Positions 1 to 64,000 of a stretch of DNA of 64,000 nucleotides are shown here, in pieces (position 1 is the first letter of the stretch; every line of letters begins with the position of its first letter). This DNA comes from Pedobacter sp. SYSU D00535 (GTDB lineage Bacteria; Bacteroidota; Bacteroidia; Sphingobacteriales; Sphingobacteriaceae), in assembly GCF_017355855.1 (NCBI RefSeq), contig NZ_JAFEWD010000001.1, positions 992,001 through 1,056,000 of the forward strand, written 5' to 3'. A model generated the notes under the pieces. The model made no database searches and was not told the DNA's origin. It saw only the letters and a program-made list of their open reading frames with translations. A program made the position numbers and the translations under genes.

Positions 1-1430
1 TTAATAAAGGCTTCGACAATGGTATTATATTTTCCTGCAAACTCTTCTACTTTTTCTCCTTGCCAGGAATACGTCCATCCGCCGTTCAGGGTACGCATGG
101 AATTACCATTAGGCCCGGTTACCAGTACGTTAGCGCTCTTTTTCAGAGGAAGGATGTTGGCCGTATTTTTTAGCAAGGTGATGGATTCACTCGCGGAGAG
201 GTAAGACAAGCGGGCAAACTCCTCCCCTCCAAACTTGGTATACTTTTTATAATCCGAAACAGGTCGTTCAAAGAGGCCAAGCTGGTATTTTAAGGTAAGA
301 ACCCTGCTTACCGCCTCATTTATGCGTTCTTCCTTAACTTTCCCTTCCTTTACCAGCGCTACCAGATTATCGCAAAAACGTTCGTATTCATACGCAACCA
401 TCGACATGTCGATCCCTGCATTAATCGCAAGCATGATTGCTTCCTTATGGTCCCTGGCTATTTTATCCCTCGTAAAGAGGTTCTCGATATCTCCCCAATC
501 CGTAACAACCAAGCCCTTAAAACCAAGTTCCTCCCGAAGAAGCTTGATTAAAATATCAGGATTCGCATGAACAGGGATGCTGTTGATTAAGCCGGAGTTG
601 ATCATGATCGTATGTGCTCCGGCGTCGATAGCAGCTTTAAATGCAGGGAGATGGTATTCCCGCAAAGCCTGCTCCGAGATGTAAGCGGGGGTACGGTCCT
701 TTCCCGAAACCGATATCTGATAGCCCAAAAAATGCTTCAGGCAGGATGCCACCCGAAAAGGATCTGACACTTGATTATCCTGCCCCTCATACCCTTTTAT
801 CATTTGCTTTCCCAGCTCAGAAACAAGGTAGGGATCCTCACCAAAAGTCTCCCATTGCCTTGGAAAGCGAGGGTCAGGCCCGAGGTCCAGAACCGGCGAA
901 AAGTTCCAGGGAATGGAACTCGCCCTGGTTTCGTAGGCAGTAACTTCTGCACCCTTCAGCACCAGCTCCCGGTTACGGCTTGCGGCCATCGAAATTTGCT
1001 GAGGAAACATTGTAGCACCGGCAGTATAGGTAGTGCCATGAATAGCATCAACTCCATAAATCACAGGAATTTTCAAACCTGTTTTATTCGCGTTTTGAAT
1101 CTGGCTGATAATCTTATACCATACTCCAGGTGTGCGGGCCCTGTTATTTGCCGTATTGAGCACAGAGCCCACCTTGTAGGTAGAAAAGGCTTTTTCCAGC
1201 AAGGCAGGATCTAATTCTACGGGTTCATTACTGCTGAAACGATCTCGCCCTTTGGTAATCACATCCAGCGTTAATTGAGTCATCTGACCCACTTTTTCTT
1301 GAAGCGTCATCTTCGATAAGAGCGCTTGTACTTTACTATCAATTGAAACAGCCGATTCCTTCTTTTTTTGGGCCAGCACAGTACCTGCACAGGCCGCCAC
1401 CAGGACTGCTGTTATAATGGCATTCTTCAT
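1..1430 (-). CDS. Glycoside hydrolase family 3 beta-glucosidase (C-terminus cut by window edge)
   Basis: Exported GH3 enzyme that would release glucose from beta-glucan oligosaccharides. I translated the open frame by hand from the ATG at 1428-1430 to base 1, about 476 residues with no stop, so the C-terminal part lies outside the window. The N-terminus is a signal peptide ending near VLAQ. Motifs seen are KGRDRF and the GH3 nucleophile block VVTDWG, with the nucleophile Asp at about residue 311. GH3 enzymes of this type are usually 750-800 residues. It is the last visible gene of the minus-strand locus with GH16, a TIM-barrel hydrolase and SusCD, which suggests terminal glucose release from beta-1,3-glucan oligomers in the periplasm. 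Family call is firm; linkage preference is inferred. Confidence 0.9.
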   Translation of the reverse strand, partial: MKNAIITAVLVAACAGTVLAQKKKESAVSIDSKVQALLSKMTLQEKVGQMTQLTLDVITKGRDRFSSNEPVELDPALLEKAFSTYKVGSVLNTANNRARTPGVWYKIISQIQNANKTGLKIPVIYGVDAIHGTTYTAGATMFPQQISMAASRNRELVLKGAEVTAYETRASSIPWNFSPVLDLGPDPRFPRQWETFGEDPYLVSELGKQMIKGYEGQDNQVSDPFRVASCLKHFLGYQISVSGKDRTPAYISEQALREYHLPAFKAAIDAGAHTIMINSGLINSIPVHANPDILIKLLREELGFKGLVVTDWGDIENLFTRDKIARDHKEAIMLAINAGIDMSMVAYEYERFCDNLVALVKEGKVKEERINEAVSRVLTLKYQLGLFERPVSDYKKYTKFGGEEFARLSYLSASESITLLKNTANILPLKKSANVLVTGPNGNSMRTLNGGWTYSWQGEKVEEFAGKYNTIVEAFI

Positions 1431-1531
1431 GTTATCTAAAATTAAAAGTGGAATGTATGGTTGCAATCTGCATAAGAGCTGTCTGAGAAACTGGTTGATA
1501 TCCATCCACCGCTCCTCAGACAACTTTCTTA

Positions 1532-2638
1532 CTATTGTTTCTGGAACACCCTCACATAATCTACCATCATTTTTTGAGGCAGGATGGTAGTAGCATCAGG
1601 GCTTCCGGGCCAATTACCTCCTACTGCTACGTTAAACAGCAGGAAAAAATGGTTATGAAATTCACTCATCGCTGGAGCAGTGATATTCACAGCGTAAAAC
1701 TGAACGTCATCTACAAGCCACTTAAGCTCGGTCGCGTCCCAGATCAGAGAGAACACATGAAATTTATCTGAAAAGTCGCCCGAAGCTAAACTGAATGACT
1801 TGCCGGTGGTAGCATAAGTGCCGTTGTTTTCATAGTGGATAGTGCCATGAACGGTATTGTCAAACCCCGGTCCGCCACCTACCAGTTCCATGATATCTAT
1901 TTCGCCGCTTTGAGGCCAGGAAACGGTACTAATGTTATTGCCAAGCATCCATAGTGCAGGCCAGATCCCTTTCCCTTTTGGCAGTTTTGCCCGGATATCG
2001 ATCCGCCCGTAGCGGAATATCTTCTTATCCTGCGTTTTTATTCTTGAGGATGTATATTCCCTTCCCCCGAAGCTTTCCCGCTTTGCGGTGATAGTCAAAA
2101 AGCCATCGGCAACTGATACGTTTTCCTGTCTGTAATACTGAAGTTCATTATTTCCCCAGCCATTATTGCCAGTCCCCGTTTCAAAAGTCCAGTCGCCGGT
2201 ATTTAGGGAAGACCCATTAAACTCATCCCGCCAGATAAGTGACATTCCGGGATAGTTCTCGGGCGATGTATTTTCCTCACCAGACGAATTCACAGAAACA
2301 GAGATCTCTTTTGTGACCACGGCAGATTTATTGTCGGCCGAGTAAGCAGTAACTTTTACAGTATAAGTTCCACTTGAAGTATACCGGTGAGATATGGTCC
2401 CGGTAGTAGAGCGCGTCCCTTCCTCGTTGGCCGATGTACCGAAGTTAAAGTAATAGCGGTTGGCATTGCTAGCGCTAGCGGTGAAATTCACCAGACCAGA
2501 GCCGTCACTACTTACTTCAGCACTCAAACTGAGATTTGATACTCCCGCACTTTCTGTCTCCTTTTTGCAACTCTGTACCAGCAACGGGCACAGCAACAAA
2601 ACCACTAAACAATATTGGATTAAACTCTTCATCTTCAT
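1532..2638 (-). CDS. GH16 endo-beta-glucanase (laminarinase-like) lipoprotein with PKD domain
   Basis: Predicted surface lipoprotein of 368 residues. The lipobox Cys is residue 24 (LVQSC). A PKD/Ig-like domain covers about residues 28-117 and a GH16 jelly roll about 130-368. The GH16 catalytic signature GEIDIME gives nucleophile Glu246, Asp248 and acid/base Glu251. GH16 enzymes with this signature cut beta-1,3 or mixed beta-1,3/1,4 glucans internally. It lies 13 bp after the TIM-barrel hydrolase and 102 bp before the GH3 gene, so all three are probably one operon. A second in-frame ATG two codons on makes the start uncertain by 6 bp. The likely job is cutting polysaccharide at the cell surface before SusCD import. 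Confidence 0.93.
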   Translation of the reverse strand: MKMKSLIQYCLVVLLLCPLLVQSCKKETESAGVSNLSLSAEVSSDGSGLVNFTASASNANRYYFNFGTSANEEGTRSTTGTISHRYTSSGTYTVKVTAYSADNKSAVVTKEISVSVNSSGEENTSPENYPGMSLIWRDEFNGSSLNTGDWTFETGTGNNGWGNNELQYYRQENVSVADGFLTITAKRESFGGREYTSSRIKTQDKKIFRYGRIDIRAKLPKGKGIWPALWMLGNNISTVSWPQSGEIDIMELVGGGPGFDNTVHGTIHYENNGTYATTGKSFSLASGDFSDKFHVFSLIWDATELKWLVDDVQFYAVNITAPAMSEFHNHFFLLFNVAVGGNWPGSPDATTILPQKMMVDYVRVFQKQ

Positions 2639-2651
2639 CTTCTATGAGTTG

Positions 2652-3968
2652 TTATTCCCGTTCTGATTCCTGTCCTACGAAAAAAGGAATATTGGCAGTG
2701 GCTACCTTATTTTTCCCGTCCCTGACGTAAACGAACAGGCGATATGCCCCTTCCTTTTGAGGACTGGAAAAACTGATCTTCCCTTTGCCTTCCTGTTTGT
2801 AATTAAAGGTTACCGGGGCTGGTTTATCTTCATGATCTCCCCCTTCCCCTACCTTTGTCGCCTCAGGCAATAACTCCCAGTAATAATTCAATTGGTCATT
2901 ATCCGGATCAATTGCCAGCACGTTTGCAGGATAGGTTTTGCCCGCTTTCAGATACACATTCAGGTTTGCTTTTTTTCCGTCCAGCTGGAAAGCGTAAATA
3001 TGAGGAGCCTTATTCTCAGGATAAGTTCCTTTCCAGAGATACTGCATCACATCCACTACCTCCGACTCTTCTCCTTTATCGGTAAATAAGCCATACCAGG
3101 TGGGTGTCCGCTCCTGCTTTTGCCCCCATAAAAACACGTAAGAACCGAGACATTTTTCCCTGTCCTTTTCCACTGAATAGGAATACCGGCTCTTGTACAC
3201 GGCAGCCTTTTCACTGCTCGTTTCTTCTACAGGTGCTTTCCATTTGGTGGATAAGCCTTCCCAATGCCCGGTCGGTCCCCATTCTGTGACGATATAAGGG
3301 CCGGTCCAGCCTAGCTCTGCCACCCGTTGCGGCAGTTCAGCCAAGCCTCCGTAGGTATTGATACAAAGAAAATCGATGGCAGTGGCTTTTGCTTTTATGT
3401 AGTCAATCTCGCTCTTATTAATGCCCGCCAGTACCGTGGAAGCAGGATGGTTCGGGTCGACCTCGTGAATCATCTTTGCGATATCATTCACTGCGTCCCA
3501 AACTTTAGGGTTTTTATACGACAAGTTCAGTTCGTTACCGATACCCCAACCAAGGAGAGCCGGATGATCTTTATATTTCATCACTTCCGATTTGATCCTG
3601 TCAAATTGCTTTTTAACTGCAACGGGATCATCATAATTAAAGCCGTGACGTTCTGCCGCTGCAGGAAGTCCCATCAGCACTGTCAGCCCATACTTTTGAG
3701 CAGAATCAAGTACCGCAGCCGCATTGTCTGTACTCCAGGTTCTTATCGAATTTCCTCCGTAGGCAGCCAGGCGGCTTAAATATTTACTACCCCCCGCCCC
3801 CTTAATAAAGTAGGGTTTTCCATCGCGGTACAGCTGAAAGCCGGAACCGGTATTTCTTACTTCTACCTTAACCGCCTTCAGGGAACTCTTTTGATCCTCC
3901 GTCTTCGCTATGCTCACATTCGATATCGCAAACACAGCAACTGCTATTTTCAAAATACTTTTTAACAT
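2652..3968 (-). CDS. Exported GH2/GH5-like TIM-barrel glycoside hydrolase
   Basis: 438-residue exported protein with a signal peptide ending near IAKTE. The barrel has clan GH-A features: WGIGNELN places a candidate acid/base Glu at 146, and IVTEWGPTG a candidate nucleophile Glu at 229. The last 110 residues form an Ig/PKD-like beta domain. The architecture matches proteins usually labelled glycoside hydrolase family 2 TIM-barrel, but it lacks the N-terminal sandwich domains of true GH2, so GH5- or GH17-like activity cannot be excluded. Its ATG directly abuts the stop codon of the SusD gene, implying co-transcription and coupled translation. From neighbours the substrate is a beta-glucan. Fold is fairly sure, specificity is not. 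Confidence 0.75.
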   Translation of the reverse strand: MLKSILKIAVAVFAISNVSIAKTEDQKSSLKAVKVEVRNTGSGFQLYRDGKPYFIKGAGGSKYLSRLAAYGGNSIRTWSTDNAAAVLDSAQKYGLTVLMGLPAAAERHGFNYDDPVAVKKQFDRIKSEVMKYKDHPALLGWGIGNELNLSYKNPKVWDAVNDIAKMIHEVDPNHPASTVLAGINKSEIDYIKAKATAIDFLCINTYGGLAELPQRVAELGWTGPYIVTEWGPTGHWEGLSTKWKAPVEETSSEKAAVYKSRYSYSVEKDREKCLGSYVFLWGQKQERTPTWYGLFTDKGEESEVVDVMQYLWKGTYPENKAPHIYAFQLDGKKANLNVYLKAGKTYPANVLAIDPDNDQLNYYWELLPEATKVGEGGDHEDKPAPVTFNYKQEGKGKISFSSPQKEGAYRLFVYVRDGKNKVATANIPFFVGQESERE

Positions 3969-5693
3969 CTAGTTTGTGTTTTGGGTTAGAAGAGAGGAGC
4001 CCTGAAAGCCCCTCTCCTTTAATTGGTTATAACCAAGATTCTGTCCCAGATTAGGATTCCTCTCCCGTTCTATCTGTGGAATCGGCAACAGGTTGAAGGC
4101 CTCATTATAAATCCTGTTTTCAAGATTCTCCACACTATAAGTGAAGGTTCCATTAATATTCTTCACGATCTTCATACGCTTCACAGGTTGGTTGAAATAG
4201 GTGGAACCTACTTTCCAGCGGCGCACGTCAAAAAAGCGGTGTTCTTCGAACGACAGTTCAACCCTGCGTTCGTTTCTTATCCGCTCTCTGAGTTGCGCTT
4301 GTGTTAGGCCGGCCAGGTCAGGTTGATCAGCTCTGTCGCGTACTTTGTTAATTGCAGTATAAACAGTGGCATCAGGACCCGATTGTTCGTTTCTGGCTTC
4401 TGCATAATTTAACAGCACCTCGGCGTAACGAATAAAAAGCCAGTCGTTATCTCCCCCCTGATACACCTGATCGGCGGTAACATATTTCTCATCCATCATC
4501 TTTTTCAGTCCGTACCCTGTTTTTGTCCGGTCGCCATTGGCTGCCATGTTGGCGTTTCCGCCTTCAAATGTTTCAACGGTTACCCCTTTCCATTGAGATC
4601 CGTTCCTAAGCAGCGACATATCGAGCCGGCTATCACGGTCTTTATAGGGGTTTTGAGGATCATAGCCCGAGCTGGGATCAGAGATAGGTTTTCCGTTCTT
4701 CATTTCGTAGGCGTCTACCAGGTTTTGGGTGGCATGAAAAGCACCCCAAACACCACCGATAACGGCAGGCGCTTGTATGCTCATACCCAGTTTCCAGGCA
4801 GTTTCATGGATTCTTCCCGGTCTCTGGTATTTCTTAGCGAAGATGACCTCCTTGTTACCCATCTTATCCAGGAAGAGCCTGTAATAGTCCGGATGCAGAT
4901 CGTAAACCCCAAGATCCATCACCGCTTTAGCTGCGTCTGCAGCATTTTTCCAGCGGTTCACATCATTGGTAGGATTGTGAAGCGGACTTGCATAGTAAAG
5001 CAGAACCCTCGCTTTTAGTGCCAGTGCGGCTCCTTTGGTGGCGCGTCCAAGTTCTATGTCAGAGTAGCTCACCGGGAGATCAGCTGCTGCCTCGTCGCAT
5101 TCCTTTACAATGAAGTTAACGCACTCCTCGAAACTGTTTCTTGGAACCAGTAAGTCGTCACTGACTTTCTGCTCAGTAGTGATCAGGGGCACACCTCCGA
5201 AGGCCTTGATAAGTTCCTGATAAGCGAAAGCCCGTAAAAACCGGCCTTCTGCTTTTAGTCGGGCTTTAAGTGCAGCATCTGTTGCAGGAACAGCATCTAT
5301 CCGGGCAAGAAGCGTATTCGCTTTCCTGATCACCACATAATTAGCCTGCCACATTTCGATGCTGAAATTGAAGTTGGAAGGAGTCAGATCGCCATTCTGG
5401 ACTGAATTAACATTGAGAGAAGCGTGTCCCTCAATATCGTCGGTCGCCATGTCCAGCAAGCCAAAGCCGACAGACCAGTCCTGCCCCAAGCCGGCGTCCC
5501 TGCGTTCAAATCCGCTTAGCAGGCTTGAATAAATATTGGTTACAAATTGACTTGTAAGACTGATATCACTGAATACCGCAGCATCTGAAACGAAGTCCGT
5601 GGGTTTTATATCAAGCACATCATCTTTACAGGAATAAGTAAGAGAAGCGATACAAAACGCTCCGATAAGCCATTTATATTTTAAAGAATTCAT
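3969..5693 (-). CDS. SusD/RagB-family outer-membrane glycan-binding lipoprotein (beta-glucan locus)
   Basis: 574-residue SusD-like lipoprotein with lipobox Cys22 (TYSC). It has the usual N-terminal helical TPR scaffold, with FLRAFAYQELI and GGVPL motifs, and the C-terminal block of RNERRVELSFEEHRFFDVRRW type. SusD proteins sit as a lid on the SusC barrel and bind the oligosaccharide at the cell surface. The gene follows SusC after 42 bp and is immediately followed, with no gap, by the TIM-barrel hydrolase. Length is normal for the family. The substrate, a beta-glucan, is inferred from the neighbouring GH16 and GH3 genes. Confidence 0.95.
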   Translation of the reverse strand: MNSLKYKWLIGAFCIASLTYSCKDDVLDIKPTDFVSDAAVFSDISLTSQFVTNIYSSLLSGFERRDAGLGQDWSVGFGLLDMATDDIEGHASLNVNSVQNGDLTPSNFNFSIEMWQANYVVIRKANTLLARIDAVPATDAALKARLKAEGRFLRAFAYQELIKAFGGVPLITTEQKVSDDLLVPRNSFEECVNFIVKECDEAAADLPVSYSDIELGRATKGAALALKARVLLYYASPLHNPTNDVNRWKNAADAAKAVMDLGVYDLHPDYYRLFLDKMGNKEVIFAKKYQRPGRIHETAWKLGMSIQAPAVIGGVWGAFHATQNLVDAYEMKNGKPISDPSSGYDPQNPYKDRDSRLDMSLLRNGSQWKGVTVETFEGGNANMAANGDRTKTGYGLKKMMDEKYVTADQVYQGGDNDWLFIRYAEVLLNYAEARNEQSGPDATVYTAINKVRDRADQPDLAGLTQAQLRERIRNERRVELSFEEHRFFDVRRWKVGSTYFNQPVKRMKIVKNINGTFTYSVENLENRIYNEAFNLLPIPQIERERNPNLGQNLGYNQLKERGFQGSSLLTQNTN

Positions 5694-5735
5694 TTCCTTT
5701 TGATTTAATTAGTCAATAACTTAATCTGTGTATCC

Positions 5736-8700
5736 CTAGAACTGCACGTTCAATCCGAGCGTATAGGTTTTTTGTTGAGGATAATACCAACCGATGGCGC
5801 TGGTGTTCTCCGGATCAACGTTTAACATATCCGTGATGGTGAACAGGTTCTGGCCTGTAGCGAAAACCCTGATGCCTCCGGGCGTAATCCTTGAAAGTGC
5901 TTTATTTTTGATGGTGTAAGCGATCTCCACATTTTTAAGACGCAGATAGCTCGCATCCTCCACCCAGAAACTACTTGTCAGGTTATTATTTCCACTCGCA
6001 TTCAGCGACAAGCGAGGATAGGTAGCGTCGGGATTTGCAGGTGTCCAACGGTCGAGCCATTCTTCGGTTACCCGGCCCCCGTTGTAAAAAGCCCAGGCTG
6101 CATTCTGCGTTAATAATTGCTGCGCTCTGCCAGCTCCCTGGATCAGAAAGCTGAACTCGAAGCCCTTAAAATTAATACCGCCATTAATTCCGTAGAGTAT
6201 TTCCGGAAGCGGACCGACGCCAAGGTAGGTGATATCGTAATCGTCAATTTTACCATCGGGAGTTCCATTAGGACCGCTAATATCTTCGTACTTCAAATCA
6301 CCGGGGCCGGTGGAGTTCAAAAACGCTGTAGGCTTTGGAGAGTTGTTATAGTCCTCCTGATCCCTGAAAATTCCTATTGCTCTGTAACCGTAGTAACCAT
6401 TGTTTGGTCTTCCTGTAATTCGCTTTCCTGCAGGAACGTTTGCTGCCTCAGCTGCTTCTACGATCTTATTCCTTGCAAAAGTGAAATTACCTCGTAGATA
6501 ATAATTCAGGTTCCTGCTGATGCTATTTTCATGACTCAACATCAGCTCAATACCCCTGTTCTCCACGATACCAATATTTTCGCTGGGTAAAGCAGCACCG
6601 AACGACATAGGAACAGAAAGGCTGCGTGTTGCGAGAATATCGTCCCGTTTTTCATGGAAATAGGTAAAGTCAAGTCCAAGCAGATTCTTGTAAAAACGCG
6701 ATTCAAAACCAACATCCGTTTTAGTTGAAGTCTCCCAGGTAAGATCAGGATTCGCTATGGCACCGGGAGTTAACCCGTTGACGAGGGAATTTCCAAAAGA
6801 ATAATTGTTATTGATCAGGTTGTACCTGTTGTAGTAGCCAAATCTGCTGCTGATCCGGTCACTTCCTAACTTACCGTAGGATCCTTTAAGTTTCAGATAT
6901 TCTACAGCCTTGCTGCCATTCAAAAAAGCTTCCTTGCTTACCACCCATCCTGCAGAAACAGCAGGAAAATAGCCGGTCCTTCTTTCCGGAGCAAAGTTTT
7001 CAGACTGGTCGCGGCGCAAACTTGCCTGCAGAAAATACTTGCTTGCAAAGTCATAGTTGATGCGAAAAGCAGCACTTCTTAAGCCCGTTCTATTTTCATA
7101 ATCACCAAGGGTCTCATTTAAGGCGGGACCAAAGTTGAGAAGTTCTAAAGCAGAGCTTTCGTAGCTGTTTCTGCCGCCATATAAATTGCTGTTATCATTC
7201 TCCTTTTGCAGGAAGAGTGCTAACGCGGAGATGCCGTGTTGTCCGAAACGATTTTCGTAATTGATGTGCCCCTGCAGTTCCAGACCTCTTGCTTCTCCGA
7301 AATTTTTGTTAAGAGATGATTTTGTAGGAGCAGTGGTGGAATAAGTCCCGTCTGCATTTTTTACGTATAGTGGCACCCATGAATTCCAGGCTTTGTTGTA
7401 ACTGAAACTTCTGTCGAAAGCCAGAACTCCCTTCACTGATAATCCTTCTACCCAGGGAATATCCTGCGTCAGCTGGAAATTTGTTAAAAGAAAATTACCG
7501 GAAGTCCTGTTGTATCCACTTTCCGGACTTACCAGAGCGAGTGGATTTGGATAAGAGCCGGGGCTGGCTAAACGGCCGTCTGCCAGGGTGGCCGGTAGAA
7601 TGGGTGGATTCCGCATCGTATGCTCAAATATGCCACCGGCCGGAGGTGTAATTCTGTTTTCGAGGCGGCCAGACAAATCAACTGCAAACTTGGTTGTGGG
7701 CGTAGCCTGAAGGTCGAGATTGGTGCGGACGTTATATCTTTTATAATTCAAGGATTCATAGAGCCCATCCTCATCGAGATATCCTAAGGAAGCGAAATAC
7801 TTCACCTTTTCGGCACCCCCGCTTAGAGAAAGGTTATGTTGCATCCGCGGCGCATTGCCTCCCAGTACCAGATCCATCCAATCTGTATTGGGATATTGCT
7901 CAGGGTCAGATCCGCTTCTGAAACCCTCTAAGCGCTCCAGCGAGAACTCAGGACTGGCACTGGGATTATCATTTAATTTCGCTTCATTAAATAATACGGC
8001 ATATTCATAAGAACCCAGATTTTTGGGAAGTCGGGTCACTTCAGACGCCCCATAGCTGAAGGAGTAGTTGGCCGTCATCTTCCCAGCCTTACCCCTTTTT
8101 GAAGTTACGAGTATTACCCCGTTTGCCCCTTTAACTCCGAAGATAGCAGCAGAAGATGCGTCTTTCAGCACGTTCACCGATTCTATCTCGTTAGGATCCA
8201 TTTGAGAAAAATCTCTGAATGAGCGTACAATACCATCTACTACCACCAGTGGTTCCATGGTACCGCCGCCAAACGTAGAATTACCGCGGATATAGATCTG
8301 CGCCGCATCGGCTCCAGGCTCACCGCCCGGCTGTTTGGTAATTACTCCGGCAACACGTCCAGCGATGGCATTACTTAAGTCGCCAACAGGACTTTGTACC
8401 AATTGCTTGTTGTTGATAGTTGCGATAGAGCCGGTAACACTTTCTCTTCGCTGCGTTCCATATCCGACTACAACAACTTCATTCATGGTAATTGCATTAT
8501 CATCCATCACCACATTAATTTCTCCACTCTGCTTAACCAGCACTTCCTGATTGGTCATCCCAACAAAACTGAATACCAAAGTGGAACCTGGCTTAGGAAC
8601 AGTGATGGAGTACGTACCAGTGCCACTTGTTGAAGTTGCTGTAGTACCTTCTTTCACTCGTACGGTCACTCCCGGCAGCGGAAGTCCCTGCTTATCGGTA

Positions 8701-8792
8701 ACCCTTCCGGTTACTGTAATATTTTGTGCTATAACCTGCTGTATTACGCAGCTGGTGAACAGCAGAATAAATAGGTATTTTATCTTTTTCAT
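5736..8792 (-). CDS. SusC/RagA-family TonB-dependent outer-membrane transporter (beta-glucan locus)
   Basis: 1018-residue TonB-dependent receptor. It has a signal peptide ending VIAQ, a carboxypeptidase-regulatory-like domain (about 24-100), a TonB-box/plug start at VVVVGYGTQRRES, the SusC plug motif with GANGVILVTSKRG, and a beta-barrel ending LGLNVQF. It imports oligosaccharides across the outer membrane using TonB energy. Unlike the other two SusC proteins here it has no N-terminal STN signalling domain. That fits control by the divergent sensor-regulator at 9832 rather than by an ECF sigma/FecR pair. It is preceded by a PKD lipoprotein gene (29 bp gap) and followed by SusD. Confidence 0.96.
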   Translation of the reverse strand: MKKIKYLFILLFTSCVIQQVIAQNITVTGRVTDKQGLPLPGVTVRVKEGTTATSTSGTGTYSITVPKPGSTLVFSFVGMTNQEVLVKQSGEINVVMDDNAITMNEVVVVGYGTQRRESVTGSIATINNKQLVQSPVGDLSNAIAGRVAGVITKQPGGEPGADAAQIYIRGNSTFGGGTMEPLVVVDGIVRSFRDFSQMDPNEIESVNVLKDASSAAIFGVKGANGVILVTSKRGKAGKMTANYSFSYGASEVTRLPKNLGSYEYAVLFNEAKLNDNPSASPEFSLERLEGFRSGSDPEQYPNTDWMDLVLGGNAPRMQHNLSLSGGAEKVKYFASLGYLDEDGLYESLNYKRYNVRTNLDLQATPTTKFAVDLSGRLENRITPPAGGIFEHTMRNPPILPATLADGRLASPGSYPNPLALVSPESGYNRTSGNFLLTNFQLTQDIPWVEGLSVKGVLAFDRSFSYNKAWNSWVPLYVKNADGTYSTTAPTKSSLNKNFGEARGLELQGHINYENRFGQHGISALALFLQKENDNSNLYGGRNSYESSALELLNFGPALNETLGDYENRTGLRSAAFRINYDFASKYFLQASLRRDQSENFAPERRTGYFPAVSAGWVVSKEAFLNGSKAVEYLKLKGSYGKLGSDRISSRFGYYNRYNLINNNYSFGNSLVNGLTPGAIANPDLTWETSTKTDVGFESRFYKNLLGLDFTYFHEKRDDILATRSLSVPMSFGAALPSENIGIVENRGIELMLSHENSISRNLNYYLRGNFTFARNKIVEAAEAANVPAGKRITGRPNNGYYGYRAIGIFRDQEDYNNSPKPTAFLNSTGPGDLKYEDISGPNGTPDGKIDDYDITYLGVGPLPEILYGINGGINFKGFEFSFLIQGAGRAQQLLTQNAAWAFYNGGRVTEEWLDRWTPANPDATYPRLSLNASGNNNLTSSFWVEDASYLRLKNVEIAYTIKNKALSRITPGGIRVFATGQNLFTITDMLNVDPENTSAIGWYYPQQKTYTLGLNVQF

Positions 8793-8821
8793 AATTGATT
8801 TGGTTAGTCTGTAAAATCTGG

Positions 8822-9652
8822 CTATTGCGCGATGAAGCGAAATTGATGTACCGTTTCATTTGCCTTTCCCGAGCGCAACACCATTTCGGTATCGGAAATA
8901 GAGATGATGCGATAGTTATTGGAAGAAACATCGGTTACACCAATAAATTTACTGGGAGGATTTTCAGGCAAAGTGATCGTCGCTAATCCTGCACCTGCAA
9001 CTGTTGTGCTGAATGTAAAGCTTACGTTATTATAAGACCGGTCGGTCGAGCAGCTGTAATTAGGTGATATATTACCAGCATTGAATGTTGCTCCGTTAGC
9101 ATTGTACGAAGCTTTGAAATCATTATTTACAAAGGCAAACGTATAAACATCATCCTTCTGACAATCTGCAAGGGCACCTCCCTGAAAGTACTGAGCCGGG
9201 TTCCCTTCTGTTCCTACTATTATCGGTGCAGTTGAGTTAGGATCAAGCTTCCAGGGGTGGGCTGTCAGCTTTTTGAAGATTTCGTTATTTAAGATCGGAG
9301 AAAGATCGTCATTGGCGACTGTTACTTGCTGTGTCGCCACATCGTAACCTCCACTTCCATGAGCGTAGAGTTTTACTTCATAAGTTCCTTTTTTTAAAAA
9401 ATAAGCTGTATCAATTGCTTTTCCTGCTCGGAGCCCCTGGCCTGCCCCAATATCCCATTGGTAACGAAAGGCATTCTCCGAAGTACTTTCCAATAGGTAA
9501 GTATTCGTTTTTCCTGTTACCGGTGTTACTTTAAAGCTCGCCTTTGCGGCCTCTCCCAATTCTCCTTCATTTTCCTGACATCCGCTGAACAGGGACGCCA
9601 TAATCAGGGGTATATAGAAATACCGCCGGGTTAAAAAAGATATACGATTCAT
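8822..9652 (-). CDS. PKD-domain surface lipoprotein, candidate glycan-binding protein
   Basis: 276-residue lipoprotein with lipobox Cys25 (LFSGC). A PKD-like domain covers about residues 35-115 (FRYQWDIG start), followed by a C-terminal beta-rich domain of about 140 residues. It is the first gene of the minus-strand beta-glucan operon and precedes SusC by 29 bp, a common place for non-catalytic surface glycan-binding proteins. No catalytic motif was seen. The C-terminal domain was not recognised as a named family. Its role in binding glucan is inferred from position and architecture. Confidence 0.7.
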   Translation of the reverse strand: MNRISFLTRRYFYIPLIMASLFSGCQENEGELGEAAKASFKVTPVTGKTNTYLLESTSENAFRYQWDIGAGQGLRAGKAIDTAYFLKKGTYEVKLYAHGSGGYDVATQQVTVANDDLSPILNNEIFKKLTAHPWKLDPNSTAPIIVGTEGNPAQYFQGGALADCQKDDVYTFAFVNNDFKASYNANGATFNAGNISPNYSCSTDRSYNNVSFTFSTTVAGAGLATITLPENPPSKFIGVTDVSSNNYRIISISDTEMVLRSGKANETVHQFRFIAQ

Positions 9653-9686
9653 AAGATTAAAAATTGGTTTGTTGAGGGTAAAGGTA

Positions 9687-9751
9687 GGGTACTGTCCCCG
9701 TTTCGAGCGATTTTAGGGGTACATCAAAACTACGTCAAAACCTCAAAAACT
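9687..9751. promoter_or_regulatory. Candidate operator cluster between the regulator and the beta-glucan operon
   Basis: The 179 bp divergent intergenic region (9653-9831) holds two GGGTAC hexamers at 9687-9692 and 9717-9722, exactly 30 bp apart in direct orientation. Next come TCAAAAC at 9724-9730 and 9735-9741, 11 bp apart, and a related CTCAAAAAC at 9743-9751. Direct repeats spaced by about one or three helical turns suit a dimeric LuxR-type activator such as the product of the adjacent regulator gene. No clear promoter was identified. The link is inference from spacing only. Confidence 0.3.
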
Positions 9752-9831
9752 GCTTGTCTGAATAGATTTCGCCTACATCATTAGCTATACAAATGGAAAT
9801 TCCATATTTTTAGGACAACTAATTATAACCC

Positions 9832-12738
9832 GTGCACAAATTTTTCCTTTCTCTGCTTTTAAGCATCTGGTTGGTGTCTTATGGGCAGAACCCGATCGGC
9901 CTGCCGGATATTATCAACTATGATAAAACCGTTTACAACGGGGGCACGCAGAATTGGGCGATTCAGCAAGATAGGAATGGCCTGATGTACTTCGCCAACA
10001 ACGAAGGACTCCTGAGTTTTGATGGAACTTACTGGAAGATCTATCCTCTACCCAATAAGACCATCGTGCGGTCGATTGCCATTGCCGCCGATAATAGAAT
10101 TTATGCCGGAGGGCAGGATGAGCTCGGGTATTTCTCGCCCACGAAAAATGGAAAGCTGGAGTTTCATAGTTTAAAGGATAAGCTGCCGGCGCATCTCCGC
10201 TCCTTCGCCGACATCTGGGATATTGTACCAAATGGTAAGGATGTCTATTTCAGAACAGACAATGCTATTTTCAAACTTTCAAATAATACCATAAAAGCCT
10301 TTGCAGCACCCTCCTCCTGGTTGTTCTTAGGGGCAGCAAATAATAAAGTAATTGCGCAGGACAAAGAAAAGGGACTAATGGAATTTACCGGGCGGGGCTG
10401 GACGCGTATCTCCACAAAGTTACCGGCCGATTTTGTTACCAGCTCCGTTTCTGCCTTGTCATCCGACAGCATCCTCCTTTCATCCCTGAACCACGGCTTA
10501 TTTACGCTTTCAAACAATACCTTGGCTTCACTCGGCTCTTACTCGGGGACCACCTTTGTTAACAAGCAAATTCTGGATGCATTTAAAGACAAAAATGGAA
10601 TGCTTGTAGTGGCCACGAATACCAACGGCTGCTACATTGTAAATAAGTCAGGTAGCGTCCTGTACAACTTCTACAAAAACTCAGGACTTCAAAACAGCAC
10701 CGTGCTGGCCATCCATGAAGACCGAAACAGGAATTTGTGGCTCGGTTTGAACAATGGCATTGGTTTCATTGCCACCAGCAATGCAATAAAACACATAAAT
10801 CCTGATATTTTCTCCGAAGGAATGGGGCATGCGTCCGCCATTTACAGAGGCAACTTGTTCTTCGGACTCTCCAGTGCTGCCTATTCGGTAAACATTAGTA
10901 ATAACAATGATATAAGCTCTGTAAACAAGAATATTCAATACATCGAAAATACAGGAGGACAAGTTTGGGGAATGAATACGGTGGATGGAAAGCTGCTGCT
11001 GGGCAAACATGAAGGCGCGTTCCTCCTTTCTGAAACGCTCGCTTCTGGCTTTTCTGGCAATAAGGGGTACTGGAACTTCCTTCAATTCCACCATAAGAAG
11101 TATAATCATCCGATACTACTGGCGGGTAATTATAAAGGGATTGATCTTTTCCACTATACCGCAAGTAAGTATCAATTTTTAGCTTCTGTAAAAAACTTCC
11201 AGGAATCTGCCCGATTTATTACGATCGGAAATGATCATTTGATTTGGGCTTCTCATCCTTATAAAGGGGTTTATAAAATTGATCTTAGTGATTTAGATAA
11301 TCCAAAGGTCAAGCTATATACAAAAAACGCCGGACTCCCCTCCACCTTTAACAACCACGTGTACAAGGTTAAAGGTCGCATTGTTGTATGTACGGAAAAA
11401 GGGATCTACGAGTATAACCGCGCAAAAGACAAGTTCGAACCCTCAGAAAGCTTCCGGAACATTTTCCGCCACTTATATATACGCTATCTCAGGGAGGACA
11501 ATGAAGGTAATATCTGGTTCATTCAGGATAAAAGCCTTGGGGTATGCAAAATTTCAGGAAAGAAAGCCGAGCTGGTTTATTTGCCGGAGCTAAATGGCAA
11601 GCTGGTAAGCGGTTTCGAAAATATCAATCCTATAAATAAAAATAACATCCTTGTAGGGGCCCAAAAGGGGTTTTATCATGTTGACTTTGAGAAGTACATC
11701 AAGAGCACTAATTCTGTTAAGGTGCGGTTCAGCCTGATCAAGGCCACAGGAAAAACCGACTCGCTTTTATTTGGGGGATATTTCGGAGAAGTAAATGAGG
11801 TAAAAAAACAGGCCGCGTTTCCTACCGTGAAATACGGTCTGAATTCCTTTCATTTTGAGTACTCAGCGATCTTAAACAAGAACCAGTCGAATATTGAGTA
11901 CAGTTATTACCTGGAAGGTTTCGACAAAGCCTGGTCTGCCTTTTCCAAAAAAACTGAAAAAGACTACACCAATTTACCCTATGGCGATTATGTGTTTAAG
12001 GTGAAAGCAAGGAATAATTTCGGTATTGAATCTGAAGCGGCAACCTACAAGTTTTCTATTGCCCCGCCCTGGTACAACACCCTGGTTGCCTATTTCTGCT
12101 ATTTTCTGCTAACGGTTTTTCTCATCTACCGGCTGTACAAGGTGCAACAGAAAAAATTCATCCATCAGAAACAACGTTTCCAGGAGGAGCAAAAGCGCCT
12201 GGAGTACTTACATCAGCTGGAGATGGACAAGTCTGAGAAAGAAATTATAAAGCTGAAGAATGAGAAGCTGGAAACCGAAATCGAAGCAAAAAACTCGGAA
12301 CTGGCATCCATTGCCATGCACCTGGGACAAAAGGCGGAGCTTCTTGATAAAATTAAAGCCGAGCTGAATAAGCTGAATAAGCATATAGTTAATGAAGAGC
12401 AACACGCGGATATTAATAAGATCCTGCGAACGTTGAGCAATGAAGAAAAAGCGGATGAAGGCTGGGAACAATTTGCTATGTATTTTGACAAAGTACATAC
12501 GAACTTCCTCAAAGACATCAAAACCGCCTATCCCAACCTAACGCCGAACGACCTTCGCCTGTCGGCGTATTTGAAAATGAATCTGTCGACCAAAGAAATC
12601 GCGCAATTAATGAAAATATCGCCCAGAGGTGTGGAAATAAGTCGTTACCGTCTAAGAAAGAAATTGGGGATAAGCGGCGATATAAGCCTTTTCGAATTCT
12701 TCAAAGATTTCAAGGTTTCAGAGGAAGAAGCAATATAG
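9832..12738 (+). CDS. Membrane-spanning propeller / triple-Tyr (Y_Y_Y) / helix-turn-helix regulator
   Basis: 968-residue one-component regulator. It has a signal peptide (MHKFFLSLLLS), a periplasmic sensor of two-component-regulator propeller repeats to about residue 660, and a Y_Y_Y domain about 673-735. One transmembrane helix lies near 748-770, a long Lys/Glu-rich coiled coil about 775-860, and a LuxR-like HTH about 903-948 (DLRLSAYLKMN...STKEIAQLM). It resembles hybrid two-component sensors in its outer half but has no histidine kinase, receiver or ATPase domain. The start is GTG; the signal peptide directly follows it and no upstream ATG fits. It is divergent from the beta-glucan operon and probably senses its oligosaccharides in the periplasm to activate that operon. 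Confidence 0.9.
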   Translation: MHKFFLSLLLSIWLVSYGQNPIGLPDIINYDKTVYNGGTQNWAIQQDRNGLMYFANNEGLLSFDGTYWKIYPLPNKTIVRSIAIAADNRIYAGGQDELGYFSPTKNGKLEFHSLKDKLPAHLRSFADIWDIVPNGKDVYFRTDNAIFKLSNNTIKAFAAPSSWLFLGAANNKVIAQDKEKGLMEFTGRGWTRISTKLPADFVTSSVSALSSDSILLSSLNHGLFTLSNNTLASLGSYSGTTFVNKQILDAFKDKNGMLVVATNTNGCYIVNKSGSVLYNFYKNSGLQNSTVLAIHEDRNRNLWLGLNNGIGFIATSNAIKHINPDIFSEGMGHASAIYRGNLFFGLSSAAYSVNISNNNDISSVNKNIQYIENTGGQVWGMNTVDGKLLLGKHEGAFLLSETLASGFSGNKGYWNFLQFHHKKYNHPILLAGNYKGIDLFHYTASKYQFLASVKNFQESARFITIGNDHLIWASHPYKGVYKIDLSDLDNPKVKLYTKNAGLPSTFNNHVYKVKGRIVVCTEKGIYEYNRAKDKFEPSESFRNIFRHLYIRYLREDNEGNIWFIQDKSLGVCKISGKKAELVYLPELNGKLVSGFENINPINKNNILVGAQKGFYHVDFEKYIKSTNSVKVRFSLIKATGKTDSLLFGGYFGEVNEVKKQAAFPTVKYGLNSFHFEYSAILNKNQSNIEYSYYLEGFDKAWSAFSKKTEKDYTNLPYGDYVFKVKARNNFGIESEAATYKFSIAPPWYNTLVAYFCYFLLTVFLIYRLYKVQQKKFIHQKQRFQEEQKRLEYLHQLEMDKSEKEIIKLKNEKLETEIEAKNSELASIAMHLGQKAELLDKIKAELNKLNKHIVNEEQHADINKILRTLSNEEKADEGWEQFAMYFDKVHTNFLKDIKTAYPNLTPNDLRLSAYLKMNLSTKEIAQLMKISPRGVEISRYRLRKKLGISGDISLFEFFKDFKVSEEEAI

Positions 12739-12794
12739 TTAACGTGGTTCATGAAACCTAAGCTCATTTTAAGTGATAGCCCCGGCTAGATTTA

Positions 12795-13139
12795 TCATTC
12801 TCGGGAGATAATCTTTTGCCTGTGCCGATCTCCCCATTGTTCCATCGCTACTAAAACATCATTTAATGTTTCACTGTAGGGTGTCAGCTGGTATTGGACG
12901 GTAACAGGTTTGGTATTACAAACTTCCCGACTAACTAATCCGTTCATTTCCAACTCTTGCAATTCTTTGGATAATATACGAGGAGAAATACCTGCTTCTC
13001 TAGCCAATTCGTTAAAGCCTTTCTTTCCACTTCTCAAAACAGAGATCAACACCAATTTCCACTTCCCCCCTACTACATCAAGCGTATCTCTTATTGCCAA
13101 CCTGGCTTTCGCACAGCTTTCCACATCGTGCTTTATCAT
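12795..13139 (-). CDS. HxlR-family winged-helix transcriptional regulator
   Basis: 114 residues from the ATG at 13139. HxlR features are the early Cys (residue 9), LDVVGGKWKLVLI, ISPRILSKELQELE and the wing ending in YQLTPYSETL. Members are small dimeric regulators, often repressors answering redox or electrophile stress through the N-terminal Cys. The frame continues 15 codons upstream to a TTG, but that extension reads VTKRIV twice because it runs through a tandem DNA repeat; I therefore chose the internal ATG. It is divergent from the DoxX gene and probably controls it and itself. Confidence 0.9.
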   Translation of the reverse strand: MIKHDVESCAKARLAIRDTLDVVGGKWKLVLISVLRSGKKGFNELAREAGISPRILSKELQELEMNGLVSREVCNTKPVTVQYQLTPYSETLNDVLVAMEQWGDRHRQKIISRE

Positions 13140-13140
13140 A

Positions 13141-13176
13141 ACTATCCTTTTTGTAACTACTATCCTTTTTGTAACA
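13141..13176. promoter_or_regulatory. Tandem 18-bp repeat, candidate HxlR operator
   Basis: Two head-to-tail 18-bp units (13141-13158 and 13159-13176) differ at one base. Each contains ACTATCCTTTTTGTAAC. They lie 1 bp upstream of the HxlR start codon, in the divergent HxlR/DoxX promoter region. HxlR-family proteins commonly repress their own gene and a divergent neighbour, so these are the best operator candidates. Binding is inferred, the repeat is seen directly. Confidence 0.6.
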
Positions 13177-13237
13177 GATAACAAATGTATAGCATTTATA
13201 CTGAAGTTTGCATGAGAATTAAAGATTAAAAAACATC

Positions 13238-13666
13238 ATGTCACAAAAAACAATCGGAATTACAGGATGGGCACTAACCATCATTTTAGGACTTCTTTTT
13301 ACTACGAGTGCCTTTATGAAGCTCAGTCAAAACCAGGCTGCTATTGCACAGGCCTCCGCATTCGGAATTGATGCTGCTGCGTATCAATTTATAGGATTTA
13401 TTGAAATTGTTTCATTAATCCTATTTGTGATCCCAAGGACAGGAGTCTTAGGATCCTTTTTACTAGTTGCTTATTTAGGTGGAGCCATCGTCACGCATTT
13501 GCAGCATCAAGAATCCATAGCAACAGCCGTTACTGTTCAAATCGTGTTATGGATTACAGCTTTTATCCGTTTTCCGGAATTGAGACAACGCCTAGTACCG
13601 GCAAAAGTTAAAAATGAAGTTTTGAGAACCAATAAGGCTGCGTATTCTAACATGCAAAACGCATAG
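13238..13666 (+). CDS. DoxX-family small membrane protein
   Basis: 142-residue protein with four predicted transmembrane helices (about residues 7-27, 46-66, 70-90, 97-115) and a charged C-terminal tail. Length and layout match DoxX-like membrane proteins, which are often controlled by HxlR or MarR-type regulators and linked to oxidative or electrophile stress. It starts 98 bp from the divergent HxlR start codon, with the tandem repeat between them, and is followed by a pirin gene after 129 bp. DoxX plus pirin beside an HxlR regulator is a common stress-responsive arrangement. Exact biochemical role is unknown. Confidence 0.85.
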   Translation: MSQKTIGITGWALTIILGLLFTTSAFMKLSQNQAAIAQASAFGIDAAAYQFIGFIEIVSLILFVIPRTGVLGSFLLVAYLGGAIVTHLQHQESIATAVTVQIVLWITAFIRFPELRQRLVPAKVKNEVLRTNKAAYSNMQNA

Positions 13667-13733
13667 TTGTCGCCTTCTGGACAATAAGGTGCTGAGGCGC
13701 TGTCGAGGCAGGTGAAGAAGTTAAAGATTAACG

Positions 13734-13768
13734 GTGCAATACAGCTAGTCATGCAAGCTGTATTGCAC
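13734..13768. terminator. Perfect 12-bp stem hairpin between doxX and pirin
   Basis: GTGCAATACAGC (13734-13745) pairs perfectly with GCTGTATTGCAC (13757-13768) around an 11-nt loop. There is no immediate T-run, so it may be a weak terminator, an RNA processing site or a protein-binding palindrome that separates expression of the two genes. Confidence 0.45.
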
Positions 13769-13795
13769 TAATAGGAATTTTTAAAAATTAAGGTT

Positions 13796-14668
13796 ATGCC
13801 AATTAAAAGAGAACTGATAAAAATAGATGCACCAGCCGGTCAACCAGGCTTTTTAGGAGCAGGCCATATAGCAAGACCCGTAGTTAGCGGCCCATTTTCT
13901 GTTACTGACCCCTTCATTATGCTGATGGATGATATGTTAGATAAAAAAGACAATCAGCCAGTTGGCGGACCACATCCGCATGCCGGTTTTGAAACTGTTA
14001 CTCTTCTCTTGGAAGGTGAAATAGGTGATGAAAGTCATAAAATGAAGGGTGGCGACTTTGAAATTATGACGGCCGGGAGTGGCATAATACATACCGAAAC
14101 GATTGATAAAAAAGCGAAAATCAGACTGTTGCAATTATGGCTCAATCTTCCTCAAAAAGACAGATGGGTAACACCAAGACTACAAAACGTTTCATTGCAG
14201 CAGGTACCAGCAAGTAATAAAGATGGCGTTGCGATTAAGGTTTATAGCGGCACGCTGGCTGGTTTGACCTCTGCTGTCCAAAATTATTCCCCCTTGATCG
14301 TTGCTGACATTTTTATAAACGAAGGTACTTCAACAGAGCTTGAACTACCCGCCAGCTACAACACATTCCTGTATATACTTCACGGTAGTGTCCGGGTCGG
14401 CGAGGAAGAAAAGCTATTGCAAAAAGACCAGGTTGGCTGGCTTGACCTCTTTGAAGATGCCGCTAAAAGTGAGTTGAAGCTGATAGCAGGAATTGAAGGC
14501 GTTCGTCTTGTCCTCTATGCGGGAAAGCCGACAGGTGATAAAATCACTTCGCATGGACCCTTCATTGGTGATACTCCACAAGATATCCAACGACTATTCC
14601 AGGAGTATAGAAGCGGCAAAATGCAACACATCAATACGGTTCCCGAGAGACAAAAAATATTCTTGTAG
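13796..14668 (+). CDS. Pirin family protein (bicupin)
   Basis: 290 residues with the pirin N-terminal cupin. PHPHAGFETVT supplies His60 and His62, and IIHTE supplies His99 and Glu101, the typical set of iron ligands. A second cupin-like half with YILHGSVRVGEEE follows. Pirins are cytosolic metal proteins; some have quercetin 2,3-dioxygenase activity or act as redox-sensitive regulators. The gene follows DoxX in the HxlR neighbourhood, so oxidative or electrophile stress control is likely. All four ligands are present, so the metal site should be intact. Physiological substrate is unknown. Confidence 0.92.
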   Translation: MPIKRELIKIDAPAGQPGFLGAGHIARPVVSGPFSVTDPFIMLMDDMLDKKDNQPVGGPHPHAGFETVTLLLEGEIGDESHKMKGGDFEIMTAGSGIIHTETIDKKAKIRLLQLWLNLPQKDRWVTPRLQNVSLQQVPASNKDGVAIKVYSGTLAGLTSAVQNYSPLIVADIFINEGTSTELELPASYNTFLYILHGSVRVGEEEKLLQKDQVGWLDLFEDAAKSELKLIAGIEGVRLVLYAGKPTGDKITSHGPFIGDTPQDIQRLFQEYRSGKMQHINTVPERQKIFL

Positions 14669-14817
14669 AAGTACGAAAGACTAGAGTTGAACGAGATTCG
14701 AAAGACGTAAAGCAGATCCTTTCATTGCGACGTTTATTTGGGTTGGCCGGAAGGGTCTACATTGAAGGGATAGCTTTTGTTGTTCTGTCCTTGTGGCTGA
14801 AACTTTCAATTAAGTAG

Positions 14818-15249
14818 CTAACATTTAGGAGGTGCACATCTCGATTCTCGCACCAAATTTTCAGTTTTTGTTATTAAATCTCCAATTCCCTGGGTTGATG
14901 GATCCCCTTTTTTTGCTTCTTCAAAAACCTGCAAGGCCTCAGGGTACTTGTTTTGTTCGAGATAATAATATCCTAAATTTTTTAGCCCGTTGAAATCGGT
15001 AGGCTTTACGAGTCGAAGATAATTTGACTTTATGAGTTTTTTATAGAAGTAAACCAAAGTAGCAATGCCGATTAGCACTGAAGAAGCCAGGGTAAGGAGT
15101 ATCTGCCCTGTCGCCATCACAGTGAATCCCTCTGATGTCACCGCAGGATAAATATAAATGATCACAGCAAAGGCTGCGAAAAAGGACAGAAAGCCCACTA
15201 CTGTCGCAAAAATTAATGCAGTAAGATATATTAGCGTTTTTCTGGTCAT
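14818..15249 (-). CDS. Small membrane protein with one TPR-like motif
   Basis: 143 residues with two transmembrane helices (about 7-33 and 45-67). A soluble tail contains one tetratricopeptide-like unit (about 83-116: GLKNLGYYYLEQNKYPEAL). It ends in a Cys-containing tail (RCAPPKC). I do not recognise a named family. The single TPR suggests a protein-protein contact on one side of the inner membrane. It stands alone, separated from pirin by 149 bp and from the next gene by about 290 bp in which no gene or clear signal was seen. Confidence 0.6.
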   Translation of the reverse strand: MTRKTLIYLTALIFATVVGFLSFFAAFAVIIYIYPAVTSEGFTVMATGQILLTLASSVLIGIATLVYFYKKLIKSNYLRLVKPTDFNGLKNLGYYYLEQNKYPEALQVFEEAKKGDPSTQGIGDLITKTENLVRESRCAPPKC

Positions 15250-15539
15250 CCCTTCCTATTGAATATGACAGTTCTTGAAGGTGGCGCTTAAAAGCTTTGT
15301 TTTTTCTTTTTCTCAGTTAAACTCTAAGCGGATATTCTTCGATTAAACCGCTATCTATTATCAGAACAAAGGATGTTCTAATTCCTTTTTTGATCCCTGA
15401 GGCGACGATCCGCTGTAAAGATTAATATCATAGCCCTACTTTCCTGTATCTCTGTCGCTCGCTTTGTTAAAATTTACGACACTTTACCATTTTCGAATCA
15501 CAGCTTCCAGTCTTGCAGCAAGTAATGCCAGGTGTCGCT

Positions 15540-16210
15540 TTACTGTGAAATGAATTTCACGGAACTCAGCAGTCCCTTATTGAAAATGTAAAGGTGGGAT
15601 ACGTCGAGGGCGCAGGACTCAAACCACACGACTTTATATTTACTACTCAACTCTTTCGGAAAGTAATCAAAGAATGATTGGTAAAAGTCCTGTGCGCTCA
15701 TCCCAATTCTTATATCTTTTGCAAAAGCTACTTTGGTGTCTACTATTTGTCCCCCCCGGAGGTATCCATGTGTAGATGCTTCGGGGTCGTTATCTAAAAA
15801 TATGTTAAGCTTGTTGCCCCCTTGGATCAAGTCCATGGATTCGCTCCACTCGAAAAAAGCTGGACTTATATTAGTGTTTGTGAAAGTGTCTCGTTTGAAA
15901 TTCGTGATTGTGAAATCTTTTAGCATGCTTGTTTCAAGTGAGGATTTGTCTTTGAGTTTACCGAAAGGAAAATAAACGTATTGAGAGCATGTAACCAGGT
16001 GAAGGGTGTCTCCGAAGATTGAGCGAATGAATGGAATTCGAAAGATTCATTTGGCGTCGCCCAATAATTGCCGATGGGAAAAGATTTTGTAGTGTCTATT
16101 ACAAAGGCCGGATGAGATCTATAGGCTACCGAATCGGAACACCCGGCGATAGCGAAAATAACGATCACAACTACAAGGAGAAAGGTTATTTTCGTTCTAG
16201 GATGTTGCAT
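15540..16210 (-). pseudogene. Lipoprotein of unknown function split by a one-base frameshift
   Basis: The first frame (16210 to about 16040) encodes a lipoprotein start with lipobox Cys24 (IAGC). It then loses sense and ends near 15920. The second frame, from about 16045 down to 15540, reads naturally through IRSIFGDTLHLVTCSQ and on to VKFISQ, and has no good start of its own. The join falls at about 16036-16045, where one added base (TTTC-CGA) would give a single protein of about 223 residues. The sequence therefore shows either a true frameshift or a sequencing error. Function and family were not recognised. Confidence 0.6.
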
Positions 16211-16262
16211 AATGTTAACTTTTGTTGTGATTTAATTCAGTCAGCAGGTCATTGTTCCCTGC

Positions 16263-16703
16263 TTATTCTTTTTCCTGATATTCCGGGTCAAACTCCACGA
16301 TCCATTCAATACCGTACTTGTCTCTAAAACAACCGCCATACGAACCCCATGGACTATCACCGATAGGCCCTTCTATTTGTCCTCCTGCTGAAAGCCCATT
16401 AAATAATTTGTCTGCTTCTTCTTTACTTTCCGTAATTACGACAATCTTGCTTCTGTTCTCATTTTCGTTGGTTGTTCCCAAGATTTCCGGAACATCATTT
16501 CCCATCAACCTGTTACTTTTACCGATAGGCAAAGCAATGTGCATAATTTTATTTTCTTCTTTTTCCGCTACAGGGAATTCAGAACTTGCAAGGTCTTTGA
16601 AACGAACAACTTTGGAAAACTCTCCGCCAAATACTGATTTGTAAAAAGTAAAGGCTTCTTCGGCATTTCCGTTGAAGTTAATGTGAGGGTTGATTAGTGC
16701 CAT
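16263..16703 (-). CDS. VOC-superfamily (PhnB-like) protein
   Basis: 146 residues with the features of PhnB/glyoxalase-like VOC proteins: start INPHINFNGNAEEAFTFYKSVFGGEF, central MHIALPIG, and end WGSYGGCFRDKYGIEWIVEFD. These form paired beta-alpha-beta-beta-beta modules, usually as dimers. PhnB-like members in Bacteroidota are common single genes without an assigned substrate. It stands alone, 52 bp from the broken lipoprotein gene. A catalytic role cannot be assigned from the sequence. Confidence 0.88.
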   Translation of the reverse strand: MALINPHINFNGNAEEAFTFYKSVFGGEFSKVVRFKDLASSEFPVAEKEENKIMHIALPIGKSNRLMGNDVPEILGTTNENENRSKIVVITESKEEADKLFNGLSAGGQIEGPIGDSPWGSYGGCFRDKYGIEWIVEFDPEYQEKE

Positions 16704-16930
16704 TTTGGTAAATTGATTTTAAGATTCGAACCTACTGCTTAATCGCCAAATAAAAAGGTGTAATCGCGTCAAAAAAAGAGGTTGATTGCGCCAGAGGTTA
16801 AGGTAGATAGATCAGCCTGGACCGGGTGTTGGGGGGGTAACGTCTAAGGCTCTAAGCTGTCGTGGATACTTTTACCAAACTGGCCTGAGCACTAAAGTGT
16901 GCAGAAAGCACATACCTTCCAAATAATAAC

Positions 16931-17500
16931 TCAGCGGCAATAACTTGACGCCGTGTTAGCTGTAGTACTTTCATTCTCAGTTTTGAATATTTCGTTTATC
17001 CTAGGTTGCAAAAAATAAATTCCTATGGGAAAAAGAATTATTAACACCATGTCTCCAATCCAATCCTTGAACTCCACTTGCTCCTTCATTTCTACTTGGT
17101 TAATAGTTTTTGCAATGAAGCCGATGCAATACAGAAAAGAAATTGAGCCAACTAGGTTAAAGAAAGAAAGGATTTTATAGGTGGTTTCGTCGACATCTTT
17201 TAAAAAAGGGTCTATTGTGCTAATAACAAAGTATACCAGCATAAAAATTAAAAGAAATTTGAATATTATCAGGTTTAAGGGCTTGGGATGTCGTAGTTTT
17301 TTGTACAGACTCACACCTACCGACCAGTGCCACCCAAAGTAAAGAGTGAACCAAAATACCAGGATTAATGGCACAAAAAACAAAACCAATGCAACATCCG
17401 CGAGGAATGTTAGCAACGACGCAAACAGTATTGCTAGAAAAGGAACTCCTAGAAATAGTTTCAGTAATTTATAATTGCTAGCACTTAAAAGTTTATTCAT
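16931..17500 (-). CDS. Multi-pass membrane protein of unknown function
   Basis: 189 residues with about five hydrophobic helices (around 12-30, 33-53, 77-95, 110-128, 147-162) and a short polar C-terminal tail. No known family or catalytic motif was recognised. A pair of charged loops (YKKLRHPKP and EMKEQVEFKDW) separates the helices. It is flanked by a 227 bp gap on one side and a stretch of gene remnants on the other, typical of accessory DNA. It may be an orphan of a larger cassette. Confidence 0.5.
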   Translation of the reverse strand: MNKLLSASNYKLLKLFLGVPFLAILFASLLTFLADVALVLFFVPLILVFWFTLYFGWHWSVGVSLYKKLRHPKPLNLIIFKFLLIFMLVYFVISTIDPFLKDVDETTYKILSFFNLVGSISFLYCIGFIAKTINQVEMKEQVEFKDWIGDMVLIILFPIGIYFLQPRINEIFKTENESTTANTASSYCR

Positions 17501-17511
17501 CAGCTTGCTAC

Positions 17512-17641
17512 TTAAAGCACTACAACCATGTTTAAGTGTTCATATTGTCCCATAAAAACCACCTCGTCGGCAACCTGCCCTTTCGCAATTAAAAAGCGTA
17601 AGTCTTTGAATGCGGTTGCTCTGGTTCTTGCCCAAACAGAC
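17512..17641 (-). pseudogene. Unidentified C-terminal coding remnant
   Basis: A minus-strand frame ending at 17512 reads like the end of a protein (AFKDLRFLIAKGQVADEVV then a stop) but has no start codon and little upstream. Family not recognised. It is the first of several fragments in the otherwise gene-free stretch 17501-18304. Confidence 0.3.
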
Positions 17642-17757
17642 GAAAGTGATTTATTGGGAACGCTTTCGCTGTTGCAAGCACTAAAGTAACTAAAAAGTCT
17701 TCAGTTGGTACAGGTCAGCCGGGCATAGCTTTTAGTTGACGTTACGCTTTAGTGTTC

Positions 17758-17841
17758 TTACTTTCTGCCCGTTAAGGCTACTTTTATACCAAGTCCGATC
17801 ATTGTTAGTCCACAAACTTTGTTTAGATAAGTCGTTGCTTT
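17758..17841 (-). pseudogene. Remnant of a LysE/RhtB-family exporter C-terminus
   Basis: Twenty-seven codons before the stop at 17758 read TTYLNKVCGLTMIGLGIKVAL and then TGRK. This resembles the conserved last helix of LysE/RhtB amino-acid exporters (GLTMIGLGIKVAL). A stop codon lies immediately upstream at 17842-17844, so only the tail survives. A plus-strand fragment at about 17883-17956 (GLAEQLGNENAAHILENKK) is another unrecognised gene end. Confidence 0.5.
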
Positions 17842-17984
17842 CTATTCGCCTTCAGTTTGCCTGTGTTACATTCGGGGGACAGAAGGACTACTGATAGGAT
17901 TAGCTGAACAACTTGGCAACGAAAACGCGGCACACATTTTAGAGAACAAAAAGTAGAAAACAAAGAACCGCTAAAACGCTATTG

Positions 17985-18158
17985 CTAAAAGCAGCCTTCA
18001 GCAATACCGGCTCCGTTACCTCTGGCATTTAAAACCTGAGGACTGAAGCGTTTCCACTCACTTACCCCCTTAAGTAGCCTCTCCAAAAAAGCTATGTTTT
18101 CCCGCTCTGTCTGCAGCAGACGCTCATAAAGCTTCTTGTTTTCGTCTAAAGCCTCCAT
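17985..18158 (-). pseudogene. Remnant: coiled-coil tail of an XRE-type regulator
   Basis: A 57-codon frame begins MEALDENKKLYERLLQTE. It resembles the C-terminal coiled coil common in small XRE/Cro-type regulators of Sphingobacteriaceae. No helix-turn-helix domain survives upstream; the frame extends only a few codons (QSPDKL) before losing sense. I call it a truncated remnant, although a free-standing small ORF is possible. Confidence 0.4.
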
Positions 18159-18251
18159 TAGTTTATCGGGGGATTGAAATTGGACCCATGATCATAACTT
18201 ACGAAGCCGGCTAAACTCCAGCTGGTTTAGCGAGTCCTTAAAAACAGAAAA

Positions 18252-18275
18252 GCCTACCAGGCTCAGCTGGTAGGC
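18252..18275 (-). terminator. Intrinsic terminator after the AztD-like gene
   Basis: GCCTACCAG (18252-18260) pairs perfectly with CTGGTAGGC (18267-18275) around a 6-nt loop. On the minus strand the stem is followed by a T-rich stretch (TTTTCTGTTTTTA). It lies 29 bp downstream of the stop codon of the minus-strand gene at 18305. Confidence 0.8.
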
Positions 18276-18304
18276 AATACAAAAACAAGATACTGCTATT
18301 GCAT

Positions 18305-19513
18305 TTAGTGATTATCGCTGTTTTCGAAACCGAAGATGGTCAGGCGGTACGGTGCTGCTGATACCGCTAGCTTTTTGATCTCCGCCAGCCTGCTGAGGTT
18401 CACCTGATGCACTTCGCCGGCTTTCGGGAGGGTAATGTAGGCATAACGTCCGGTAGCTTCCAGGGTCGGTTTCTTGGTTTCGTCTTTTGCCGTAGCCGCC
18501 AGCACCCTCCCTTCCCGTTTTAAGGCGCCGTTAGCCAGATCATACAACTTTAAGGTGCCATCATGTAGTAACACCAGTAAATTTTTCTCCGCCCTATCTA
18601 TTTTGCACTGCATGATATCGGTGCTTTCGATAATGGGTGTGATGGTATTGGTAGTCGTATTGATAAAATACGCTCCTTTAGCTGCCGTGTATCCGATGAA
18701 CTTGCCATCCGACCCGCCTTCCAGGATGGTTCCAAACCAGGCCGTCCCAAAACCTGCAGGATGAGGAAGCAGTCGCTGCGTACCTGACTGATCTACGATC
18801 AGCAGACCACTACCCGAGCCAAACACCGATACCTTCCCGTCGCTGGCATTCCCGTGTATGCCCGTCGTTTGTATCGTTGAGGCTGCTACCTGTGCCCCGG
18901 AGGCGTTGATGAGCTTCACCCGCTCCGGTAGGGAACCGGCAACCGATCCGTCTTTGACGGTAATCGCATAATTGCCGTTATCAAACTTGGTCATGGCTCC
19001 ATGATGTGCAATGCCGCCTGCATTGATGGCGTTCATTTTGGCACCTGCCGTATGGAAGTTATTTTCGTTAGCAATACTCAAGGTACCATCACCATCATTG
19101 AAGGTAATAATCTCAGTTCCCTTGGTTTTGAAGTGCGTGGGCTTATTGGCCTCCCCTGTTAAGGCGGCAAACTTTGGCGTGGCTTTGGTGTCTACATGAT
19201 CGCCGTGAAATTCAAGACCGCTATCAAAGATCTCCACAAAGTTGAAGCTGGTATGCACCAGCGCCGCATAACGGCCGGATGCAGTTGTATAGAGGGCCGA
19301 CTTAGGATGCCTGGCAGTGAATTTTTCTACTTTGCCCGTGGCCGGGGTGATGAGGCTTAACTCATTGGTAAGTTCATCATTCACCAACACCCTTATATAG
19401 CTGTGTTCAGTGTCGGCATCAATAATGGGATCATCGCCGCGCTCTTTTTTACATGCTGCAAAAACGGTGATAAAAAGAAGAAAGATATATAGTATTAGTC
19501 TGTTAGATTTCAT
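18305..19513 (-). CDS. AztD-like zinc-binding beta-propeller lipoprotein
   Basis: 402-residue lipoprotein from the ATG at 19513 (lipobox Cys21, FAAC). An ATG 8 codons upstream gives an unlikely signal peptide. The rest is a seven-bladed-propeller-like repeat protein. His/Asp clusters resemble the zinc metallochaperone AztD: HGDHVD (His103, Asp105, His106), AHHG (His170, His171) and GIHG (His220). AztD delivers periplasmic zinc to a binding protein of an ABC importer. Here the protein is a lipoprotein and no AztABC genes are in view. The Zur gene and a small His/Cys-containing exported protein nearby support a zinc role. A 291 bp gap with no recognisable gene separates it from the latter. Family call is by recognition, without a search. 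Confidence 0.6.
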   Translation of the reverse strand: MKSNRLILYIFLLFITVFAACKKERGDDPIIDADTEHSYIRVLVNDELTNELSLITPATGKVEKFTARHPKSALYTTASGRYAALVHTSFNFVEIFDSGLEFHGDHVDTKATPKFAALTGEANKPTHFKTKGTEIITFNDGDGTLSIANENNFHTAGAKMNAINAGGIAHHGAMTKFDNGNYAITVKDGSVAGSLPERVKLINASGAQVAASTIQTTGIHGNASDGKVSVFGSGSGLLIVDQSGTQRLLPHPAGFGTAWFGTILEGGSDGKFIGYTAAKGAYFINTTTNTITPIIESTDIMQCKIDRAEKNLLVLLHDGTLKLYDLANGALKREGRVLAATAKDETKKPTLEATGRYAYITLPKAGEVHQVNLSRLAEIKKLAVSAAPYRLTIFGFENSDNH

Positions 19514-19828
19514 GTTGTTGTTATATAGGTTTCCCATCCGGAATAAACCAGGTCTTTTGTGAACGCCAACACCCTAAAACTGCGCGTTACTTTTCCAGCA
19601 ACTCGTTGGATTGAACGGTATTGGTATTCGTTAAAATTAGCATATAGGAAGTCATCGACAGGAAAAGCCCTTCGATGTTATTTGGCCGGACAAGGGTGTT
19701 TAAACCTGCTTGCGCTTCGAGGGCTTCATTTGGACGCAGATGCGAGTAATTACGCGTCGGCTCGGGCTCGTCGAAAGCTGAGCAAGGCTATTGAGGTGCC
19801 TTTATGGAACCCCTGGTGCTGAATACAC

Positions 19829-20206
19829 CTAAGCTTGCCGGTAAATGGTCTGAACGAGCGGGGGACTATTCCCCGAAAAGAGCAGCAGGTCGTTGAACAG
19901 GTAAATGAAGGGCTCTTGAACCAACGGGCTGACTACTATTACCCTTGCTGGTGCTGCGTGGAAATGATAAGAAACAGGAAGCAGCCGGTGACTTTGGTGG
20001 AGGATGTAATCGCACCATTCGCAGGACGGCCGGGCCTGATCAAGGGAAGCCTCTTCGGGTGCCTTGCTGCCAACGAGCGCTGAATCCCTTGTACTTCTGT
20101 GCGAGTGCGAAATCTCAGCTAGGAACAGGATGGCGAATATCAGCAGCAAGAGGCTGGCTATTGCCTTTACATCAAAATGGGTACGCCTGTTTACGCCTTT
20201 GCTCAT
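19829..20206 (-). CDS. Small exported or membrane-anchored His/Cys-containing protein, likely zinc-regulated
   Basis: 125 residues with one hydrophobic helix (about 13-31), followed at once by SHSHR and later CEWCDYILHQSHR and YHFHAAP. The CxxC and clustered His residues outside the helix suggest metal binding on the periplasmic side. I do not recognise a named family. The gene is divergent from the Zur gene, and a TGCAAC-N3-GATGCA near-palindrome lies 4-18 bp before its ATG. The AztD-like gene lies downstream on the same strand. A role in zinc handling under starvation is inferred from this setting. Confidence 0.55.
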   Translation of the reverse strand: MSKGVNRRTHFDVKAIASLLLLIFAILFLAEISHSHRSTRDSALVGSKAPEEASLDQARPSCEWCDYILHQSHRLLPVSYHFHAAPARVIVVSPLVQEPFIYLFNDLLLFSGNSPPLVQTIYRQA

Positions 20207-20209
20207 TGT

Positions 20210-20224
20210 TGCAACAAAGATGCA
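20210..20224. promoter_or_regulatory. Candidate Zur box
   Basis: TGCAACAAAGATGCA is an inverted repeat (TGCAAC/GTTGCA with one mismatch) centred 11 bp before the start codon of the minus-strand gene at 20206. It overlaps a perfect TGTTGCAACA palindrome (20207-20216). The position, next to the divergent Zur gene, suits repression of the 19829-20206 gene and possibly the downstream propeller gene. Confidence 0.4.
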
Positions 20225-20326
20225 TTAAGAAATCAGAAGTCGCAATTAAATTTTATAATAGAATGAAAGCGATCCACCTGCCCGCTTTGAAGTCCCTCCG
20301 CATTAAAATTCTTATTTTTGTTGCGC

Positions 20327-20770
20327 ATGGAAGAAACAGAGACTGGACGCCGGTTTGATCAATTACTGGAGAAGAATAACCTGAAAAAGACGCAGCCCCG
20401 GCTGAGCGTGTTAAAAGTGCTGGCTTCCCGGAAAACGGCGACTTCTCAGCCTGCCCTGGAAGAGATCCTAGGTGCAGAGATAGACCGGGTGACCCTGTAC
20501 CGCGTGCTCCGTACCTTTGAAGAAAAAGGGATCATCCATAAAGTAATCGACCTAAACGGGACTGCGAATTACGCCACCTGTGATGAGTCCTGCACGGAAC
20601 ACGCACACGACGACAGGCATGTCCATTTTAACTGTACCCACTGCCTGCATGTGTACTGCCTCGATTCGCTTCATATCCCGGCACTCACCATGCCTGCTGG
20701 ATTTACCGCCAGTCAGATGAATTTGATCGTGTATGGTATCTGCGAGGAATGTAACGAAAAGGAGCGGTAG
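20327..20770 (+). CDS. zur: Fur-family metalloregulator, probably Zur
   Basis: 147 residues from the ATG at 20327; two upstream TTG codons are less likely starts. The N-terminal winged helix contains TQPRLSVLKVL and DRVTLYRVLRTFEEKG. The C-terminal dimerisation domain carries HAHDDRHVHFNC and two CxxC pairs (Cys103/106 and Cys139/142), the structural zinc site of Fur proteins. Fur-family members repress metal-uptake genes when loaded. I prefer Zur over Fur or PerR because the divergent gene codes for a His/Cys-containing exported protein and the next gene is AztD-like. The exact metal is inferred. Confidence 0.8.
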   Translation: MEETETGRRFDQLLEKNNLKKTQPRLSVLKVLASRKTATSQPALEEILGAEIDRVTLYRVLRTFEEKGIIHKVIDLNGTANYATCDESCTEHAHDDRHVHFNCTHCLHVYCLDSLHIPALTMPAGFTASQMNLIVYGICEECNEKER

Positions 20771-20869
20771 TGGAGACGATAGGCGGAGTTAGATGAATAC
20801 TTTGTACTATTTCTCCGTGTTACAAAAACCTCAATAAGATACCCTCACGCACAGAAGGATGTTCCCTAC

Positions 20870-20926
20870 GACGACCGTGTATTTGATTTGGCTCGAAAAA
20901 GTCCTATTTATGTATTATGGTATCTA
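20870..20926 (+). repeat. Imperfect repeat, copy 1 of 2
   Basis: About 57 bp here resemble 22165-22222, sharing a GTATTTGATTTG core and GAAAAAGT. In this copy one frame is open (VFDLARKSPIYVLWYLLQS) up to a stop at 20948-20950. It appears to be a gene-end remnant present twice, each time upstream of a small orphan gene. Confidence 0.4.
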
Positions 20927-21017
20927 CTTCAGTCAAAAAAAGACATTTAAAGGAGGAAAATCAGTTCCGGGGAAAAATGTCAAATCGTAGACTTGGATAC
21001 TAGTCAAAATTTGAAGC

Positions 21018-21434
21018 ATGAAAATCGTATCCTTTGCAGTGGGACTTGTTCTTGGACTACTAGTGTCTGTAGTTGTTATTTACGGAGACGCTTTGGTTCC
21101 GTCAACTATACAGCCGATTTACTTTCCTGAACCAGATGTAACACTCTATTTAAAAAAAGACAACTGGGGTATCTCAGGAGACGGGCAAATAATGGCATTG
21201 TCGACTAGTGAAAAATCTGATATAGATAGAAATTCAGAGGAAGATTATATATTGGAAGGACTAAGCCAGATATTCTATAAGCAAGACCGGAATACTCTGA
21301 CACTATTTGTCACCAGAAAATTCAATCAACCTAAAAGATTTGAAAGCGGGATAATTATTAAGCAAGTGGAATTAGAAAATTCAGAATTTCAAGACCTATT
21401 CGACAAAGCAAGAGAAAGTATTAAACTTTTCTAA
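21018..21434 (+). CDS. Single-pass membrane protein of unknown function
   Basis: 138 residues with one N-terminal hydrophobic helix (about 3-23), then a soluble, acidic and mixed alpha/beta domain (VTLYLKKDNWGISGDG onwards) with no recognised motif. It is probably inner-membrane anchored or exported. It lies among other orphan small genes (21018-23327) that share low codon regularity and debris between them. Nothing in the sequence points to a function. Confidence 0.5.
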   Translation: MKIVSFAVGLVLGLLVSVVVIYGDALVPSTIQPIYFPEPDVTLYLKKDNWGISGDGQIMALSTSEKSDIDRNSEEDYILEGLSQIFYKQDRNTLTLFVTRKFNQPKRFESGIIIKQVELENSEFQDLFDKARESIKLF

Positions 21435-21602
21435 AATTAACACGATGTTTAAAACGAGCCTCTCTCACCTGATTATTGCCAATTTCTACTGTTAAGCATA
21501 TTAATGACCCTTGACACGGAAGTACTGCTAACCGGACAAAACCTAAAGACCTACGCTTAGTTTCAATGCTAAAAGCCCTACTATCAACTTACTTGACAAT
21601 AT

Positions 21603-22022
21603 TTGCGGCGCTTCTTCTTTCAAATTGCCATCCTTGCCTGCTCTTGGGACTTTGGCTATAGCCAGGTGAGCGCTATCCCGAGCGAATCAGAATTATTAGG
21701 GACTTATAAACTTGATGACAAATCCAGGTCGCTCGTAAATGATCATGGATTAGACCCGGAAAAGTGTAGCCTCTCGTTGAAAAAAGACGGACTGTTTCTC
21801 TTGCAAAATGCGCCACCAGGAATTAGTGACGATAAGTCCCCTACTGAATCACTCAGCAAAGTGGGTATCTGGAGTGTAAGTTCTGTCGACTCTTCCGGCT
21901 TCTTGATAGAACTACAAGGTTTATGTGTAGTCCCGTTAAGTGAAAAGGGTGAACGACTCGCGATTCCGATTACTATCGGAGACGGAGATGAGTGCAACGG
22001 GATAGTATTTGTAAAGGAATAA
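21603..22022 (+). CDS. Small secreted protein of unknown function
   Basis: 139 residues. The frame opens with TTG at 21603, directly followed by a signal-peptide-like stretch (RRFFFQIAILACSWDFGYSQ); no ATG suits. The mature part begins with SELLGTYKLDDKSRSL and contains LKKDGLFLLQNAPP. This suggests a small lipocalin-like or DUF-type beta protein that monitors a threshold, as in many Bacteroidota orphans. Family not recognised. The unusual start makes the N-terminus uncertain; the gene may have lost its original start. Confidence 0.45.
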   Translation: MRRFFFQIAILACSWDFGYSQVSAIPSESELLGTYKLDDKSRSLVNDHGLDPEKCSLSLKKDGLFLLQNAPPGISDDKSPTESLSKVGIWSVSSVDSSGFLIELQGLCVVPLSEKGERLAIPITIGDGDECNGIVFVKE

Positions 22023-22164
22023 GCAATACGGCAAAACATCAGTGGCCACGTCAATTTTCAGGAGCCTTCACGTGTCTTTTCCCCCGACTACCTCAGGATT
22101 TGCAACAAGCTCTGCGGATTCAATCATAAAAAAGAGTTCCGACCCGCTTAGCCTGTTAAAGAAC

Positions 22165-22222
22165 GACAACCGCTGTATTTGATTTGCTTTGAAAAAGTGT
22201 TAACTATGTATCAAGATACCTG
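22165..22222 (+). repeat. Imperfect repeat, copy 2 of 2
   Basis: Second copy of the element at 20870-20926. It is interrupted by stop codons in all frames, hence more decayed. It lies in the 306 bp gap between 22023 and 22328, in which I see no other feature. Confidence 0.4.
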
Positions 22223-22328
22223 TAGGAAGCTGTTTGAAGGGAAAGAAGTAGTTCAGGTAAATGGAGATATACAAATTGGTAAACCGTGAGGTTGCCTTTA
22301 ATTGTTTGCGGCGTTACTACAAACTGAG

Positions 22329-22865
22329 ATGGAAACAACAATCAATCCAAAAACATCAAAACCACCCTATTTGTTAGGACTTATTTGTTTAATTCCGTTA
22401 GTTGGAGCATTTCTTGGTTTAGGTCTTTTGCTTTATGGATTTCTGAAGTATAAAGACAAATGGCTTTCCATTATTGGGGCGGCAGGTATCTTGTGGACTA
22501 TTATTGTTTACTCAACGCTTTTTTACGCAGGTAAACATTCTTTAGCTTTTAAAAAGGGATTCGAAGACATTTCCCAGATGCAACTGAATAGCTTAGTAAA
22601 GAATATCGAGTACTATAAACTTACCCATGGACGGTACCCCGATAGATTAGAACAGCTTCAAGAAGATGATAAACTAGCACCGATCAATGATGCAGCACAG
22701 GGGATGAACACGAAAGGAACCGTATATTATAATTATGAAAAAGTTGGAGACAATTATTCCCTCTTTTCATCTGGACAAGACGGAATACCTAAGACAAAGG
22801 ACGATTTGTTTCCGCAAGTGACAATTACAGGCAGCAGTAAAATTGGTTTAATCAGACACCGTTAA
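22329..22865 (+). CDS. Membrane protein with GspG-like C-terminal domain
   Basis: 178 residues from the ATG at 22329; the frame extends 9 codons upstream to a TTG. Two hydrophobic helices (about 16-39 and 47-67) are followed by a domain like the C-terminus of type II secretion pseudopilin GspG. Its features are LVKNIEYYKLTHGRYPDRLEQL, a glycine-rich middle, and YSLFSSGQDGIPKTKDDL, where the DG-containing end resembles the calcium-binding loop of GspG. There is no pilin prepeptide and no secretion genes nearby. Such free GspG-like domains occur in orphan Bacteroidota proteins; function is unknown. Confidence 0.6.
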   Translation: METTINPKTSKPPYLLGLICLIPLVGAFLGLGLLLYGFLKYKDKWLSIIGAAGILWTIIVYSTLFYAGKHSLAFKKGFEDISQMQLNSLVKNIEYYKLTHGRYPDRLEQLQEDDKLAPINDAAQGMNTKGTVYYNYEKVGDNYSLFSSGQDGIPKTKDDLFPQVTITGSSKIGLIRHR

Positions 22866-23072
22866 CTAAAATACGACTATACTTGATATGTTGAAGCTGA
22901 TGAACATGGACTAAACCAATTATTTTAACATCAACATAAATTAAGTGAAGCTGAAGTATTTCAAATGCTTTTAACAGCCACCCCCTTTTCCGTTTTGTGA
23001 AATATTAAAACTTGGCCCGCCATCTTCTACCACCACACCAGGAAACGCCAATTAGCGAAACTAAGGGCTTAG

Positions 23073-23327
23073 CTATTCCTTCCTATCTGCATCCTCCGTC
23101 TCAAATTTGCTTATATGCTGACACAGCTTTTTGAGTTCTTTCAGCGTGTAATGTCCATCGATTACTTTGAAGGTGCAATCCTTATTATAGCTTATTACTG
23201 CAATCATATCTCCCATCGAATGGAGGTAAAAATACTGGGAGTCATCCCCCTTTTTGGTTCTCATTTTTTGTATCGTGACTTCTACTTCCCGATCCCTTAA
23301 AATCGCTTTCGTTTTAACTTGTCTCAT
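23073..23327 (-). CDS. Small hypothetical protein
   Basis: 84 residues, charged and soluble, predicted alpha/beta (KTKAILRDREVEVTIQKMR then DGHYTLKELKKLCQHISKF). No family was recognised. It has a plausible ATG start and a clean stop, with AT-rich DNA upstream. It may be a small conserved cytosolic protein of this lineage; nothing ties it to its neighbours. Confidence 0.5.
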   Translation of the reverse strand: MRQVKTKAILRDREVEVTIQKMRTKKGDDSQYFYLHSMGDMIAVISYNKDCTFKVIDGHYTLKELKKLCQHISKFETEDADRKE

Positions 23328-23430
23328 AGTATATAAAGGATAAATAATGTCGAGAAGTTTTCAGAGACGAGTTTCTTCGCGATAGAGAATATGAAATCAA
23401 CTTCCCTTCTAGCAGAGCGTGCAGACTTAA

Positions 23431-23817
23431 TTACGCAACCTACACCAGCCGAAGATTTTACCCGGGAATCTTGAAAAAGCAGAGCGCGAAGCCAGCTTAG
23501 CCCGATTTAATGAAGCATTAGGAGAATATCAGTTTCACGAAGTCGCTGATGGAGATATTCCCTACAGACCTCCTCAGGAACATCTATATTACCCTTAAGC
23601 TTAGTGGAAACGCAGGCCGCCCTGCCGGGCAGTATAAGCGACGCGGAACTGAAATTGCGAGCCCTTAACTTTTATTCGAGGCGATCTTAATGAAAAGAAG
23701 CTCCGTGGACTACTCTCCCGCAAGCTCGAGATAAAACGAATCGCCGCCGAAGCTCATGGAATGAAACAACCGAACCTCTCCGCGCCTATGTCTTTCAAAC
23801 TACTGCTGCACACCACA
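23431..23817 (+). pseudogene. Decayed coding stretch, family unknown
   Basis: A 55-codon frame without a start codon (23431-23598) reads LEKAEREASLARFNEALGEY and ends YRPPQEHLYYP. A second frame (23604-23690; DAELKLRALNFYSRR) is followed one frame over by LNEKKLRGLLSRKLEIKR to about 23760. The coding-like composition with stops and frame changes suggests one or two broken genes. Nothing else was seen in the 490 bp between 23328 and 23817. Confidence 0.35.
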
Positions 23818-24198
23818 TCAAACTTCTGCCTCTGCAACTTTAGCTGTCTGCTGGCTTCCGATTTTGACGGTACCGGTCTTTGCTGCAACGGTACTCTTTG
23901 CAGACCTGTTTTTGCCAGTAGGTTGCACTTGTTCTACAGGTGTTAGCGGAGCGGCCGGCTCCGCGGGAGCGGTAATTGATTCTTCCGACTTGGCCTTAGT
24001 AACAAAATCAATATCCATCTTTTCTACAAGGCTTGCTGCTATCGTTCTACTGACCTTGGTGATCCGTCTGGAAGTCTTTTTAGAGTTTGTCCCCAGCTTT
24101 TCTGCTATCTCATCCAGAAAACTTGAAATCTGCAGTGATATTTCTTTTCCAACAGCCTTCTGAACCTTTCGCTTTAACTTTTTACTTTTTTTCCCCAT
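23818..24198 (-). CDS. Lysine-rich basic protein with Ala/Pro/Thr-rich tail
   Basis: 126 residues. The N-terminus is very basic (MGKKSKKLKRKVQKAVGKE). A short predicted helical domain follows (about 20-65, with SSFLDEIAEKLG and TSRRITKVSRTIAASL), then a low-complexity tail rich in Ala, Pro, Thr and Lys. The composition recalls histone H1-like or nucleoid proteins, but no family motif was recognised and RNA or protein binding is equally possible. It stands alone, with 270 bp of AT-rich DNA upstream that probably holds its promoter. Confidence 0.6.
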   Translation of the reverse strand: MGKKSKKLKRKVQKAVGKEISLQISSFLDEIAEKLGTNSKKTSRRITKVSRTIAASLVEKMDIDFVTKAKSEESITAPAEPAAPLTPVEQVQPTGKNRSAKSTVAAKTGTVKIGSQQTAKVAEAEV

Positions 24199-24469
24199 AA
24201 CAAGTTGTTTAAGTCAAATTAACATGAAATTTCGACTAGATTAATATTATCATTTTGTTAAGTCCATCTATGTAATTTAACAGTTTTCTACTAGCTCCTT
24301 CTTGGAGCTGTGTGAACTTAAACCGTCATAACATCCCTTCCGCTACAGAATAAGTAGCTCGATGCAGATTCTGGTGATAGTGGCGAAGATTTAACCCGCA
24401 CTAAACAATTACCTAATAATCAATAGATACTTTTAATACCGTCGCCCTCTAGCAACGATAGTCTCAACG

Positions 24470-24766
24470 ATGAAAATACGAGTGGAAAAAACGGATTCCT
24501 TTCTTTGTCTATGTAAAATCTTGTATTTGTCTTCCACTACACCTAGTCATATTCTAAACCAGGAGGAATATCATAGACTAGTGAACCTTGCTAAAGCCTA
24601 CTTCAACGCAGGTTTGTATGAGCAGGTTAGTCAATACCTTGAGGAGAACCGGTACCATTTAAACTGGTGGGCAGCCTACCTTCTAACCAAATACGGCTCG
24701 CCGCATCCCGAACTGGAATCAACTTGCATCGAGGTTTTGGAAAGCAATGCGGCAAGCCCCGGTTAG
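24470..24766 (+). CDS. Small hypothetical helical (TPR-like) protein
   Basis: 98 residues. From about residue 30 it reads like one helical repeat pair (YHRLVNLAKAYFNAGLYEQV, then a Trp-rich segment NWWAAYLLTKYG). The first 28 residues are atypical and the real start may be internal. No family recognised. A 27-codon frame at 24799-24882 (MLSFQELVTQETVKLLKLKG) in the following gap may be another small or broken gene. Confidence 0.4.
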   Translation: MKIRVEKTDSFLCLCKILYLSSTTPSHILNQEEYHRLVNLAKAYFNAGLYEQVSQYLEENRYHLNWWAAYLLTKYGSPHPELESTCIEVLESNAASPG

Positions 24767-24992
24767 GCACTAATCAATAACTATTGAAAACTTCTAATAT
24801 GCTTTCTTTCCAGGAGTTGGTTACCCAAGAGACGGTCAAATTGCTAAAGTTAAAGGGCAGCCCTTTCCCAGGAAAAAACTAAAAAACATCTTCCCTGTCA
24901 TTCAATAAGTTGAGTTAACACTACATCAGAAGCGTTTTTTTGCCTGAACCTATCCATTCAAATTTCGTATAGTAGCGGTCAAAGGAGAAGAA

Positions 24993-25598
24993 TTGAGCAG
25001 AGAACTACTATTAAAAAGTACGTTAAGAGACAATTTCACAGAGCAGTTCATCAACCGGTTTATTCAATTTCAGCTTAATGAAGAGGAAATGAGAAAACTG
25101 GTTCTCCTCACGAACCGCTTCACCGAAGATATCGCCCCTACGCTTACCGACTCCTGCCTGATTGCTGCTATGTACCATTTCTTCATGAAGAAGGCCAGTA
25201 ATCTTAAAATAGTCATTCTCACAGGCACTGTAGCTTTTCGTCAACAGGTAATCTATCGCTGCACCAAACCTCTTCCCCCTGCTTCCAAACCAGTCCATCC
25301 CGCCGACTGGAAGTCCTCTCACTTTTGGGCAGAATGCGGCGGGACGATTATTGACCTATCCTTCTTTCGGAGAATCTATGCCGGCGAGATAAATGAGCCG
25401 CTAAAATCAAAAATAACAGAGAGCTTCGGTTTCGACCGAGGGGCCATGATTGCAAGCTCAAAGACATTTGAACAGCATGAATTCCAATACATCCCGGAAT
25501 ACTCACTGTCGATAAAACAAATGGAAGGAATAGTCACCAATACTCCCCGGCTCAAACTACCAGGGACCGATAAGCTGATTTTGCCGAAAGGCCAATGA
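24993..25598 (+). CDS. Hypothetical protein, 201 residues
   Basis: Soluble alpha/beta protein. The frame starts with TTG at 24993, preceded at a suitable distance by AAAGGAG, an unusually strong ribosome-binding site for this phylum. No ATG is near. The N-terminal half is helical (TLRDNFTEQFINRFIQF, MRKLVLLTNRF). The C-terminal half has mixed motifs (SSHFWAECGGTIIDLSFFRR). I do not recognise the family. It is followed by 200 bp without features and then the sugar dehydrogenase gene. Confidence 0.5.
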   Translation: MSRELLLKSTLRDNFTEQFINRFIQFQLNEEEMRKLVLLTNRFTEDIAPTLTDSCLIAAMYHFFMKKASNLKIVILTGTVAFRQQVIYRCTKPLPPASKPVHPADWKSSHFWAECGGTIIDLSFFRRIYAGEINEPLKSKITESFGFDRGAMIASSKTFEQHEFQYIPEYSLSIKQMEGIVTNTPRLKLPGTDKLILPKGQ

Positions 25599-25798
25599 AG
25601 AGGCCTCTCGAGCTTACTAAACTTTACCGACAGGAATACGATAGCCCTAAATAATTCACAAGAGGGAAAATCAAACAGTAAACAAGACGATCGGCATAAA
25701 TGCGTATATTCAACTGCGATGTCACTTAGATACAAACCGGAATAACCAAGGCGTGTTTCATCTAACAGCTACATCCCGCATCACAAATAAATGAATCG

Positions 25799-27040
25799 AT
25801 GAAAAAGATAGTCCTTTTCTGCATCTGTTTGATATCCTTCTGGACTGCGTGTTCCAAGAAAAGCGATAACAATAACAGTGGAAATAATGGTAATACCGAC
25901 CCGGGCGGCGACTCAGCACCTGTAGAGACGAATCGCCCCAACACTAACTACGCTCCGGCTTTTCCGGGCCAGACAAGGGTGAAGGGAGTAAAAACTGCTT
26001 CCTCCTACCGGGGAAATGTGATTACTTCGGCTCTCAATGCTCCGTGGGGAATTGCAAGCCTGCCCGATGGTCGTTTACTGATCGCGGAAAAAGCGGGAAC
26101 CATGCGTATTGTATCGACCAGCGGAACAGTGGGAAATGCGATAACCGGCATTCCTTCGGTTAATTCTGCCGGACAGGGTGGCTTGCTGGGTCTTTGTATC
26201 GATCCGCAGTTTGGCAGCAACAGGATGATATATTGGGTCTTTGCGGAAAATGTTAATGGCGGCACTGTCACAGCAGTAGCCAAAGGAAGGCTTGCGGATA
26301 ATGGAAGCAGCATAGAAGGAGCCACTGTTATTTACCGTGCAAATCCTCCGGCTAACAGCACGTTGCACTATGGTGGACGTATCGTCTTTGACCAGACCGG
26401 AAATCTTTTGGTAAGTACAGGAGAGCGCTCCAGTTTATCTACCCGCCCCCTGGCGCAATCTGTAACTACTGCACTGGGGAAAATTGTTCGGATTACTACT
26501 AATGGGCAGCCTGCCCCGGGAAACCCCAGTTTTAGTGGAAGCGGTGCTTTACCTGAGCTTTATAGCACGGGCCATCGCAACCCTCAGGGTATCGTTTTGC
26601 ACCCCACCACGGGAGAACTATGGTTAAGTGAACATGGCCCACGTGGGGGCGACGAGATTAACAGGGTAAGGCCAGGCCTTAATTACGGTTGGCCAACTAT
26701 TACTTATGGGATCGAGTATAGCGGACAAACTATCGGGAATGGTATTCAGCAACAAAACGGAATGGAGCAGCCGGTCTATTACTGGGACCCAGTAATATCG
26801 CCCAGTGGAATTACATTCTACAAAGGGAACCGCGTACCTGAGTGGGAGAATAACCTGTTCGTATGTGCTTTAAGCGGACAACATATTGCCCGGCTGGTCA
26901 TCGAAAACAACCGCGTTACCGGCGAAGAACGATTGCTTTCGCAGGAGAACCAACGCTTCAGGGATATTACGCAGGGAACAGACGGTGCACTGTACGCAGT
27001 GACAGACCAGGGTCGATTGTATAAAATCGACAGGCAGTAG
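25799..27040 (+). CDS. Exported PQQ-dependent sugar dehydrogenase-like lipoprotein
   Basis: 413 residues. Lipobox Cys18 (WTAC) is followed by a Gly/Asn/Ser linker to about residue 45 and a six-bladed propeller of the glucose/sorbosone dehydrogenase family. Motifs seen are APWGIASLPDGRLLIAEK, NPPANSTLHYGGRIVFD, GHRNPQGIVLHP, LSEHGPRGGDEINR and LNYGWPTITYG. Family members oxidise aldose sugars using PQQ in the periplasm. The His and Arg positions around PQQ appear conserved, but I did not verify each ligand. No PQQ synthesis genes are in the window, so the cofactor would be acquired or made elsewhere. It seems to be a single gene. Confidence 0.85.
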   Translation: MKKIVLFCICLISFWTACSKKSDNNNSGNNGNTDPGGDSAPVETNRPNTNYAPAFPGQTRVKGVKTASSYRGNVITSALNAPWGIASLPDGRLLIAEKAGTMRIVSTSGTVGNAITGIPSVNSAGQGGLLGLCIDPQFGSNRMIYWVFAENVNGGTVTAVAKGRLADNGSSIEGATVIYRANPPANSTLHYGGRIVFDQTGNLLVSTGERSSLSTRPLAQSVTTALGKIVRITTNGQPAPGNPSFSGSGALPELYSTGHRNPQGIVLHPTTGELWLSEHGPRGGDEINRVRPGLNYGWPTITYGIEYSGQTIGNGIQQQNGMEQPVYYWDPVISPSGITFYKGNRVPEWENNLFVCALSGQHIARLVIENNRVTGEERLLSQENQRFRDITQGTDGALYAVTDQGRLYKIDRQ

Positions 27041-27130
27041 ACTTGCTATAAAAGATCTCGGATGCAGACAATTTCTTCCCCTTTTTCTTAGGGATTCGCT
27101 ACTGCGACAATGCCGGCAATCCCTTCCTTC

Positions 27131-27210
27131 TTAAATCAACTTATCCGGTGTTACAGGAAGCTCCTAAATGCGCTTGCTGGTAGCGTTAAATATGGCAATT
27201 TCACCCAAGC
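27131..27210 (-). pseudogene. Decayed duplicate of the paoC 3' end
   Basis: By hand alignment 27131-27197 matches 58 of 67 bases of 40386-40452, beginning exactly at the paoC stop codon. A 33-base in-frame deletion follows, then 27198-27210 matches 40486-40498 fully. The minus-strand frame reads GEIAIFNATSKRI, stop, ELPVTPDKLI, stop. It is a relic of a second molybdenum dehydrogenase gene or of a duplication. The rest of the 311 bp between 27041 and 27351 shows no other feature. Confidence 0.8.
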
Positions 27211-27351
27211 AAAGGTTTAAAAAACTAGCCAAGGACGACGATCGATGTCACCATGCGGGAATGATGGCGCTTTTTCATCTTGAATAAGCATTAGCTTACA
27301 CGAAAAACTGAAACAAAATTTAAAACGAGTTGAGGATACAGCTCAGCAATT

Positions 27352-27957
27352 TTATAAAGTAAGGCTGGCTACTATAATCCAGATAATATAATGCTGAATA
27401 GAGCAGCGGAGCCTTTGAAGTGCCTTGCGCATATGTTGCTCCACTGTATTGACAGAAATATTCAGACGAACAGCAATTTCCTTATGCGAGAGATGTTCCT
27501 GTCGGCTTAATACGAAGACCTCGCGACATTTAGACGGCAAACCTTCGATTCCCTGTTGCAGCGAGTCCTTTAATTCATTACATGCCACCTGCTGCTCGGT
27601 TTCGTTATGACTTTCGTTATTCGTCAGGAGTAAAAAGTCTTCGTGTTTTTTCTTTCGCAGTACCTCCCGGTAGTAATTGAAGATGCGGTTACGCAATGCT
27701 CCGTACAAGTAAGCCCTGATGTTTCTGCCGGCATCTAAGCTGTCTTTCTGCTTAAAGAGGTCAAAAAACACATCCTGCACCAGTTCTCTCGCAGCTTCCC
27801 GGCTGTTCGTTTTTCTGGAGGCCAGGCTTAGAAGATTCGGGACATGACGGATGTAAAAGACATCAAAAGCCTTTTCTTCCCCCTCTTGCCACATCGCAAT
27901 CAGCTGAGCGTCGGACAGTGAAGTGAAATGATCTGTACTTATCTCCTTTCTTCTCAT
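27352..27957 (-). CDS. ECF RNA polymerase sigma factor (FecI-like)
   Basis: 201 residues from the ATG at 27957. The frame continues 30 codons further, but that extension is atypical for the family and would overlap the promoter. Region 2 (AFDVFYIRHVPNLL, ARELVQDVFFDLFKQKDSL) and region 4 (GLPSKCREVFVLSRQEHLSHKEIAVRLNIS) are intact. Such sigmas are held by a FecR anti-sigma factor and released when substrate passes the STN-type SusC. It is divergent from its presumed FecR at 28201 (243 bp between), unlike the co-directional pair at 44513. It probably controls the SusCD/GDPD locus. Confidence 0.92.
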   Translation of the reverse strand: MRRKEISTDHFTSLSDAQLIAMWQEGEEKAFDVFYIRHVPNLLSLASRKTNSREAARELVQDVFFDLFKQKDSLDAGRNIRAYLYGALRNRIFNYYREVLRKKKHEDFLLLTNNESHNETEQQVACNELKDSLQQGIEGLPSKCREVFVLSRQEHLSHKEIAVRLNISVNTVEQHMRKALQRLRCSIQHYIIWIIVASLTL

Positions 27958-28200
27958 AACAGAGCGGGGGCTGGTGAATATCTGATTGGTTTTGAAAGAC
28001 ACCAACAGAATATGCTGAGCAAATATAGAAGCGGGCTTATTAAGCACAAGTTAATATAATTTTAAGTTTTACAGGGCTCTCTGATCTCGCTGCCTCCAGG
28101 ATTCATCAATAAAGTCGACGGACGATTTTTTAAAAAAAAAAGAGACTTCCAAATAACGGTTGCTGCCTGTCCAAGGTAATACACTCCTAAAATACCAGGG

Positions 28201-29184
28201 ATGGACAGTAAAAGACTATCGTTACTTCTTCAGAAACAAAAGCTCGGAATTGCTTCTCAGGAAGAGATCAAAGAGCTGGAAGAATGGTACAACAAGCTCG
28301 ACTACCCGCTTGACCATACTTTTACTGATGAAGCTACGGCTAAAGACATGCTCAGAGACTTACGTGCTCAATTAAATCAGGACAAAGAACAGTTTGTTCC
28401 AATAAAACCTATAAAGCCTTTTCCATTCAAGTATATATACCGCATTGCCGCCTCAGTCGCACTGATCTGCACTTTGTCTGTAACCTGGTACTTTAGCAGC
28501 CAAAGAAAATCACCGGAAAAGACAACGCTGACGGCCCGGTCAAAACCAAACACATTCTTAACCCTTCCCGATGGAAGCACCGTGATATTAAAGCCCGGGA
28601 GCAAGATCCGCTACCTTACTTCCTTTACCGCTAAAAGCAGGGAAGTTGAACTGGTGGGCGAAGGCTACTTTGATATCAAACGGGATGTAAGTCGTCCGTT
28701 CGTCATCCACACCGGAAATATCCGGACACGGGTTTTGGGAACCGCCTTCAATATCAATGCGGAGCCAGGAAGAAAAGATATCATAGTAACGGTAACGCGT
28801 GGCAAAGTGCAGGTAGAAGATAAGTCGAAAGTCTTAGCGGTGCTTTTGGCCGGAAAGCAGGTGACCTACAACAAGAATACTTCGGGAGTGCTGAAAGAGG
28901 CCGTAGATGCGGAGAAAAAAACACTTTGGGCGAAGCAAGACATGCAGTTTGAGGAGGTAAGGTTTGGTGATATCGCATCTTACCTGGCCGGAAGGTACGG
29001 AAAGAATATCCGGTTTGCCAGGGCTGAACTTGCCGAATGTCCTATAACAGCATCTTTTAGCGGAGAAGAGTCTCTGCAGGAAGTACTTGATATTTTATGT
29101 ATGACAAGAGGCGCCAGTTACGTGGAAAAAGAGGGGTATCTGGAGATAAGCGGTGACGGATGTAAGGCTGAGCGCCAAAAATGA
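28201..29184 (+). CDS. FecR-family anti-sigma factor
   Basis: 327 residues. A cytosolic N-terminus of about 80 residues binds the sigma factor. One transmembrane helix lies near 80-100 (YIYRIAASVALICTLSVTWYF), followed by the periplasmic FecR domain (LTLPDGSTVILKPGSKIRY, GEGYFDIKRDVSRPFVIHT, LGTAFNI) and a C-terminal DUF4974-type secretin-like unit. It passes the signal from the STN domain of the following SusC to the divergent sigma factor. The gap to SusC is 217 bp and contains a minus-strand terminator. Confidence 0.95.
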   Translation: MDSKRLSLLLQKQKLGIASQEEIKELEEWYNKLDYPLDHTFTDEATAKDMLRDLRAQLNQDKEQFVPIKPIKPFPFKYIYRIAASVALICTLSVTWYFSSQRKSPEKTTLTARSKPNTFLTLPDGSTVILKPGSKIRYLTSFTAKSREVELVGEGYFDIKRDVSRPFVIHTGNIRTRVLGTAFNINAEPGRKDIIVTVTRGKVQVEDKSKVLAVLLAGKQVTYNKNTSGVLKEAVDAEKKTLWAKQDMQFEEVRFGDIASYLAGRYGKNIRFARAELAECPITASFSGEESLQEVLDILCMTRGASYVEKEGYLEISGDGCKAERQK

Positions 29185-29331
29185 GCAAATCCTATATGAA
29201 GACGACAGAGAACAGGTCGCCATAACAGGCCAGAGAACACAGAAAAACCGGACGACCAGAAGGTCACAAACCGGGGGTGAAAGTCACTGGCGGTTCTTCC
29301 TGCCCTTAGAAAAACAAATTAGACTTTCATG

Positions 29332-29368
29332 AAAAAACTCCTCTGCTTGGGGAAGCGTCCGAGGAGTT
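29332..29368 (-). terminator. Minus-strand intrinsic terminator in the FecR-SusC gap
   Basis: AACTCCTC (29336-29343) pairs perfectly with GAGGAGTT (29361-29368), with an inner GCTT/AAGC stem. On the minus strand it is followed by six T (complement of 29332-29337). It lacks a T-run on the plus strand, so it should stop transcripts running antisense to the susC leader. Confidence 0.6.
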
Positions 29369-29388
29369 CTATTATCAATTCAATTATT
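29332..29388 (-). ncRNA. Predicted antisense RNA over the susC leader
   Basis: A TAATTTTG element (minus strand, complement of 29395-29402) matches the TAnnTTTG -7 box of Bacteroidota and ends exactly at the A of the susC start codon. Transcription from about 29388 would end at the terminator at 29332, giving an RNA of about 57 nt. The same arrangement recurs before the susC at 46374. Position and orientation agree with DonS-type cis-antisense RNAs of Bacteroides loci. The -33 element is not convincing. Confidence 0.35.
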
Positions 29389-29401
29389 AATAGACAAAAT
29401 T

Positions 29402-32400
29402 ATGCAAAATTCCTGTGCAAAGGGAAATCATGCGGCATATAAACGCTGTATTGGAAAAAATAAAGATTTTTTTCTAAAGCTGAGCTCCGCAATCCTTATC
29501 CTGCTGCTAATTATTCAGTCTTACCCGGTCAGGGCCAGTGCAGCTAACTTTCAGAAAGACAAGATTGTCCTTGAGGTTAAAGATCAAAGCCTCAAAGCAA
29601 TCCTTAGCGAGATTGGAAGACAATCGAGCCTGCAGCTTGCTTATCCTTCCGAGCACGTCAACCGCTATCCCCGGGTTCGTCTGAACAAGTATACAGGTAC
29701 GGCAAATGAGATGTTGACCGAAGCCCTGAAGGGAACCGATCTGACTTTTTCTATCAGGGCTAATACGATAGTGGTGGTACTTAGAGTAGCTCAAAAAAAT
29801 GACTTGCAAAAAGACAGACGTGTCAGCGGTATAGTCAGCGATACCAAAGGCCTGGCTCTACCGGGAGTTAGTGTGAAAGTGAAAGATGGGAAAGCTTTTG
29901 CAGTAACAGGAACAGACGGGAGATACTCCATCATGGTGCCTGATGAACAGGCAGTCCTGGTTTTCACTTACGTGGGATTTGAAACAGCCGAAGTAGGGGT
30001 TAAAGACCAGGAACAGGTAAACGTAGTCCTCAAAGAAGATCAGAACCTGCTGAGTGAGGTAGTTGTCATCGGATATGGTTCGGTCAGAAAAGAAGATCTG
30101 ACGGGATCTGTCTCGCAGGTCAATCTCGCCGAGCTTACTAAAGCTCCCGTAGCTTCGGTCGACCAGGCCCTTGCTGGAAGGGTGGCTGGTGTTCAGGTAT
30201 CCGTGAATGAAGATGGCCAGCCGGGCGGAGCAATGAACATTCAGATCCGGGGGGCAAATTCCCTTACGCAGAGCAATTCTCCTTTGTATGTAATCGACGG
30301 ATTCCCAATTGAGGGGCCTCAAACCGCATCCTTTAATCCGGAGGACATAGAAACCTTAACTATCCTGAAGGACGCTTCTGCCACAGCAATATATGGAGCC
30401 AGAGGAGCAAATGGTGTCATTGTTATCACCACGAAAAAAGGGAAAGAAGGAAAACCGAGGTTCTCCTACAGTTCTTCTCTCGGATTTAATGAAATAACAA
30501 AGACAATGGACATGTTGAGTCCTTATGAGTTTGTTAAATATGAGCTCGAGCGAAACCCCAATGCTGGTGTAGAGCTGGGATATTTTGCCAACGGGCAGGA
30601 CCTTGAGTCGTACAGAACCCTGAAAGGTGTCGACTGGCAGGACAAGCTGTTCAACTCCGGTGCCACGCAAATACACAATCTGGCCCTCAGAGGCGGTACC
30701 AGGCAAACTAAATATTCCATCTCCGGATCTTTCTTCGACTCTAAAGGAGTTGTGGTAAACACCGGATACAAGCGCTACCAAGCGCGTGTCTCCCTTGATC
30801 AGACCATCTCCGACAAGTTTAAAGCAGGCATTAATGTGAACTACAGCAACCAGCTTACCTTCGGACAGCTGGTGGGGCGTACCTCCGCTACTTCATCTAC
30901 CACCATCAGTGGCTACCTGCTATATTCAACATGGGCCTATCGTCCGGTTAGTGGAAACACTGCGGCTTACGAGGAACAATTGTTGGACCAGGGGATTGAT
31001 GAAACAGTTGATTTTCGTATAAACCCGGTAATCTCTGCACAAAATACATTAAGGGAGAGAAAGCTAAATAATATTATCGGAAATGCTTTCCTCACTTATG
31101 ATATCACGAAGAACCTCCACCTGAAAGTTTCGGGCGGATTGAATGGCCTCTTTAGCAGGAACGACGCTTTCTACAACAGCCAAACCGTGTCTGGCACTCC
31201 GCTTCGCGCTAATAATATTTCCGGAGTCAACGGCTCTGTGGATCACGGAGAAAGGCTCGACTTTGTAAATGAGAATACCATTAACTGGTCTAAACGGTTC
31301 AATTCCCGGCATAAGGTAGACCTCCTCGGGGGCTTTACCCTGCAAGGCGTCAATACCAGTACCTACGGATTTTCGGCCATTCTGGTGCCCAACGAATCGC
31401 TGGGGATTAACGGTTTGAACCAGGGAACTCCACTTGAAACCATTTCTACCACAAGTTACAACCGGCTGTCCTCCTATATCGCCAGGGCAGATTATGGTTA
31501 CAGGTCTAAGTATCTACTTACCGCTACTGTCCGTGCTGATGGATCTTCCAAGTTTGCCCCCGGAAACCGCTGGGGATATTTCCCTTCGGGGGCCTTTGCC
31601 TGGCGAATGCATAAAGAAAAGTTCCTTCGGGGCATAAAGGCAATATCGGAGGCTAAGCTCAGGATCAGTTATGGGGTTACCGGAAATAACCGGGTAAGCG
31701 ACTTTGCCTACCTTCCGGAGCTTAACTTACCTGACCTTGCCAGCTACTCTTTCAATAACGAGCGCTTCTACGGCGTAAATCTGACGAGCCTGGGGAACAG
31801 GCAACTGAAATGGGAGAGTACAGAACAACTGGACCTGGGCTATGATCTCGGGCTTTTCAAAGACCGTATCAGTCTTACCGTTGACCTGTATCGAAAGAAT
31901 ACCAACGACCTGCTCCTGAACGCTAACCTTCCCTACACTACGGGTTACAACAGGGTCTATAAAAATATCGGCAAGGTCAGGAATGAGGGTTTGGAACTGA
32001 CACTGAATACCGTGAACGTAAACTCAAGATCCTTCAGCTGGCGAAGCAATTTCAATATCAGCTTCAACAAAAACAAGATATTGGCCCTGAACGAAGGTGA
32101 AACGCATTTGCTGTCAAACATTAGTTCCTTTGTGAGCCGTATGGCCGAGGAGCCCCTATATATAGCGGAGGTAGGAAAACCAGCAGCAATGTTTTACGGT
32201 CTGGTTTGGGATGGCGTGTACCAGTACGAGGATTTCGTGCAGAACTCGGCAGGGATTTATGTCTTGCGGAACGACCGTCCCACGAATGGTGACCAACGGT
32301 CGGCCATACGCCCCGGGGATATTAAATACCGAGACCTGAATAACGACGGAGTGGTTGATGCCAATGACAAAACCGTTTTAGGAAGCCCCCTCCCTATCCA

Positions 32401-32890
32401 TACAGGAGGATTTTCAAATACTATCACTTTCAAAGGTTTCGACCTCAATGTCCTCATGCAGTGGAGTTATGGCAATAAGCTCATGAATGCAAACAGGCTG
32501 ATCTTCGAAGGAAACATCACCAATATACCAAGCATGAACCAGTTTGCCAGTTGGCAGGAGCGCTGGACGCCCGAGAACCAAAGCAATACTCTTTTCAGGG
32601 CCGGTGGCGCCGGACCACAGGTCATGTCATCGCGGACCCTTGAAGATGGCTCTTACCTCCGCTTAAAAAGCGTTTCTCTCGGATATTCAATTCCTGCAAA
32701 CCTTCTGAGAAGGCTCGGCATAGGTTCCCTGAATTTTAATGTTTCCACCCAGAACCTTCTCACCTGGACAAAGTATTCCGGACTGGATCCGGAAGTATCA
32801 ATATTCAACACGGTATTAACTCCCGGTTTCGATTTTTCAGCCTATCCCAATGCAAGAACGGTAGTGTTTGGAATAAAAGCCGGATTTTAA
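29402..32890 (+). CDS. SusC/RagA TonB-dependent transporter with STN signalling domain
   Basis: 1162 residues. After a long N-terminal leader with a signal peptide (about 24-47) come an STN domain (about 55-120, SLKAILSEIGRQSSLQL), a carboxypeptidase-regulatory-like domain (about 142-215), TonB box and plug (VVVIGYGSVRKEDLTGSV, GANGVIVITTKKG), and a beta-barrel ending VVFGIKAGF. The STN domain contacts the FecR protein to activate the sigma factor when substrate is bound. It pairs with SusD 13 bp downstream. The substrate is judged from the enzymes in the operon: probably a phosphodiester-linked or acylated glycan fragment. Confidence 0.96.
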   Translation: MQNSCAKGNHAAYKRCIGKNKDFFLKLSSAILILLLIIQSYPVRASAANFQKDKIVLEVKDQSLKAILSEIGRQSSLQLAYPSEHVNRYPRVRLNKYTGTANEMLTEALKGTDLTFSIRANTIVVVLRVAQKNDLQKDRRVSGIVSDTKGLALPGVSVKVKDGKAFAVTGTDGRYSIMVPDEQAVLVFTYVGFETAEVGVKDQEQVNVVLKEDQNLLSEVVVIGYGSVRKEDLTGSVSQVNLAELTKAPVASVDQALAGRVAGVQVSVNEDGQPGGAMNIQIRGANSLTQSNSPLYVIDGFPIEGPQTASFNPEDIETLTILKDASATAIYGARGANGVIVITTKKGKEGKPRFSYSSSLGFNEITKTMDMLSPYEFVKYELERNPNAGVELGYFANGQDLESYRTLKGVDWQDKLFNSGATQIHNLALRGGTRQTKYSISGSFFDSKGVVVNTGYKRYQARVSLDQTISDKFKAGINVNYSNQLTFGQLVGRTSATSSTTISGYLLYSTWAYRPVSGNTAAYEEQLLDQGIDETVDFRINPVISAQNTLRERKLNNIIGNAFLTYDITKNLHLKVSGGLNGLFSRNDAFYNSQTVSGTPLRANNISGVNGSVDHGERLDFVNENTINWSKRFNSRHKVDLLGGFTLQGVNTSTYGFSAILVPNESLGINGLNQGTPLETISTTSYNRLSSYIARADYGYRSKYLLTATVRADGSSKFAPGNRWGYFPSGAFAWRMHKEKFLRGIKAISEAKLRISYGVTGNNRVSDFAYLPELNLPDLASYSFNNERFYGVNLTSLGNRQLKWESTEQLDLGYDLGLFKDRISLTVDLYRKNTNDLLLNANLPYTTGYNRVYKNIGKVRNEGLELTLNTVNVNSRSFSWRSNFNISFNKNKILALNEGETHLLSNISSFVSRMAEEPLYIAEVGKPAAMFYGLVWDGVYQYEDFVQNSAGIYVLRNDRPTNGDQRSAIRPGDIKYRDLNNDGVVDANDKTVLGSPLPIHTGGFSNTITFKGFDLNVLMQWSYGNKLMNANRLIFEGNITNIPSMNQFASWQERWTPENQSNTLFRAGGAGPQVMSSRTLEDGSYLRLKSVSLGYSIPANLLRRLGIGSLNFNVSTQNLLTWTKYSGLDPEVSIFNTVLTPGFDFSAYPNARTVVFGIKAGF

Positions 32891-32903
32891 AAGATAAGAT
32901 TAT

Positions 32904-34496
32904 ATGAAGCCAAAATACATACTATCCATGCTGATCCTGCTGGCCACAACTTCATGCAGCGACTTCCTGGAAACAGAACCAAAAGGAACTCTTTCGCCCG
33001 AGTATTATTTCAACAATGAAGCACAGGTAAATGCTGCGTTAGCAGGAGTTTACAGCACCATGGCCGATACCCGCAATGAGGAGCCTTTTTACGCCGCTTC
33101 GTACATCAGTCAGATGGGTACAGAAGGAGATGACGGCTACTACCGTAAAGGTCCGGAGCGAAACATTGTAGGGCAGTTCCTATATTCGGCAAGCGCCCCA
33201 AACCTTTCTGGTCTATGGCAGATCCTGTACAAGGGTATCAACCTTTCCAACTCCCTGCTGGAGAACCTTGACAAGGCTGACATGCCTGGTGATAAGAAAG
33301 AAGTAGTGCGGGGTGAGGCCCTCTTTTTACGCTCCTACTATTATTTCATCCTGGTATCCAACTGGGGGGATGTGCCTCTAACCCTGACGTCCACAAAGTC
33401 CGCACTCGATGCCAGTATCCCCAGGACACCTTCGGCGGAAGTTTACCAGCAGATCACTGCAGACATGGAAAAAGCATACGAACTGGTACCCACAGCTACA
33501 GCTGTAGGTTTCGGCGGTCGCGTGAATAAATCTGCTGTTGCCGGCATACTTGCCAGGGTCAACCTTTACTGGGCCGGTTATCCGCTCAATAAAAAGGATC
33601 GGTTTCAGGAGGCCAGGAAGTGGGCCCTGAAGGTGATCGACTCAAAAGAGCATGCGCTCGATCCTTCATTTCAGCAGATCTTTATCAATTATGCGGCAGA
33701 TAAATACAATATTAAAGAAAGCATCTGGGAGGTAGAGTTCTCGGGAAATCGTACCGACAGGCCGCGGCAGGCGGGCCTGGTAGGCAACTACATTGGTATC
33801 CGTAATACCGGCGATAAGATTGGAAACAGTAATGCCAACGTGCGAGCCGCAGCCAGGCTTTACCGCTTATATGAGGAAGGCGACCTGAGACGCGACTGGG
33901 CAATAGCTCCCTTCGAATACATTCCTACAGACTCCGACATAAAGGTTCCCTATGCCAGCACTGCCATTCATGAGCGGTATGCAGGCAAATACAGAAGAGA
34001 ATATGAGGTGGTCCTGCCAAAGTCGAAGGGATATACTCCCATCAACTATCCCTTACTTCGGTATGCAGATGTGCTGCTGATGTTTGCGGAAGCAGATAAT
34101 GAAGTGAACGGAGCGCCGACAGCCGATGCAATAAAAGCTGTGAATATGGTGAGGCGTCGCGCCTACGGCAAAAATGTGAATGCCGCAAGCGCAGAGGCCG
34201 ATCTGCTCCCCGAACATACTGCCGGCAAAGCTGCCTTTCTTGAGCTGATCAAGGATGAGCGCTCACGGGAACTTTGTTTTGAAAGTTTAAGGAGGAACGA
34301 CCTGATCCGGTGGGGAGACTATGTTTTCGCAATGAAAGCGCTAGCCAATGAATATGAAACAGCTTCAGGTATCTCCAGCACTACAAGAAACATAGTATCC
34401 TCATTAAAATTGGTGGCACCCAAACATCTGCTATGGCCTATCCCAACCCGGGAGATGTCAGTAAATAAAGCTCTAGAACAAAATTCCGGATGGTAA
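32904..34496 (+). CDS. SusD/RagB-family glycan-binding lipoprotein (GDPD locus)
   Basis: 530 residues with lipobox Cys18 (TTSC), SusD helical core (GEALFLRSYYYFILVSNWGDVPLTL, GGRVNKSAVAGILARVNLYWAGYPL) and the end block DERSRELCFESLRRNDLIRWG. It forms the binding lid of the SusC at 29402. Spacing of 13 bp to SusC and 10 bp to the following lipoprotein gene suggests one operon. Specificity is not readable from the sequence. Confidence 0.95.
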   Translation: MKPKYILSMLILLATTSCSDFLETEPKGTLSPEYYFNNEAQVNAALAGVYSTMADTRNEEPFYAASYISQMGTEGDDGYYRKGPERNIVGQFLYSASAPNLSGLWQILYKGINLSNSLLENLDKADMPGDKKEVVRGEALFLRSYYYFILVSNWGDVPLTLTSTKSALDASIPRTPSAEVYQQITADMEKAYELVPTATAVGFGGRVNKSAVAGILARVNLYWAGYPLNKKDRFQEARKWALKVIDSKEHALDPSFQQIFINYAADKYNIKESIWEVEFSGNRTDRPRQAGLVGNYIGIRNTGDKIGNSNANVRAAARLYRLYEEGDLRRDWAIAPFEYIPTDSDIKVPYASTAIHERYAGKYRREYEVVLPKSKGYTPINYPLLRYADVLLMFAEADNEVNGAPTADAIKAVNMVRRRAYGKNVNAASAEADLLPEHTAGKAAFLELIKDERSRELCFESLRRNDLIRWGDYVFAMKALANEYETASGISSTTRNIVSSLKLVAPKHLLWPIPTREMSVNKALEQNSGW

Positions 34497-34506
34497 TTAA
34501 ACTGTA

Positions 34507-35463
34507 ATGAAGACATTAAAAAAACTTTTGATGCTGCTTGCCATCATATTTGTAAGCGGCTGTGATAAATCCCTCGAGATCGATACTCCTGTATTTGATA
34601 TTACTGGAACAAGTATTAAGGACGACACGGATGAAACCGGGCAGCCGGTGAAGAAGGTGACCTTCCATCTTGCCGGAAGTGCCGAATTAATCTCCTTTTA
34701 CTCAGGAGAAGTATTGCGCGATTATGCCTACCGGGAAGGGCGAACAGTGTCGACGAAGGCACTGAATATGTCCTTCTCCACCAATGCAAAATTGAACTCA
34801 GGGACTATTGCCATCCCGAACCAGCTGGCAGTACTTGTATCCACCGATTTTTCAGGAAAATATGAAGAAGCAGATATTGCAGCGGCAACCTGGACCGATA
34901 TAAGTTCCAGCTTTACCTTATCGCCGGTAGTAACCCATGATAATTTCCTGGCCGCGGGCACGGTTGATCTGCGCAGCTATGCTGTTGAAGGCAAACCGCT
35001 TTTCATCGCATTCCGGTACTTAACACCGCCTCAAACCACGGCAAGAAGGCATGTTCAATGGCGTATCCGCGATTTTGCTGTCAGGTTGGTGACCGACCTG
35101 GCCAGCACCGTTGTTGCTAGCCAGGCGACCACCCCCTGGACACTCTATCACAAAGGGCCCTTCGAAAGTGGCCGCTCCGCGACCAACACCTCTCAGCTCA
35201 TTCTCAGAGGGAATAACACCTCAAAGAATTTCCCTGAGCCAACGGAAGACTGGGCAATTTCCCCGGCAATTGAGGTGGGCGGGGAAACTGATTTAGGCCC
35301 TGACCGCCCAATCGCAATCAAAGGGCGTGGCGATGCTCCGCTGACTACATTCACCTATCAGTACCCGACTTCCGGCCAGTACAAGGTTGTTTTCGTCGCT
35401 TCGAACGTAAACATTGAAAATGAAAAGACAATTGTGAAAGAACTTGATTTAACGATCCCCTAA
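34507..35463 (+). CDS. DUF5017-like surface lipoprotein next to SusCD
   Basis: 318 residues with lipobox Cys19 (VSGC). The body is two beta domains, with a cleaved-adhesin/DUF5017-type segment (VVLPKI-free; KVTFHLAGSAELISFYSGE, then YAVEGKPLFIAFRYLTPP) and an Ig/PKD-like end (TFTYQYPTSGQYKVVFVASN). Such proteins sit downstream of SusD and are thought to be accessory surface glycan-binding proteins. No catalytic motif was seen. Its stop codon overlaps the start of the first GDPD gene (TAATG), which implies translational coupling. Confidence 0.75.
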   Translation: MKTLKKLLMLLAIIFVSGCDKSLEIDTPVFDITGTSIKDDTDETGQPVKKVTFHLAGSAELISFYSGEVLRDYAYREGRTVSTKALNMSFSTNAKLNSGTIAIPNQLAVLVSTDFSGKYEEADIAAATWTDISSSFTLSPVVTHDNFLAAGTVDLRSYAVEGKPLFIAFRYLTPPQTTARRHVQWRIRDFAVRLVTDLASTVVASQATTPWTLYHKGPFESGRSATNTSQLILRGNNTSKNFPEPTEDWAISPAIEVGGETDLGPDRPIAIKGRGDAPLTTFTYQYPTSGQYKVVFVASNVNIENEKTIVKELDLTIP

Positions 35464-36386
35464 TGGTCAGTTTAAAAAATATCCTATCTCTCTGCGCCCT
35501 CCTGCTCCCCTTGCTGGTTCCCGCACAAAAACGTTCAGATATCGAGTCTATCCGGCGCAGCAAGGCATCGAAGCAGGTTCTGGTGGCCTGCCACCGGGGT
35601 GGCGACTGGCACAATTTTCCCGAAAATTCGCTGGAGTCTATCCGCTCGGCAATAAATATAGGAGCAGATTTTGTCGAAATAGATGTGAGAAAAACGAGGG
35701 ACGGTAAGCTGATCCTGATGCATGATCGTTCCCTCGAACGCACAACTACAGGAACGGGACTGGTAAAGGATAAAACCTACCAGGAGATCTGCCTGCTGAG
35801 GCTGCGGGACAAGCATAAAAACGAAACTCCTTACCTTATCCCAACACTCGAAGAAGCGCTTATGCTGATGAAGGATAAGGTCTTTATCAAAGTGGATAAG
35901 TACAATGAAGAGAACATCCGAAACGAGATCGTGGAGGTTCTGAAGCGTACAGGAACACTCAGGCAGGCATCCTTCCGTGTAGGACTGGATTATGAAAAGA
36001 CGGTCAAAAACTATGGCGATCTGACCAGGCTGCTGCACCTTTTCCCGGCTATACAAGACAGTGATACTGTAAAAGCAAGGACAGGCGCAGAAATTGCAAA
36101 CTTTCAGCGAAGCCTGAAGCCTGTAGTATTCCAGGCTAAGTTCAAGGACAGTACCTCCGCAGTAGTGCAGTCGATAACTGATCTCAACCAAGCCGGGGAG
36201 CACATTTGGGTGATGGCAAGCAGGGATTATTATTGCGGTGGTTGGGGTGATAAGATCTCCCTGACCGCCCCCGATAAGGGCTGGGGAAAGCTGATCGAGA
36301 AGGGAGTTACCATCATTGAAACAGATTATCCCCAACAATTGCTGGCCTATCTAAAGAAATATAAAAGCAAAAATCAAAAGGACTGA
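35463..36386 (+). CDS. Exported glycerophosphodiester phosphodiesterase (GDPD) family protein 1
   Basis: 307 residues with a signal peptide ending VPAQ. GDPD active-site residues are visible: His44-Arg45 (CHRGGDWHNFPEN with Glu54), metal ligands Glu72 and Asp74 (VEIDVRKTRDG) and His87 (LMHDRS). Family members hydrolyse the phosphodiester between glycerol-phosphate and an alcohol, and some digest poly(glycerol phosphate) of teichoic acids. It starts inside the stop codon of the upstream lipoprotein gene and is followed 4 bp later by a paralogue. Periplasmic location is likely. It probably cleaves phosphodiesters in the substrate imported by SusCD. Confidence 0.92.
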   Translation: MVSLKNILSLCALLLPLLVPAQKRSDIESIRRSKASKQVLVACHRGGDWHNFPENSLESIRSAINIGADFVEIDVRKTRDGKLILMHDRSLERTTTGTGLVKDKTYQEICLLRLRDKHKNETPYLIPTLEEALMLMKDKVFIKVDKYNEENIRNEIVEVLKRTGTLRQASFRVGLDYEKTVKNYGDLTRLLHLFPAIQDSDTVKARTGAEIANFQRSLKPVVFQAKFKDSTSAVVQSITDLNQAGEHIWVMASRDYYCGGWGDKISLTAPDKGWGKLIEKGVTIIETDYPQQLLAYLKKYKSKNQKD

Positions 36387-36390
36387 AAAG

Positions 36391-37338
36391 ATGAAGAAAT
36401 TAATTGCAACCGTCCTCCTCGGGCTGGGAATTTTACAACTTGTCCAGGCTCAATCAAAGACTGCAGTCCGGGCTAAAATAGAGGGAATCTTTAAGCCGGA
36501 GAACAATGCTGTGCTGACTTGCGCGCACCGCGGCGACTGGCGAAACGCACCTGAAAACACCCTTCAGGCTCTATATAACAGTATTGAAATGGGGGTGGAT
36601 ATCATGGAGGTCGACCTGGGCAAGTCAAAAGACGGTCATTTGATCCTGATGCACGACAAAACCCTGGACCGTACGGTAAAAGCCAAAGGAAAACCAGGAG
36701 ATTATACCCTGGCGGAGCTCAAAAGCTTCCCGGTAAGAAACGGAACAGGTCACGCTACTCACCACCGTATTCCAACGTTCGAAGAGCTTATGCTCGCAGC
36801 AAAAGACAAGATCATTATCAATATTGATAAGGGTTACCAATATCTGGATGATGTTGTTGAGGTTTTGCAGAAAACCGGCACTATGGATCAGGCTATCCTG
36901 AGTATAAACAAGAACTTGCCCCTTGACAGTGTGAAGGCGAAGCATCCTAACCTTCCACAGGATCTGCTAATCATGCCGGTTATCGACTTCAGGGACGAGC
37001 AGGCCGCATCTGCTGCCATGGCAAGCTACCGCTCGAAGAAGCGCGTAATCTATCAATTAGATTTTAGCAATGATACCCATCCGCTTTTAAATATGGTGCC
37101 GGCGCTTAAGAAAGAGGGCAACGGCGTATGGTACAACAGCATCTGGCCCGAACTATCGGGAGGTCACCATGACGATAAAGCGGTAGACGAAAGTAAGCCT
37201 GATGAAAGCTGGGGCTGGCTGGTGAAGAAAGATGCCGATGTTATTCAAACGGACCGTCCCTTTCAGCTGGTAAACTATCTCAGGAAAATAAACAACGGCA
37301 AGGTAAATGCAGAAAAACAGAATGGAGGGAGACGATGA
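36391..37338 (+). CDS. Exported glycerophosphodiester phosphodiesterase (GDPD) family protein 2
   Basis: 315 residues with a signal peptide ending VQAQ. Catalytic and metal residues are intact: His46-Arg47, Glu55, Glu73, Asp75 and His88 (CAHRGDWRNAPEN, MEVDLGKSKDG, LMHDKT). It is the tandem paralogue of the preceding protein but diverged throughout, so the two may attack different bonds or stereoisomers. Its 3' end overlaps the next esterase gene by 4 bp (ATGA), evidence of a single tightly coupled operon. Confidence 0.92.
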   Translation: MKKLIATVLLGLGILQLVQAQSKTAVRAKIEGIFKPENNAVLTCAHRGDWRNAPENTLQALYNSIEMGVDIMEVDLGKSKDGHLILMHDKTLDRTVKAKGKPGDYTLAELKSFPVRNGTGHATHHRIPTFEELMLAAKDKIIINIDKGYQYLDDVVEVLQKTGTMDQAILSINKNLPLDSVKAKHPNLPQDLLIMPVIDFRDEQAASAAMASYRSKKRVIYQLDFSNDTHPLLNMVPALKKEGNGVWYNSIWPELSGGHHDDKAVDESKPDESWGWLVKKDADVIQTDRPFQLVNYLRKINNGKVNAEKQNGGRR

Positions 37339-38108
37339 GCTGGCCCATCGCCGGATTACTCCTTTTAGCTGCTGCACTGGTTTCCTGGAAGCTGTCAGGG
37401 CAAGAGGGAAAGAAGCAGGTCTATTTGCTGCTGGGGCAGTCGAACATGGCAGGCAGAGGGAAGCTAAGCGGCCACCAGTATAAAACGCATCCACGGGTGC
37501 TGATGCTCAATAGAGAGAAGCAATGGGTTCCTGCTGCACATCCCCTGCATTTTGATAAGCCGAAATCGGCCGGTGTGGGGCCGGGACTCGCATTCGCTGT
37601 GGCCATGGCCGAAGCTTACCCTGAGGATACCATATTCCTGGTCCCTTGTGCTGTTGGTGGCACTTCTATCGCGCGTTGGGAGCCCGGAGCTTACGACGAG
37701 GCGACAGACACGCATCCTTATGATGATGCAGTACTGAGGATCAAACAGGCCCGTAAAAAGGCCCCTGTCACCGGGGCGCTTTGGCTGCAGGGAGAGTCTG
37801 ATAGCCGCGAAAGAGCAGCAGCAACCTATGTCAATAAGCTTTCTACTTTGGTCAGGCGCATCAGGAAGGAATCAGGAAATAAACATCTTCCTTTTGTAGT
37901 GGGTGAGCTGGGAAGATACCGGGATAAGTACCAGTTGATCAACAGAGAACTTCAAAAGGTACCCGCTGCCATTCGGTTTACCGCGCTCGTTACATCAGAA
38001 AATTTAACACATAAAGGAGACAGTACCCATTTCGACAGTCCCTCGGCGGAAGCATATGGACAGCGCTTTGCAGCCGGCATGCTGCGACTACTAGAAAGCA
38101 AACAGTGA
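37335..38108 (+). CDS. SGNH esterase of the sialate O-acetylesterase (CE6-like) type
   Basis: 257 residues with an N-terminal hydrophobic segment (signal or anchor, about 5-20). The blocks are those of SASA/CE6 carbohydrate esterases: LLLGQSNMAGRG with Ser36, the PCAVGGTSIARWEPG block, GALWLQGESDS and the end STHFDSPSAEAYG with Asp229 and His232 as likely triad members. Family members remove acetyl groups from sugars. In this operon it may strip O-acyl (acetyl or D-alanyl) decoration from the phosphodiester polymer. It overlaps the GDPD gene by 4 bp. Confidence 0.88.
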   Translation: MSWPIAGLLLLAAALVSWKLSGQEGKKQVYLLLGQSNMAGRGKLSGHQYKTHPRVLMLNREKQWVPAAHPLHFDKPKSAGVGPGLAFAVAMAEAYPEDTIFLVPCAVGGTSIARWEPGAYDEATDTHPYDDAVLRIKQARKKAPVTGALWLQGESDSRERAAATYVNKLSTLVRRIRKESGNKHLPFVVGELGRYRDKYQLINRELQKVPAAIRFTALVTSENLTHKGDSTHFDSPSAEAYGQRFAAGMLRLLESKQ

Positions 38109-38161
38109 GGCTCCCAAGTTCAAACACTCTAACAAATTAGCAGGAAAAGCAGCACCATATT

Positions 38162-39199
38162 ATGCGATATTTAATCACTCTTTCTATTTCATTATTCCTG
38201 CTCGGTAAGTCCTACGCGCAGGATGCTACTAATTTCAAATTCAAGGATGGGCACGAGTTGGAATTGAGCGGCAGGGTATACAATTCAGCCCTCAATTATC
38301 ACAGGCTCGATTCAGGGGAATGCCTTTCGCTTCCGAAAAGGGTGCGGGAGCTGGCCCGAAATTCAGCGGGCTTAAAACTGGAATGGCGTCTGGCAAAGTT
38401 TGTACAATCCTGGAACATGACTCCCCTTGTGATCAACGGACTCGATCTGTATGGAATGAAGAACGGAAGCTGGCAATACGTTGCCTCCGCCCGACCTACG
38501 GCTGCAGACAATTCGGTGTTGCTGGTAAAGAACCTCGATGGCGAACTCAGGGATTATAAATTGTATTTGCCCCTGTATTCGGAGATCACTCAGCTGAGGG
38601 TGGGGGTTAATCCCGAAGCGACACTGGAAAAGCCATCGCCAAATGCAGGGAAGCAAAAAAGGGTAGTGATCTACGGCTCAAGCATTACCCAGGGTGCCTC
38701 TGCCTCGCGGCCCGGTATGGCTTATCCCTCTATCCTATCCCGCAAAACCGGAATAGAAATGATTAACCTGGGCTTCAGCGGAAGCGGAAAGATGGAACCA
38801 GAAGTAGTAGACATTTTGGCAAACATCCCTGCAGACGCCTATGTGCTTGATTGCGTCCCCAATCCTCTTCCTTCAGAAATAAAAGAACGAGCCTTTGTTT
38901 TTATTCAGCGATTAAGAGCCCTCAAACCCAACGTGCCTGTCATTATGGTGGAAAGTATTTTCAGAGAGACCGGCAACTGGGATAGTGTCCTGGGAGAAAG
39001 AACACGGCAACAGAACCTCGAATTCAGGAATGCTTATAATAAGCTTAAGAAAGAAAATTCGCGCAATTTGTATTACATCGAGTCGAAAGATCTCATAGGA
39101 AACGATCATGAAGCGACTGTAGACGGCACTCATCTTAGCGATCTTGGTTTCACACGTATTGCCGAGACGATCATGAAGCAGTTAAAACGTGCTCTGTAG
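38162..39199 (+). CDS. Exported SGNH/GDSL hydrolase with N-terminal beta domain
   Basis: 345 residues: signal peptide ending SYAQ, an N-terminal jelly-roll-like domain (about 25-155), and an SGNH hydrolase domain. The nucleophile block YGSSITQGASASRPG gives Ser174, GFSGSGKMEP supplies the glycine block, and DGTHLSDLGF supplies Asp321 and His324. The layout is that of SGNH proteins with an SGNH_hydro_N domain, common in Bacteroidota glycan loci as deacylases. It follows the first esterase after 53 bp. Two different esterases in one operon suggest a substrate with more than one ester group. Confidence 0.88.
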   Translation: MRYLITLSISLFLLGKSYAQDATNFKFKDGHELELSGRVYNSALNYHRLDSGECLSLPKRVRELARNSAGLKLEWRLAKFVQSWNMTPLVINGLDLYGMKNGSWQYVASARPTAADNSVLLVKNLDGELRDYKLYLPLYSEITQLRVGVNPEATLEKPSPNAGKQKRVVIYGSSITQGASASRPGMAYPSILSRKTGIEMINLGFSGSGKMEPEVVDILANIPADAYVLDCVPNPLPSEIKERAFVFIQRLRALKPNVPVIMVESIFRETGNWDSVLGERTRQQNLEFRNAYNKLKKENSRNLYYIESKDLIGNDHEATVDGTHLSDLGFTRIAETIMKQLKRAL

Positions 39200-39271
39200 T
39201 ACTGCCGGGTTCAATCGGAGCTATGCTTTTTTTGGTCTTTGCATGGTTATCTAAGCTTAAATAAGATTTAT

Positions 39272-40198
39272 ATGAAAAAAATAATATTAATATTCACTAT
39301 TCTGCTAACGGCGGCTCTGCTCTCGCAGGGCCAGACGAAAAAGCCAAAGCCCCTAAAGGTGGGGTATACATTGCCCGCGAATGAAGTTACTTCGGAGAAG
39401 ATGAAATACGTCAGATCGGTCGGGTTAGAGTCGCTGGAACTTTCGCTTGGTTATCTTATCGACCACAATACCAGAAAGTTTAAGTTCTCAGAGGCTGAAA
39501 TTCTTGAAACATTGAAAAAGGCAAAGAAGGCTGCTGACGATGCCGGGATAGAGATTTGGTCTATCCATATGCCCTTTGGAAAACACATCGACATCTCGCT
39601 AACGCAGGAATCGGAACGGGAGCAGGTAGTGGCCATGCATTCTAAACTTATCGAGTATCTGCGTGTTTTGAAGCCCCGGGTCATCCTTTTCCATCCCAGC
39701 TGGTACCTGGGTTTAAATGAGCGCGAAACCCGCAAACAGCAGATGATTCGCTCGGCTGTTGAGCTCAACAAAAAAGTAAGAAAAAGCGGAGCAATCATGG
39801 TGGTGGAAAACATGCTTGGATTTGATCTCAAGCTGGATTCTTTGAGAGAAAGGCCACTGTGTCGCACAGTAGACGAAACGGTGGAGATCATGGGTCGCCT
39901 ACCAACGAATATTTACTCGGCGGTGGACATGAACCATATTAAATATCCTGAGAAGCTGATCCTTGCCATGGGAAAACGCATGCGATCTGTTCATATTGCC
40001 GACGGCACAGGAAAGCAGGAAAACCACTGGCTTCCGTGTTCCGGCAAGGGACAAAACAACTGGAATGAGATCCTTCGAGCTTTAGATAAAGTGGGGTATA
40101 GAGGGCCTTTCATCTACGAAAGCAAATTCAAGGACGAAAAAGAGCTTAAAGAATGTTACGATACTCTTTATCAAAATGCCTTCGGGGCGCAGGGCTAG
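39272..40198 (+). CDS. Exported sugar phosphate isomerase/epimerase-like TIM barrel
   Basis: 308 residues from the ATG at 39272, which gives a clear signal peptide (MKKIILIFTILL to SQGQ); a start 11 codons upstream gives none. The barrel is of the xylose isomerase-like family: IHMPFGKHIDIS, VVVENMLG, SAVDMNHIKYPE, SVHIADGTG and PFIYESKFKD hold acidic and His residues typical of the metal site. Exported members of this family are frequent in Bacteroidota catabolic loci and some act on keto-sugars or as lyases. It is the last gene of the operon. Substrate unknown. Confidence 0.85.
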   Translation: MKKIILIFTILLTAALLSQGQTKKPKPLKVGYTLPANEVTSEKMKYVRSVGLESLELSLGYLIDHNTRKFKFSEAEILETLKKAKKAADDAGIEIWSIHMPFGKHIDISLTQESEREQVVAMHSKLIEYLRVLKPRVILFHPSWYLGLNERETRKQQMIRSAVELNKKVRKSGAIMVVENMLGFDLKLDSLRERPLCRTVDETVEIMGRLPTNIYSAVDMNHIKYPEKLILAMGKRMRSVHIADGTGKQENHWLPCSGKGQNNWNEILRALDKVGYRGPFIYESKFKDEKELKECYDTLYQNAFGAQG

Positions 40199-40215
40199 GG
40201 TAAAAACGACGATGA

Positions 40216-40242
40216 GCCCGGACCATTTCAAAACAACCGGGC
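40216..40242 (+). terminator. Weak hairpin after the GDPD operon
   Basis: GCCCGG (40216-40221) pairs with CCGGGC (40237-40242) across a 15-nt loop, 18 bp after the last stop codon of the operon. No T-run follows, so its efficiency is doubtful. It lies in the 187 bp convergent gap before the paoC 3' end. Confidence 0.35.
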
Positions 40243-40385
40243 CTAAGTTGAGGATCTGAACAAGTTCAGGAGGAGGAGCGATATCAGGAGGCAGAACATG
40301 TCTCCATCTTTCCTCTAAGGTACCCACGATGGTAAGCCTGCTGTCCTCCTCCCTCCTTCTGTCACTTACTGCCGCCGCGATAATG

Positions 40386-42623
40386 TTAAATCAACTTATC
40401 GGGAGTCACAGGAAGCTCACGTATGCGCTTGCCAGTAGCGTTAAATATGGCATTGGTGATTGCCGGGGCAACTCCTATGATCGCAATTTCACCCAAGCCT
40501 TTCGTACCCATGGGATCGACAATATAGTCCGGTTTGTCTACAAAATAGACCTCTACCGGCGGCACATCTGCGTGTACGGGAACGTGGTAATCTGCCAGAT
40601 CTTTAGTAACATATCGCCCGAAGCGGTGATCCATGACGGCATCCTCCTGAAGGGCCATTCCGATTCCTCCGGTAACACCACCGATCATTTGATTGGCTGC
40701 TGTTTTCTTGTTGACGATCGTTCCCGCATCGGCGCAGCTTACTACCTTTTTCACGCGGACCTGGCCTGTCATAGGATGTACATGTACTTCTGCAAAATGG
40801 ACTGAAAAGGAGTATCTGGAGTATTTGGATGCCTCCTGGCTGGGTTTCGAATCCTGCAGCACATCCAGTTCTGTCAAATTCTGCTTCTTCAGAAGTTCGG
40901 TGTAAGCCACTTTTACTGACGGCGAGCGGGTGATAGAAAGATGGGCTTTATCGAAAGTGACATCCTCCAATTTCAGATTGGCAAAACGTTTATCTGCTGA
41001 AGGAGCCATCTCCAACAGCCGTTCTTTCATTGCCTGGCAGGTTGCCACCACTGCCGAACCTACCGTGGCCACCGTAGCAGACCCTCCCTGGTTAGGCGCC
41101 TGGGGAAAATCAGAATTCCCCAACTGGAAGGTGATCTTTTCGGGACTTATACCCAGATGTTCTGATGCGATCTGCACCATGGCAGTACCTGTCCCCGGCC
41201 CGATGTCGGTTACTGCACTTTGAAAAACGACCGAACCGTTAGCCAGTAACTTGGCCCGTACAGCTGCAGCGCCGCGATGTGCTCCAAACGTTCCAACTCC
41301 CATGCCGTAACCGACCAGCCATTCCCCGGAGCGAACACCGCCCGGTTTCAATGAGCGTTTGCTCCAGCCTATTTTCTCGGCTCCCACCTGTATACACTCC
41401 TTCAGGTATTTGGTAGACCAGGGTAGATTTTTTTCGGGATCTGTATCCGTATGGTTCATCAGACGCAGTTGCACAGGATCGATGTTTAAAGCAAAAGCGA
41501 GTTCATCTATGGCCGACTCCAAAGCAAAAGCTCCGGTGGCTTCACCTGGTCCGCGCATCCAGATCGGGGTGCTCACGTCTAAAGGCAGAAGCCGGTATTT
41601 AGTACCGATATTCGGACTCGTGTACATCATTTTGCTTTGCTGCAACGTTGACTCCGTGAATTCTTCATACGACGATGTCTGCCCTATGGCTTCGTGATAA
41701 ATGCCTGTCAGCCTGCCATCTTTATCTGCTCCAATACCGATCTTTTGCCAGGTATAGGGACGATAGCCTACCATAAAGAACATCTGTTCGCGGGTGAGCA
41801 TGACCTTTACCGGGCGTTTCACCATTTTTGCGGCAATAATAGCTGCTGTTTCGTGCGGCCAGTTATGCAGGCCATTTCCGAAAGCTCCGCCTACAAACTC
41901 TGAAATCACGCGCACATTCTGGACGGGGATTTTCCATTCGTTAGCAAAAGCCTGTTGTGTCGGCTTGGTTCCCTGCACCTTGTCATAAACAATCAGCTTG
42001 TCATCCGCTTCCCAATAGGCCGTTATTGCCTGTAATTCCATGGGATTATGCACTTCCGAGGGATGTACGTACTCGGCCTCAAGCCGGACAGATGCAGTTT
42101 TATAGGCATCCGCTTTGCCGCGTTCATAGTCCGCTAAACCTGATTTCGGATTTTTCTTCACAACAGCAGGGACAACAGCTTTTCCTTTGTTCTTCTCGAA
42201 GTTGGTTTCGTGTTTCTCTTCCTCGTATTCGGCTTTGACAAGCATCGCTGCATGGCGGGCACGCTCGTAGGTATCAGCTACCACAATCGCTATAGGTTGC
42301 CCGTTGGAGTAAACCCGGTTGTTGTAAAAAGCCCGCAAGGGTCTGCCACCGGTAGGTGGTTCTGTTGGGTGCTCATTATCTGCCCAACCAGGAACTTTAA
42401 TCGCGTTTTCATGAGAAATCACGGCAATTACTCCCGGAGCACGAAGAGCAGCCCGGGAATCTATCGAACGTATTCTCCCTTTGGCAATCGTACTCGATAC
42501 AACTACTCCATAGCTGAGATTGGGCAACTGGTATTCGGCGGAATAACGTGCAGCTCCTGTTACCTTCAGTTTCCCGTCGACCCGGTTCATCGGATCTCCT
42601 ATAACTTTATCAAAAAACTTCAT
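40386..42623 (-). CDS. paoC: PaoC-like molybdenum-cofactor subunit of aldehyde oxidoreductase
   Basis: 745 residues from the ATG at 42623; a longer frame to 42659 would overlap the upstream gene. The protein belongs to the xanthine oxidase family large subunits (FVGGAFGNG, PIWMRGPGEATG, GMGVGTFGAHRGAAAV, IGPGTGTAMVQIASE). The active-site Glu is at about 712 in GLGEIAIIG. It oxidises aldehydes, using a molybdopterin cofactor. The operon order, iron-sulfur, FAD, Mo, equals E. coli PaoABC. A PaoD/XdhC-like insertion chaperone is not in view. The symbol is by homology. Confidence 0.92.
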   Translation of the reverse strand: MKFFDKVIGDPMNRVDGKLKVTGAARYSAEYQLPNLSYGVVVSSTIAKGRIRSIDSRAALRAPGVIAVISHENAIKVPGWADNEHPTEPPTGGRPLRAFYNNRVYSNGQPIAIVVADTYERARHAAMLVKAEYEEEKHETNFEKNKGKAVVPAVVKKNPKSGLADYERGKADAYKTASVRLEAEYVHPSEVHNPMELQAITAYWEADDKLIVYDKVQGTKPTQQAFANEWKIPVQNVRVISEFVGGAFGNGLHNWPHETAAIIAAKMVKRPVKVMLTREQMFFMVGYRPYTWQKIGIGADKDGRLTGIYHEAIGQTSSYEEFTESTLQQSKMMYTSPNIGTKYRLLPLDVSTPIWMRGPGEATGAFALESAIDELAFALNIDPVQLRLMNHTDTDPEKNLPWSTKYLKECIQVGAEKIGWSKRSLKPGGVRSGEWLVGYGMGVGTFGAHRGAAAVRAKLLANGSVVFQSAVTDIGPGTGTAMVQIASEHLGISPEKITFQLGNSDFPQAPNQGGSATVATVGSAVVATCQAMKERLLEMAPSADKRFANLKLEDVTFDKAHLSITRSPSVKVAYTELLKKQNLTELDVLQDSKPSQEASKYSRYSFSVHFAEVHVHPMTGQVRVKKVVSCADAGTIVNKKTAANQMIGGVTGGIGMALQEDAVMDHRFGRYVTKDLADYHVPVHADVPPVEVYFVDKPDYIVDPMGTKGLGEIAIIGVAPAITNAIFNATGKRIRELPVTPDKLI

Positions 42624-42639
42624 GGAAATGTCTGATAGC

Positions 42640-43623
42640 TTAAACCAATTTTGATGCAACTTTCAAAGCCTGAATAATAGCATTCGGGGTGAGCTTCAAC
42701 TTATATTCATTGTATTTGAACCCTTTTGCGCCTTTCATCGCCAGTTGCGCCACCTCTCTAAAAGTAGATTCAGAGACTGGTTTTCCAACCAGGGCCCGCT
42801 CCGCCTCCGATAAACGCCAGGGCTTATGGGCTACGCCACCAAGAGCGAGCCGGGCATCCCGAATCACTTTTTTTTCTATCTGCAAAGCCGCAGCAACCGA
42901 TACCAGAGCAAAAGCATAAGAGGCTCGATCACGAACTTTGAGGTAATGGACATTTTTTGCGAAACGGTTATCCGGGATTTCTACCCCAAGTATCAGTTCC
43001 CCCGGTAGGAGGTTGGTATCGATCTCTGGTCGGTCTCCAGGCAAGCGATGAAAATCTATAAATGGGATGCGCCTTTGTCCTTTAGGCCCGTCCACCACCA
43101 CTGTTGCGTCAAGCGCGACAAGGGCCACGCTCATATCACTCGGATGCACTGCAATACATTTTTCGCTAAAGCCGAAAATGGCATGCATCCGGTTAAAGCC
43201 TTCCAGCGCACCGCAGCCGCTTCCTGGCTCTCTTTTATTACAGGGCAAAGCAGTATCATAAAAGTAGTGGCAACGAGTGCGCTGGAGCATGTTGCCCCCT
43301 ACGGTAGCCATATTTCTTATTTGGGCAGAAGCGCCGGCGTTAAGCGCCTGCACCAACAGCGGTTGTTTTTGCTGTACGGTCTTATTTTCGGCCACGGTGC
43401 TGTTTAGAGCCAGCGAGCCGATCTTCAGTGATTTACCCTCCGTAGTGATATCTGTAAGAGGTAATCTGGAGATATCTATCAGACGTTCAGGGCTTACAAT
43501 GCCACGTTTCATCAGGTCGACCAGGTTTGTTCCTCCTGCAATAAACATAGCCGTTTTATCCCTTGAAATGGCATCAAGAGCAGCCTTTGCGGCCGTGGCC
43601 CGGGTATATTGAAATTGGATCAT
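42640..43623 (-). CDS. paoB: PaoB-like FAD-binding subunit with an extra iron-sulfur site
   Basis: 327 residues of the CoxM/XdhB FAD-binding type: FIAGGTNLVDLMKRG and MATVGGNMLQRTRC are the FAD-binding loops. An insert carries four Cys residues (118, 128, 137, 156; RCHYF, LPCNKREPGSGCG, EKCIAV), as in E. coli PaoB, which carries an additional [4Fe-4S] cluster. It passes electrons between the molybdenum centre and the acceptor. It overlaps the upstream gene by 4 bp and precedes paoC by 16 bp. Confidence 0.93.
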   Translation of the reverse strand: MIQFQYTRATAAKAALDAISRDKTAMFIAGGTNLVDLMKRGIVSPERLIDISRLPLTDITTEGKSLKIGSLALNSTVAENKTVQQKQPLLVQALNAGASAQIRNMATVGGNMLQRTRCHYFYDTALPCNKREPGSGCGALEGFNRMHAIFGFSEKCIAVHPSDMSVALVALDATVVVDGPKGQRRIPFIDFHRLPGDRPEIDTNLLPGELILGVEIPDNRFAKNVHYLKVRDRASYAFALVSVAAALQIEKKVIRDARLALGGVAHKPWRLSEAERALVGKPVSESTFREVAQLAMKGAKGFKYNEYKLKLTPNAIIQALKVASKLV

Positions 43624-44258
43624 ACCTTTTTTCCTCCCTTCTTCACTTCCACAATCGCATTTACGATATTAGGATAGGCGCCGCAGCGACAAATATTTCC
43701 GCTCATGTACTCCCTGATCTCCTCTTCTGAATCTGCATGGCCCTCACGAATACAGGCTATTGCCGACATGATCTGACCAGGAGTACAATAGCCACACTGA
43801 AATCCATCATGCTTCAGAAATGCTTCCTGCATCGGATGTAGTTGATCTCCCTCCGCCAGGCCTTCAATGGTAGTCACTTTCCTGCCATCCTGCATTACGG
43901 CCAGGGTAAGGCATGAGAGGACACGGGTACCATTGACGTGGACCGTACAAGCACCGCACTGACCATAGTCGCAGCCTTTTTTTGTTCCCGTAAGATTCAG
44001 CTGCTCTCGAAGAAGGTCCAGGAGCGTTACCCTTGGTTCTACCATCAAACTTTTACTAACCCCGTTTACTTCTAACTTCAGCGGGATTTTCTCCAGAGCC
44101 TCTGCTAATTTTTCATCCCACTGCGCTTCTGCAGCCTTTAAGGCAATAGAAGGTGTTAGTACTGCTCCGGTAAGAACTGCCGACTGCTTTAAAAAATCTC
44201 GCCGGCTATCAGATTTAGATTCGCCGCTTTGCTGATCCCGGGAATTTATTTTAGACAT
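43620..44258 (-). CDS. paoA: PaoA-like [2Fe-2S] subunit with TAT signal
   Basis: 212 residues. A twin-arginine signal (SRRDFLK, Arg19-Arg20, then a hydrophobic stretch) shows that the folded complex goes to the periplasm. The first [2Fe-2S] cluster uses Cys96, 101, 104 and 116 (GCDYGQCGACT), the second Cys145, 148, 180 and 182 (CGYC, CRCG). It is the first gene of the operon, divergent from the sigma gene at 44513, with 254 bp between. All eight ligands are present. Confidence 0.95.
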   Translation of the reverse strand: MSKINSRDQQSGESKSDSRRDFLKQSAVLTGAVLTPSIALKAAEAQWDEKLAEALEKIPLKLEVNGVSKSLMVEPRVTLLDLLREQLNLTGTKKGCDYGQCGACTVHVNGTRVLSCLTLAVMQDGRKVTTIEGLAEGDQLHPMQEAFLKHDGFQCGYCTPGQIMSAIACIREGHADSEEEIREYMSGNICRCGAYPNIVNAIVEVKKGGKKV

Positions 44259-44512
44259 GATAATTAGTTAAATGCTGGATGTAGATAAAAGAATGTTCCA
44301 CTTGATAAAAGGCCAAAGCGGTTCCTTTGTTTATAGTATTTGCAATTAGATCGTGTTTTCGGCTAGGTGGTCTTGGGGTTCCAACAATCTCTTCGGATGA
44401 ATAGAATACCGGAGTTTTTTTGAACGCCACAGGCTCAATTAGTCTTGTTCTTTCAAATACTAATCTCTACATTAGTGGTATAACCGATTACTGCCAATTT
44501 CAACCTCTTGCC

Positions 44513-45076
44513 ATGACAGACCAAGAATTAAGAGAAATATTAATAAAAGTCTCTTTCGATGAAGATCGTAAGGCCTTTAAGCGGTTATTCTTTTTCTATT
44601 ACCCTAACATGTTGAAGCTTGCTTCGTCTTTTGTCAAGTCGAATGAGGAGGCTGAAGAGATAGTAGATGATGCGTTTATAAAGATCTGGCAGAACCGCAG
44701 TAAGTTATATCAGGTAAACAACCTGAAGGTCTATCTTTTTGTATGTGTAAAAAATCTTTGCTTCAATTACCTTGAAAAGAAAAAAAGGCTTCCGATTATA
44801 AGTATTGACGACATTGAATTTGATCCCGCAGAACCGCATGTTTATCCGGAGCAGCGTTTATTCTTTCTTGACGTGCAAAGTCAGGTAGAAGACGCAGTAA
44901 AACAACTTACTCCCCAAAGTCAGTTAGTTTTCCGTTTAGTAAAAGAAGAGGGACTTAAGTACCGTGAAGCGGCTCAGGTGTTAAACCTATCCGTTAAAAC
45001 AGTTGAGTATCACATAGGAAATGCGCTCAAAAAAATCGCCGAAAAGCTTACCGTGGCGGTAAATAAAAAAAAGTAA
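44513..45076 (+). CDS. ECF RNA polymerase sigma factor of the pectin locus
   Basis: 187 residues from the ATG at 44513 (MTDQELREIL); the frame opens further upstream with TTG but that extension has no family features. Region 2 (AFKRLFFFYYPNMLKLASSFV, AEEIVDDAFIKIWQNR) and region 4 (LTPQSQLVFRLVKEEGLKYREAAQVLNLS) are clear. It is followed by FecR after 56 bp on the same strand and probably directs transcription of the SusCD genes. Normal length for RpoE-like sigmas of Bacteroidota. Confidence 0.94.
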   Translation: MTDQELREILIKVSFDEDRKAFKRLFFFYYPNMLKLASSFVKSNEEAEEIVDDAFIKIWQNRSKLYQVNNLKVYLFVCVKNLCFNYLEKKKRLPIISIDDIEFDPAEPHVYPEQRLFFLDVQSQVEDAVKQLTPQSQLVFRLVKEEGLKYREAAQVLNLSVKTVEYHIGNALKKIAEKLTVAVNKKK

Positions 45077-45132
45077 AAATATATTTAGGGTGTTTTCTGT
45101 ATTTCCGGTCCTTATAGTGTAAGGCACCTTAA

Positions 45133-46209
45133 ATGGATTCTGGGAAACTTTGGATATTAGTAGGAAAAAAGCTAAGTGGTGAAGCCACTTCGTTGGAACT
45201 GCATCAGTTGGAACAGTTCCTTGATGCCGGTTTTTCCGAAATTTATCCGGTCGAAGAGATTGAAAGATACTGGCATCAGAACCCGCTAACTCCCCCCAAA
45301 GACATTCAGGCTTATCTTGATAAAAAATGGGACAGGTTTGAACGGAAGTTAGATGAACTTGCAGAGGTTGATGAGCAAGAAAGCAACGATACAGCACCTT
45401 ACCGATCTTTTAGACCCTACTACTGGATGGGAGCCGCCGCGGTGGCTATCCTGGCTGTCTTATATTCCTTACTACATGTTACCCCCACCCCCTACACCGC
45501 TGCCCATATCAATGAGGTTTTTGCTCCCGACCGCGGGATAAGCAAAATCAAGCTTCCCGATGGTACACGTGTTTGGCTTAACTCTGGCAGTAAGCTTTCT
45601 TATACCAAAGAATTTGGCGACAAGCTCAGAGAGGTTAAGTTGGAAGGAGAAGCTTATTTTGACGTTGTAAAAGATCCGGAGCATCCTTTCATTGTAAAGA
45701 CTCACACTATCAATTTAAAGGTATTAGGGACGGCCTTTAATGTAAGAAGTTACTCAAATGAGGAGCTGACAGAAACCTCACTGGTTCATGGAAGTATACA
45801 GGTAAACCTGGTTAATTCCAGCGAGAAAGAAATAATACTAAAGCCATCCGAAAAGCTTATTGTAAGCAATAAAGTAGCTGCTCCTCAGCCAGGAAGTAAA
45901 TCCACCAAAGTGAACGAAGCACCTTTAATTACGCTTCGGTATACGCATAAGTCAGTTAAAGACACTCTGCCATCAGAAGCCTTGTGGCTTGAAAATAAAC
46001 TTGCCTTTGACTCCGAGCCTTTCATGCAAGTTGCGAAGCGTTTAGAGCGCTGGTATAATGTAGAAATACAAATAAAAAAAGAAGAGCTTTTAGAAAAAGA
46101 ATTTACCGGAAGGTTTGAGAACGAGTCGCTATCCGAGGCTCTTAGCGCATTACGATTATCCTATAACTTTGACTATAGAATTACCGGAAACCGGGTAATT
46201 ATATTTTAA
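45133..46209 (+). CDS. FecR-family anti-sigma factor of the pectin locus
   Basis: 358 residues: cytosolic part of about 95 residues (LSGEATSLELHQLEQFL), one transmembrane helix about 98-113 (WMGAAAVAILAVLYSLL), the FecR domain (IKLPDGTRVWLNSGSKLSY, GEAYFDVVKDPEHPFIVKT, LGTAFNVRSY) and a C-terminal DUF4974-type unit ending RITGNRVIIF. It links the STN domain of the following SusC to the sigma factor at 44513. A 164 bp gap before SusC contains a minus-strand terminator, as in the GDPD locus. Confidence 0.95.
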   Translation: MDSGKLWILVGKKLSGEATSLELHQLEQFLDAGFSEIYPVEEIERYWHQNPLTPPKDIQAYLDKKWDRFERKLDELAEVDEQESNDTAPYRSFRPYYWMGAAAVAILAVLYSLLHVTPTPYTAAHINEVFAPDRGISKIKLPDGTRVWLNSGSKLSYTKEFGDKLREVKLEGEAYFDVVKDPEHPFIVKTHTINLKVLGTAFNVRSYSNEELTETSLVHGSIQVNLVNSSEKEIILKPSEKLIVSNKVAAPQPGSKSTKVNEAPLITLRYTHKSVKDTLPSEALWLENKLAFDSEPFMQVAKRLERWYNVEIQIKKEELLEKEFTGRFENESLSEALSALRLSYNFDYRITGNRVIIF

Positions 46210-46279
46210 CTAACAACCAATTGTATAACCTTTAGTAAGACCTGTATGAGAGATAATTAACCCGTATTTTTTAAGGATG

Positions 46280-46307
46280 AAAAAAGGGAAACGTTGGCGC
46301 GTTTCCC
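46280..46307 (-). terminator. Minus-strand intrinsic terminator in the FecR-SusC gap
   Basis: GGGAAACG (46286-46293) pairs perfectly with CGTTTCCC (46300-46307) around TTGGCG. On the minus strand six T follow (complement of 46280-46285); no T-run lies on the plus strand. It should end transcripts antisense to the susC leader, as at 29332. Confidence 0.65.
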
Positions 46308-46360
46308 CATAGAAGTCAATAAACTATTTAGCTCGTTTCATTAACTAATAGTTCAAATTA
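46280..46360 (-). ncRNA. Predicted antisense RNA over the susC leader (pectin locus)
   Basis: TAAATTTG (minus strand, complement of 46367-46374) matches the TAnnTTTG box and ends at the A of the susC start codon, exactly as in the GDPD locus. Transcription from about 46360 to the terminator would give about 80 nt. Both start contexts read CAAA-W-TTATGCAAAA. Prediction only; no -33 element is convincing. Confidence 0.35.
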
Positions 46361-46373
46361 ACCATTCAAATTT

Positions 46374-49300
46374 ATGCAAAAAAAACATAACTGGGGATCC
46401 TATTTCCAGTCGAATTCCCTTTTAAAATTTCTGATTATGTTTAAATGTATCCTTTTACTGGTATTAATCTCAGCAGCGGAGACATTTTCCAAAGGTTACA
46501 GTCAGACCACCATAACTCTTCATGCAAATAACGTACCTATTAAGAAGGTCTTACGAGAAATCGAAAGGACTACTGAGTACCGCTTTTTATACAACGATGA
46601 TGTTATCAGCGGCGCAAAGGTAAGAGATGTGAATGCAAAGAATGCGACGCTGGACGAAGTGATGCAGTCGCTGTTGGAGAATACTGACCTTACGTATAAA
46701 AAAACCAGTGGAAACTTAGTGGTTTTATCCGTTAAACCCTCAACGCAAATACTTAATATCACCGGGACGGTTGTCGATAGTAAGGGCGAACCTCTGCCTG
46801 GTGTAACGGTAAAAATTAAGGGAACCAATACCGCCACAAGTACCGACGTGAATGGCGTCTTTCGGTTAAATGTTCCTAATGGCGATGAAACCCTGGTCAT
46901 AAGCTTTATTGGCTTTAAAACTCAGGAAATAGCCGTAAACAGACAGACCTCCCTCAATGTCAGGTTGCAGGAGGATTCCCAATCTCTGGAGCAGGTGATC
47001 GTAACGGGATATGGTACCACTACAACAAAGGGTGCTACCACCAGTGCCATCGATGCAATCAGGTCAGAGGAGATTGAAGATCTTCCGGTTGGAAACCTCA
47101 GTACAGCACTAGCTGGAAGACTCCTTGGTGCTTCGGTAGATGGTGGCATCACCCGCCCTGGCGCTTCTGCTTCGCTAACGATCAGAAATCCGGTATCGTT
47201 AGCCAGAAACCCAATGACGACCCCCTTATATGTCATCGATGACGTAATACAAATTAACGGTCAGACCGGAGCGCCCGATAATACTCTTTTTAACAGCCTG
47301 GACGCTTCTGAAATAGAAAGCATCACCATCCTCAAAGATGCTGCAGCAGCAATTTACGGTTCCCGGGCAGCAAACGGTGCTGTGATTGTAAAGACGAAGA
47401 GAGGTAAAGAAGGAGCTCCGCGGATAAGCTATAGCGGGCAGTTCGGTTCGAATGACGAAGCTTACAGAACTAAAATGTTAAGCGCCTATGAAATGGGACA
47501 GTATGTGAACATTATGAACGGTCCTAACGGATATAACCGAAGCGCTTCTGATCCTCAATATTTCTTCTCTGCCGATGAGCTGGAAACCATGAAAAATTTG
47601 AATTACGATTGGCTGGAAGACAACTGGAAAACCTCTTATAACATGAGGCATACTTTCAATGTAAGTGGTGGGGCCAATAATTCAACTTACTTCGCCAATT
47701 TCTCTTACTATACACAGGATGGTAATATTGGAAAGCTTGATCACAACCGATATACTTTTCGTGCAGGAGCAGATGTAAACCTGGCTACTGGTCTCAAGGC
47801 TGGCTTGCAGGTTTCAGGGAACTTTCAGGATATATCGAGAATTAATAATGAATTGGGTGGTGAAGATGCAGAGCGGGATTATAAGACCCTTATTCAAACT
47901 CCTCGTTATATTCCTATGTATGTCGATGGCCTGCCCGTCAGGGTTCCGGGAACGGGATATCATTTCAATGAAATTGAAAGAACAAATAATTACAGAGAAA
48001 ATGATAACCGCACGACCGTCGTGAATTTGTATGCGGAATATGAGCTGCCTTTCCTTAAAGGCTTAAAAGCTCGTGCTCAGTATGCCAGAACGATGGGTAA
48101 TGGTACCGACTCGAGGATCGGAGGAAGATATAATACTTATGACTTTGAAACTAAAACAGGAGGAAATAATCACCTGTATGAGGGCGCCACAAATCCACGC
48201 CTGGTTGTCATTTCCAATGATAATCGCGTTCGTTTTTTCAATGATCGATCGTATAATACTCAATTTAACTTTTCAACCAGCTACAGCGGTAACATTGGAA
48301 AGCACTCATTCGGAGCTTTTGCAACTGTAGAACGGCAGGAGACAGGTTTGAATCGCGAAGAAGTTCGTAAAGAAAACCCTATCATCGGTTCTAATGGTCA
48401 GTTAAATACAGCCTTTGGAGAGATTGGCGGTAATTCCACTGCCTTTGAAGGAGGGTCTTTAGGTTACGTCGCCCGGGCTAACTACAGCTTCGACAACAAA
48501 TACCTTGTTGACCTTATGTTCCGAAGTGATGCATCCACCAAGTTTGCCCCTGAAAACTATTGGGGTAAATTCTATTCTCTTGGCACTGGCTGGGTGATTT
48601 CAGAAGAGAATTTCTTTAATATTTCGGCGGTCGACTTCCTTAAAATACGGTACTCAATAGGCCTACTAGGCGCTGACGATACTGAATTATGGACTTGGAG
48701 ACAACGCTATACCTACCAGAATGGGAAAGGCGGTGTTTTTGGCACAGCTACAAATATACCGGCTGGTACCGGGATGAAAATGGAAGCGTCTCCTAACCGC
48801 GATCAAACCTGGAGTAGTCAGGTTAAGCACAATCTGGGTTTAGACGCACGTTTTTTACAGTCGCGTCTTTCTGCTACCGTTGAAGGATTTTTCACAAGAG
48901 CTACTGACCTATTGTTGATTCCTACTGCAGGTATCCCTGCCACGGCGGGCGGATCAGTGGCGGCACAAAACTTTGGAGCGGGTGACCTTTTTGGCTATGA
49001 GATAGCTTTGGGATGGAACGCTACGATTGGAAGGAAATTTACCTATGGAATAGACACCCGATTCCAATGGTACGATAATAGAATGCACTCCGGTAACTTC
49101 AACAGTACACAGGCTGCGTTTCCATGGTTAGCTCAGCCAGGACAGTCAAGTGATAATGGCCAATGGGGGTATGATTACCTGGGGATGTTCCGGGATCAGG
49201 CGGAAATAGATGCCTATGTACAGCAGTATAAAATCACCCAAGTGACCGACCTTAACGGTGGCAACGCGGTTTTAGCCTCACAGTTTAAGCCGGGGATGCT

Positions 49301-49877
49301 TTACTATCGTGACGTAAGAGGAGCATTACAGGCCGATGGCACTTTTGCCGGACCTGACGGCATAATCAACGGGAATGACCGGGTTCAATTGTCAAAGAAG
49401 GCCCAGAATCATTATAGCTTTGGAACAACCTTAAAAGCAGCTTATAAAGGATTTAGCCTTGATGCCGTAATCAGTGGATCGTTTGGTGGCTGGGCTGAGC
49501 ATACAGGTAGAAGTGCTATGGACTCCAGAATTATTGAATTAGATCAGAACCAACCGGCCCTGTGGAACAACATTTACGACCCGGTATTAAATCCGGGCGG
49601 CACTCTGCCCAATCCGGCATTCAATGTTAATTATTCTCCGTCTTCTCAATTCTGGCGCGTGAGTTCTTTCAGAATGAGAATGAATAATTTCAACGTCAGT
49701 TACAGTGTACCGCAAAGTATTGCCAAGACTTTGCGGGTGCGTAATGCGCGTGTTTCCTTAACTGCTATGAATCCGTTCAATCTTGCTAATCCGTATGACT
49801 ACAGAGATTCTCAGGTGGGTTGGGACTTATATCCTGTTATAAGAACTTATTCTCTGGGGGTTAACTTGTCATTATAA
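46374..49877 (+). CDS. SusC/RagA TonB-dependent transporter with STN domain (pectin locus)
   Basis: 1167 residues: signal peptide, STN domain (about 48-115, PIKKVLREIERTTEYRFLY), carboxypeptidase-regulatory-like domain (about 127-200, DSKGEPLPGVTVKIKG), TonB box and plug (VIVTGYGTTTTKGATTSA, AANGAVIVKTKRG) and the barrel. The STN domain fits control by the FecR/sigma pair directly upstream. It would import pectin-derived oligosaccharides, judged from the PL1 and GH105 genes nearby. SusD follows after 30 bp. Confidence 0.96.
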   Translation: MQKKHNWGSYFQSNSLLKFLIMFKCILLLVLISAAETFSKGYSQTTITLHANNVPIKKVLREIERTTEYRFLYNDDVISGAKVRDVNAKNATLDEVMQSLLENTDLTYKKTSGNLVVLSVKPSTQILNITGTVVDSKGEPLPGVTVKIKGTNTATSTDVNGVFRLNVPNGDETLVISFIGFKTQEIAVNRQTSLNVRLQEDSQSLEQVIVTGYGTTTTKGATTSAIDAIRSEEIEDLPVGNLSTALAGRLLGASVDGGITRPGASASLTIRNPVSLARNPMTTPLYVIDDVIQINGQTGAPDNTLFNSLDASEIESITILKDAAAAIYGSRAANGAVIVKTKRGKEGAPRISYSGQFGSNDEAYRTKMLSAYEMGQYVNIMNGPNGYNRSASDPQYFFSADELETMKNLNYDWLEDNWKTSYNMRHTFNVSGGANNSTYFANFSYYTQDGNIGKLDHNRYTFRAGADVNLATGLKAGLQVSGNFQDISRINNELGGEDAERDYKTLIQTPRYIPMYVDGLPVRVPGTGYHFNEIERTNNYRENDNRTTVVNLYAEYELPFLKGLKARAQYARTMGNGTDSRIGGRYNTYDFETKTGGNNHLYEGATNPRLVVISNDNRVRFFNDRSYNTQFNFSTSYSGNIGKHSFGAFATVERQETGLNREEVRKENPIIGSNGQLNTAFGEIGGNSTAFEGGSLGYVARANYSFDNKYLVDLMFRSDASTKFAPENYWGKFYSLGTGWVISEENFFNISAVDFLKIRYSIGLLGADDTELWTWRQRYTYQNGKGGVFGTATNIPAGTGMKMEASPNRDQTWSSQVKHNLGLDARFLQSRLSATVEGFFTRATDLLLIPTAGIPATAGGSVAAQNFGAGDLFGYEIALGWNATIGRKFTYGIDTRFQWYDNRMHSGNFNSTQAAFPWLAQPGQSSDNGQWGYDYLGMFRDQAEIDAYVQQYKITQVTDLNGGNAVLASQFKPGMLYYRDVRGALQADGTFAGPDGIINGNDRVQLSKKAQNHYSFGTTLKAAYKGFSLDAVISGSFGGWAEHTGRSAMDSRIIELDQNQPALWNNIYDPVLNPGGTLPNPAFNVNYSPSSQFWRVSSFRMRMNNFNVSYSVPQSIAKTLRVRNARVSLTAMNPFNLANPYDYRDSQVGWDLYPVIRTYSLGVNLSL

Positions 49878-49907
49878 TTAGGTGTCTCTGATATTAATAA
49901 AAAAGAT

Positions 49908-51941
49908 ATGAAACTATATAAAATTCTATTAACTCTCAGCGTCCTCTCCCTGGTATTTAATAGTTGTAAAGACGATTTTTTAGAAGAGAAAGGCGATCTG
50001 ACAGGGGTTAACGAAGAAGTGTTTAAAGATCCGTTCATGGCTCAAGCCTACGTGGATTATATATACGGCTTGTTTCAGCCAGCAGATAATGCAAACGCTT
50101 TTATACACAATCAGAATGGTAGACGAGGAGAATATAACGACGACTTGACTCAAACGAGCGAAGAGTTAGGGGGACAATCTGATTGGAACAGACCATGGAA
50201 TAGCATAGAGGCCAATCAAGCCCATGCTTCGGAATATTTTGGCGAAGGGCCTCAAACAGGAGCTCAAAATAATTCCTGGACTAGATTAAGGCAAATTAAT
50301 CTGTTCCTTGATGAAATTGATAAGCATGGTTTACCAGAAGAGACCAGAACAAGACTGAAGGGTCAACTACTTTTCTGGAGGGCCTACCAATACTTTGAGT
50401 TTTTGAGACGCTTTGGAGGAGTGCCTTTGATTCTTACTGCTCAACCTCCCTTAAAGGACGATCCTAGTGTACAAACCCCGCGCAGTTCGTCCTCTGCTAC
50501 ACTTGAGCAAATTGTGAAGGATTTAGATGCTGCTATTAATATGCTACCTCCCCGGTGGCCAAATGCCAGCGCGGATTGGGGTAGAATAACAAGCGGCGCT
50601 GCAGCTGCTCTGAAAGGCAGGGTGCTTCTTACCTGGGCTAGTCCGCTATTCAATCGTACCGATGATAAGGCTCGGTGGCAGCGGTCATACGATGCGAATA
50701 AGGCGGCATTCGATTTACTAAAGGCTAATGGCTTCGGACTCTACGAAAAAGGAACGTTGGCAAATGCTACAGCTTGGGAGCAGATGTTTTTTGACCAGGG
50801 TGCAGATAATCCTGAGGCGGTAATCGTAATTAACTTTAATAGCACTACAACCGATCAGTTACAGCGCAACAATGGTACGGAAAGAGCTGCAAGATCTAAA
50901 GAAGTGCTGGGAGACGGAGGGATATCTCCTACTAAGCAAATGCTTGATGCTTTCCCTATGAAGGACGGCAAAATGATCAGTGACCCGACATCGGGATATG
51001 ACGCAAAGAAGTTCTACAAGAACAGAGATCCGCGCTTCTACAAGACCTTCGTCTATAATGGGGCTGTGTGGCCATACGGAGGAAATTCAACATTCAGGCA
51101 GTGGACTTATTCCTGGTTTACGAACGCCACAGCTGCAACCAGAAACGAACCAAATAAATACACGGAAACAAGAGGTCCTAATGCTACGGGCATCTATCTG
51201 AGGAAAGGAACAAATCCAACGGCAAGCAATCAGGATAATTTCCAGTATAGTGCGACGGATTTCATGGAGATGCGCTTTGCGGAGGTTGTTTTAAACCTTG
51301 CAGAATCGGCAATTGGTATCGATAAGCTGTCTGAAGGCTTGGGCCACATCAGAGATATCAGACGACGTGCAGGTTTCGAATCTAACGGAGGTACCTATGG
51401 TATTACTAATGTGGTAAGCCGTGACGAACATTTTGCAGCAGTGCTAAACGAAAGAAAGATCGAATTTGCGTATGAGGGCAAGCGTTTTTGGGATTTGAAA
51501 CGGTGGATGTTGTTTTACGAGCATCCGGAAGTGCATACCGTGAGTCGGTTAAAGATGCAACCGCTCAATGGTACACGAAGAACCGGACTATGGATTTATG
51601 TAAAAAACACGAACGGGACTAAGTACGTCGGAAACGACGACCCATTGTTAAAAAGGGCGAATGGAACAGTGCCGGTTGTCGAACGTGAACCCGCGCCGCT
51701 GCCAAATGGCTTTGCAACATATGATGCTTATTTAGATCACTTATATGATAATTATTTCGAAGTGATTGAAAGAGATAATGTCGATCCGACTAACCCGGCC
51801 GACTGGAAATTTACCTGGTATAATGAATACTACTTTATGGGTATTCATCAAAACGTCTTACTAGCTTCGCCTTATCTCGAACAAACACAAGGCTGGAAGA
51901 ACCATCTAGGGCAATCTGGAACCTTTGATCCTCTGAAATAA
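49908..51941 (+). CDS. SusD/RagB-family glycan-binding lipoprotein (pectin locus)
   Basis: 677 residues, longer than the usual 500-600, with lipobox Cys20 (FNSC). SusD features: LLFWRAYQYFEFLRRFGGVPLIL, SGAAAALKGRVLLTWASPL, and NERKIEFAYEGKRFWDLKRW near the C-terminus. The extra length lies mostly in the C-terminal half. It pairs with the SusC at 46374. A strong hairpin follows its stop codon and separates it from the lyase gene. Confidence 0.95.
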   Translation: MKLYKILLTLSVLSLVFNSCKDDFLEEKGDLTGVNEEVFKDPFMAQAYVDYIYGLFQPADNANAFIHNQNGRRGEYNDDLTQTSEELGGQSDWNRPWNSIEANQAHASEYFGEGPQTGAQNNSWTRLRQINLFLDEIDKHGLPEETRTRLKGQLLFWRAYQYFEFLRRFGGVPLILTAQPPLKDDPSVQTPRSSSSATLEQIVKDLDAAINMLPPRWPNASADWGRITSGAAAALKGRVLLTWASPLFNRTDDKARWQRSYDANKAAFDLLKANGFGLYEKGTLANATAWEQMFFDQGADNPEAVIVINFNSTTTDQLQRNNGTERAARSKEVLGDGGISPTKQMLDAFPMKDGKMISDPTSGYDAKKFYKNRDPRFYKTFVYNGAVWPYGGNSTFRQWTYSWFTNATAATRNEPNKYTETRGPNATGIYLRKGTNPTASNQDNFQYSATDFMEMRFAEVVLNLAESAIGIDKLSEGLGHIRDIRRRAGFESNGGTYGITNVVSRDEHFAAVLNERKIEFAYEGKRFWDLKRWMLFYEHPEVHTVSRLKMQPLNGTRRTGLWIYVKNTNGTKYVGNDDPLLKRANGTVPVVEREPAPLPNGFATYDAYLDHLYDNYFEVIERDNVDPTNPADWKFTWYNEYYFMGIHQNVLLASPYLEQTQGWKNHLGQSGTFDPLK

Positions 51942-51951
51942 TCACATACTA

Positions 51952-51992
51952 CATGCCATAAAGGGTGCCGCTCGCACCCCTTTTATGGCATG
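51952..51992 (+). terminator. Strong hairpin between susD and the pectate lyase gene
   Basis: CATGCCATAAA-GGGTGC (51952-51968) pairs with GCACCC-CTTTTATGGCATG (51974-51992), loop CGCTC, one bulged base. It starts 10 bp after the SusD stop. It may reduce expression of the downstream lyase or stabilise the susCD transcript. It covers an upstream ATG (51985), so the lyase start is more likely at 52021. Confidence 0.65.
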
Positions 51993-52020
51993 TTATTTAA
52001 CCACGTTTTACCCGTTTACT

Positions 52021-53634
52021 ATGTATAAAATCCTAGGGATCCCTCCCGTATTAGTTACTCTACTTTTAGTTGCTACTACTATTTATTCAGCTTCAGCACA
52101 GTTTCCTAAGTTAACCGCCAGTAAATCGCCCACAAATGATACGATCTTGGGTAACACCAAGGCTCTCTCAGACAAGGCCTGGGAAAGGGCAAAAATCATC
52201 ATTGACCGGGATGCAAGGCTTGGCAAGCCATTCATAGAATGGGCCTCCTCTCCTAACGACCTACCCCAGGCTGATATTCCGGCTTTTCCGGGAGCAGAAG
52301 GAGGAGGTGCCTATTCCTTTGGCGGGCGGGGCGGCCGTGTTTTTGTTGTTAAGAGCCTAAACGACAGCGGTCCGGGCACACTTCGGGAAGCATGCGAAGA
52401 GGGTGGTGCAAGGATAATTGTTTTCAATGTTGCTGGCATCATCCGTTTAACAAGTCCTATTGTAGTTCGTGCCCCGTATATAACCATAGCCGGGAATACA
52501 GCTCCGGGCGATGGCGTATGTATAGCCGGTGAATCCATTTGGGTTAACACCCATGACGTTGTAATCCGGCATATGAGATTCCGCCGTGGCGAGACCGACT
52601 ATAACCGGCGCGATGATGCTATCGGAGGCAATCCAATCGGCAATATTATTCTTGATCATGTATCAGGAAGTTGGGGCTTAGACGAAAACATGTCCTGGTA
52701 CCGCCACATGTATGATCCGGGAGATGGAAAGCCGCAAAAACTTCCAACAGTAAATATCACTATTCAAAACTCCATCTTTTCTGAAGCGTTAAACACCTAT
52801 AACCACGCCTTTGGCAGTACTATTGGCGGAATCAACAGCACATTTGCACGAAACCTTTGGGCAAATAACATCGCCAGAAACCCTTCCATAGGCATGTATG
52901 GAGACTTCTCGCTCATAAACAATGTAATCTATAACTGGCGGCAAAGATCGGCTGACGGCGGTGACCACCGTTCAATGTTCAATGTGATCAATAACTACTA
53001 CAAACCCGGACCAACAACTCCAAAAGACAAACCTGCCGGTTATCGTATCCTAAAGCCTGAGGGCAACAGGGCAGTTAAAGACACACTCTTCCTCGGCAGG
53101 GCCTATGTTAACGGAAACATTATGGATGGAAATGCGCGTGTGACAAACAACAATTGGGATGGAGGAGTACAAGTTGCTGAACTGCCTGATGCCGGTAAAT
53201 ATGTAGACTATATAAAGGTAAACAAGCCGTTTCCGATGGCTCCGGTAACCGTAATGTCCGCTAAGGAGGCCTATGATGCCGTGCTAAGAAATTCCGGAGC
53301 CGTACTCCCTAAGAGAGACGCTGTAGACATCAGGGTGATCAATGAAGTTCAAACAGGAAAAGCAACTTATAAAGATGGTATCATAACAGATATAGCCCAG
53401 GTAGGCGGATATCCTCAATATAAAGGGACACCTTATAGAGACTCGGATAATGACGGAATGCCTGACGCCTGGGAAACTAAGTATGGCTTGAATCCTAACG
53501 ATGCGAAAGATGCTATTACCGATATCAACGGCGACGGCTACACTAACATTGAAAAGTATATCTATAACATTGAGCCGACGAAGAAAGTGAATTGGAAGGA
53601 TATCAGGAATAATAGGGATACCTTAATTTACTAG
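52021..53634 (+). CDS. Pectate lyase, PL1 family (exported)
   Basis: 537 residues from the ATG at 52021, which gives a proper signal peptide ending SASAQ. A right-handed beta-helix PL1 fold is indicated by PAFPGAEGGGAYSFGGRGG, DSGPGTLREACEEGGARIIVFNVAG, ILDHVSGSWGLDENMSWY and NNIARNPSIGMYGDFSLINNVIYNW. The Arg in NIARNP is the likely catalytic base region. The C-terminal end holds a calcium-binding-like DSDNDGMPDAWE and DINGDGYTN segment (thrombospondin type 3-like). It cleaves polygalacturonate by beta-elimination, releasing unsaturated oligomers for SusCD import. Confidence 0.92.
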   Translation: MYKILGIPPVLVTLLLVATTIYSASAQFPKLTASKSPTNDTILGNTKALSDKAWERAKIIIDRDARLGKPFIEWASSPNDLPQADIPAFPGAEGGGAYSFGGRGGRVFVVKSLNDSGPGTLREACEEGGARIIVFNVAGIIRLTSPIVVRAPYITIAGNTAPGDGVCIAGESIWVNTHDVVIRHMRFRRGETDYNRRDDAIGGNPIGNIILDHVSGSWGLDENMSWYRHMYDPGDGKPQKLPTVNITIQNSIFSEALNTYNHAFGSTIGGINSTFARNLWANNIARNPSIGMYGDFSLINNVIYNWRQRSADGGDHRSMFNVINNYYKPGPTTPKDKPAGYRILKPEGNRAVKDTLFLGRAYVNGNIMDGNARVTNNNWDGGVQVAELPDAGKYVDYIKVNKPFPMAPVTVMSAKEAYDAVLRNSGAVLPKRDAVDIRVINEVQTGKATYKDGIITDIAQVGGYPQYKGTPYRDSDNDGMPDAWETKYGLNPNDAKDAITDINGDGYTNIEKYIYNIEPTKKVNWKDIRNNRDTLIY

Positions 53635-53703
53635 CGCACCGCGCTTGTTTGTTAATTGCCTATAGCGGCGAAAGCCTCTTTTTTCAAACGTATACAGATA
53701 GAT

Positions 53704-54903
53704 ATGAAAACTAAATTCACACGACCCACCCTGGCGCTTCTGGCGCTTCTGCTTGCGACAACAGCACAAGCCCAGGAAACACCCTTTGAAGAGGTCGCAA
53801 AAACAAGAGCTGATAAAATTGTGTCGGTACTTGATGTCTATATCAAAGATAAGACGACTCGCATAAGAGATCATATTGCAAATCAATATATTGCGCTTCA
53901 TAAACTCCATGACGTTAGAGACAAAAAGATTGAAAGTGCACGAAAGAATACCGATTCAACGCAGCAATTAGAGACTATAAAAAGGGAATCAGAGATAGCG
54001 ATTGCTGATTTACACAAAACATTTTTGACCAAATTATCCAGAGAGATAGACAGAGAACAAGTGGCGAGGGTGAAAGACGGGATGACCTACAATGTTGTCC
54101 CCATTACTTTTTCAAACTATTTACTGATGATGCCTTACCTTAACCAGAAGCAGCAAAATCAGATAATGGACTTCCTTGTTGAAGCCCGAGAATATGCTAT
54201 GGACGGTGGTTCATCTGAAGAGAAACATCGATGGTTCGGAAAATACAAAGGTAAAATAACTAACTACCTGGCCGCGGAGGGCTTCGACTTGAAGAAGGAA
54301 AGCAATAACTGGGCTATCCGTCGGAATACTAAAGGGGAAGCTTTTGAAATAGTTCAGTCCAATCGGATCATCAAAGCATTAACCTTTGACAACGAAGCTA
54401 AGAAAGAATCAACAAGAAATTTGATCGCTCACCAATACCAACAGATCCAGGAGCTGTCCAATGCAAGAGACTCACAAATGATCGAAATCAGAAAGCGGAT
54501 ATTAAATAAAGAGGAAGCGGACATTGCAGAGGCTGAAATTTGGGGACGGTATAAGAAGAAGTTGGATGACCAACGAGACCTTTTTGTTCACACGCTCTTT
54601 AAGTTTCTGAATTCAGACCAGGTGGAGATCGTTAAAAATGAGATGACCGGACATGAGCTTAAGAAAGAATATTCTAAATTTTTGGACTTGTTACCAGAAA
54701 TGACGGAGCTCCAAAAGAAAAAAGTGTATGAATATATGCTACAGGCCAGAGATAATGCGATGAACGTTGTAACGTCAAAAGACAGGGAACAATGGTTCGC
54801 CAAATACAGAGGAAGAGCCAACAACTACCTGGCCGGTCAAAACTATGATCTCAGGAAAGCAACAGAAGAATTAGAAAAACGAACGGGCAGCACTTCCAAC
54901 TAG
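53704..54903 (+). CDS. Exported protein with two tandem DUF3826 domains
   Basis: 399 residues from the ATG at 53704 (signal peptide ending AQAQE). Two homologous halves, about 30-212 and 218-399, repeat the same pattern. NQYIALHKLHDVRD matches HQYQQIQELSNARD, MDFLVEAREYAMDGGSSEEKHRWFGKY matches YEYMLQARDNAMNVVTSKDREQWFAKY, and both end with a NNYLA/NYLA-type segment. DUF3826 proteins occur in pectin and rhamnogalacturonan loci; function is unknown. Most known ones have a single domain of about 200 residues, so the duplication is unusual. It follows the PL1 gene by 69 bp. Confidence 0.85.
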   Translation: MKTKFTRPTLALLALLLATTAQAQETPFEEVAKTRADKIVSVLDVYIKDKTTRIRDHIANQYIALHKLHDVRDKKIESARKNTDSTQQLETIKRESEIAIADLHKTFLTKLSREIDREQVARVKDGMTYNVVPITFSNYLLMMPYLNQKQQNQIMDFLVEAREYAMDGGSSEEKHRWFGKYKGKITNYLAAEGFDLKKESNNWAIRRNTKGEAFEIVQSNRIIKALTFDNEAKKESTRNLIAHQYQQIQELSNARDSQMIEIRKRILNKEEADIAEAEIWGRYKKKLDDQRDLFVHTLFKFLNSDQVEIVKNEMTGHELKKEYSKFLDLLPEMTELQKKKVYEYMLQARDNAMNVVTSKDREQWFAKYRGRANNYLAGQNYDLRKATEELEKRTGSTSN

Positions 54904-54943
54904 GAAGTGCGCCGTCTATAACTAGCAAACATAAAAACCAAAG

Positions 54944-55006
54944 GGCAACCTAAACAAAATAGCAGTTATGATCCTTTAAACAGCCATGTTGGTTGCCTTA
55001 AGGATC
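54944..55006 (+). other. Pseudoknot-type complementary segments
   Basis: Four 7-base segments are ordered A-B-A'-B': GGCAACC (54944-54950), GATCCTT (54970-54976), GGTTGCC (54991-54997) and AAGGATC (55000-55006). A pairs with A' and B with B', both perfectly. They lie 40 bp after the DUF3826 stop, in the 304 bp convergent gap (54904-55207) that otherwise has no gene. Confidence 0.4.
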
Positions 55007-55097
55007 CTCATAATATTCCAGCATTGCCAAGAATAACCTATCCAGCTAAGGCCCGCTATCAATTTCTAAGCCTTAAAAAAAACCAGCCCCTACGTGC

Positions 55098-55163
55098 CGT
55101 TCGAGCTACGCTATACTATCTATCTAAAGTTGATGACGGAGGTGGCTCGAACGATTGTTCGAA
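55098..55163. repeat. Inverted repeat in the convergent gap
   Basis: CGTTCGAGC (55098-55106) and GCTCGAACG (55145-55153) form a perfect 9-bp inverted repeat. The second arm also overlaps a short hairpin with GTTCGA at 55157-55162. This may be a termination region between the plus-strand pectin genes and the minus-strand kinase. Confidence 0.4.
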
Positions 55164-55207
55164 TGTTTACAACCTCCAATAGGTATAGCATCCCCCTAAA
55201 AAGATAT

Positions 55208-56404
55208 CTATCTTATATCGATAGGAAGATTTACTGTAAATGTAGAACCCTGGCCTACTCTTGATTCTACAGCGAGTTCGCCACCCTGCTGGTTAATAAG
55301 ATGCAACAGTGCGTTTAGTCCCAGCCCAAATCCTTTTTCCCCAACCGTTCCCTGAGCTGAATTTATCTTTCCGCACTTTATCAACTCGATTCTTTCCTGC
55401 TCCATTCCAACTCCTGTATCCGATACCTCTATTTTTAATTTCCAGTCTTGCTCTGCGTTCAGCAACTCCAAGCTAACCTTTACTTGTCCTCCCGGCTGGG
55501 TAAACTTAATCGAATTAGAGACCAGATTCCCGATGATTTGAAGCAAGCCAGTGCTTGTAAAGACGGTGAGCTCTGCCTCTGGCTGCGTTTCAACTGTAAA
55601 TCCGATATTTTTACTTTTAGCTTGTGAAGCAAATAGTGCATCGAGCTTAGCCGCCAGGTCTCGCTGGCTAATAACCGGGAGGTTATCTCCATTTTCCTGA
55701 AGGATCTCATCTGCCAGCTCCAGAAGGGTTTTACTGCTATCATAAATAAGTCCTGCAATTTCTTTCACCTCATCAGCAGGCATTTCTTCGTCCGTAACTA
55801 CCGCTTCCGAAAGTCCCATGATACCTCCTATTGGCCCCCTGATATCATGAGCGACTCTTTTGTTCTTATGCTTTAATGCTGCTACTTTCTTCGTTAAATC
55901 CGCAATGGCGCGTATCGACTCCAAACGCTTCACCACCTCGTTTCCAATAATTTTCAATAGCGCAATTTGTTCTTCCGACAATTGTTTAGTCTCGTGATGT
56001 AAGACGCAGAAAGCGCCGACGTTATGACCATCTTTTGTTGTTAATGGAACTCCATAGTAATATTTCAGATCAGGATTGTTTTTCACAAAACTAAGATCTC
56101 TTACTCGTTCGTCTGTATTCAAATCGGATACTTCCAGATCTTCACCCGATTCGATCACATACTGACATATGGATTCCTCCCTCGGACATTGAGATGGGCC
56201 CTGATTATTGGCAGCGACGGTCCATTGCGTATAGGTATCGATCAAGTTTACCACCGATTGTTGAGTACCTGTAATACTTGAGGCGAGGATAGTCAGATCG
56301 CTAAATACATCGTTAAGACCGGAAAAATCCAAATCCATTTCCGACAGAGCAATAAGCCTTTTTAGTTCAGTTTCGCGAACCCGATCGACAGGTGTAGCAC
56401 TCAT
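55208..56404 (-). CDS. Cytosolic GAF-domain sensor histidine kinase
   Basis: 398 residues without transmembrane segments. A GAF domain covers about 22-165 (SVVNLID, QYVIESGEDLEVSDL, YYGVPLTTKDGHNVGAFCVLH). A dimerisation helix carries the phosphoacceptor His186 (NKRVAHDIRGPIGG), and the HATPase domain has N box GNLVSNSIKFTQPGG, G1 DTGVGM and a final GFGLGL/GSTFTVNLP. No response regulator lies beside it, so its partner is elsewhere. It sits between the two halves of the pectin gene set but need not be related to them. Confidence 0.92.
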   Translation of the reverse strand: MSATPVDRVRETELKRLIALSEMDLDFSGLNDVFSDLTILASSITGTQQSVVNLIDTYTQWTVAANNQGPSQCPREESICQYVIESGEDLEVSDLNTDERVRDLSFVKNNPDLKYYYGVPLTTKDGHNVGAFCVLHHETKQLSEEQIALLKIIGNEVVKRLESIRAIADLTKKVAALKHKNKRVAHDIRGPIGGIMGLSEAVVTDEEMPADEVKEIAGLIYDSSKTLLELADEILQENGDNLPVISQRDLAAKLDALFASQAKSKNIGFTVETQPEAELTVFTSTGLLQIIGNLVSNSIKFTQPGGQVKVSLELLNAEQDWKLKIEVSDTGVGMEQERIELIKCGKINSAQGTVGEKGFGLGLNALLHLINQQGGELAVESRVGQGSTFTVNLPIDIR

Positions 56405-56502
56405 TTGATATGATATTGTTTTTCCAGCAATACGACTGTTTTTTGAAATAGTTGCGTTTTATATTCAACACACAATACATGCCAGCAATTGGCGCGACAG
56501 GA

Positions 56503-56548
56503 TCTAAAAAAACAGTCCCGGAAGAGTTGCTTAAACTCCTCCGGGACT
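56503..56548 (-). terminator. Intrinsic terminator after the GH105 gene
   Basis: AGTCCCGGA (56514-56522) pairs with TCCGGGACT (56540-56548), with an inner GAGTT/AACTC stem and a 5-nt loop. On the minus strand a run of seven T follows (complement of 56506-56512). It ends the GH105 transcript before the kinase gene. Confidence 0.85.
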
Positions 56549-56631
56549 CTGTAAGCTAAAAGCCCTTCTTTCTATTTATCACGGCCGGCCCTCTAAAGAC
56601 GCTCCTATTCACGTCTCTGATCGAAAACTTC

Positions 56632-58065
56632 TCATTTCTTTGGCCACTCACTCTTCAGTAGGAAATGGTAGGTACTATTGATCGCGTTCGGTTTTGCTTT
56701 TAAAATTTCTAATTTCTCATTTTGCAGCAAACGGATCATTTCCGCACCGGCATAGAGCACCGGACCATAGCCATGAGTGGCATAGATGCTTTTTCCTCTG
56801 TGATAGTAGTAGGTGTTGTCATGAGCAAAAGTAGTTCCCTCCACGGTATCGTCTACGGCACCGTTAGGACGAACCTTCGTGCTGATTGCATTCCAACCCG
56901 TGAGTGCCACGGGACCGTAAACATGGCTGATCCATCCCTCGTTAATTCCTTTTGCGATGGCATAGGTGAACATGGCGGTGCAGGAGGTCTCCTGGTAGGT
57001 ATCCGGCTTATCCAGTAGATTATGCCAGAAGCCGGCGCCGTCCTGGAGGTTGGCCAGACTCCGTACCATGGAGCGATACAGATGAAGGATCTTGTCTCTG
57101 CCTTTATGCTTCTCCGGCAGCACACTTAGCAGCTCTGCCATTGCCATGAGCGTCCATCCGTTCGCTCTTCCCCAATAGAAGCGGGGATCATAGGCAGCGG
57201 AAGTGGCGTTCCAGCCATGATCGAACAATTCCTTCTCGGGAACATACAGCCGCTCTCCCATTTGCAGCACTTGTTTCACTGCATCATCAAAATACTTTTT
57301 CTTCCCGGTCAATACTCCCATATTGGCCAGAAAGGGAACACTCATGTACATATCGTCAGCCCATACGGAGGTGTATTGAGGCCGGTTACGTGCCAGCGTA
57401 CCGTCGGCCAGGCGGTACTGGTTCCGCGAAACGTGCTCATCCACCCTATTGATCATCGGAAGATACTTCTCGTTCTTGTTGTTCAGATACGTTTTGATCA
57501 TGGCGGCACCGATAGAGCCACAATCATCCAGGGCCTCAAAATGAAGAATGCGTCCCCAGTTGCCTATCTTTTCTCCGGCTTCCCAAGAGGTGTTCTTCTG
57601 AAAATAAGGAAGATGCGTGACCACGTAATCGTAAAACTTGGTATTTAGCGCCACATAGCTTTGATCGCCGGTCACTTTGCTTATATAGTCGAAAGCCGAC
57701 AAAACTACACCGTGAGTATAAGACCATTCACTCGAGAAGCCGTTAGACGGCCTCGCCAAGGGATTGAAGGTCCCGAAATTCGTAATCCTTTCTCCTGTTT
57801 TGGAGTTCACGATGGTCTGGGGACTGCTTGCTTCGTAATAGGTTCTTACCCGCTTAAGTACTCCTTTTACATTTTCTACCGAGGGAAGATCGTAAGAAAT
57901 GGGGTAGTCAGGAACCCGGCCAGCCGCAGTTTCCTCCTGCCCGAAGACGGTGCTGGTGTAAATTGGGGCAAGAAATGAAATTATAACAACTTTCCGGCTG
58001 AACTTCCGAGCCGCAGGAACTACCCTCTTATAAATAGCATGACTAGTTTGAATATCGATTTTCAT
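56632..58065 (-). CDS. GH105 unsaturated rhamnogalacturonyl/galacturonyl hydrolase
   Basis: 477 residues with an N-terminal signal-like segment ending VFGQ after an unusually long basic stretch. The (alpha/alpha)6 barrel motifs of GH105 are present: FSSEWSYTHGVVLSAFDY, WADDMYMSVPFLANMG with catalytic Asp237/238, FYWGRANGWTLMAMAELL and ETSCTAMFTYAIAKGI. GH105 removes the 4,5-unsaturated uronic acid left by pectate or rhamnogalacturonan lyases. It lies 122 bp downstream of the second PL1 gene on the same strand, so the pair makes and finishes unsaturated oligomers. Confidence 0.93.
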   Translation of the reverse strand: MKIDIQTSHAIYKRVVPAARKFSRKVVIISFLAPIYTSTVFGQEETAAGRVPDYPISYDLPSVENVKGVLKRVRTYYEASSPQTIVNSKTGERITNFGTFNPLARPSNGFSSEWSYTHGVVLSAFDYISKVTGDQSYVALNTKFYDYVVTHLPYFQKNTSWEAGEKIGNWGRILHFEALDDCGSIGAAMIKTYLNNKNEKYLPMINRVDEHVSRNQYRLADGTLARNRPQYTSVWADDMYMSVPFLANMGVLTGKKKYFDDAVKQVLQMGERLYVPEKELFDHGWNATSAAYDPRFYWGRANGWTLMAMAELLSVLPEKHKGRDKILHLYRSMVRSLANLQDGAGFWHNLLDKPDTYQETSCTAMFTYAIAKGINEGWISHVYGPVALTGWNAISTKVRPNGAVDDTVEGTTFAHDNTYYYHRGKSIYATHGYGPVLYAGAEMIRLLQNEKLEILKAKPNAINSTYHFLLKSEWPKK

Positions 58066-58187
58066 GATGTCTTATCAACTAAAAAAGGCAAAAATTGGCG
58101 AGCTGAATGTACAGAATCTGCAGGCAACTTGCGTCGCTTGTCGCGTTTATCCAACAATAACTTTACAATCGGTCGGAGGTACTATGG

Positions 58188-59528
58188 TTATTTGATGTTG
58201 TTTAAGTATTTCTCCAACATGGTAAAGCCGTCAGCTGCTATACGGTTCCCGTCCTCGGGATTTTGCGTGTCCAGGCCATTTTCCAGCTCCCATTTATCCG
58301 GCATACCATCACGATCTGTATCAGCAGGGGCTGAGACAGAATTGAGTTTGGGCCACCCCCCCACATCGTTTTGAGATTTGATGATTTTTCCCCTGTGTGT
58401 CCTGATATCGCTGACAATACGAACATCAACAGCGTCGCGTTTAGGGAGCGTTGCCCCTCCTGTTTCCAACACCCGCTTGTACGCCGTCACTGCATCCTCT
58501 GTTTGAACCGGCCCCGTTTCCAGCGGCTCCTTCTGCTTATAGGCTGCCACCTGTTCAGAGGTCCAACTTTCTTTGAATTTCACCAGGTTCCAGGGATTGA
58601 CGGGAAGTTTTCCGTTGTAGTAATTTCCTGCAAAATAGCCGCGGTTGTATGGCGAGCCCTCAGCATAGGCAAATCCTTCAGTTTTAGAATCGACTCCGGG
58701 AATCAGGTAGTTGTTTACATAATTGAGGCGCGTAACACTTTGCTTATCGGCGTTATAGCCGGCATGCTCTCCTCCCCAGTTATAAATAACATTATTCCTA
58801 AAATCAAGTAATAGTCCCTGCGGATCCTTGTCGTAAGGGTTGGAGTCATAATTGCCGGGACGAGGATTCCGACCGCGGTTGTTGGCATACAGATTATGAA
58901 GGAAGCTATATTTTGCCCCTCCTGTTCCACGAATTAAAGAACCGAAACCATGATTATCCGGATTCAGGGCCTCTGTGATGAAACACCATTGCACCGTCAC
59001 CCTGCTGAGATCTGGATGCCGGGTAGAAGCGGATAATATTTCATCCAGGCTCCAGCTTGCGGAACAATGATCCACTATGATATCATGTCCTTTGGAGATA
59101 CCGATAGCATCTTTCCCCTGCAGACTGCCTTGTCCGTGGGATCGGTCGCCCAAACGTACTCGAATATAGCGAACGATTACGTCGTGCGTGCTGATCTCCA
59201 GTGTTTCACCTTTCAGACAAATACCATCTCCAGGAGCAGCTTGTCCCGCGATAGTGATATAGGGTTGTGTGATCTCTAACCGGCTTTTCAGTTCAATAGT
59301 TCCGGATATTCCAAAGACCACTGTTCGGGGTCCCTCCTGCTCTACCGCCCAGCGTAAAGTCCCTGGACCCTTATCATCCAAACTAGTAACGTACAGCACC
59401 TTCCCGCCGCGTCCGCCTTTTGCATAAGCACCAAAGCCGTCGGCGCCGGGAAAAGCCAGCTGCTGTGCATAGCTGGCAGATTGCAGTACTACAGAAAAAA
59501 TAAGTGGCCAAAAAAGTCTTTTCATCAT
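58188..59528 (-). CDS. Pectate lyase, PL1 family (second)
   Basis: 446 residues from the ATG at 59528 (MMKRLFWPL, signal peptide ending SYAQ); an upstream ATG 22 codons earlier would add a non-signal segment. PL1 features: LAFPGADGFGAYAKGGRGG, KGPGTLRWAVEQEGPRTVVFGISG, IVDHCSASWSLDEILSAS and NNRGRNPRPGNY with the likely catalytic Arg. The C-terminus has DTDRDGMPDKWELENGL. It shares family with the lyase at 52021 but differs in detail, e.g. an inserted GKDAIGISKGHDII loop. Follows no regulator; probably in an operon with GH105. Confidence 0.92.
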   Translation of the reverse strand: MMKRLFWPLIFSVVLQSASYAQQLAFPGADGFGAYAKGGRGGKVLYVTSLDDKGPGTLRWAVEQEGPRTVVFGISGTIELKSRLEITQPYITIAGQAAPGDGICLKGETLEISTHDVIVRYIRVRLGDRSHGQGSLQGKDAIGISKGHDIIVDHCSASWSLDEILSASTRHPDLSRVTVQWCFITEALNPDNHGFGSLIRGTGGAKYSFLHNLYANNRGRNPRPGNYDSNPYDKDPQGLLLDFRNNVIYNWGGEHAGYNADKQSVTRLNYVNNYLIPGVDSKTEGFAYAEGSPYNRGYFAGNYYNGKLPVNPWNLVKFKESWTSEQVAAYKQKEPLETGPVQTEDAVTAYKRVLETGGATLPKRDAVDVRIVSDIRTHRGKIIKSQNDVGGWPKLNSVSAPADTDRDGMPDKWELENGLDTQNPEDGNRIAADGFTMLEKYLNNIK

Positions 59529-59815
59529 ATTCGATTCTCCTACGCTCGTTAGCGCGAAAAACGAATATAGCATCTTCCCGACTGATGGAGGCATAAAGTT
59601 CGGGATTCTTTGAATTTACGACATGGGATACAGATATGCAGTTCTGAGAGGGATGTACCTTTTGAAAATAGGATAATAGCGTAATTTTTGATGGCCATCA
59701 GCACAGCGACGCCAATCAACACCGCGGCAACCATCTTCACGGCACTATTGATCGTAGAGGCTATCGGCTCTGACCGGAGCAGGAATTTAAAGGTTAGGCG
59801 CCATCCGAAAAAAGA

Positions 59816-61603
59816 CTAGTGTAAATATCCGGCCTGTCTTAGCAACAGTGACCGGTATTTATTGAATATTCTGGTTTTTGAGACGAAGCCCAGGTACTTG
59901 TTCTCGGCGTTCACTACCGGCAGTATCCACACCTCATCCTTCTCCATCTTTTTCATGACAACTTTCATCGAGTCGGAAAGAAGCAGGATATTGGGTGGTG
60001 CCTGCATCAGGTCTTTTATCCTGCGCTCTCCTTTCTTATCCAACAGTTCGTCAAACAGCTGCTCACTATAGGCAAGGCCAAGCAGCTTTCCATCCTCATC
60101 CAAAACGGGGAAGACATTTCGTTTTGAGTGAATAATTTCGTTGCGTCTTGCCAGCGGACTTTCCTCCGGCTTCAAGGGCACAAAATCTTTATCGATCAAA
60201 TACTTAAGCTTCATCATTTGCAGAATCGTACTATCTTTGTCCTCGTGCGATAGCAACTCTCCCTTCTCAGCCAGCACCTTGGTATACATAGAATACTTCA
60301 GATTTTTGCGGCTCACAAAATAAGCGATGGCGGAGACAATCATGAGTGGAGTCATCAGCTCGTAACCTCCCGTTATCTCAGCAATTAAGAAAATTCCTGT
60401 CAGCGGGGCATGCATGATGCTGCTTAGCGCAGCAGCCATTCCGGCAACTATAAAATTGGAAGTATTCAGGGTAATCATGCCGGTTTGATTGATGGAATGC
60501 GCAAACACAAAGCCGCCAAGTCCACCCATAATTAAGCTCGGCCCAAACACGCCTCCGTTTCCTCCCGCTGCCAGTGTGATCAGCGTGGCGAAGGACTTGG
60601 CAAAGATGGTAAAGAGACCGAAAAATATAATAAAGACGGGAAGGGTATCGTACTCTGAGAAAAGGCTGTTGCTGGCTAATACGCTATGCTGCCCGGCAAG
60701 CAGCTGTTCAATGGTGATGTAACCTTCTCCGTAAAGTGATGGAAATATAAAGATCAGCCCACCCAAGAGAAGACCACCGACTATCGCCCTCGTGTAATCA
60801 TTTTTGATTTTTTTAAAGCGATCCTTTATAAAGAACGACAAGCGGGTTACATAGATGGCAAACAGCCCAATGAGGAGGGCCATCAGCACGTAAAAAGGTA
60901 TCGCTGCAAATTCCCATCCTTCAGTTACCAAAAAGAAAAGTTGCTCCTTGTAAAACAGACGAGCCACTACCGAAGCCGTGGCAGCGGAAATGAGCAGAGG
61001 AATAAATGCAGGAATAGAGAACTCGGGAAGCAGGACTTCGATCGCGAATACAATCCCGGCTACCGGACTATTAAAGGCTCCGGCAATACCGGATGCTGCT
61101 CCACACGCCAGCAACAAGGTAACTTCCCTGTACTGCAGCCCGAATAAGCGGCCAACATTTGAACCAATGGCGGAACCGCTGGTGACAATAGGGGCTTCCA
61201 GTCCTGTCGACCCGCCGAAGCCAACGGTGAGAGCACTGGTGATTATCTGCGAATAAATGTTATGAACGTCTATTCTGCTCGACTTCCTGGATATGCTGAA
61301 AAGGATTTGCGTTAAGCCGGTTTCAAACTTACTTTTTCTGATAAAGCGCTTGACATACGTTACCGAGAGAAGGATACCGGCCAAGGGAAAAAATAAATAG
61401 AGAAAGTATTTATACTTCCACTGAAAATCATTTTGCAGGAAGTCGGCGATATTATGACTAAGCGATTTTAATAAGGATGCCGCCAGCCCTCCCGCGATCC
61501 CTACCACTACCGCAGCAACAATCAGAAAATCACGATTAGATATCTGCCGGAGGCGGAAGTTGTTGACCTGGGCGTAAATTTCCTTTAGTTTCTCATATAT
61601 CAT
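59816..61603 (-). CDS. ClC-family chloride channel/antiporter with CBS domains
   Basis: 595 residues from the ATG at 61603; the longer frame would add 13 atypical residues. About ten to twelve membrane helices. The ClC selectivity motifs are GSTGLEAP with gating Glu136 (canonical GxEGP written here as GLEAP), GGNGGVFGPSLIMGG and the helix containing HAPLTGIFLIAEITGG. Two CBS domains fill the last 140 residues. A gating Glu favours H+/Cl- exchange, but the sequence cannot settle channel or antiporter. The gap 59595-59815 next to it holds no gene I can support. Confidence 0.93.
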   Translation of the reverse strand: MIYEKLKEIYAQVNNFRLRQISNRDFLIVAAVVVGIAGGLAASLLKSLSHNIADFLQNDFQWKYKYFLYLFFPLAGILLSVTYVKRFIRKSKFETGLTQILFSISRKSSRIDVHNIYSQIITSALTVGFGGSTGLEAPIVTSGSAIGSNVGRLFGLQYREVTLLLACGAASGIAGAFNSPVAGIVFAIEVLLPEFSIPAFIPLLISAATASVVARLFYKEQLFFLVTEGWEFAAIPFYVLMALLIGLFAIYVTRLSFFIKDRFKKIKNDYTRAIVGGLLLGGLIFIFPSLYGEGYITIEQLLAGQHSVLASNSLFSEYDTLPVFIIFFGLFTIFAKSFATLITLAAGGNGGVFGPSLIMGGLGGFVFAHSINQTGMITLNTSNFIVAGMAAALSSIMHAPLTGIFLIAEITGGYELMTPLMIVSAIAYFVSRKNLKYSMYTKVLAEKGELLSHEDKDSTILQMMKLKYLIDKDFVPLKPEESPLARRNEIIHSKRNVFPVLDEDGKLLGLAYSEQLFDELLDKKGERRIKDLMQAPPNILLLSDSMKVVMKKMEKDEVWILPVVNAENKYLGFVSKTRIFNKYRSLLLRQAGYLH

Positions 61604-62098
61604 GTAAAGTGCCTGAACTAAGTGTGCCGGGAATAATAACAAAAATTATCGAAGCAATATTCTCTAACTGAAACTTTTTGCTTCCGAAGCCATTTCCCTA
61701 CCCTTTTCCCGACAGTACGACTGCTTTTAAATTCCCCATCAATACTATAACAAGTATTACTTGCTTACCCCAGCCTCTTGCTTTTTTAGATATAGTTCAT
61801 TCACCAGGATCAGTACAATTAGCACCAGGGGCGTGTAGGTTTTTTTGGCCGGGGCCGGTTGAAAGGCAAAATTTATGCTACGATGCTACCGGGGATCTAT
61901 GGACAGCGTAAGGATCATTACCATTTTCGCATTCCTGTTCTCCAAAAGAACCTGCCCCGAATCTAAGCTCCTCAACCCGTCCACTCCCTTCGATAAAGGC
62001 GGATCTGGTCGTATCTTTAGCGTTGCCCGATGTAGAAAGACATTACCTTTCGAAGTAACCAAGAGATCAAACCCCTGGTCCCGATTTCACTGAAACAA
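61604..62098. other. Intergenic stretch without a recognised gene
   Basis: About 495 bp between the ClC gene and the copper-binding protein gene. Short frames exist on the plus strand but none has a family motif, a convincing start or coding-like composition. I see no terminator with a clear T-run. It presumably contains the ClC promoter. Confidence 0.5.
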
Positions 62099-62428
62099 CT
62101 AAGCAGCCATCTTTCGGCACTCTTCTGCACAAGCCTTACAGATTCGTGCACATTCCTGGCAATGTTCCATTTGATGTTTGCTGCATTCTTCGCCGCAGGC
62201 TTCACAGATATCGGCGCAGATTGCACAAAGCTGCTTCGCCTGCGTACTCCCCATGCTCATAAGCTGAGCGGAGGCATAGCAGATTGTCGCACACTGCATA
62301 TCCAGCTCTATACAACGAGCCATCATTTTCACGTCCTCTTCCTTTACACAGGAGCTTGCACAATGATTACAAACCGCAGCACATTGCAGGCAGGCGTCGA
62401 TACATGATTTCCATTCGTGATATCCCAT
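62099..62428 (-). CDS. Four-helix bundle copper-binding (Csp-like, DUF326) protein
   Basis: 109 residues with at least 17 Cys, mostly in CxxxC spacing along four helices (CIDACLQCAAVCNHC, CIELDMQCATICYASA, CAICADICEACGEEC, CQECARICKACAEEC). This is the Csp/DUF326 family, cytosolic proteins that store many Cu(I) ions in a four-helix bundle. No signal peptide is present. It stands alone. Copper storage is established for the family; in vivo role here is inferred. Confidence 0.92.
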   Translation of the reverse strand: MGYHEWKSCIDACLQCAAVCNHCASSCVKEEDVKMMARCIELDMQCATICYASAQLMSMGSTQAKQLCAICADICEACGEECSKHQMEHCQECARICKACAEECRKMAA

Positions 62429-62888
62429 AGCTTTCCATTTTAGATGTACAGGGTTAACAGCACGTATCTGGCGTGGTTTAGATTAAAAGAAAAATGGGCT
62501 GTGATTGGAGGTTAAAACTTCACGCTCAAGACTGGCACCGGTGAAGCCTCAACTTGATCTAACCAAGGCTAAACCCTTCCCGTGAATTATTTTTTTTTGA
62601 TGATAATAAGATCGCAATAGAGGTCTTTGGCTTTGGACGCAATGGAGCGGTGAATGGGGCCTCTGCGATGTGGTAAAAGCATAGGATATTGTGCTCGGCC
62701 ACAGCGAGGGAATGCCCGAATAAAGAACACTATTTCGTAAAAACATCCCGGCTAGTGACATTATTTCAACAGGATCAACTTAATGTTAAAAAAAACTCAA
62801 GAAATCGGAGCAAAAATTTAGCAGTTGCGATTTAAATCATCTACTTTTAGGTGCAGATGAGTTATATTACCCCCTATCTTAGCAATTA
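62429..62888. other. Intergenic stretch with a weak remnant
   Basis: About 460 bp between the copper-binding protein and the symporter. A minus-strand stretch at about 62595-62690 reads GPIHRSIASKAKDLYCDL before a stop, which faintly recalls the end of a universal stress protein, but no complete gene is there. Otherwise only AT-rich DNA upstream of the symporter. Confidence 0.3.
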
Positions 62889-64000
62889 ATGGAAAAAATC
62901 ATCACCTCAATTAACGATTTAATCTGGAGCAACGCGCTGATAGTGCTTTGCCTTGGCACAGGAATCTACTTTTCTATTGTAACCCGTTTCCTCCAGGTAC
63001 GCTACCTGAGAGATATGATCGCGTTACTTTTTGGTACAAAGGGCTCTGACAAGGGAGTCAGTTCTTTTCAGGCATTTGCAATTGCCATATCAGGACGAGT
63101 GGGTACAGGTAATATTGCAGGTGTTGCAACAGCCATTGCCATGGGCGGACCGGGTGCTGTTTTCTGGATGTGGGCAATTGCGTTCTTAGGAAGTGCTTCT
63201 GCTTTTATAGAAGCTACACTGGGGCAGATTTACAAACAGGTGAACAATGGCCAGTACCGGGGCGGACCTGCTTTTTATATAGAAAAGGGTCTGGGTATAA
63301 AGTGGTATGCCGTTGTGTTTGCAGTAGCTACAGTATTAAGTACGGCCCTCCTGCTGCCAGGTGTCCAAAGCAACAGTATTGCTTTAAGTATGCAAAACGC
63401 CTTCGATCTGCCGGTAGCAGTTACGGGAACGGCGATTGTCATTTTGCTGGCGCTAATCATTTTTGGAGGCGTAAGGCGAATAGGTAAAGTAGCAGAACTG
63501 GTCGTCCCTTTTATGGCAGGAGCCTATATTTTAATGGCGGTTGTGATCATGACTTTGAACTTTCAGCAAATCCCTTCCGTTTTAAGCCTTATTTTCAGAT
63601 CTGCTTTCAATTTTGAACCTGCTTTTGCCGGTGTTTTCGGAATGGCGGTATCGTGGGGTATCAAACGGGGGATTTATTCGAATGAAGCAGGACAGGGGAC
63701 GGCGCCCCATGCCGCCGCTGCGGCGGAAGTCGACCATCCAGCTAAACAGGGACTGGTTCAGGCCTTTTCTGTATACATCGATACACTTTTTGTATGTACG
63801 GCTACGGCCTTCATGATCTTATTTACGAATCAATACAACGTTCTGAATCCGGAGGGCGGCTTTATCGTTGAAAATCTTCCGGGAGCAAAAATTGGAGGAG
63901 AGTTTACCCAGCAAGCCATAAGTCACCACTTTCCGGCTTTGGGGAGCGGCTTTGTGGCGATAGCACTTCTGTTTTTTGCTTTCACTACCATCATGGCCTA
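62889..64000 (+). CDS. Sodium/alanine symporter family (AGCS) transporter (C-terminus cut by window edge)
   Basis: Open frame from the ATG at 62889 to the window end, about 370 residues with no stop, translated by hand. AGCS features: start LIWSNALIVLCLGTGIYFS, SGRVGTGNIAGVATAIAMGGPGAVFWMW (the family signature), and GMAVSWGIKRGIYSNEAGQGTAPHAAA. About eight helices are visible. It would import alanine or glycine with sodium. Complete members have 440-550 residues, so 70-180 residues are missing here. Confidence 0.93.
   Translation, partial: MEKIITSINDLIWSNALIVLCLGTGIYFSIVTRFLQVRYLRDMIALLFGTKGSDKGVSSFQAFAIAISGRVGTGNIAGVATAIAMGGPGAVFWMWAIAFLGSASAFIEATLGQIYKQVNNGQYRGGPAFYIEKGLGIKWYAVVFAVATVLSTALLLPGVQSNSIALSMQNAFDLPVAVTGTAIVILLALIIFGGVRRIGKVAELVVPFMAGAYILMAVVIMTLNFQQIPSVLSLIFRSAFNFEPAFAGVFGMAVSWGIKRGIYSNEAGQGTAPHAAAAAEVDHPAKQGLVQAFSVYIDTLFVCTATAFMILFTNQYNVLNPEGGFIVENLPGAKIGGEFTQQAISHHFPALGSGFVAIALLFFAFTTIMA

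Follow-up and report, generated by a model that had tools for sequence, protein, structure and literature searches.

To our knowledge, how each sigma/anti-sigma/SusC locus stays silent until its own nutrient appears is not settled. Two such loci lie in the 64,000-nucleotide stretch of Pedobacter sp. SYSU D00535 DNA analyzed here (herein the window; positions are counted from its first letter), part of a 4.9-Mb genome with 70 Plug-domain matches. The same genome has 14 FecR C-terminal matches in FecR-sized frames (317 to 460 aa) which, minus an identical copy and one that is probably not FecR, give 12 distinct FecR-SusC pairs. Plug and FecR matches with identical scores occur in the first ~112 kb of contig G000:C11 and in contig G000:C12 from ~692 kb, at offsets of 681134 (one pair) and 675008 (the others); judged by these scores, the assembly probably contains a duplicated stretch. 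We consider it likely that each FecR-SusC gap in the window carries a small antisense RNA gene, the product of which would probably repress susC until the ECF sigma factor is released. The genes of the two loci, with their Pfam E values, are as follows:

27352-28047, minus strand: ECF sigma gene, locus 1 (Sigma70_r4_2 8.8e-17, Sigma70_r2 1e-10)
28201-29184, plus strand: fecR (anti-sigma), locus 1 (FecR_C 1.8e-14, FecR 7.3e-14)
29402-32890, plus strand: susC 1, STN-type TonB-dependent receptor, presumed target (Plug 6.1e-21; STN 5e-4, below cut-off)
44420-45076, plus strand: ECF sigma gene, locus 2 (Sigma70_r4_2 8.2e-13)
45133-46209, plus strand: fecR, locus 2 (FecR_C 2.1e-23)
46374-49877, plus strand: susC 2, STN-type, presumed target (STN 8.3e-14, Plug 8.2e-14)

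Both loci also have a susD, and the FecR, SusC, and SusD assignments are confirmed by Pfam; the STN domain of SusC 1 scores under the Pfam cut-off (20.3 versus 28.4 bits). At locus 1, sigma gene and fecR are divergently oriented, unlike at locus 2, where they are co-directional. Within the gaps the following features can be read or predicted:

29332-29368, minus strand: intrinsic terminator of predicted antisense RNA 1, from the sequence (dG -9.4 in the scan)
29243-29274, minus strand: second terminator-like hairpin, the distal one at locus 1 (stem at 29248-29274 with T's after it; dG -10.3)
29332-29390, minus strand: predicted antisense RNA 1, ~59 nt (~148 nt if the end is 29243), starting 5 nt beyond the box
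29395-29402, minus strand: -7 box TAATTTTG on the susC 1 start codon (plus strand CAAAATTA)
46280-46307, minus strand: intrinsic terminator of predicted antisense RNA 2 (dG -11.1; stem 66 to 88 nt from the ATG)
46280-46362, minus strand: predicted antisense RNA 2, ~83 nt (sequence-based prediction; fold z-score below)
46367-46374, minus strand: -7 box TAAATTTG on the susC 2 start codon (plus strand CAAATTTA)

An earlier note on this DNA had described, in both gaps, a perfect stem with a T-run after it on the minus strand alone, a minus-strand TAnnTTTG ending on the A of the susC ATG, and a start context CAAA-W-TTATGCAAAA common to the two susC genes. Direct reading bears out each of these: both stems have 8 bp, the box ends exactly on that A at both loci, and the shared context is correct. 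The SusC gene at 5736-8792, cited in the note as lacking such signals, indeed has neither terminator nor box. In gap 1 an A-run (29332-29337) borders a stem of eight perfect pairs (29336-29343 with 29361-29368), two of the six T's also being paired and the plus side having no T-run; nested inside is a 4-bp GCTT/AAGC hairpin, the loop of which reads CCCC on the minus strand. Gap 2 has an A-run at 46280-46285 and eight perfect pairs between 46286-46293 and 46300-46307. The distal hairpin of gap 1, 127 to 154 nt from the ATG, was missing from the note. Fold z-scores are -2.8 (minus) and -2.5 (plus) for predicted RNA 1 and -4.3 (minus) and -2.6 (plus) for predicted RNA 2, and the inverted repeat of locus 1 folds with -15.6 kcal/mol on the plus strand versus -14.4 kcal/mol on the minus strand. 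Locus 1 is atypical: its near terminator is the weaker of two, would give an RNA of only ~59 nt, and folds about equally on the plus strand.

Rfam gave no match in the window at gathering scores. Across 13 loci it gave four matches (E 0.54 to 0.95), each far under the threshold of its own family; one of them, to SCARNA7 (L094, 461-597; 19.5 versus 65 bits), overlaps a gap and was taken as chance. Gap 1 had no match in the plasmid collection.

Two window loci alone would be weak evidence; the counts below come from a wider set of gaps, a gap being the DNA from the end of fecR to the start of susC. The sample was drawn from among the FecR matches listed and comprises, besides the window's own genome, 100 chosen by place and 29 loci; the FecR places omitted lie mainly in genome G020. 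Rows L095 (own-genome duplicate), L061 (same locus as L104), L083 (fecR stop too far), L102 (no stop in the stretch, probably not FecR), and L109 (without susC) were dropped, and 139 FecR-susC pairs from 22 genomes were retained of the 141 tried. Counts refer to the 120 gaps of at least 80 bp, from 19 genomes; the 19 gaps shorter than 80 bp were kept apart. One of the 120 comes from family f15 (G050) and the rest from f1, the family of the window's genome, which we take to be Sphingobacteriaceae in view of the Pedobacter origin of the closest named SusC 1 relative in the scan.

A folding-based scan found an intrinsic terminator on the minus strand in 93 of the 120 gaps and on the plus strand in 7. 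Ten dinucleotide shuffles of the same gaps gave 14 to 26 minus and 0 to 4 plus terminators. The window's own genome has a minus terminator in 8/9 gaps, and such terminators occur in 18/19 genomes. Their stems begin 34 to 127 nt upstream of the ATG in 90/93 gaps.

The minus-strand TAnnTTTG, which reads CAAANNTA on the plus strand, was scanned for from -120 to +90 in the 120 gaps. It is strongly placed: 43 copies lie at -7 (CAAANNTATG, the register seen in gap 1), 29 at -3 (CAAATGTA, with the ATG inside the box), and 5 at -8, all other offsets having two or fewer each, and the plus-strand version occurs 7 times in total. An exact box falls within -12 to +5 in 81/120 gaps (3.6 expected from shuffles that keep the ATG); 18 of the 39 gaps without an exact box are one letter off. 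Among the gaps shorter than 80 bp, 1/19 has a box. Both signals occur together in 71/120 gaps and neither in 17/120; the box is found in 71/93 gaps with a terminator versus 10 of the 27 in which no terminator was detected (Fisher p = 3e-4). Removing redundant gaps leaves minus terminators in 88/115, plus terminators in 7/115, and boxes in 76/115. Over the gap set, then, both signals are far above chance. In agreement with the earlier note, neither aligned columns nor positional k-mers revealed a convincing -33 box in these gaps. The same search gave a weak TAC, in 14/77 cases, located at +17 counted from where the box begins.

Several other sequence elements recur in the gaps. The 12-mer GCTTGGGGAAGC is present three times in the genome: in gap 1 (29345-29356), in the gap of L092 (G000:C11:447813-447824), and inside one coding frame which, from its translation, resembles glycogen synthase. 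Six of the 120 gaps contain it, and on the minus strand it folds into a hairpin whose loop is CCCC. A nearly invariant minus-strand element, AGTTAATAC..GCTTCCCCAAGC..GGGTATTA, is common to five gaps (L092, L105, L116, L120, and L071) of three genera, where it lies between box and terminator at about -55 to -18 from the susC ATG; its functional strand could be either. In some loops of the 93 minus hairpins, short words recur in both orientations (TTGGCG/CGCCAA, TTAGCG/CGCTAA), as if flipped between arms. A search of the non-coding part for spaced 4-mers that might mark a sense ECF promoter gave no dyad that clearly exceeded shuffles, apart from parts of the GCTTGGGGAAGC module; spaced-4-mer hits obtained with the final 60 bases of fecR included seem to reflect coding conservation.

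The inverted repeats could instead act on the other strand, as a hairpin in the leader of the susC mRNA, with the CAAA...ATG context serving translation initiation only. The repeat does fold in the sense RNA as well, as the values for locus 1 show. A strand-neutral search for inverted repeats beside an A-run, which found them in 90 gaps, distinguishes the strands: stem mismatches are plus-strand A.C, which is a U.G wobble in the minus RNA, in 68 cases and plus-strand G.T in 3 (63 to 3 in non-redundant gaps; ten shuffles gave 36 repeats, 12 to 7). The minus RNA is therefore the one under selection. This asymmetry also disfavors a protein-binding palindrome, and on it we rejected the sense-leader hairpin; the T-run, on the minus side in 93/120 gaps and on the plus side in 7/120, argues the same way. 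As to the start context, the A-rich positions -14/-13 are fixed relative to the ATG in both register classes, as expected of a translation signal, and the box moves as a unit; the two constraints are separable. The earlier note had named conservation for translation alone as one finding that would overturn its reading. What we find is a box in two registers (43 at -7, 29 at -3), not one, that tracks the minus terminator and seldom occurs where SusC is not next to FecR. Overall, we regard a sense-strand leader element as very improbable.

A more serious competitor to the antisense regulator holds that AT-rich susC starts fire antisense transcripts accidentally and that the terminators merely protect fecR, the RNA being non-regulatory or acting through collision only. 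The start context that the box overlaps is indeed A-rich, with A at -14/-13 whichever register applies, and antisense RNAs of a flavobacterium are largely ascribed to pervasive transcription in the portion of the published account available to us (PMC9723704). Controls away from FecR bear directly on this idea. We took 40 of the 70 Plug matches in the window's genome and, with L242 left out for having too little upstream DNA, obtained 39 non-FecR SusC starts, each set at the first in-frame ATG, which may be wrong for some. Only one has a box, and within 150 bp there are 4 minus terminators and 1 plus terminator; L227, the single box-bearing control, is among those with a minus terminator, and it may itself be a further antisense locus. 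In the window and loci L001-L090, 9 of 161 other ORF starts (any ATG-started ORF of at least 150 aa on either strand, spurious ones included) carry the box, and 8 of these 9 ORFs are 3360 to 3483 nt long, the size of an STN-SusC gene.

Splitting the SusC proteins of relatives and of the window by length as a stand-in for STN (duplicates L053 and L054 dropped) gives the same picture. Those of at least 1110 aa have a box in 14/19 and a minus terminator in 13/19 (the window's two included), whereas shorter ones have 0/39 and 4/39. L032, a SusC 2 homologue (62% identity) with no room for STN, has neither signal. The two signals therefore track the signaling type of SusC. A box near the start of susC is also found outside FecR loci: of the 17 named SusC 1 homologues without STN, five (L312, L313, L315, L319, and L323, which look alike) have it at -10/-11 without a terminator, as accidental firing would allow. 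That SusC starts away from FecR mostly lack the box (1/39; 0/39) argues against a general accident, as does the retention of an exact box while its surroundings diverge (115 of the 120 gaps being non-redundant). We hold insulation without regulation to be unlikely, and return to the antisense repressor.

Relatives of SusC 1 differ in what they have of the pattern. The closest named relative in the scan, from Pedobacter sp. SYP-B3415 (L310, 62%), retains nearly every letter of the hairpin, the GCTTGGGGAAGC core included, as well as the box; the spacer between them has changed. Another relative from the same genus (L002, 63%) has the box in the other register and no terminator passing the scan, and an STN-type homologue from Chitinophaga (L314) has neither signal. 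Among the 19 named loci, L310 is the only one with both signals, L321 and L326 have a minus terminator without a box, and only the matches of L310 and L314 begin before residue 60.

Reach beyond the family was assessed by even sampling of the phylum and a second fetch, again with gaps of at least 80 bp (L305 was lost for want of a susC). Family f26 has minus terminators in 15/16 gaps, plus terminators in 1/16, and boxes in 8/16; f25 has 8/10, 3/10, and 4/10, respectively. The single f22 gap has both minus terminator and box, and the single gaps of f15 and f34 have the minus terminator and no box. Minus terminators occur in 2/10 gaps of f41, with no box, and in 0/1 each of f32 and f47. Five f41 gaps (L262, L263, L265, L266, and L299), mostly without the antisense pattern, share the word AAGCGCTTTT upstream of the start, with TGGAAGCGCTTTT in 4/5; we take this word to resemble a LacI/GalR-type operator.

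The first sample of family f62 (1/12 minus and 3/12 plus terminators, 2/12 boxes) suggested that the layout was absent from it. Genus g132 of this family speaks against that, with minus terminators in 10/14 gaps, a plus terminator in 1/14, and boxes in 7/14 (5 at -7, 2 at -12), although four of the box-bearing gaps (L363, L372, L374, and L386) are clearly alike and not independent. The remaining nine f62 gaps lack the box; a minus terminator occurs in one of them and a plus terminator in two. These f62 and g132 loci are 28 of 30 and then 25 of 28 new ones among the matches listed. We take g132 to be Bacteroides-like, the Bacteroides-Prevotella 16S probe site being present in two of its genomes, and it has up to 65 FecR_C matches per genome. 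In four further g132 gaps (L360, L361, L376, and L382) a minus terminator lies 120 to 156 nt upstream of susC, with no exact box.

The earlier note's central claim, minus-strand RNAs of the DonS type over both leaders, is well supported in its anatomy by box, terminator, and wobbles at the sequence level. Each RNA would start at a primary-sigma promoter on the minus strand, the -7 box TAnnTTTG of which is written across the susC start codon. Promoters of Flavobacterium psychrophilum have this consensus at -12 to -5 (PMC9723704), and transcription would therefore begin ~5 nt beyond the box; in the main register this places the start ~12 nt before the ATG. The RNA would run back through the susC leader and stop at the intrinsic terminator before fecR, making it complementary to the DNA just upstream of susC. 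At both window loci the predicted RNA is located opposite the beginning of a susC homologue that neighbors an anti-sigma gene. A primary-sigma promoter of its own is indicated by the exact -7 box as read from the DNA, without a -33 box, and a discrete 3' end, a criterion of this analysis, by the intrinsic terminator. Taking the most stable terminator of each gap, the predicted lengths have a median of 95 nt (IQR 87 to 119, range 66 to 208; n = 71 gaps with box and terminator).

We infer from these features antisense transcription, repression, and a sense leader that spans the RNA. susC would probably be kept low until the ECF sigma factor of the locus is released; pairing with the leader may lead to decay of the RNA or a block in translation, and collision of polymerases may contribute as well or act in place of pairing. 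From the published lowering of susC homologues by DonS we infer, in particular, a leader-pairing repressor under the housekeeping sigma factor. We offer more tentatively, at somewhat under even confidence, the broader idea that the antisense promoter embedded in the start codon could be a regular third part of the sigma/anti-sigma/STN-SusC unit across the class Bacteroidia, most long FecR-SusC gaps having a housekeeping-sigma lock of their own that sets the induction threshold and insulates the many parallel surface-sensing loci of a cell. Because the promoter would lie in the DNA of the start codon itself, such a lock could hardly be lost without affecting translation.

These observations matter because genomes of this group can carry many sigma/anti-sigma/SusC loci, from the 12 pairs here to the dozens of FecR_C matches in g132. 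They yield a simple sequence rule, a minus-strand TAnnTTTG on the susC ATG followed by a minus terminator with its stem start 34 to 127 nt upstream, which predicts such RNAs from sequence alone and beyond the gut species so far studied. Among open-licence papers we found no account of this box-terminator architecture outside Bacteroides.

Antisense RNAs at polysaccharide utilization loci (PULs) are known from Bacteroides, as far as the accessible parts of the published accounts describe them. Members of the DonS family in Bacteroides are 78 to 128 nt long, lie antisense to susC homologues, and lower their expression (PMC7366714); 32 PUL-associated antisense RNAs are reported in B. thetaiotaomicron, some anti-correlated with their PUL and others, a point against the repressor reading, correlated positively (PMC10994844), and 15 PULs with such RNAs in B. 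fragilis (PMC9723704). In F. psychrophilum 287 antisense regions lie opposite very diverse genes and are mostly attributed, in what is available of that study, to imperfect termination or stray initiation (PMC9723704). They share with the present loci the -7 consensus TAnnTTTG at -12 to -5 and differ in that no susC-start architecture is described in the accessible text (PMC9723704).

The RNAs predicted here resemble DonS in being short, antisense, and divergent to a susC homologue. Their median of 95 nt falls within the DonS range as given in the available text; in the window, ~83 nt is predicted at locus 2 and ~59 or 148 nt at locus 1. The likeness is one of length and orientation. The box-plus-terminator layout is also shared by gaps of the presumably Bacteroides-like genus g132. 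The differences lie in the group of organisms and in extent, most long FecR-SusC gaps here having the terminator (93/120) and 71/120 the box too, compared with the 15 PULs reported for B. fragilis and the 32 RNAs for B. thetaiotaomicron. Taken together, the comparison supports both window RNAs as predicted members of the DonS kind, with a putative start-codon promoter conserved at most long f1 gaps, and the kind of repression described in gut Bacteroides seems widely distributed.
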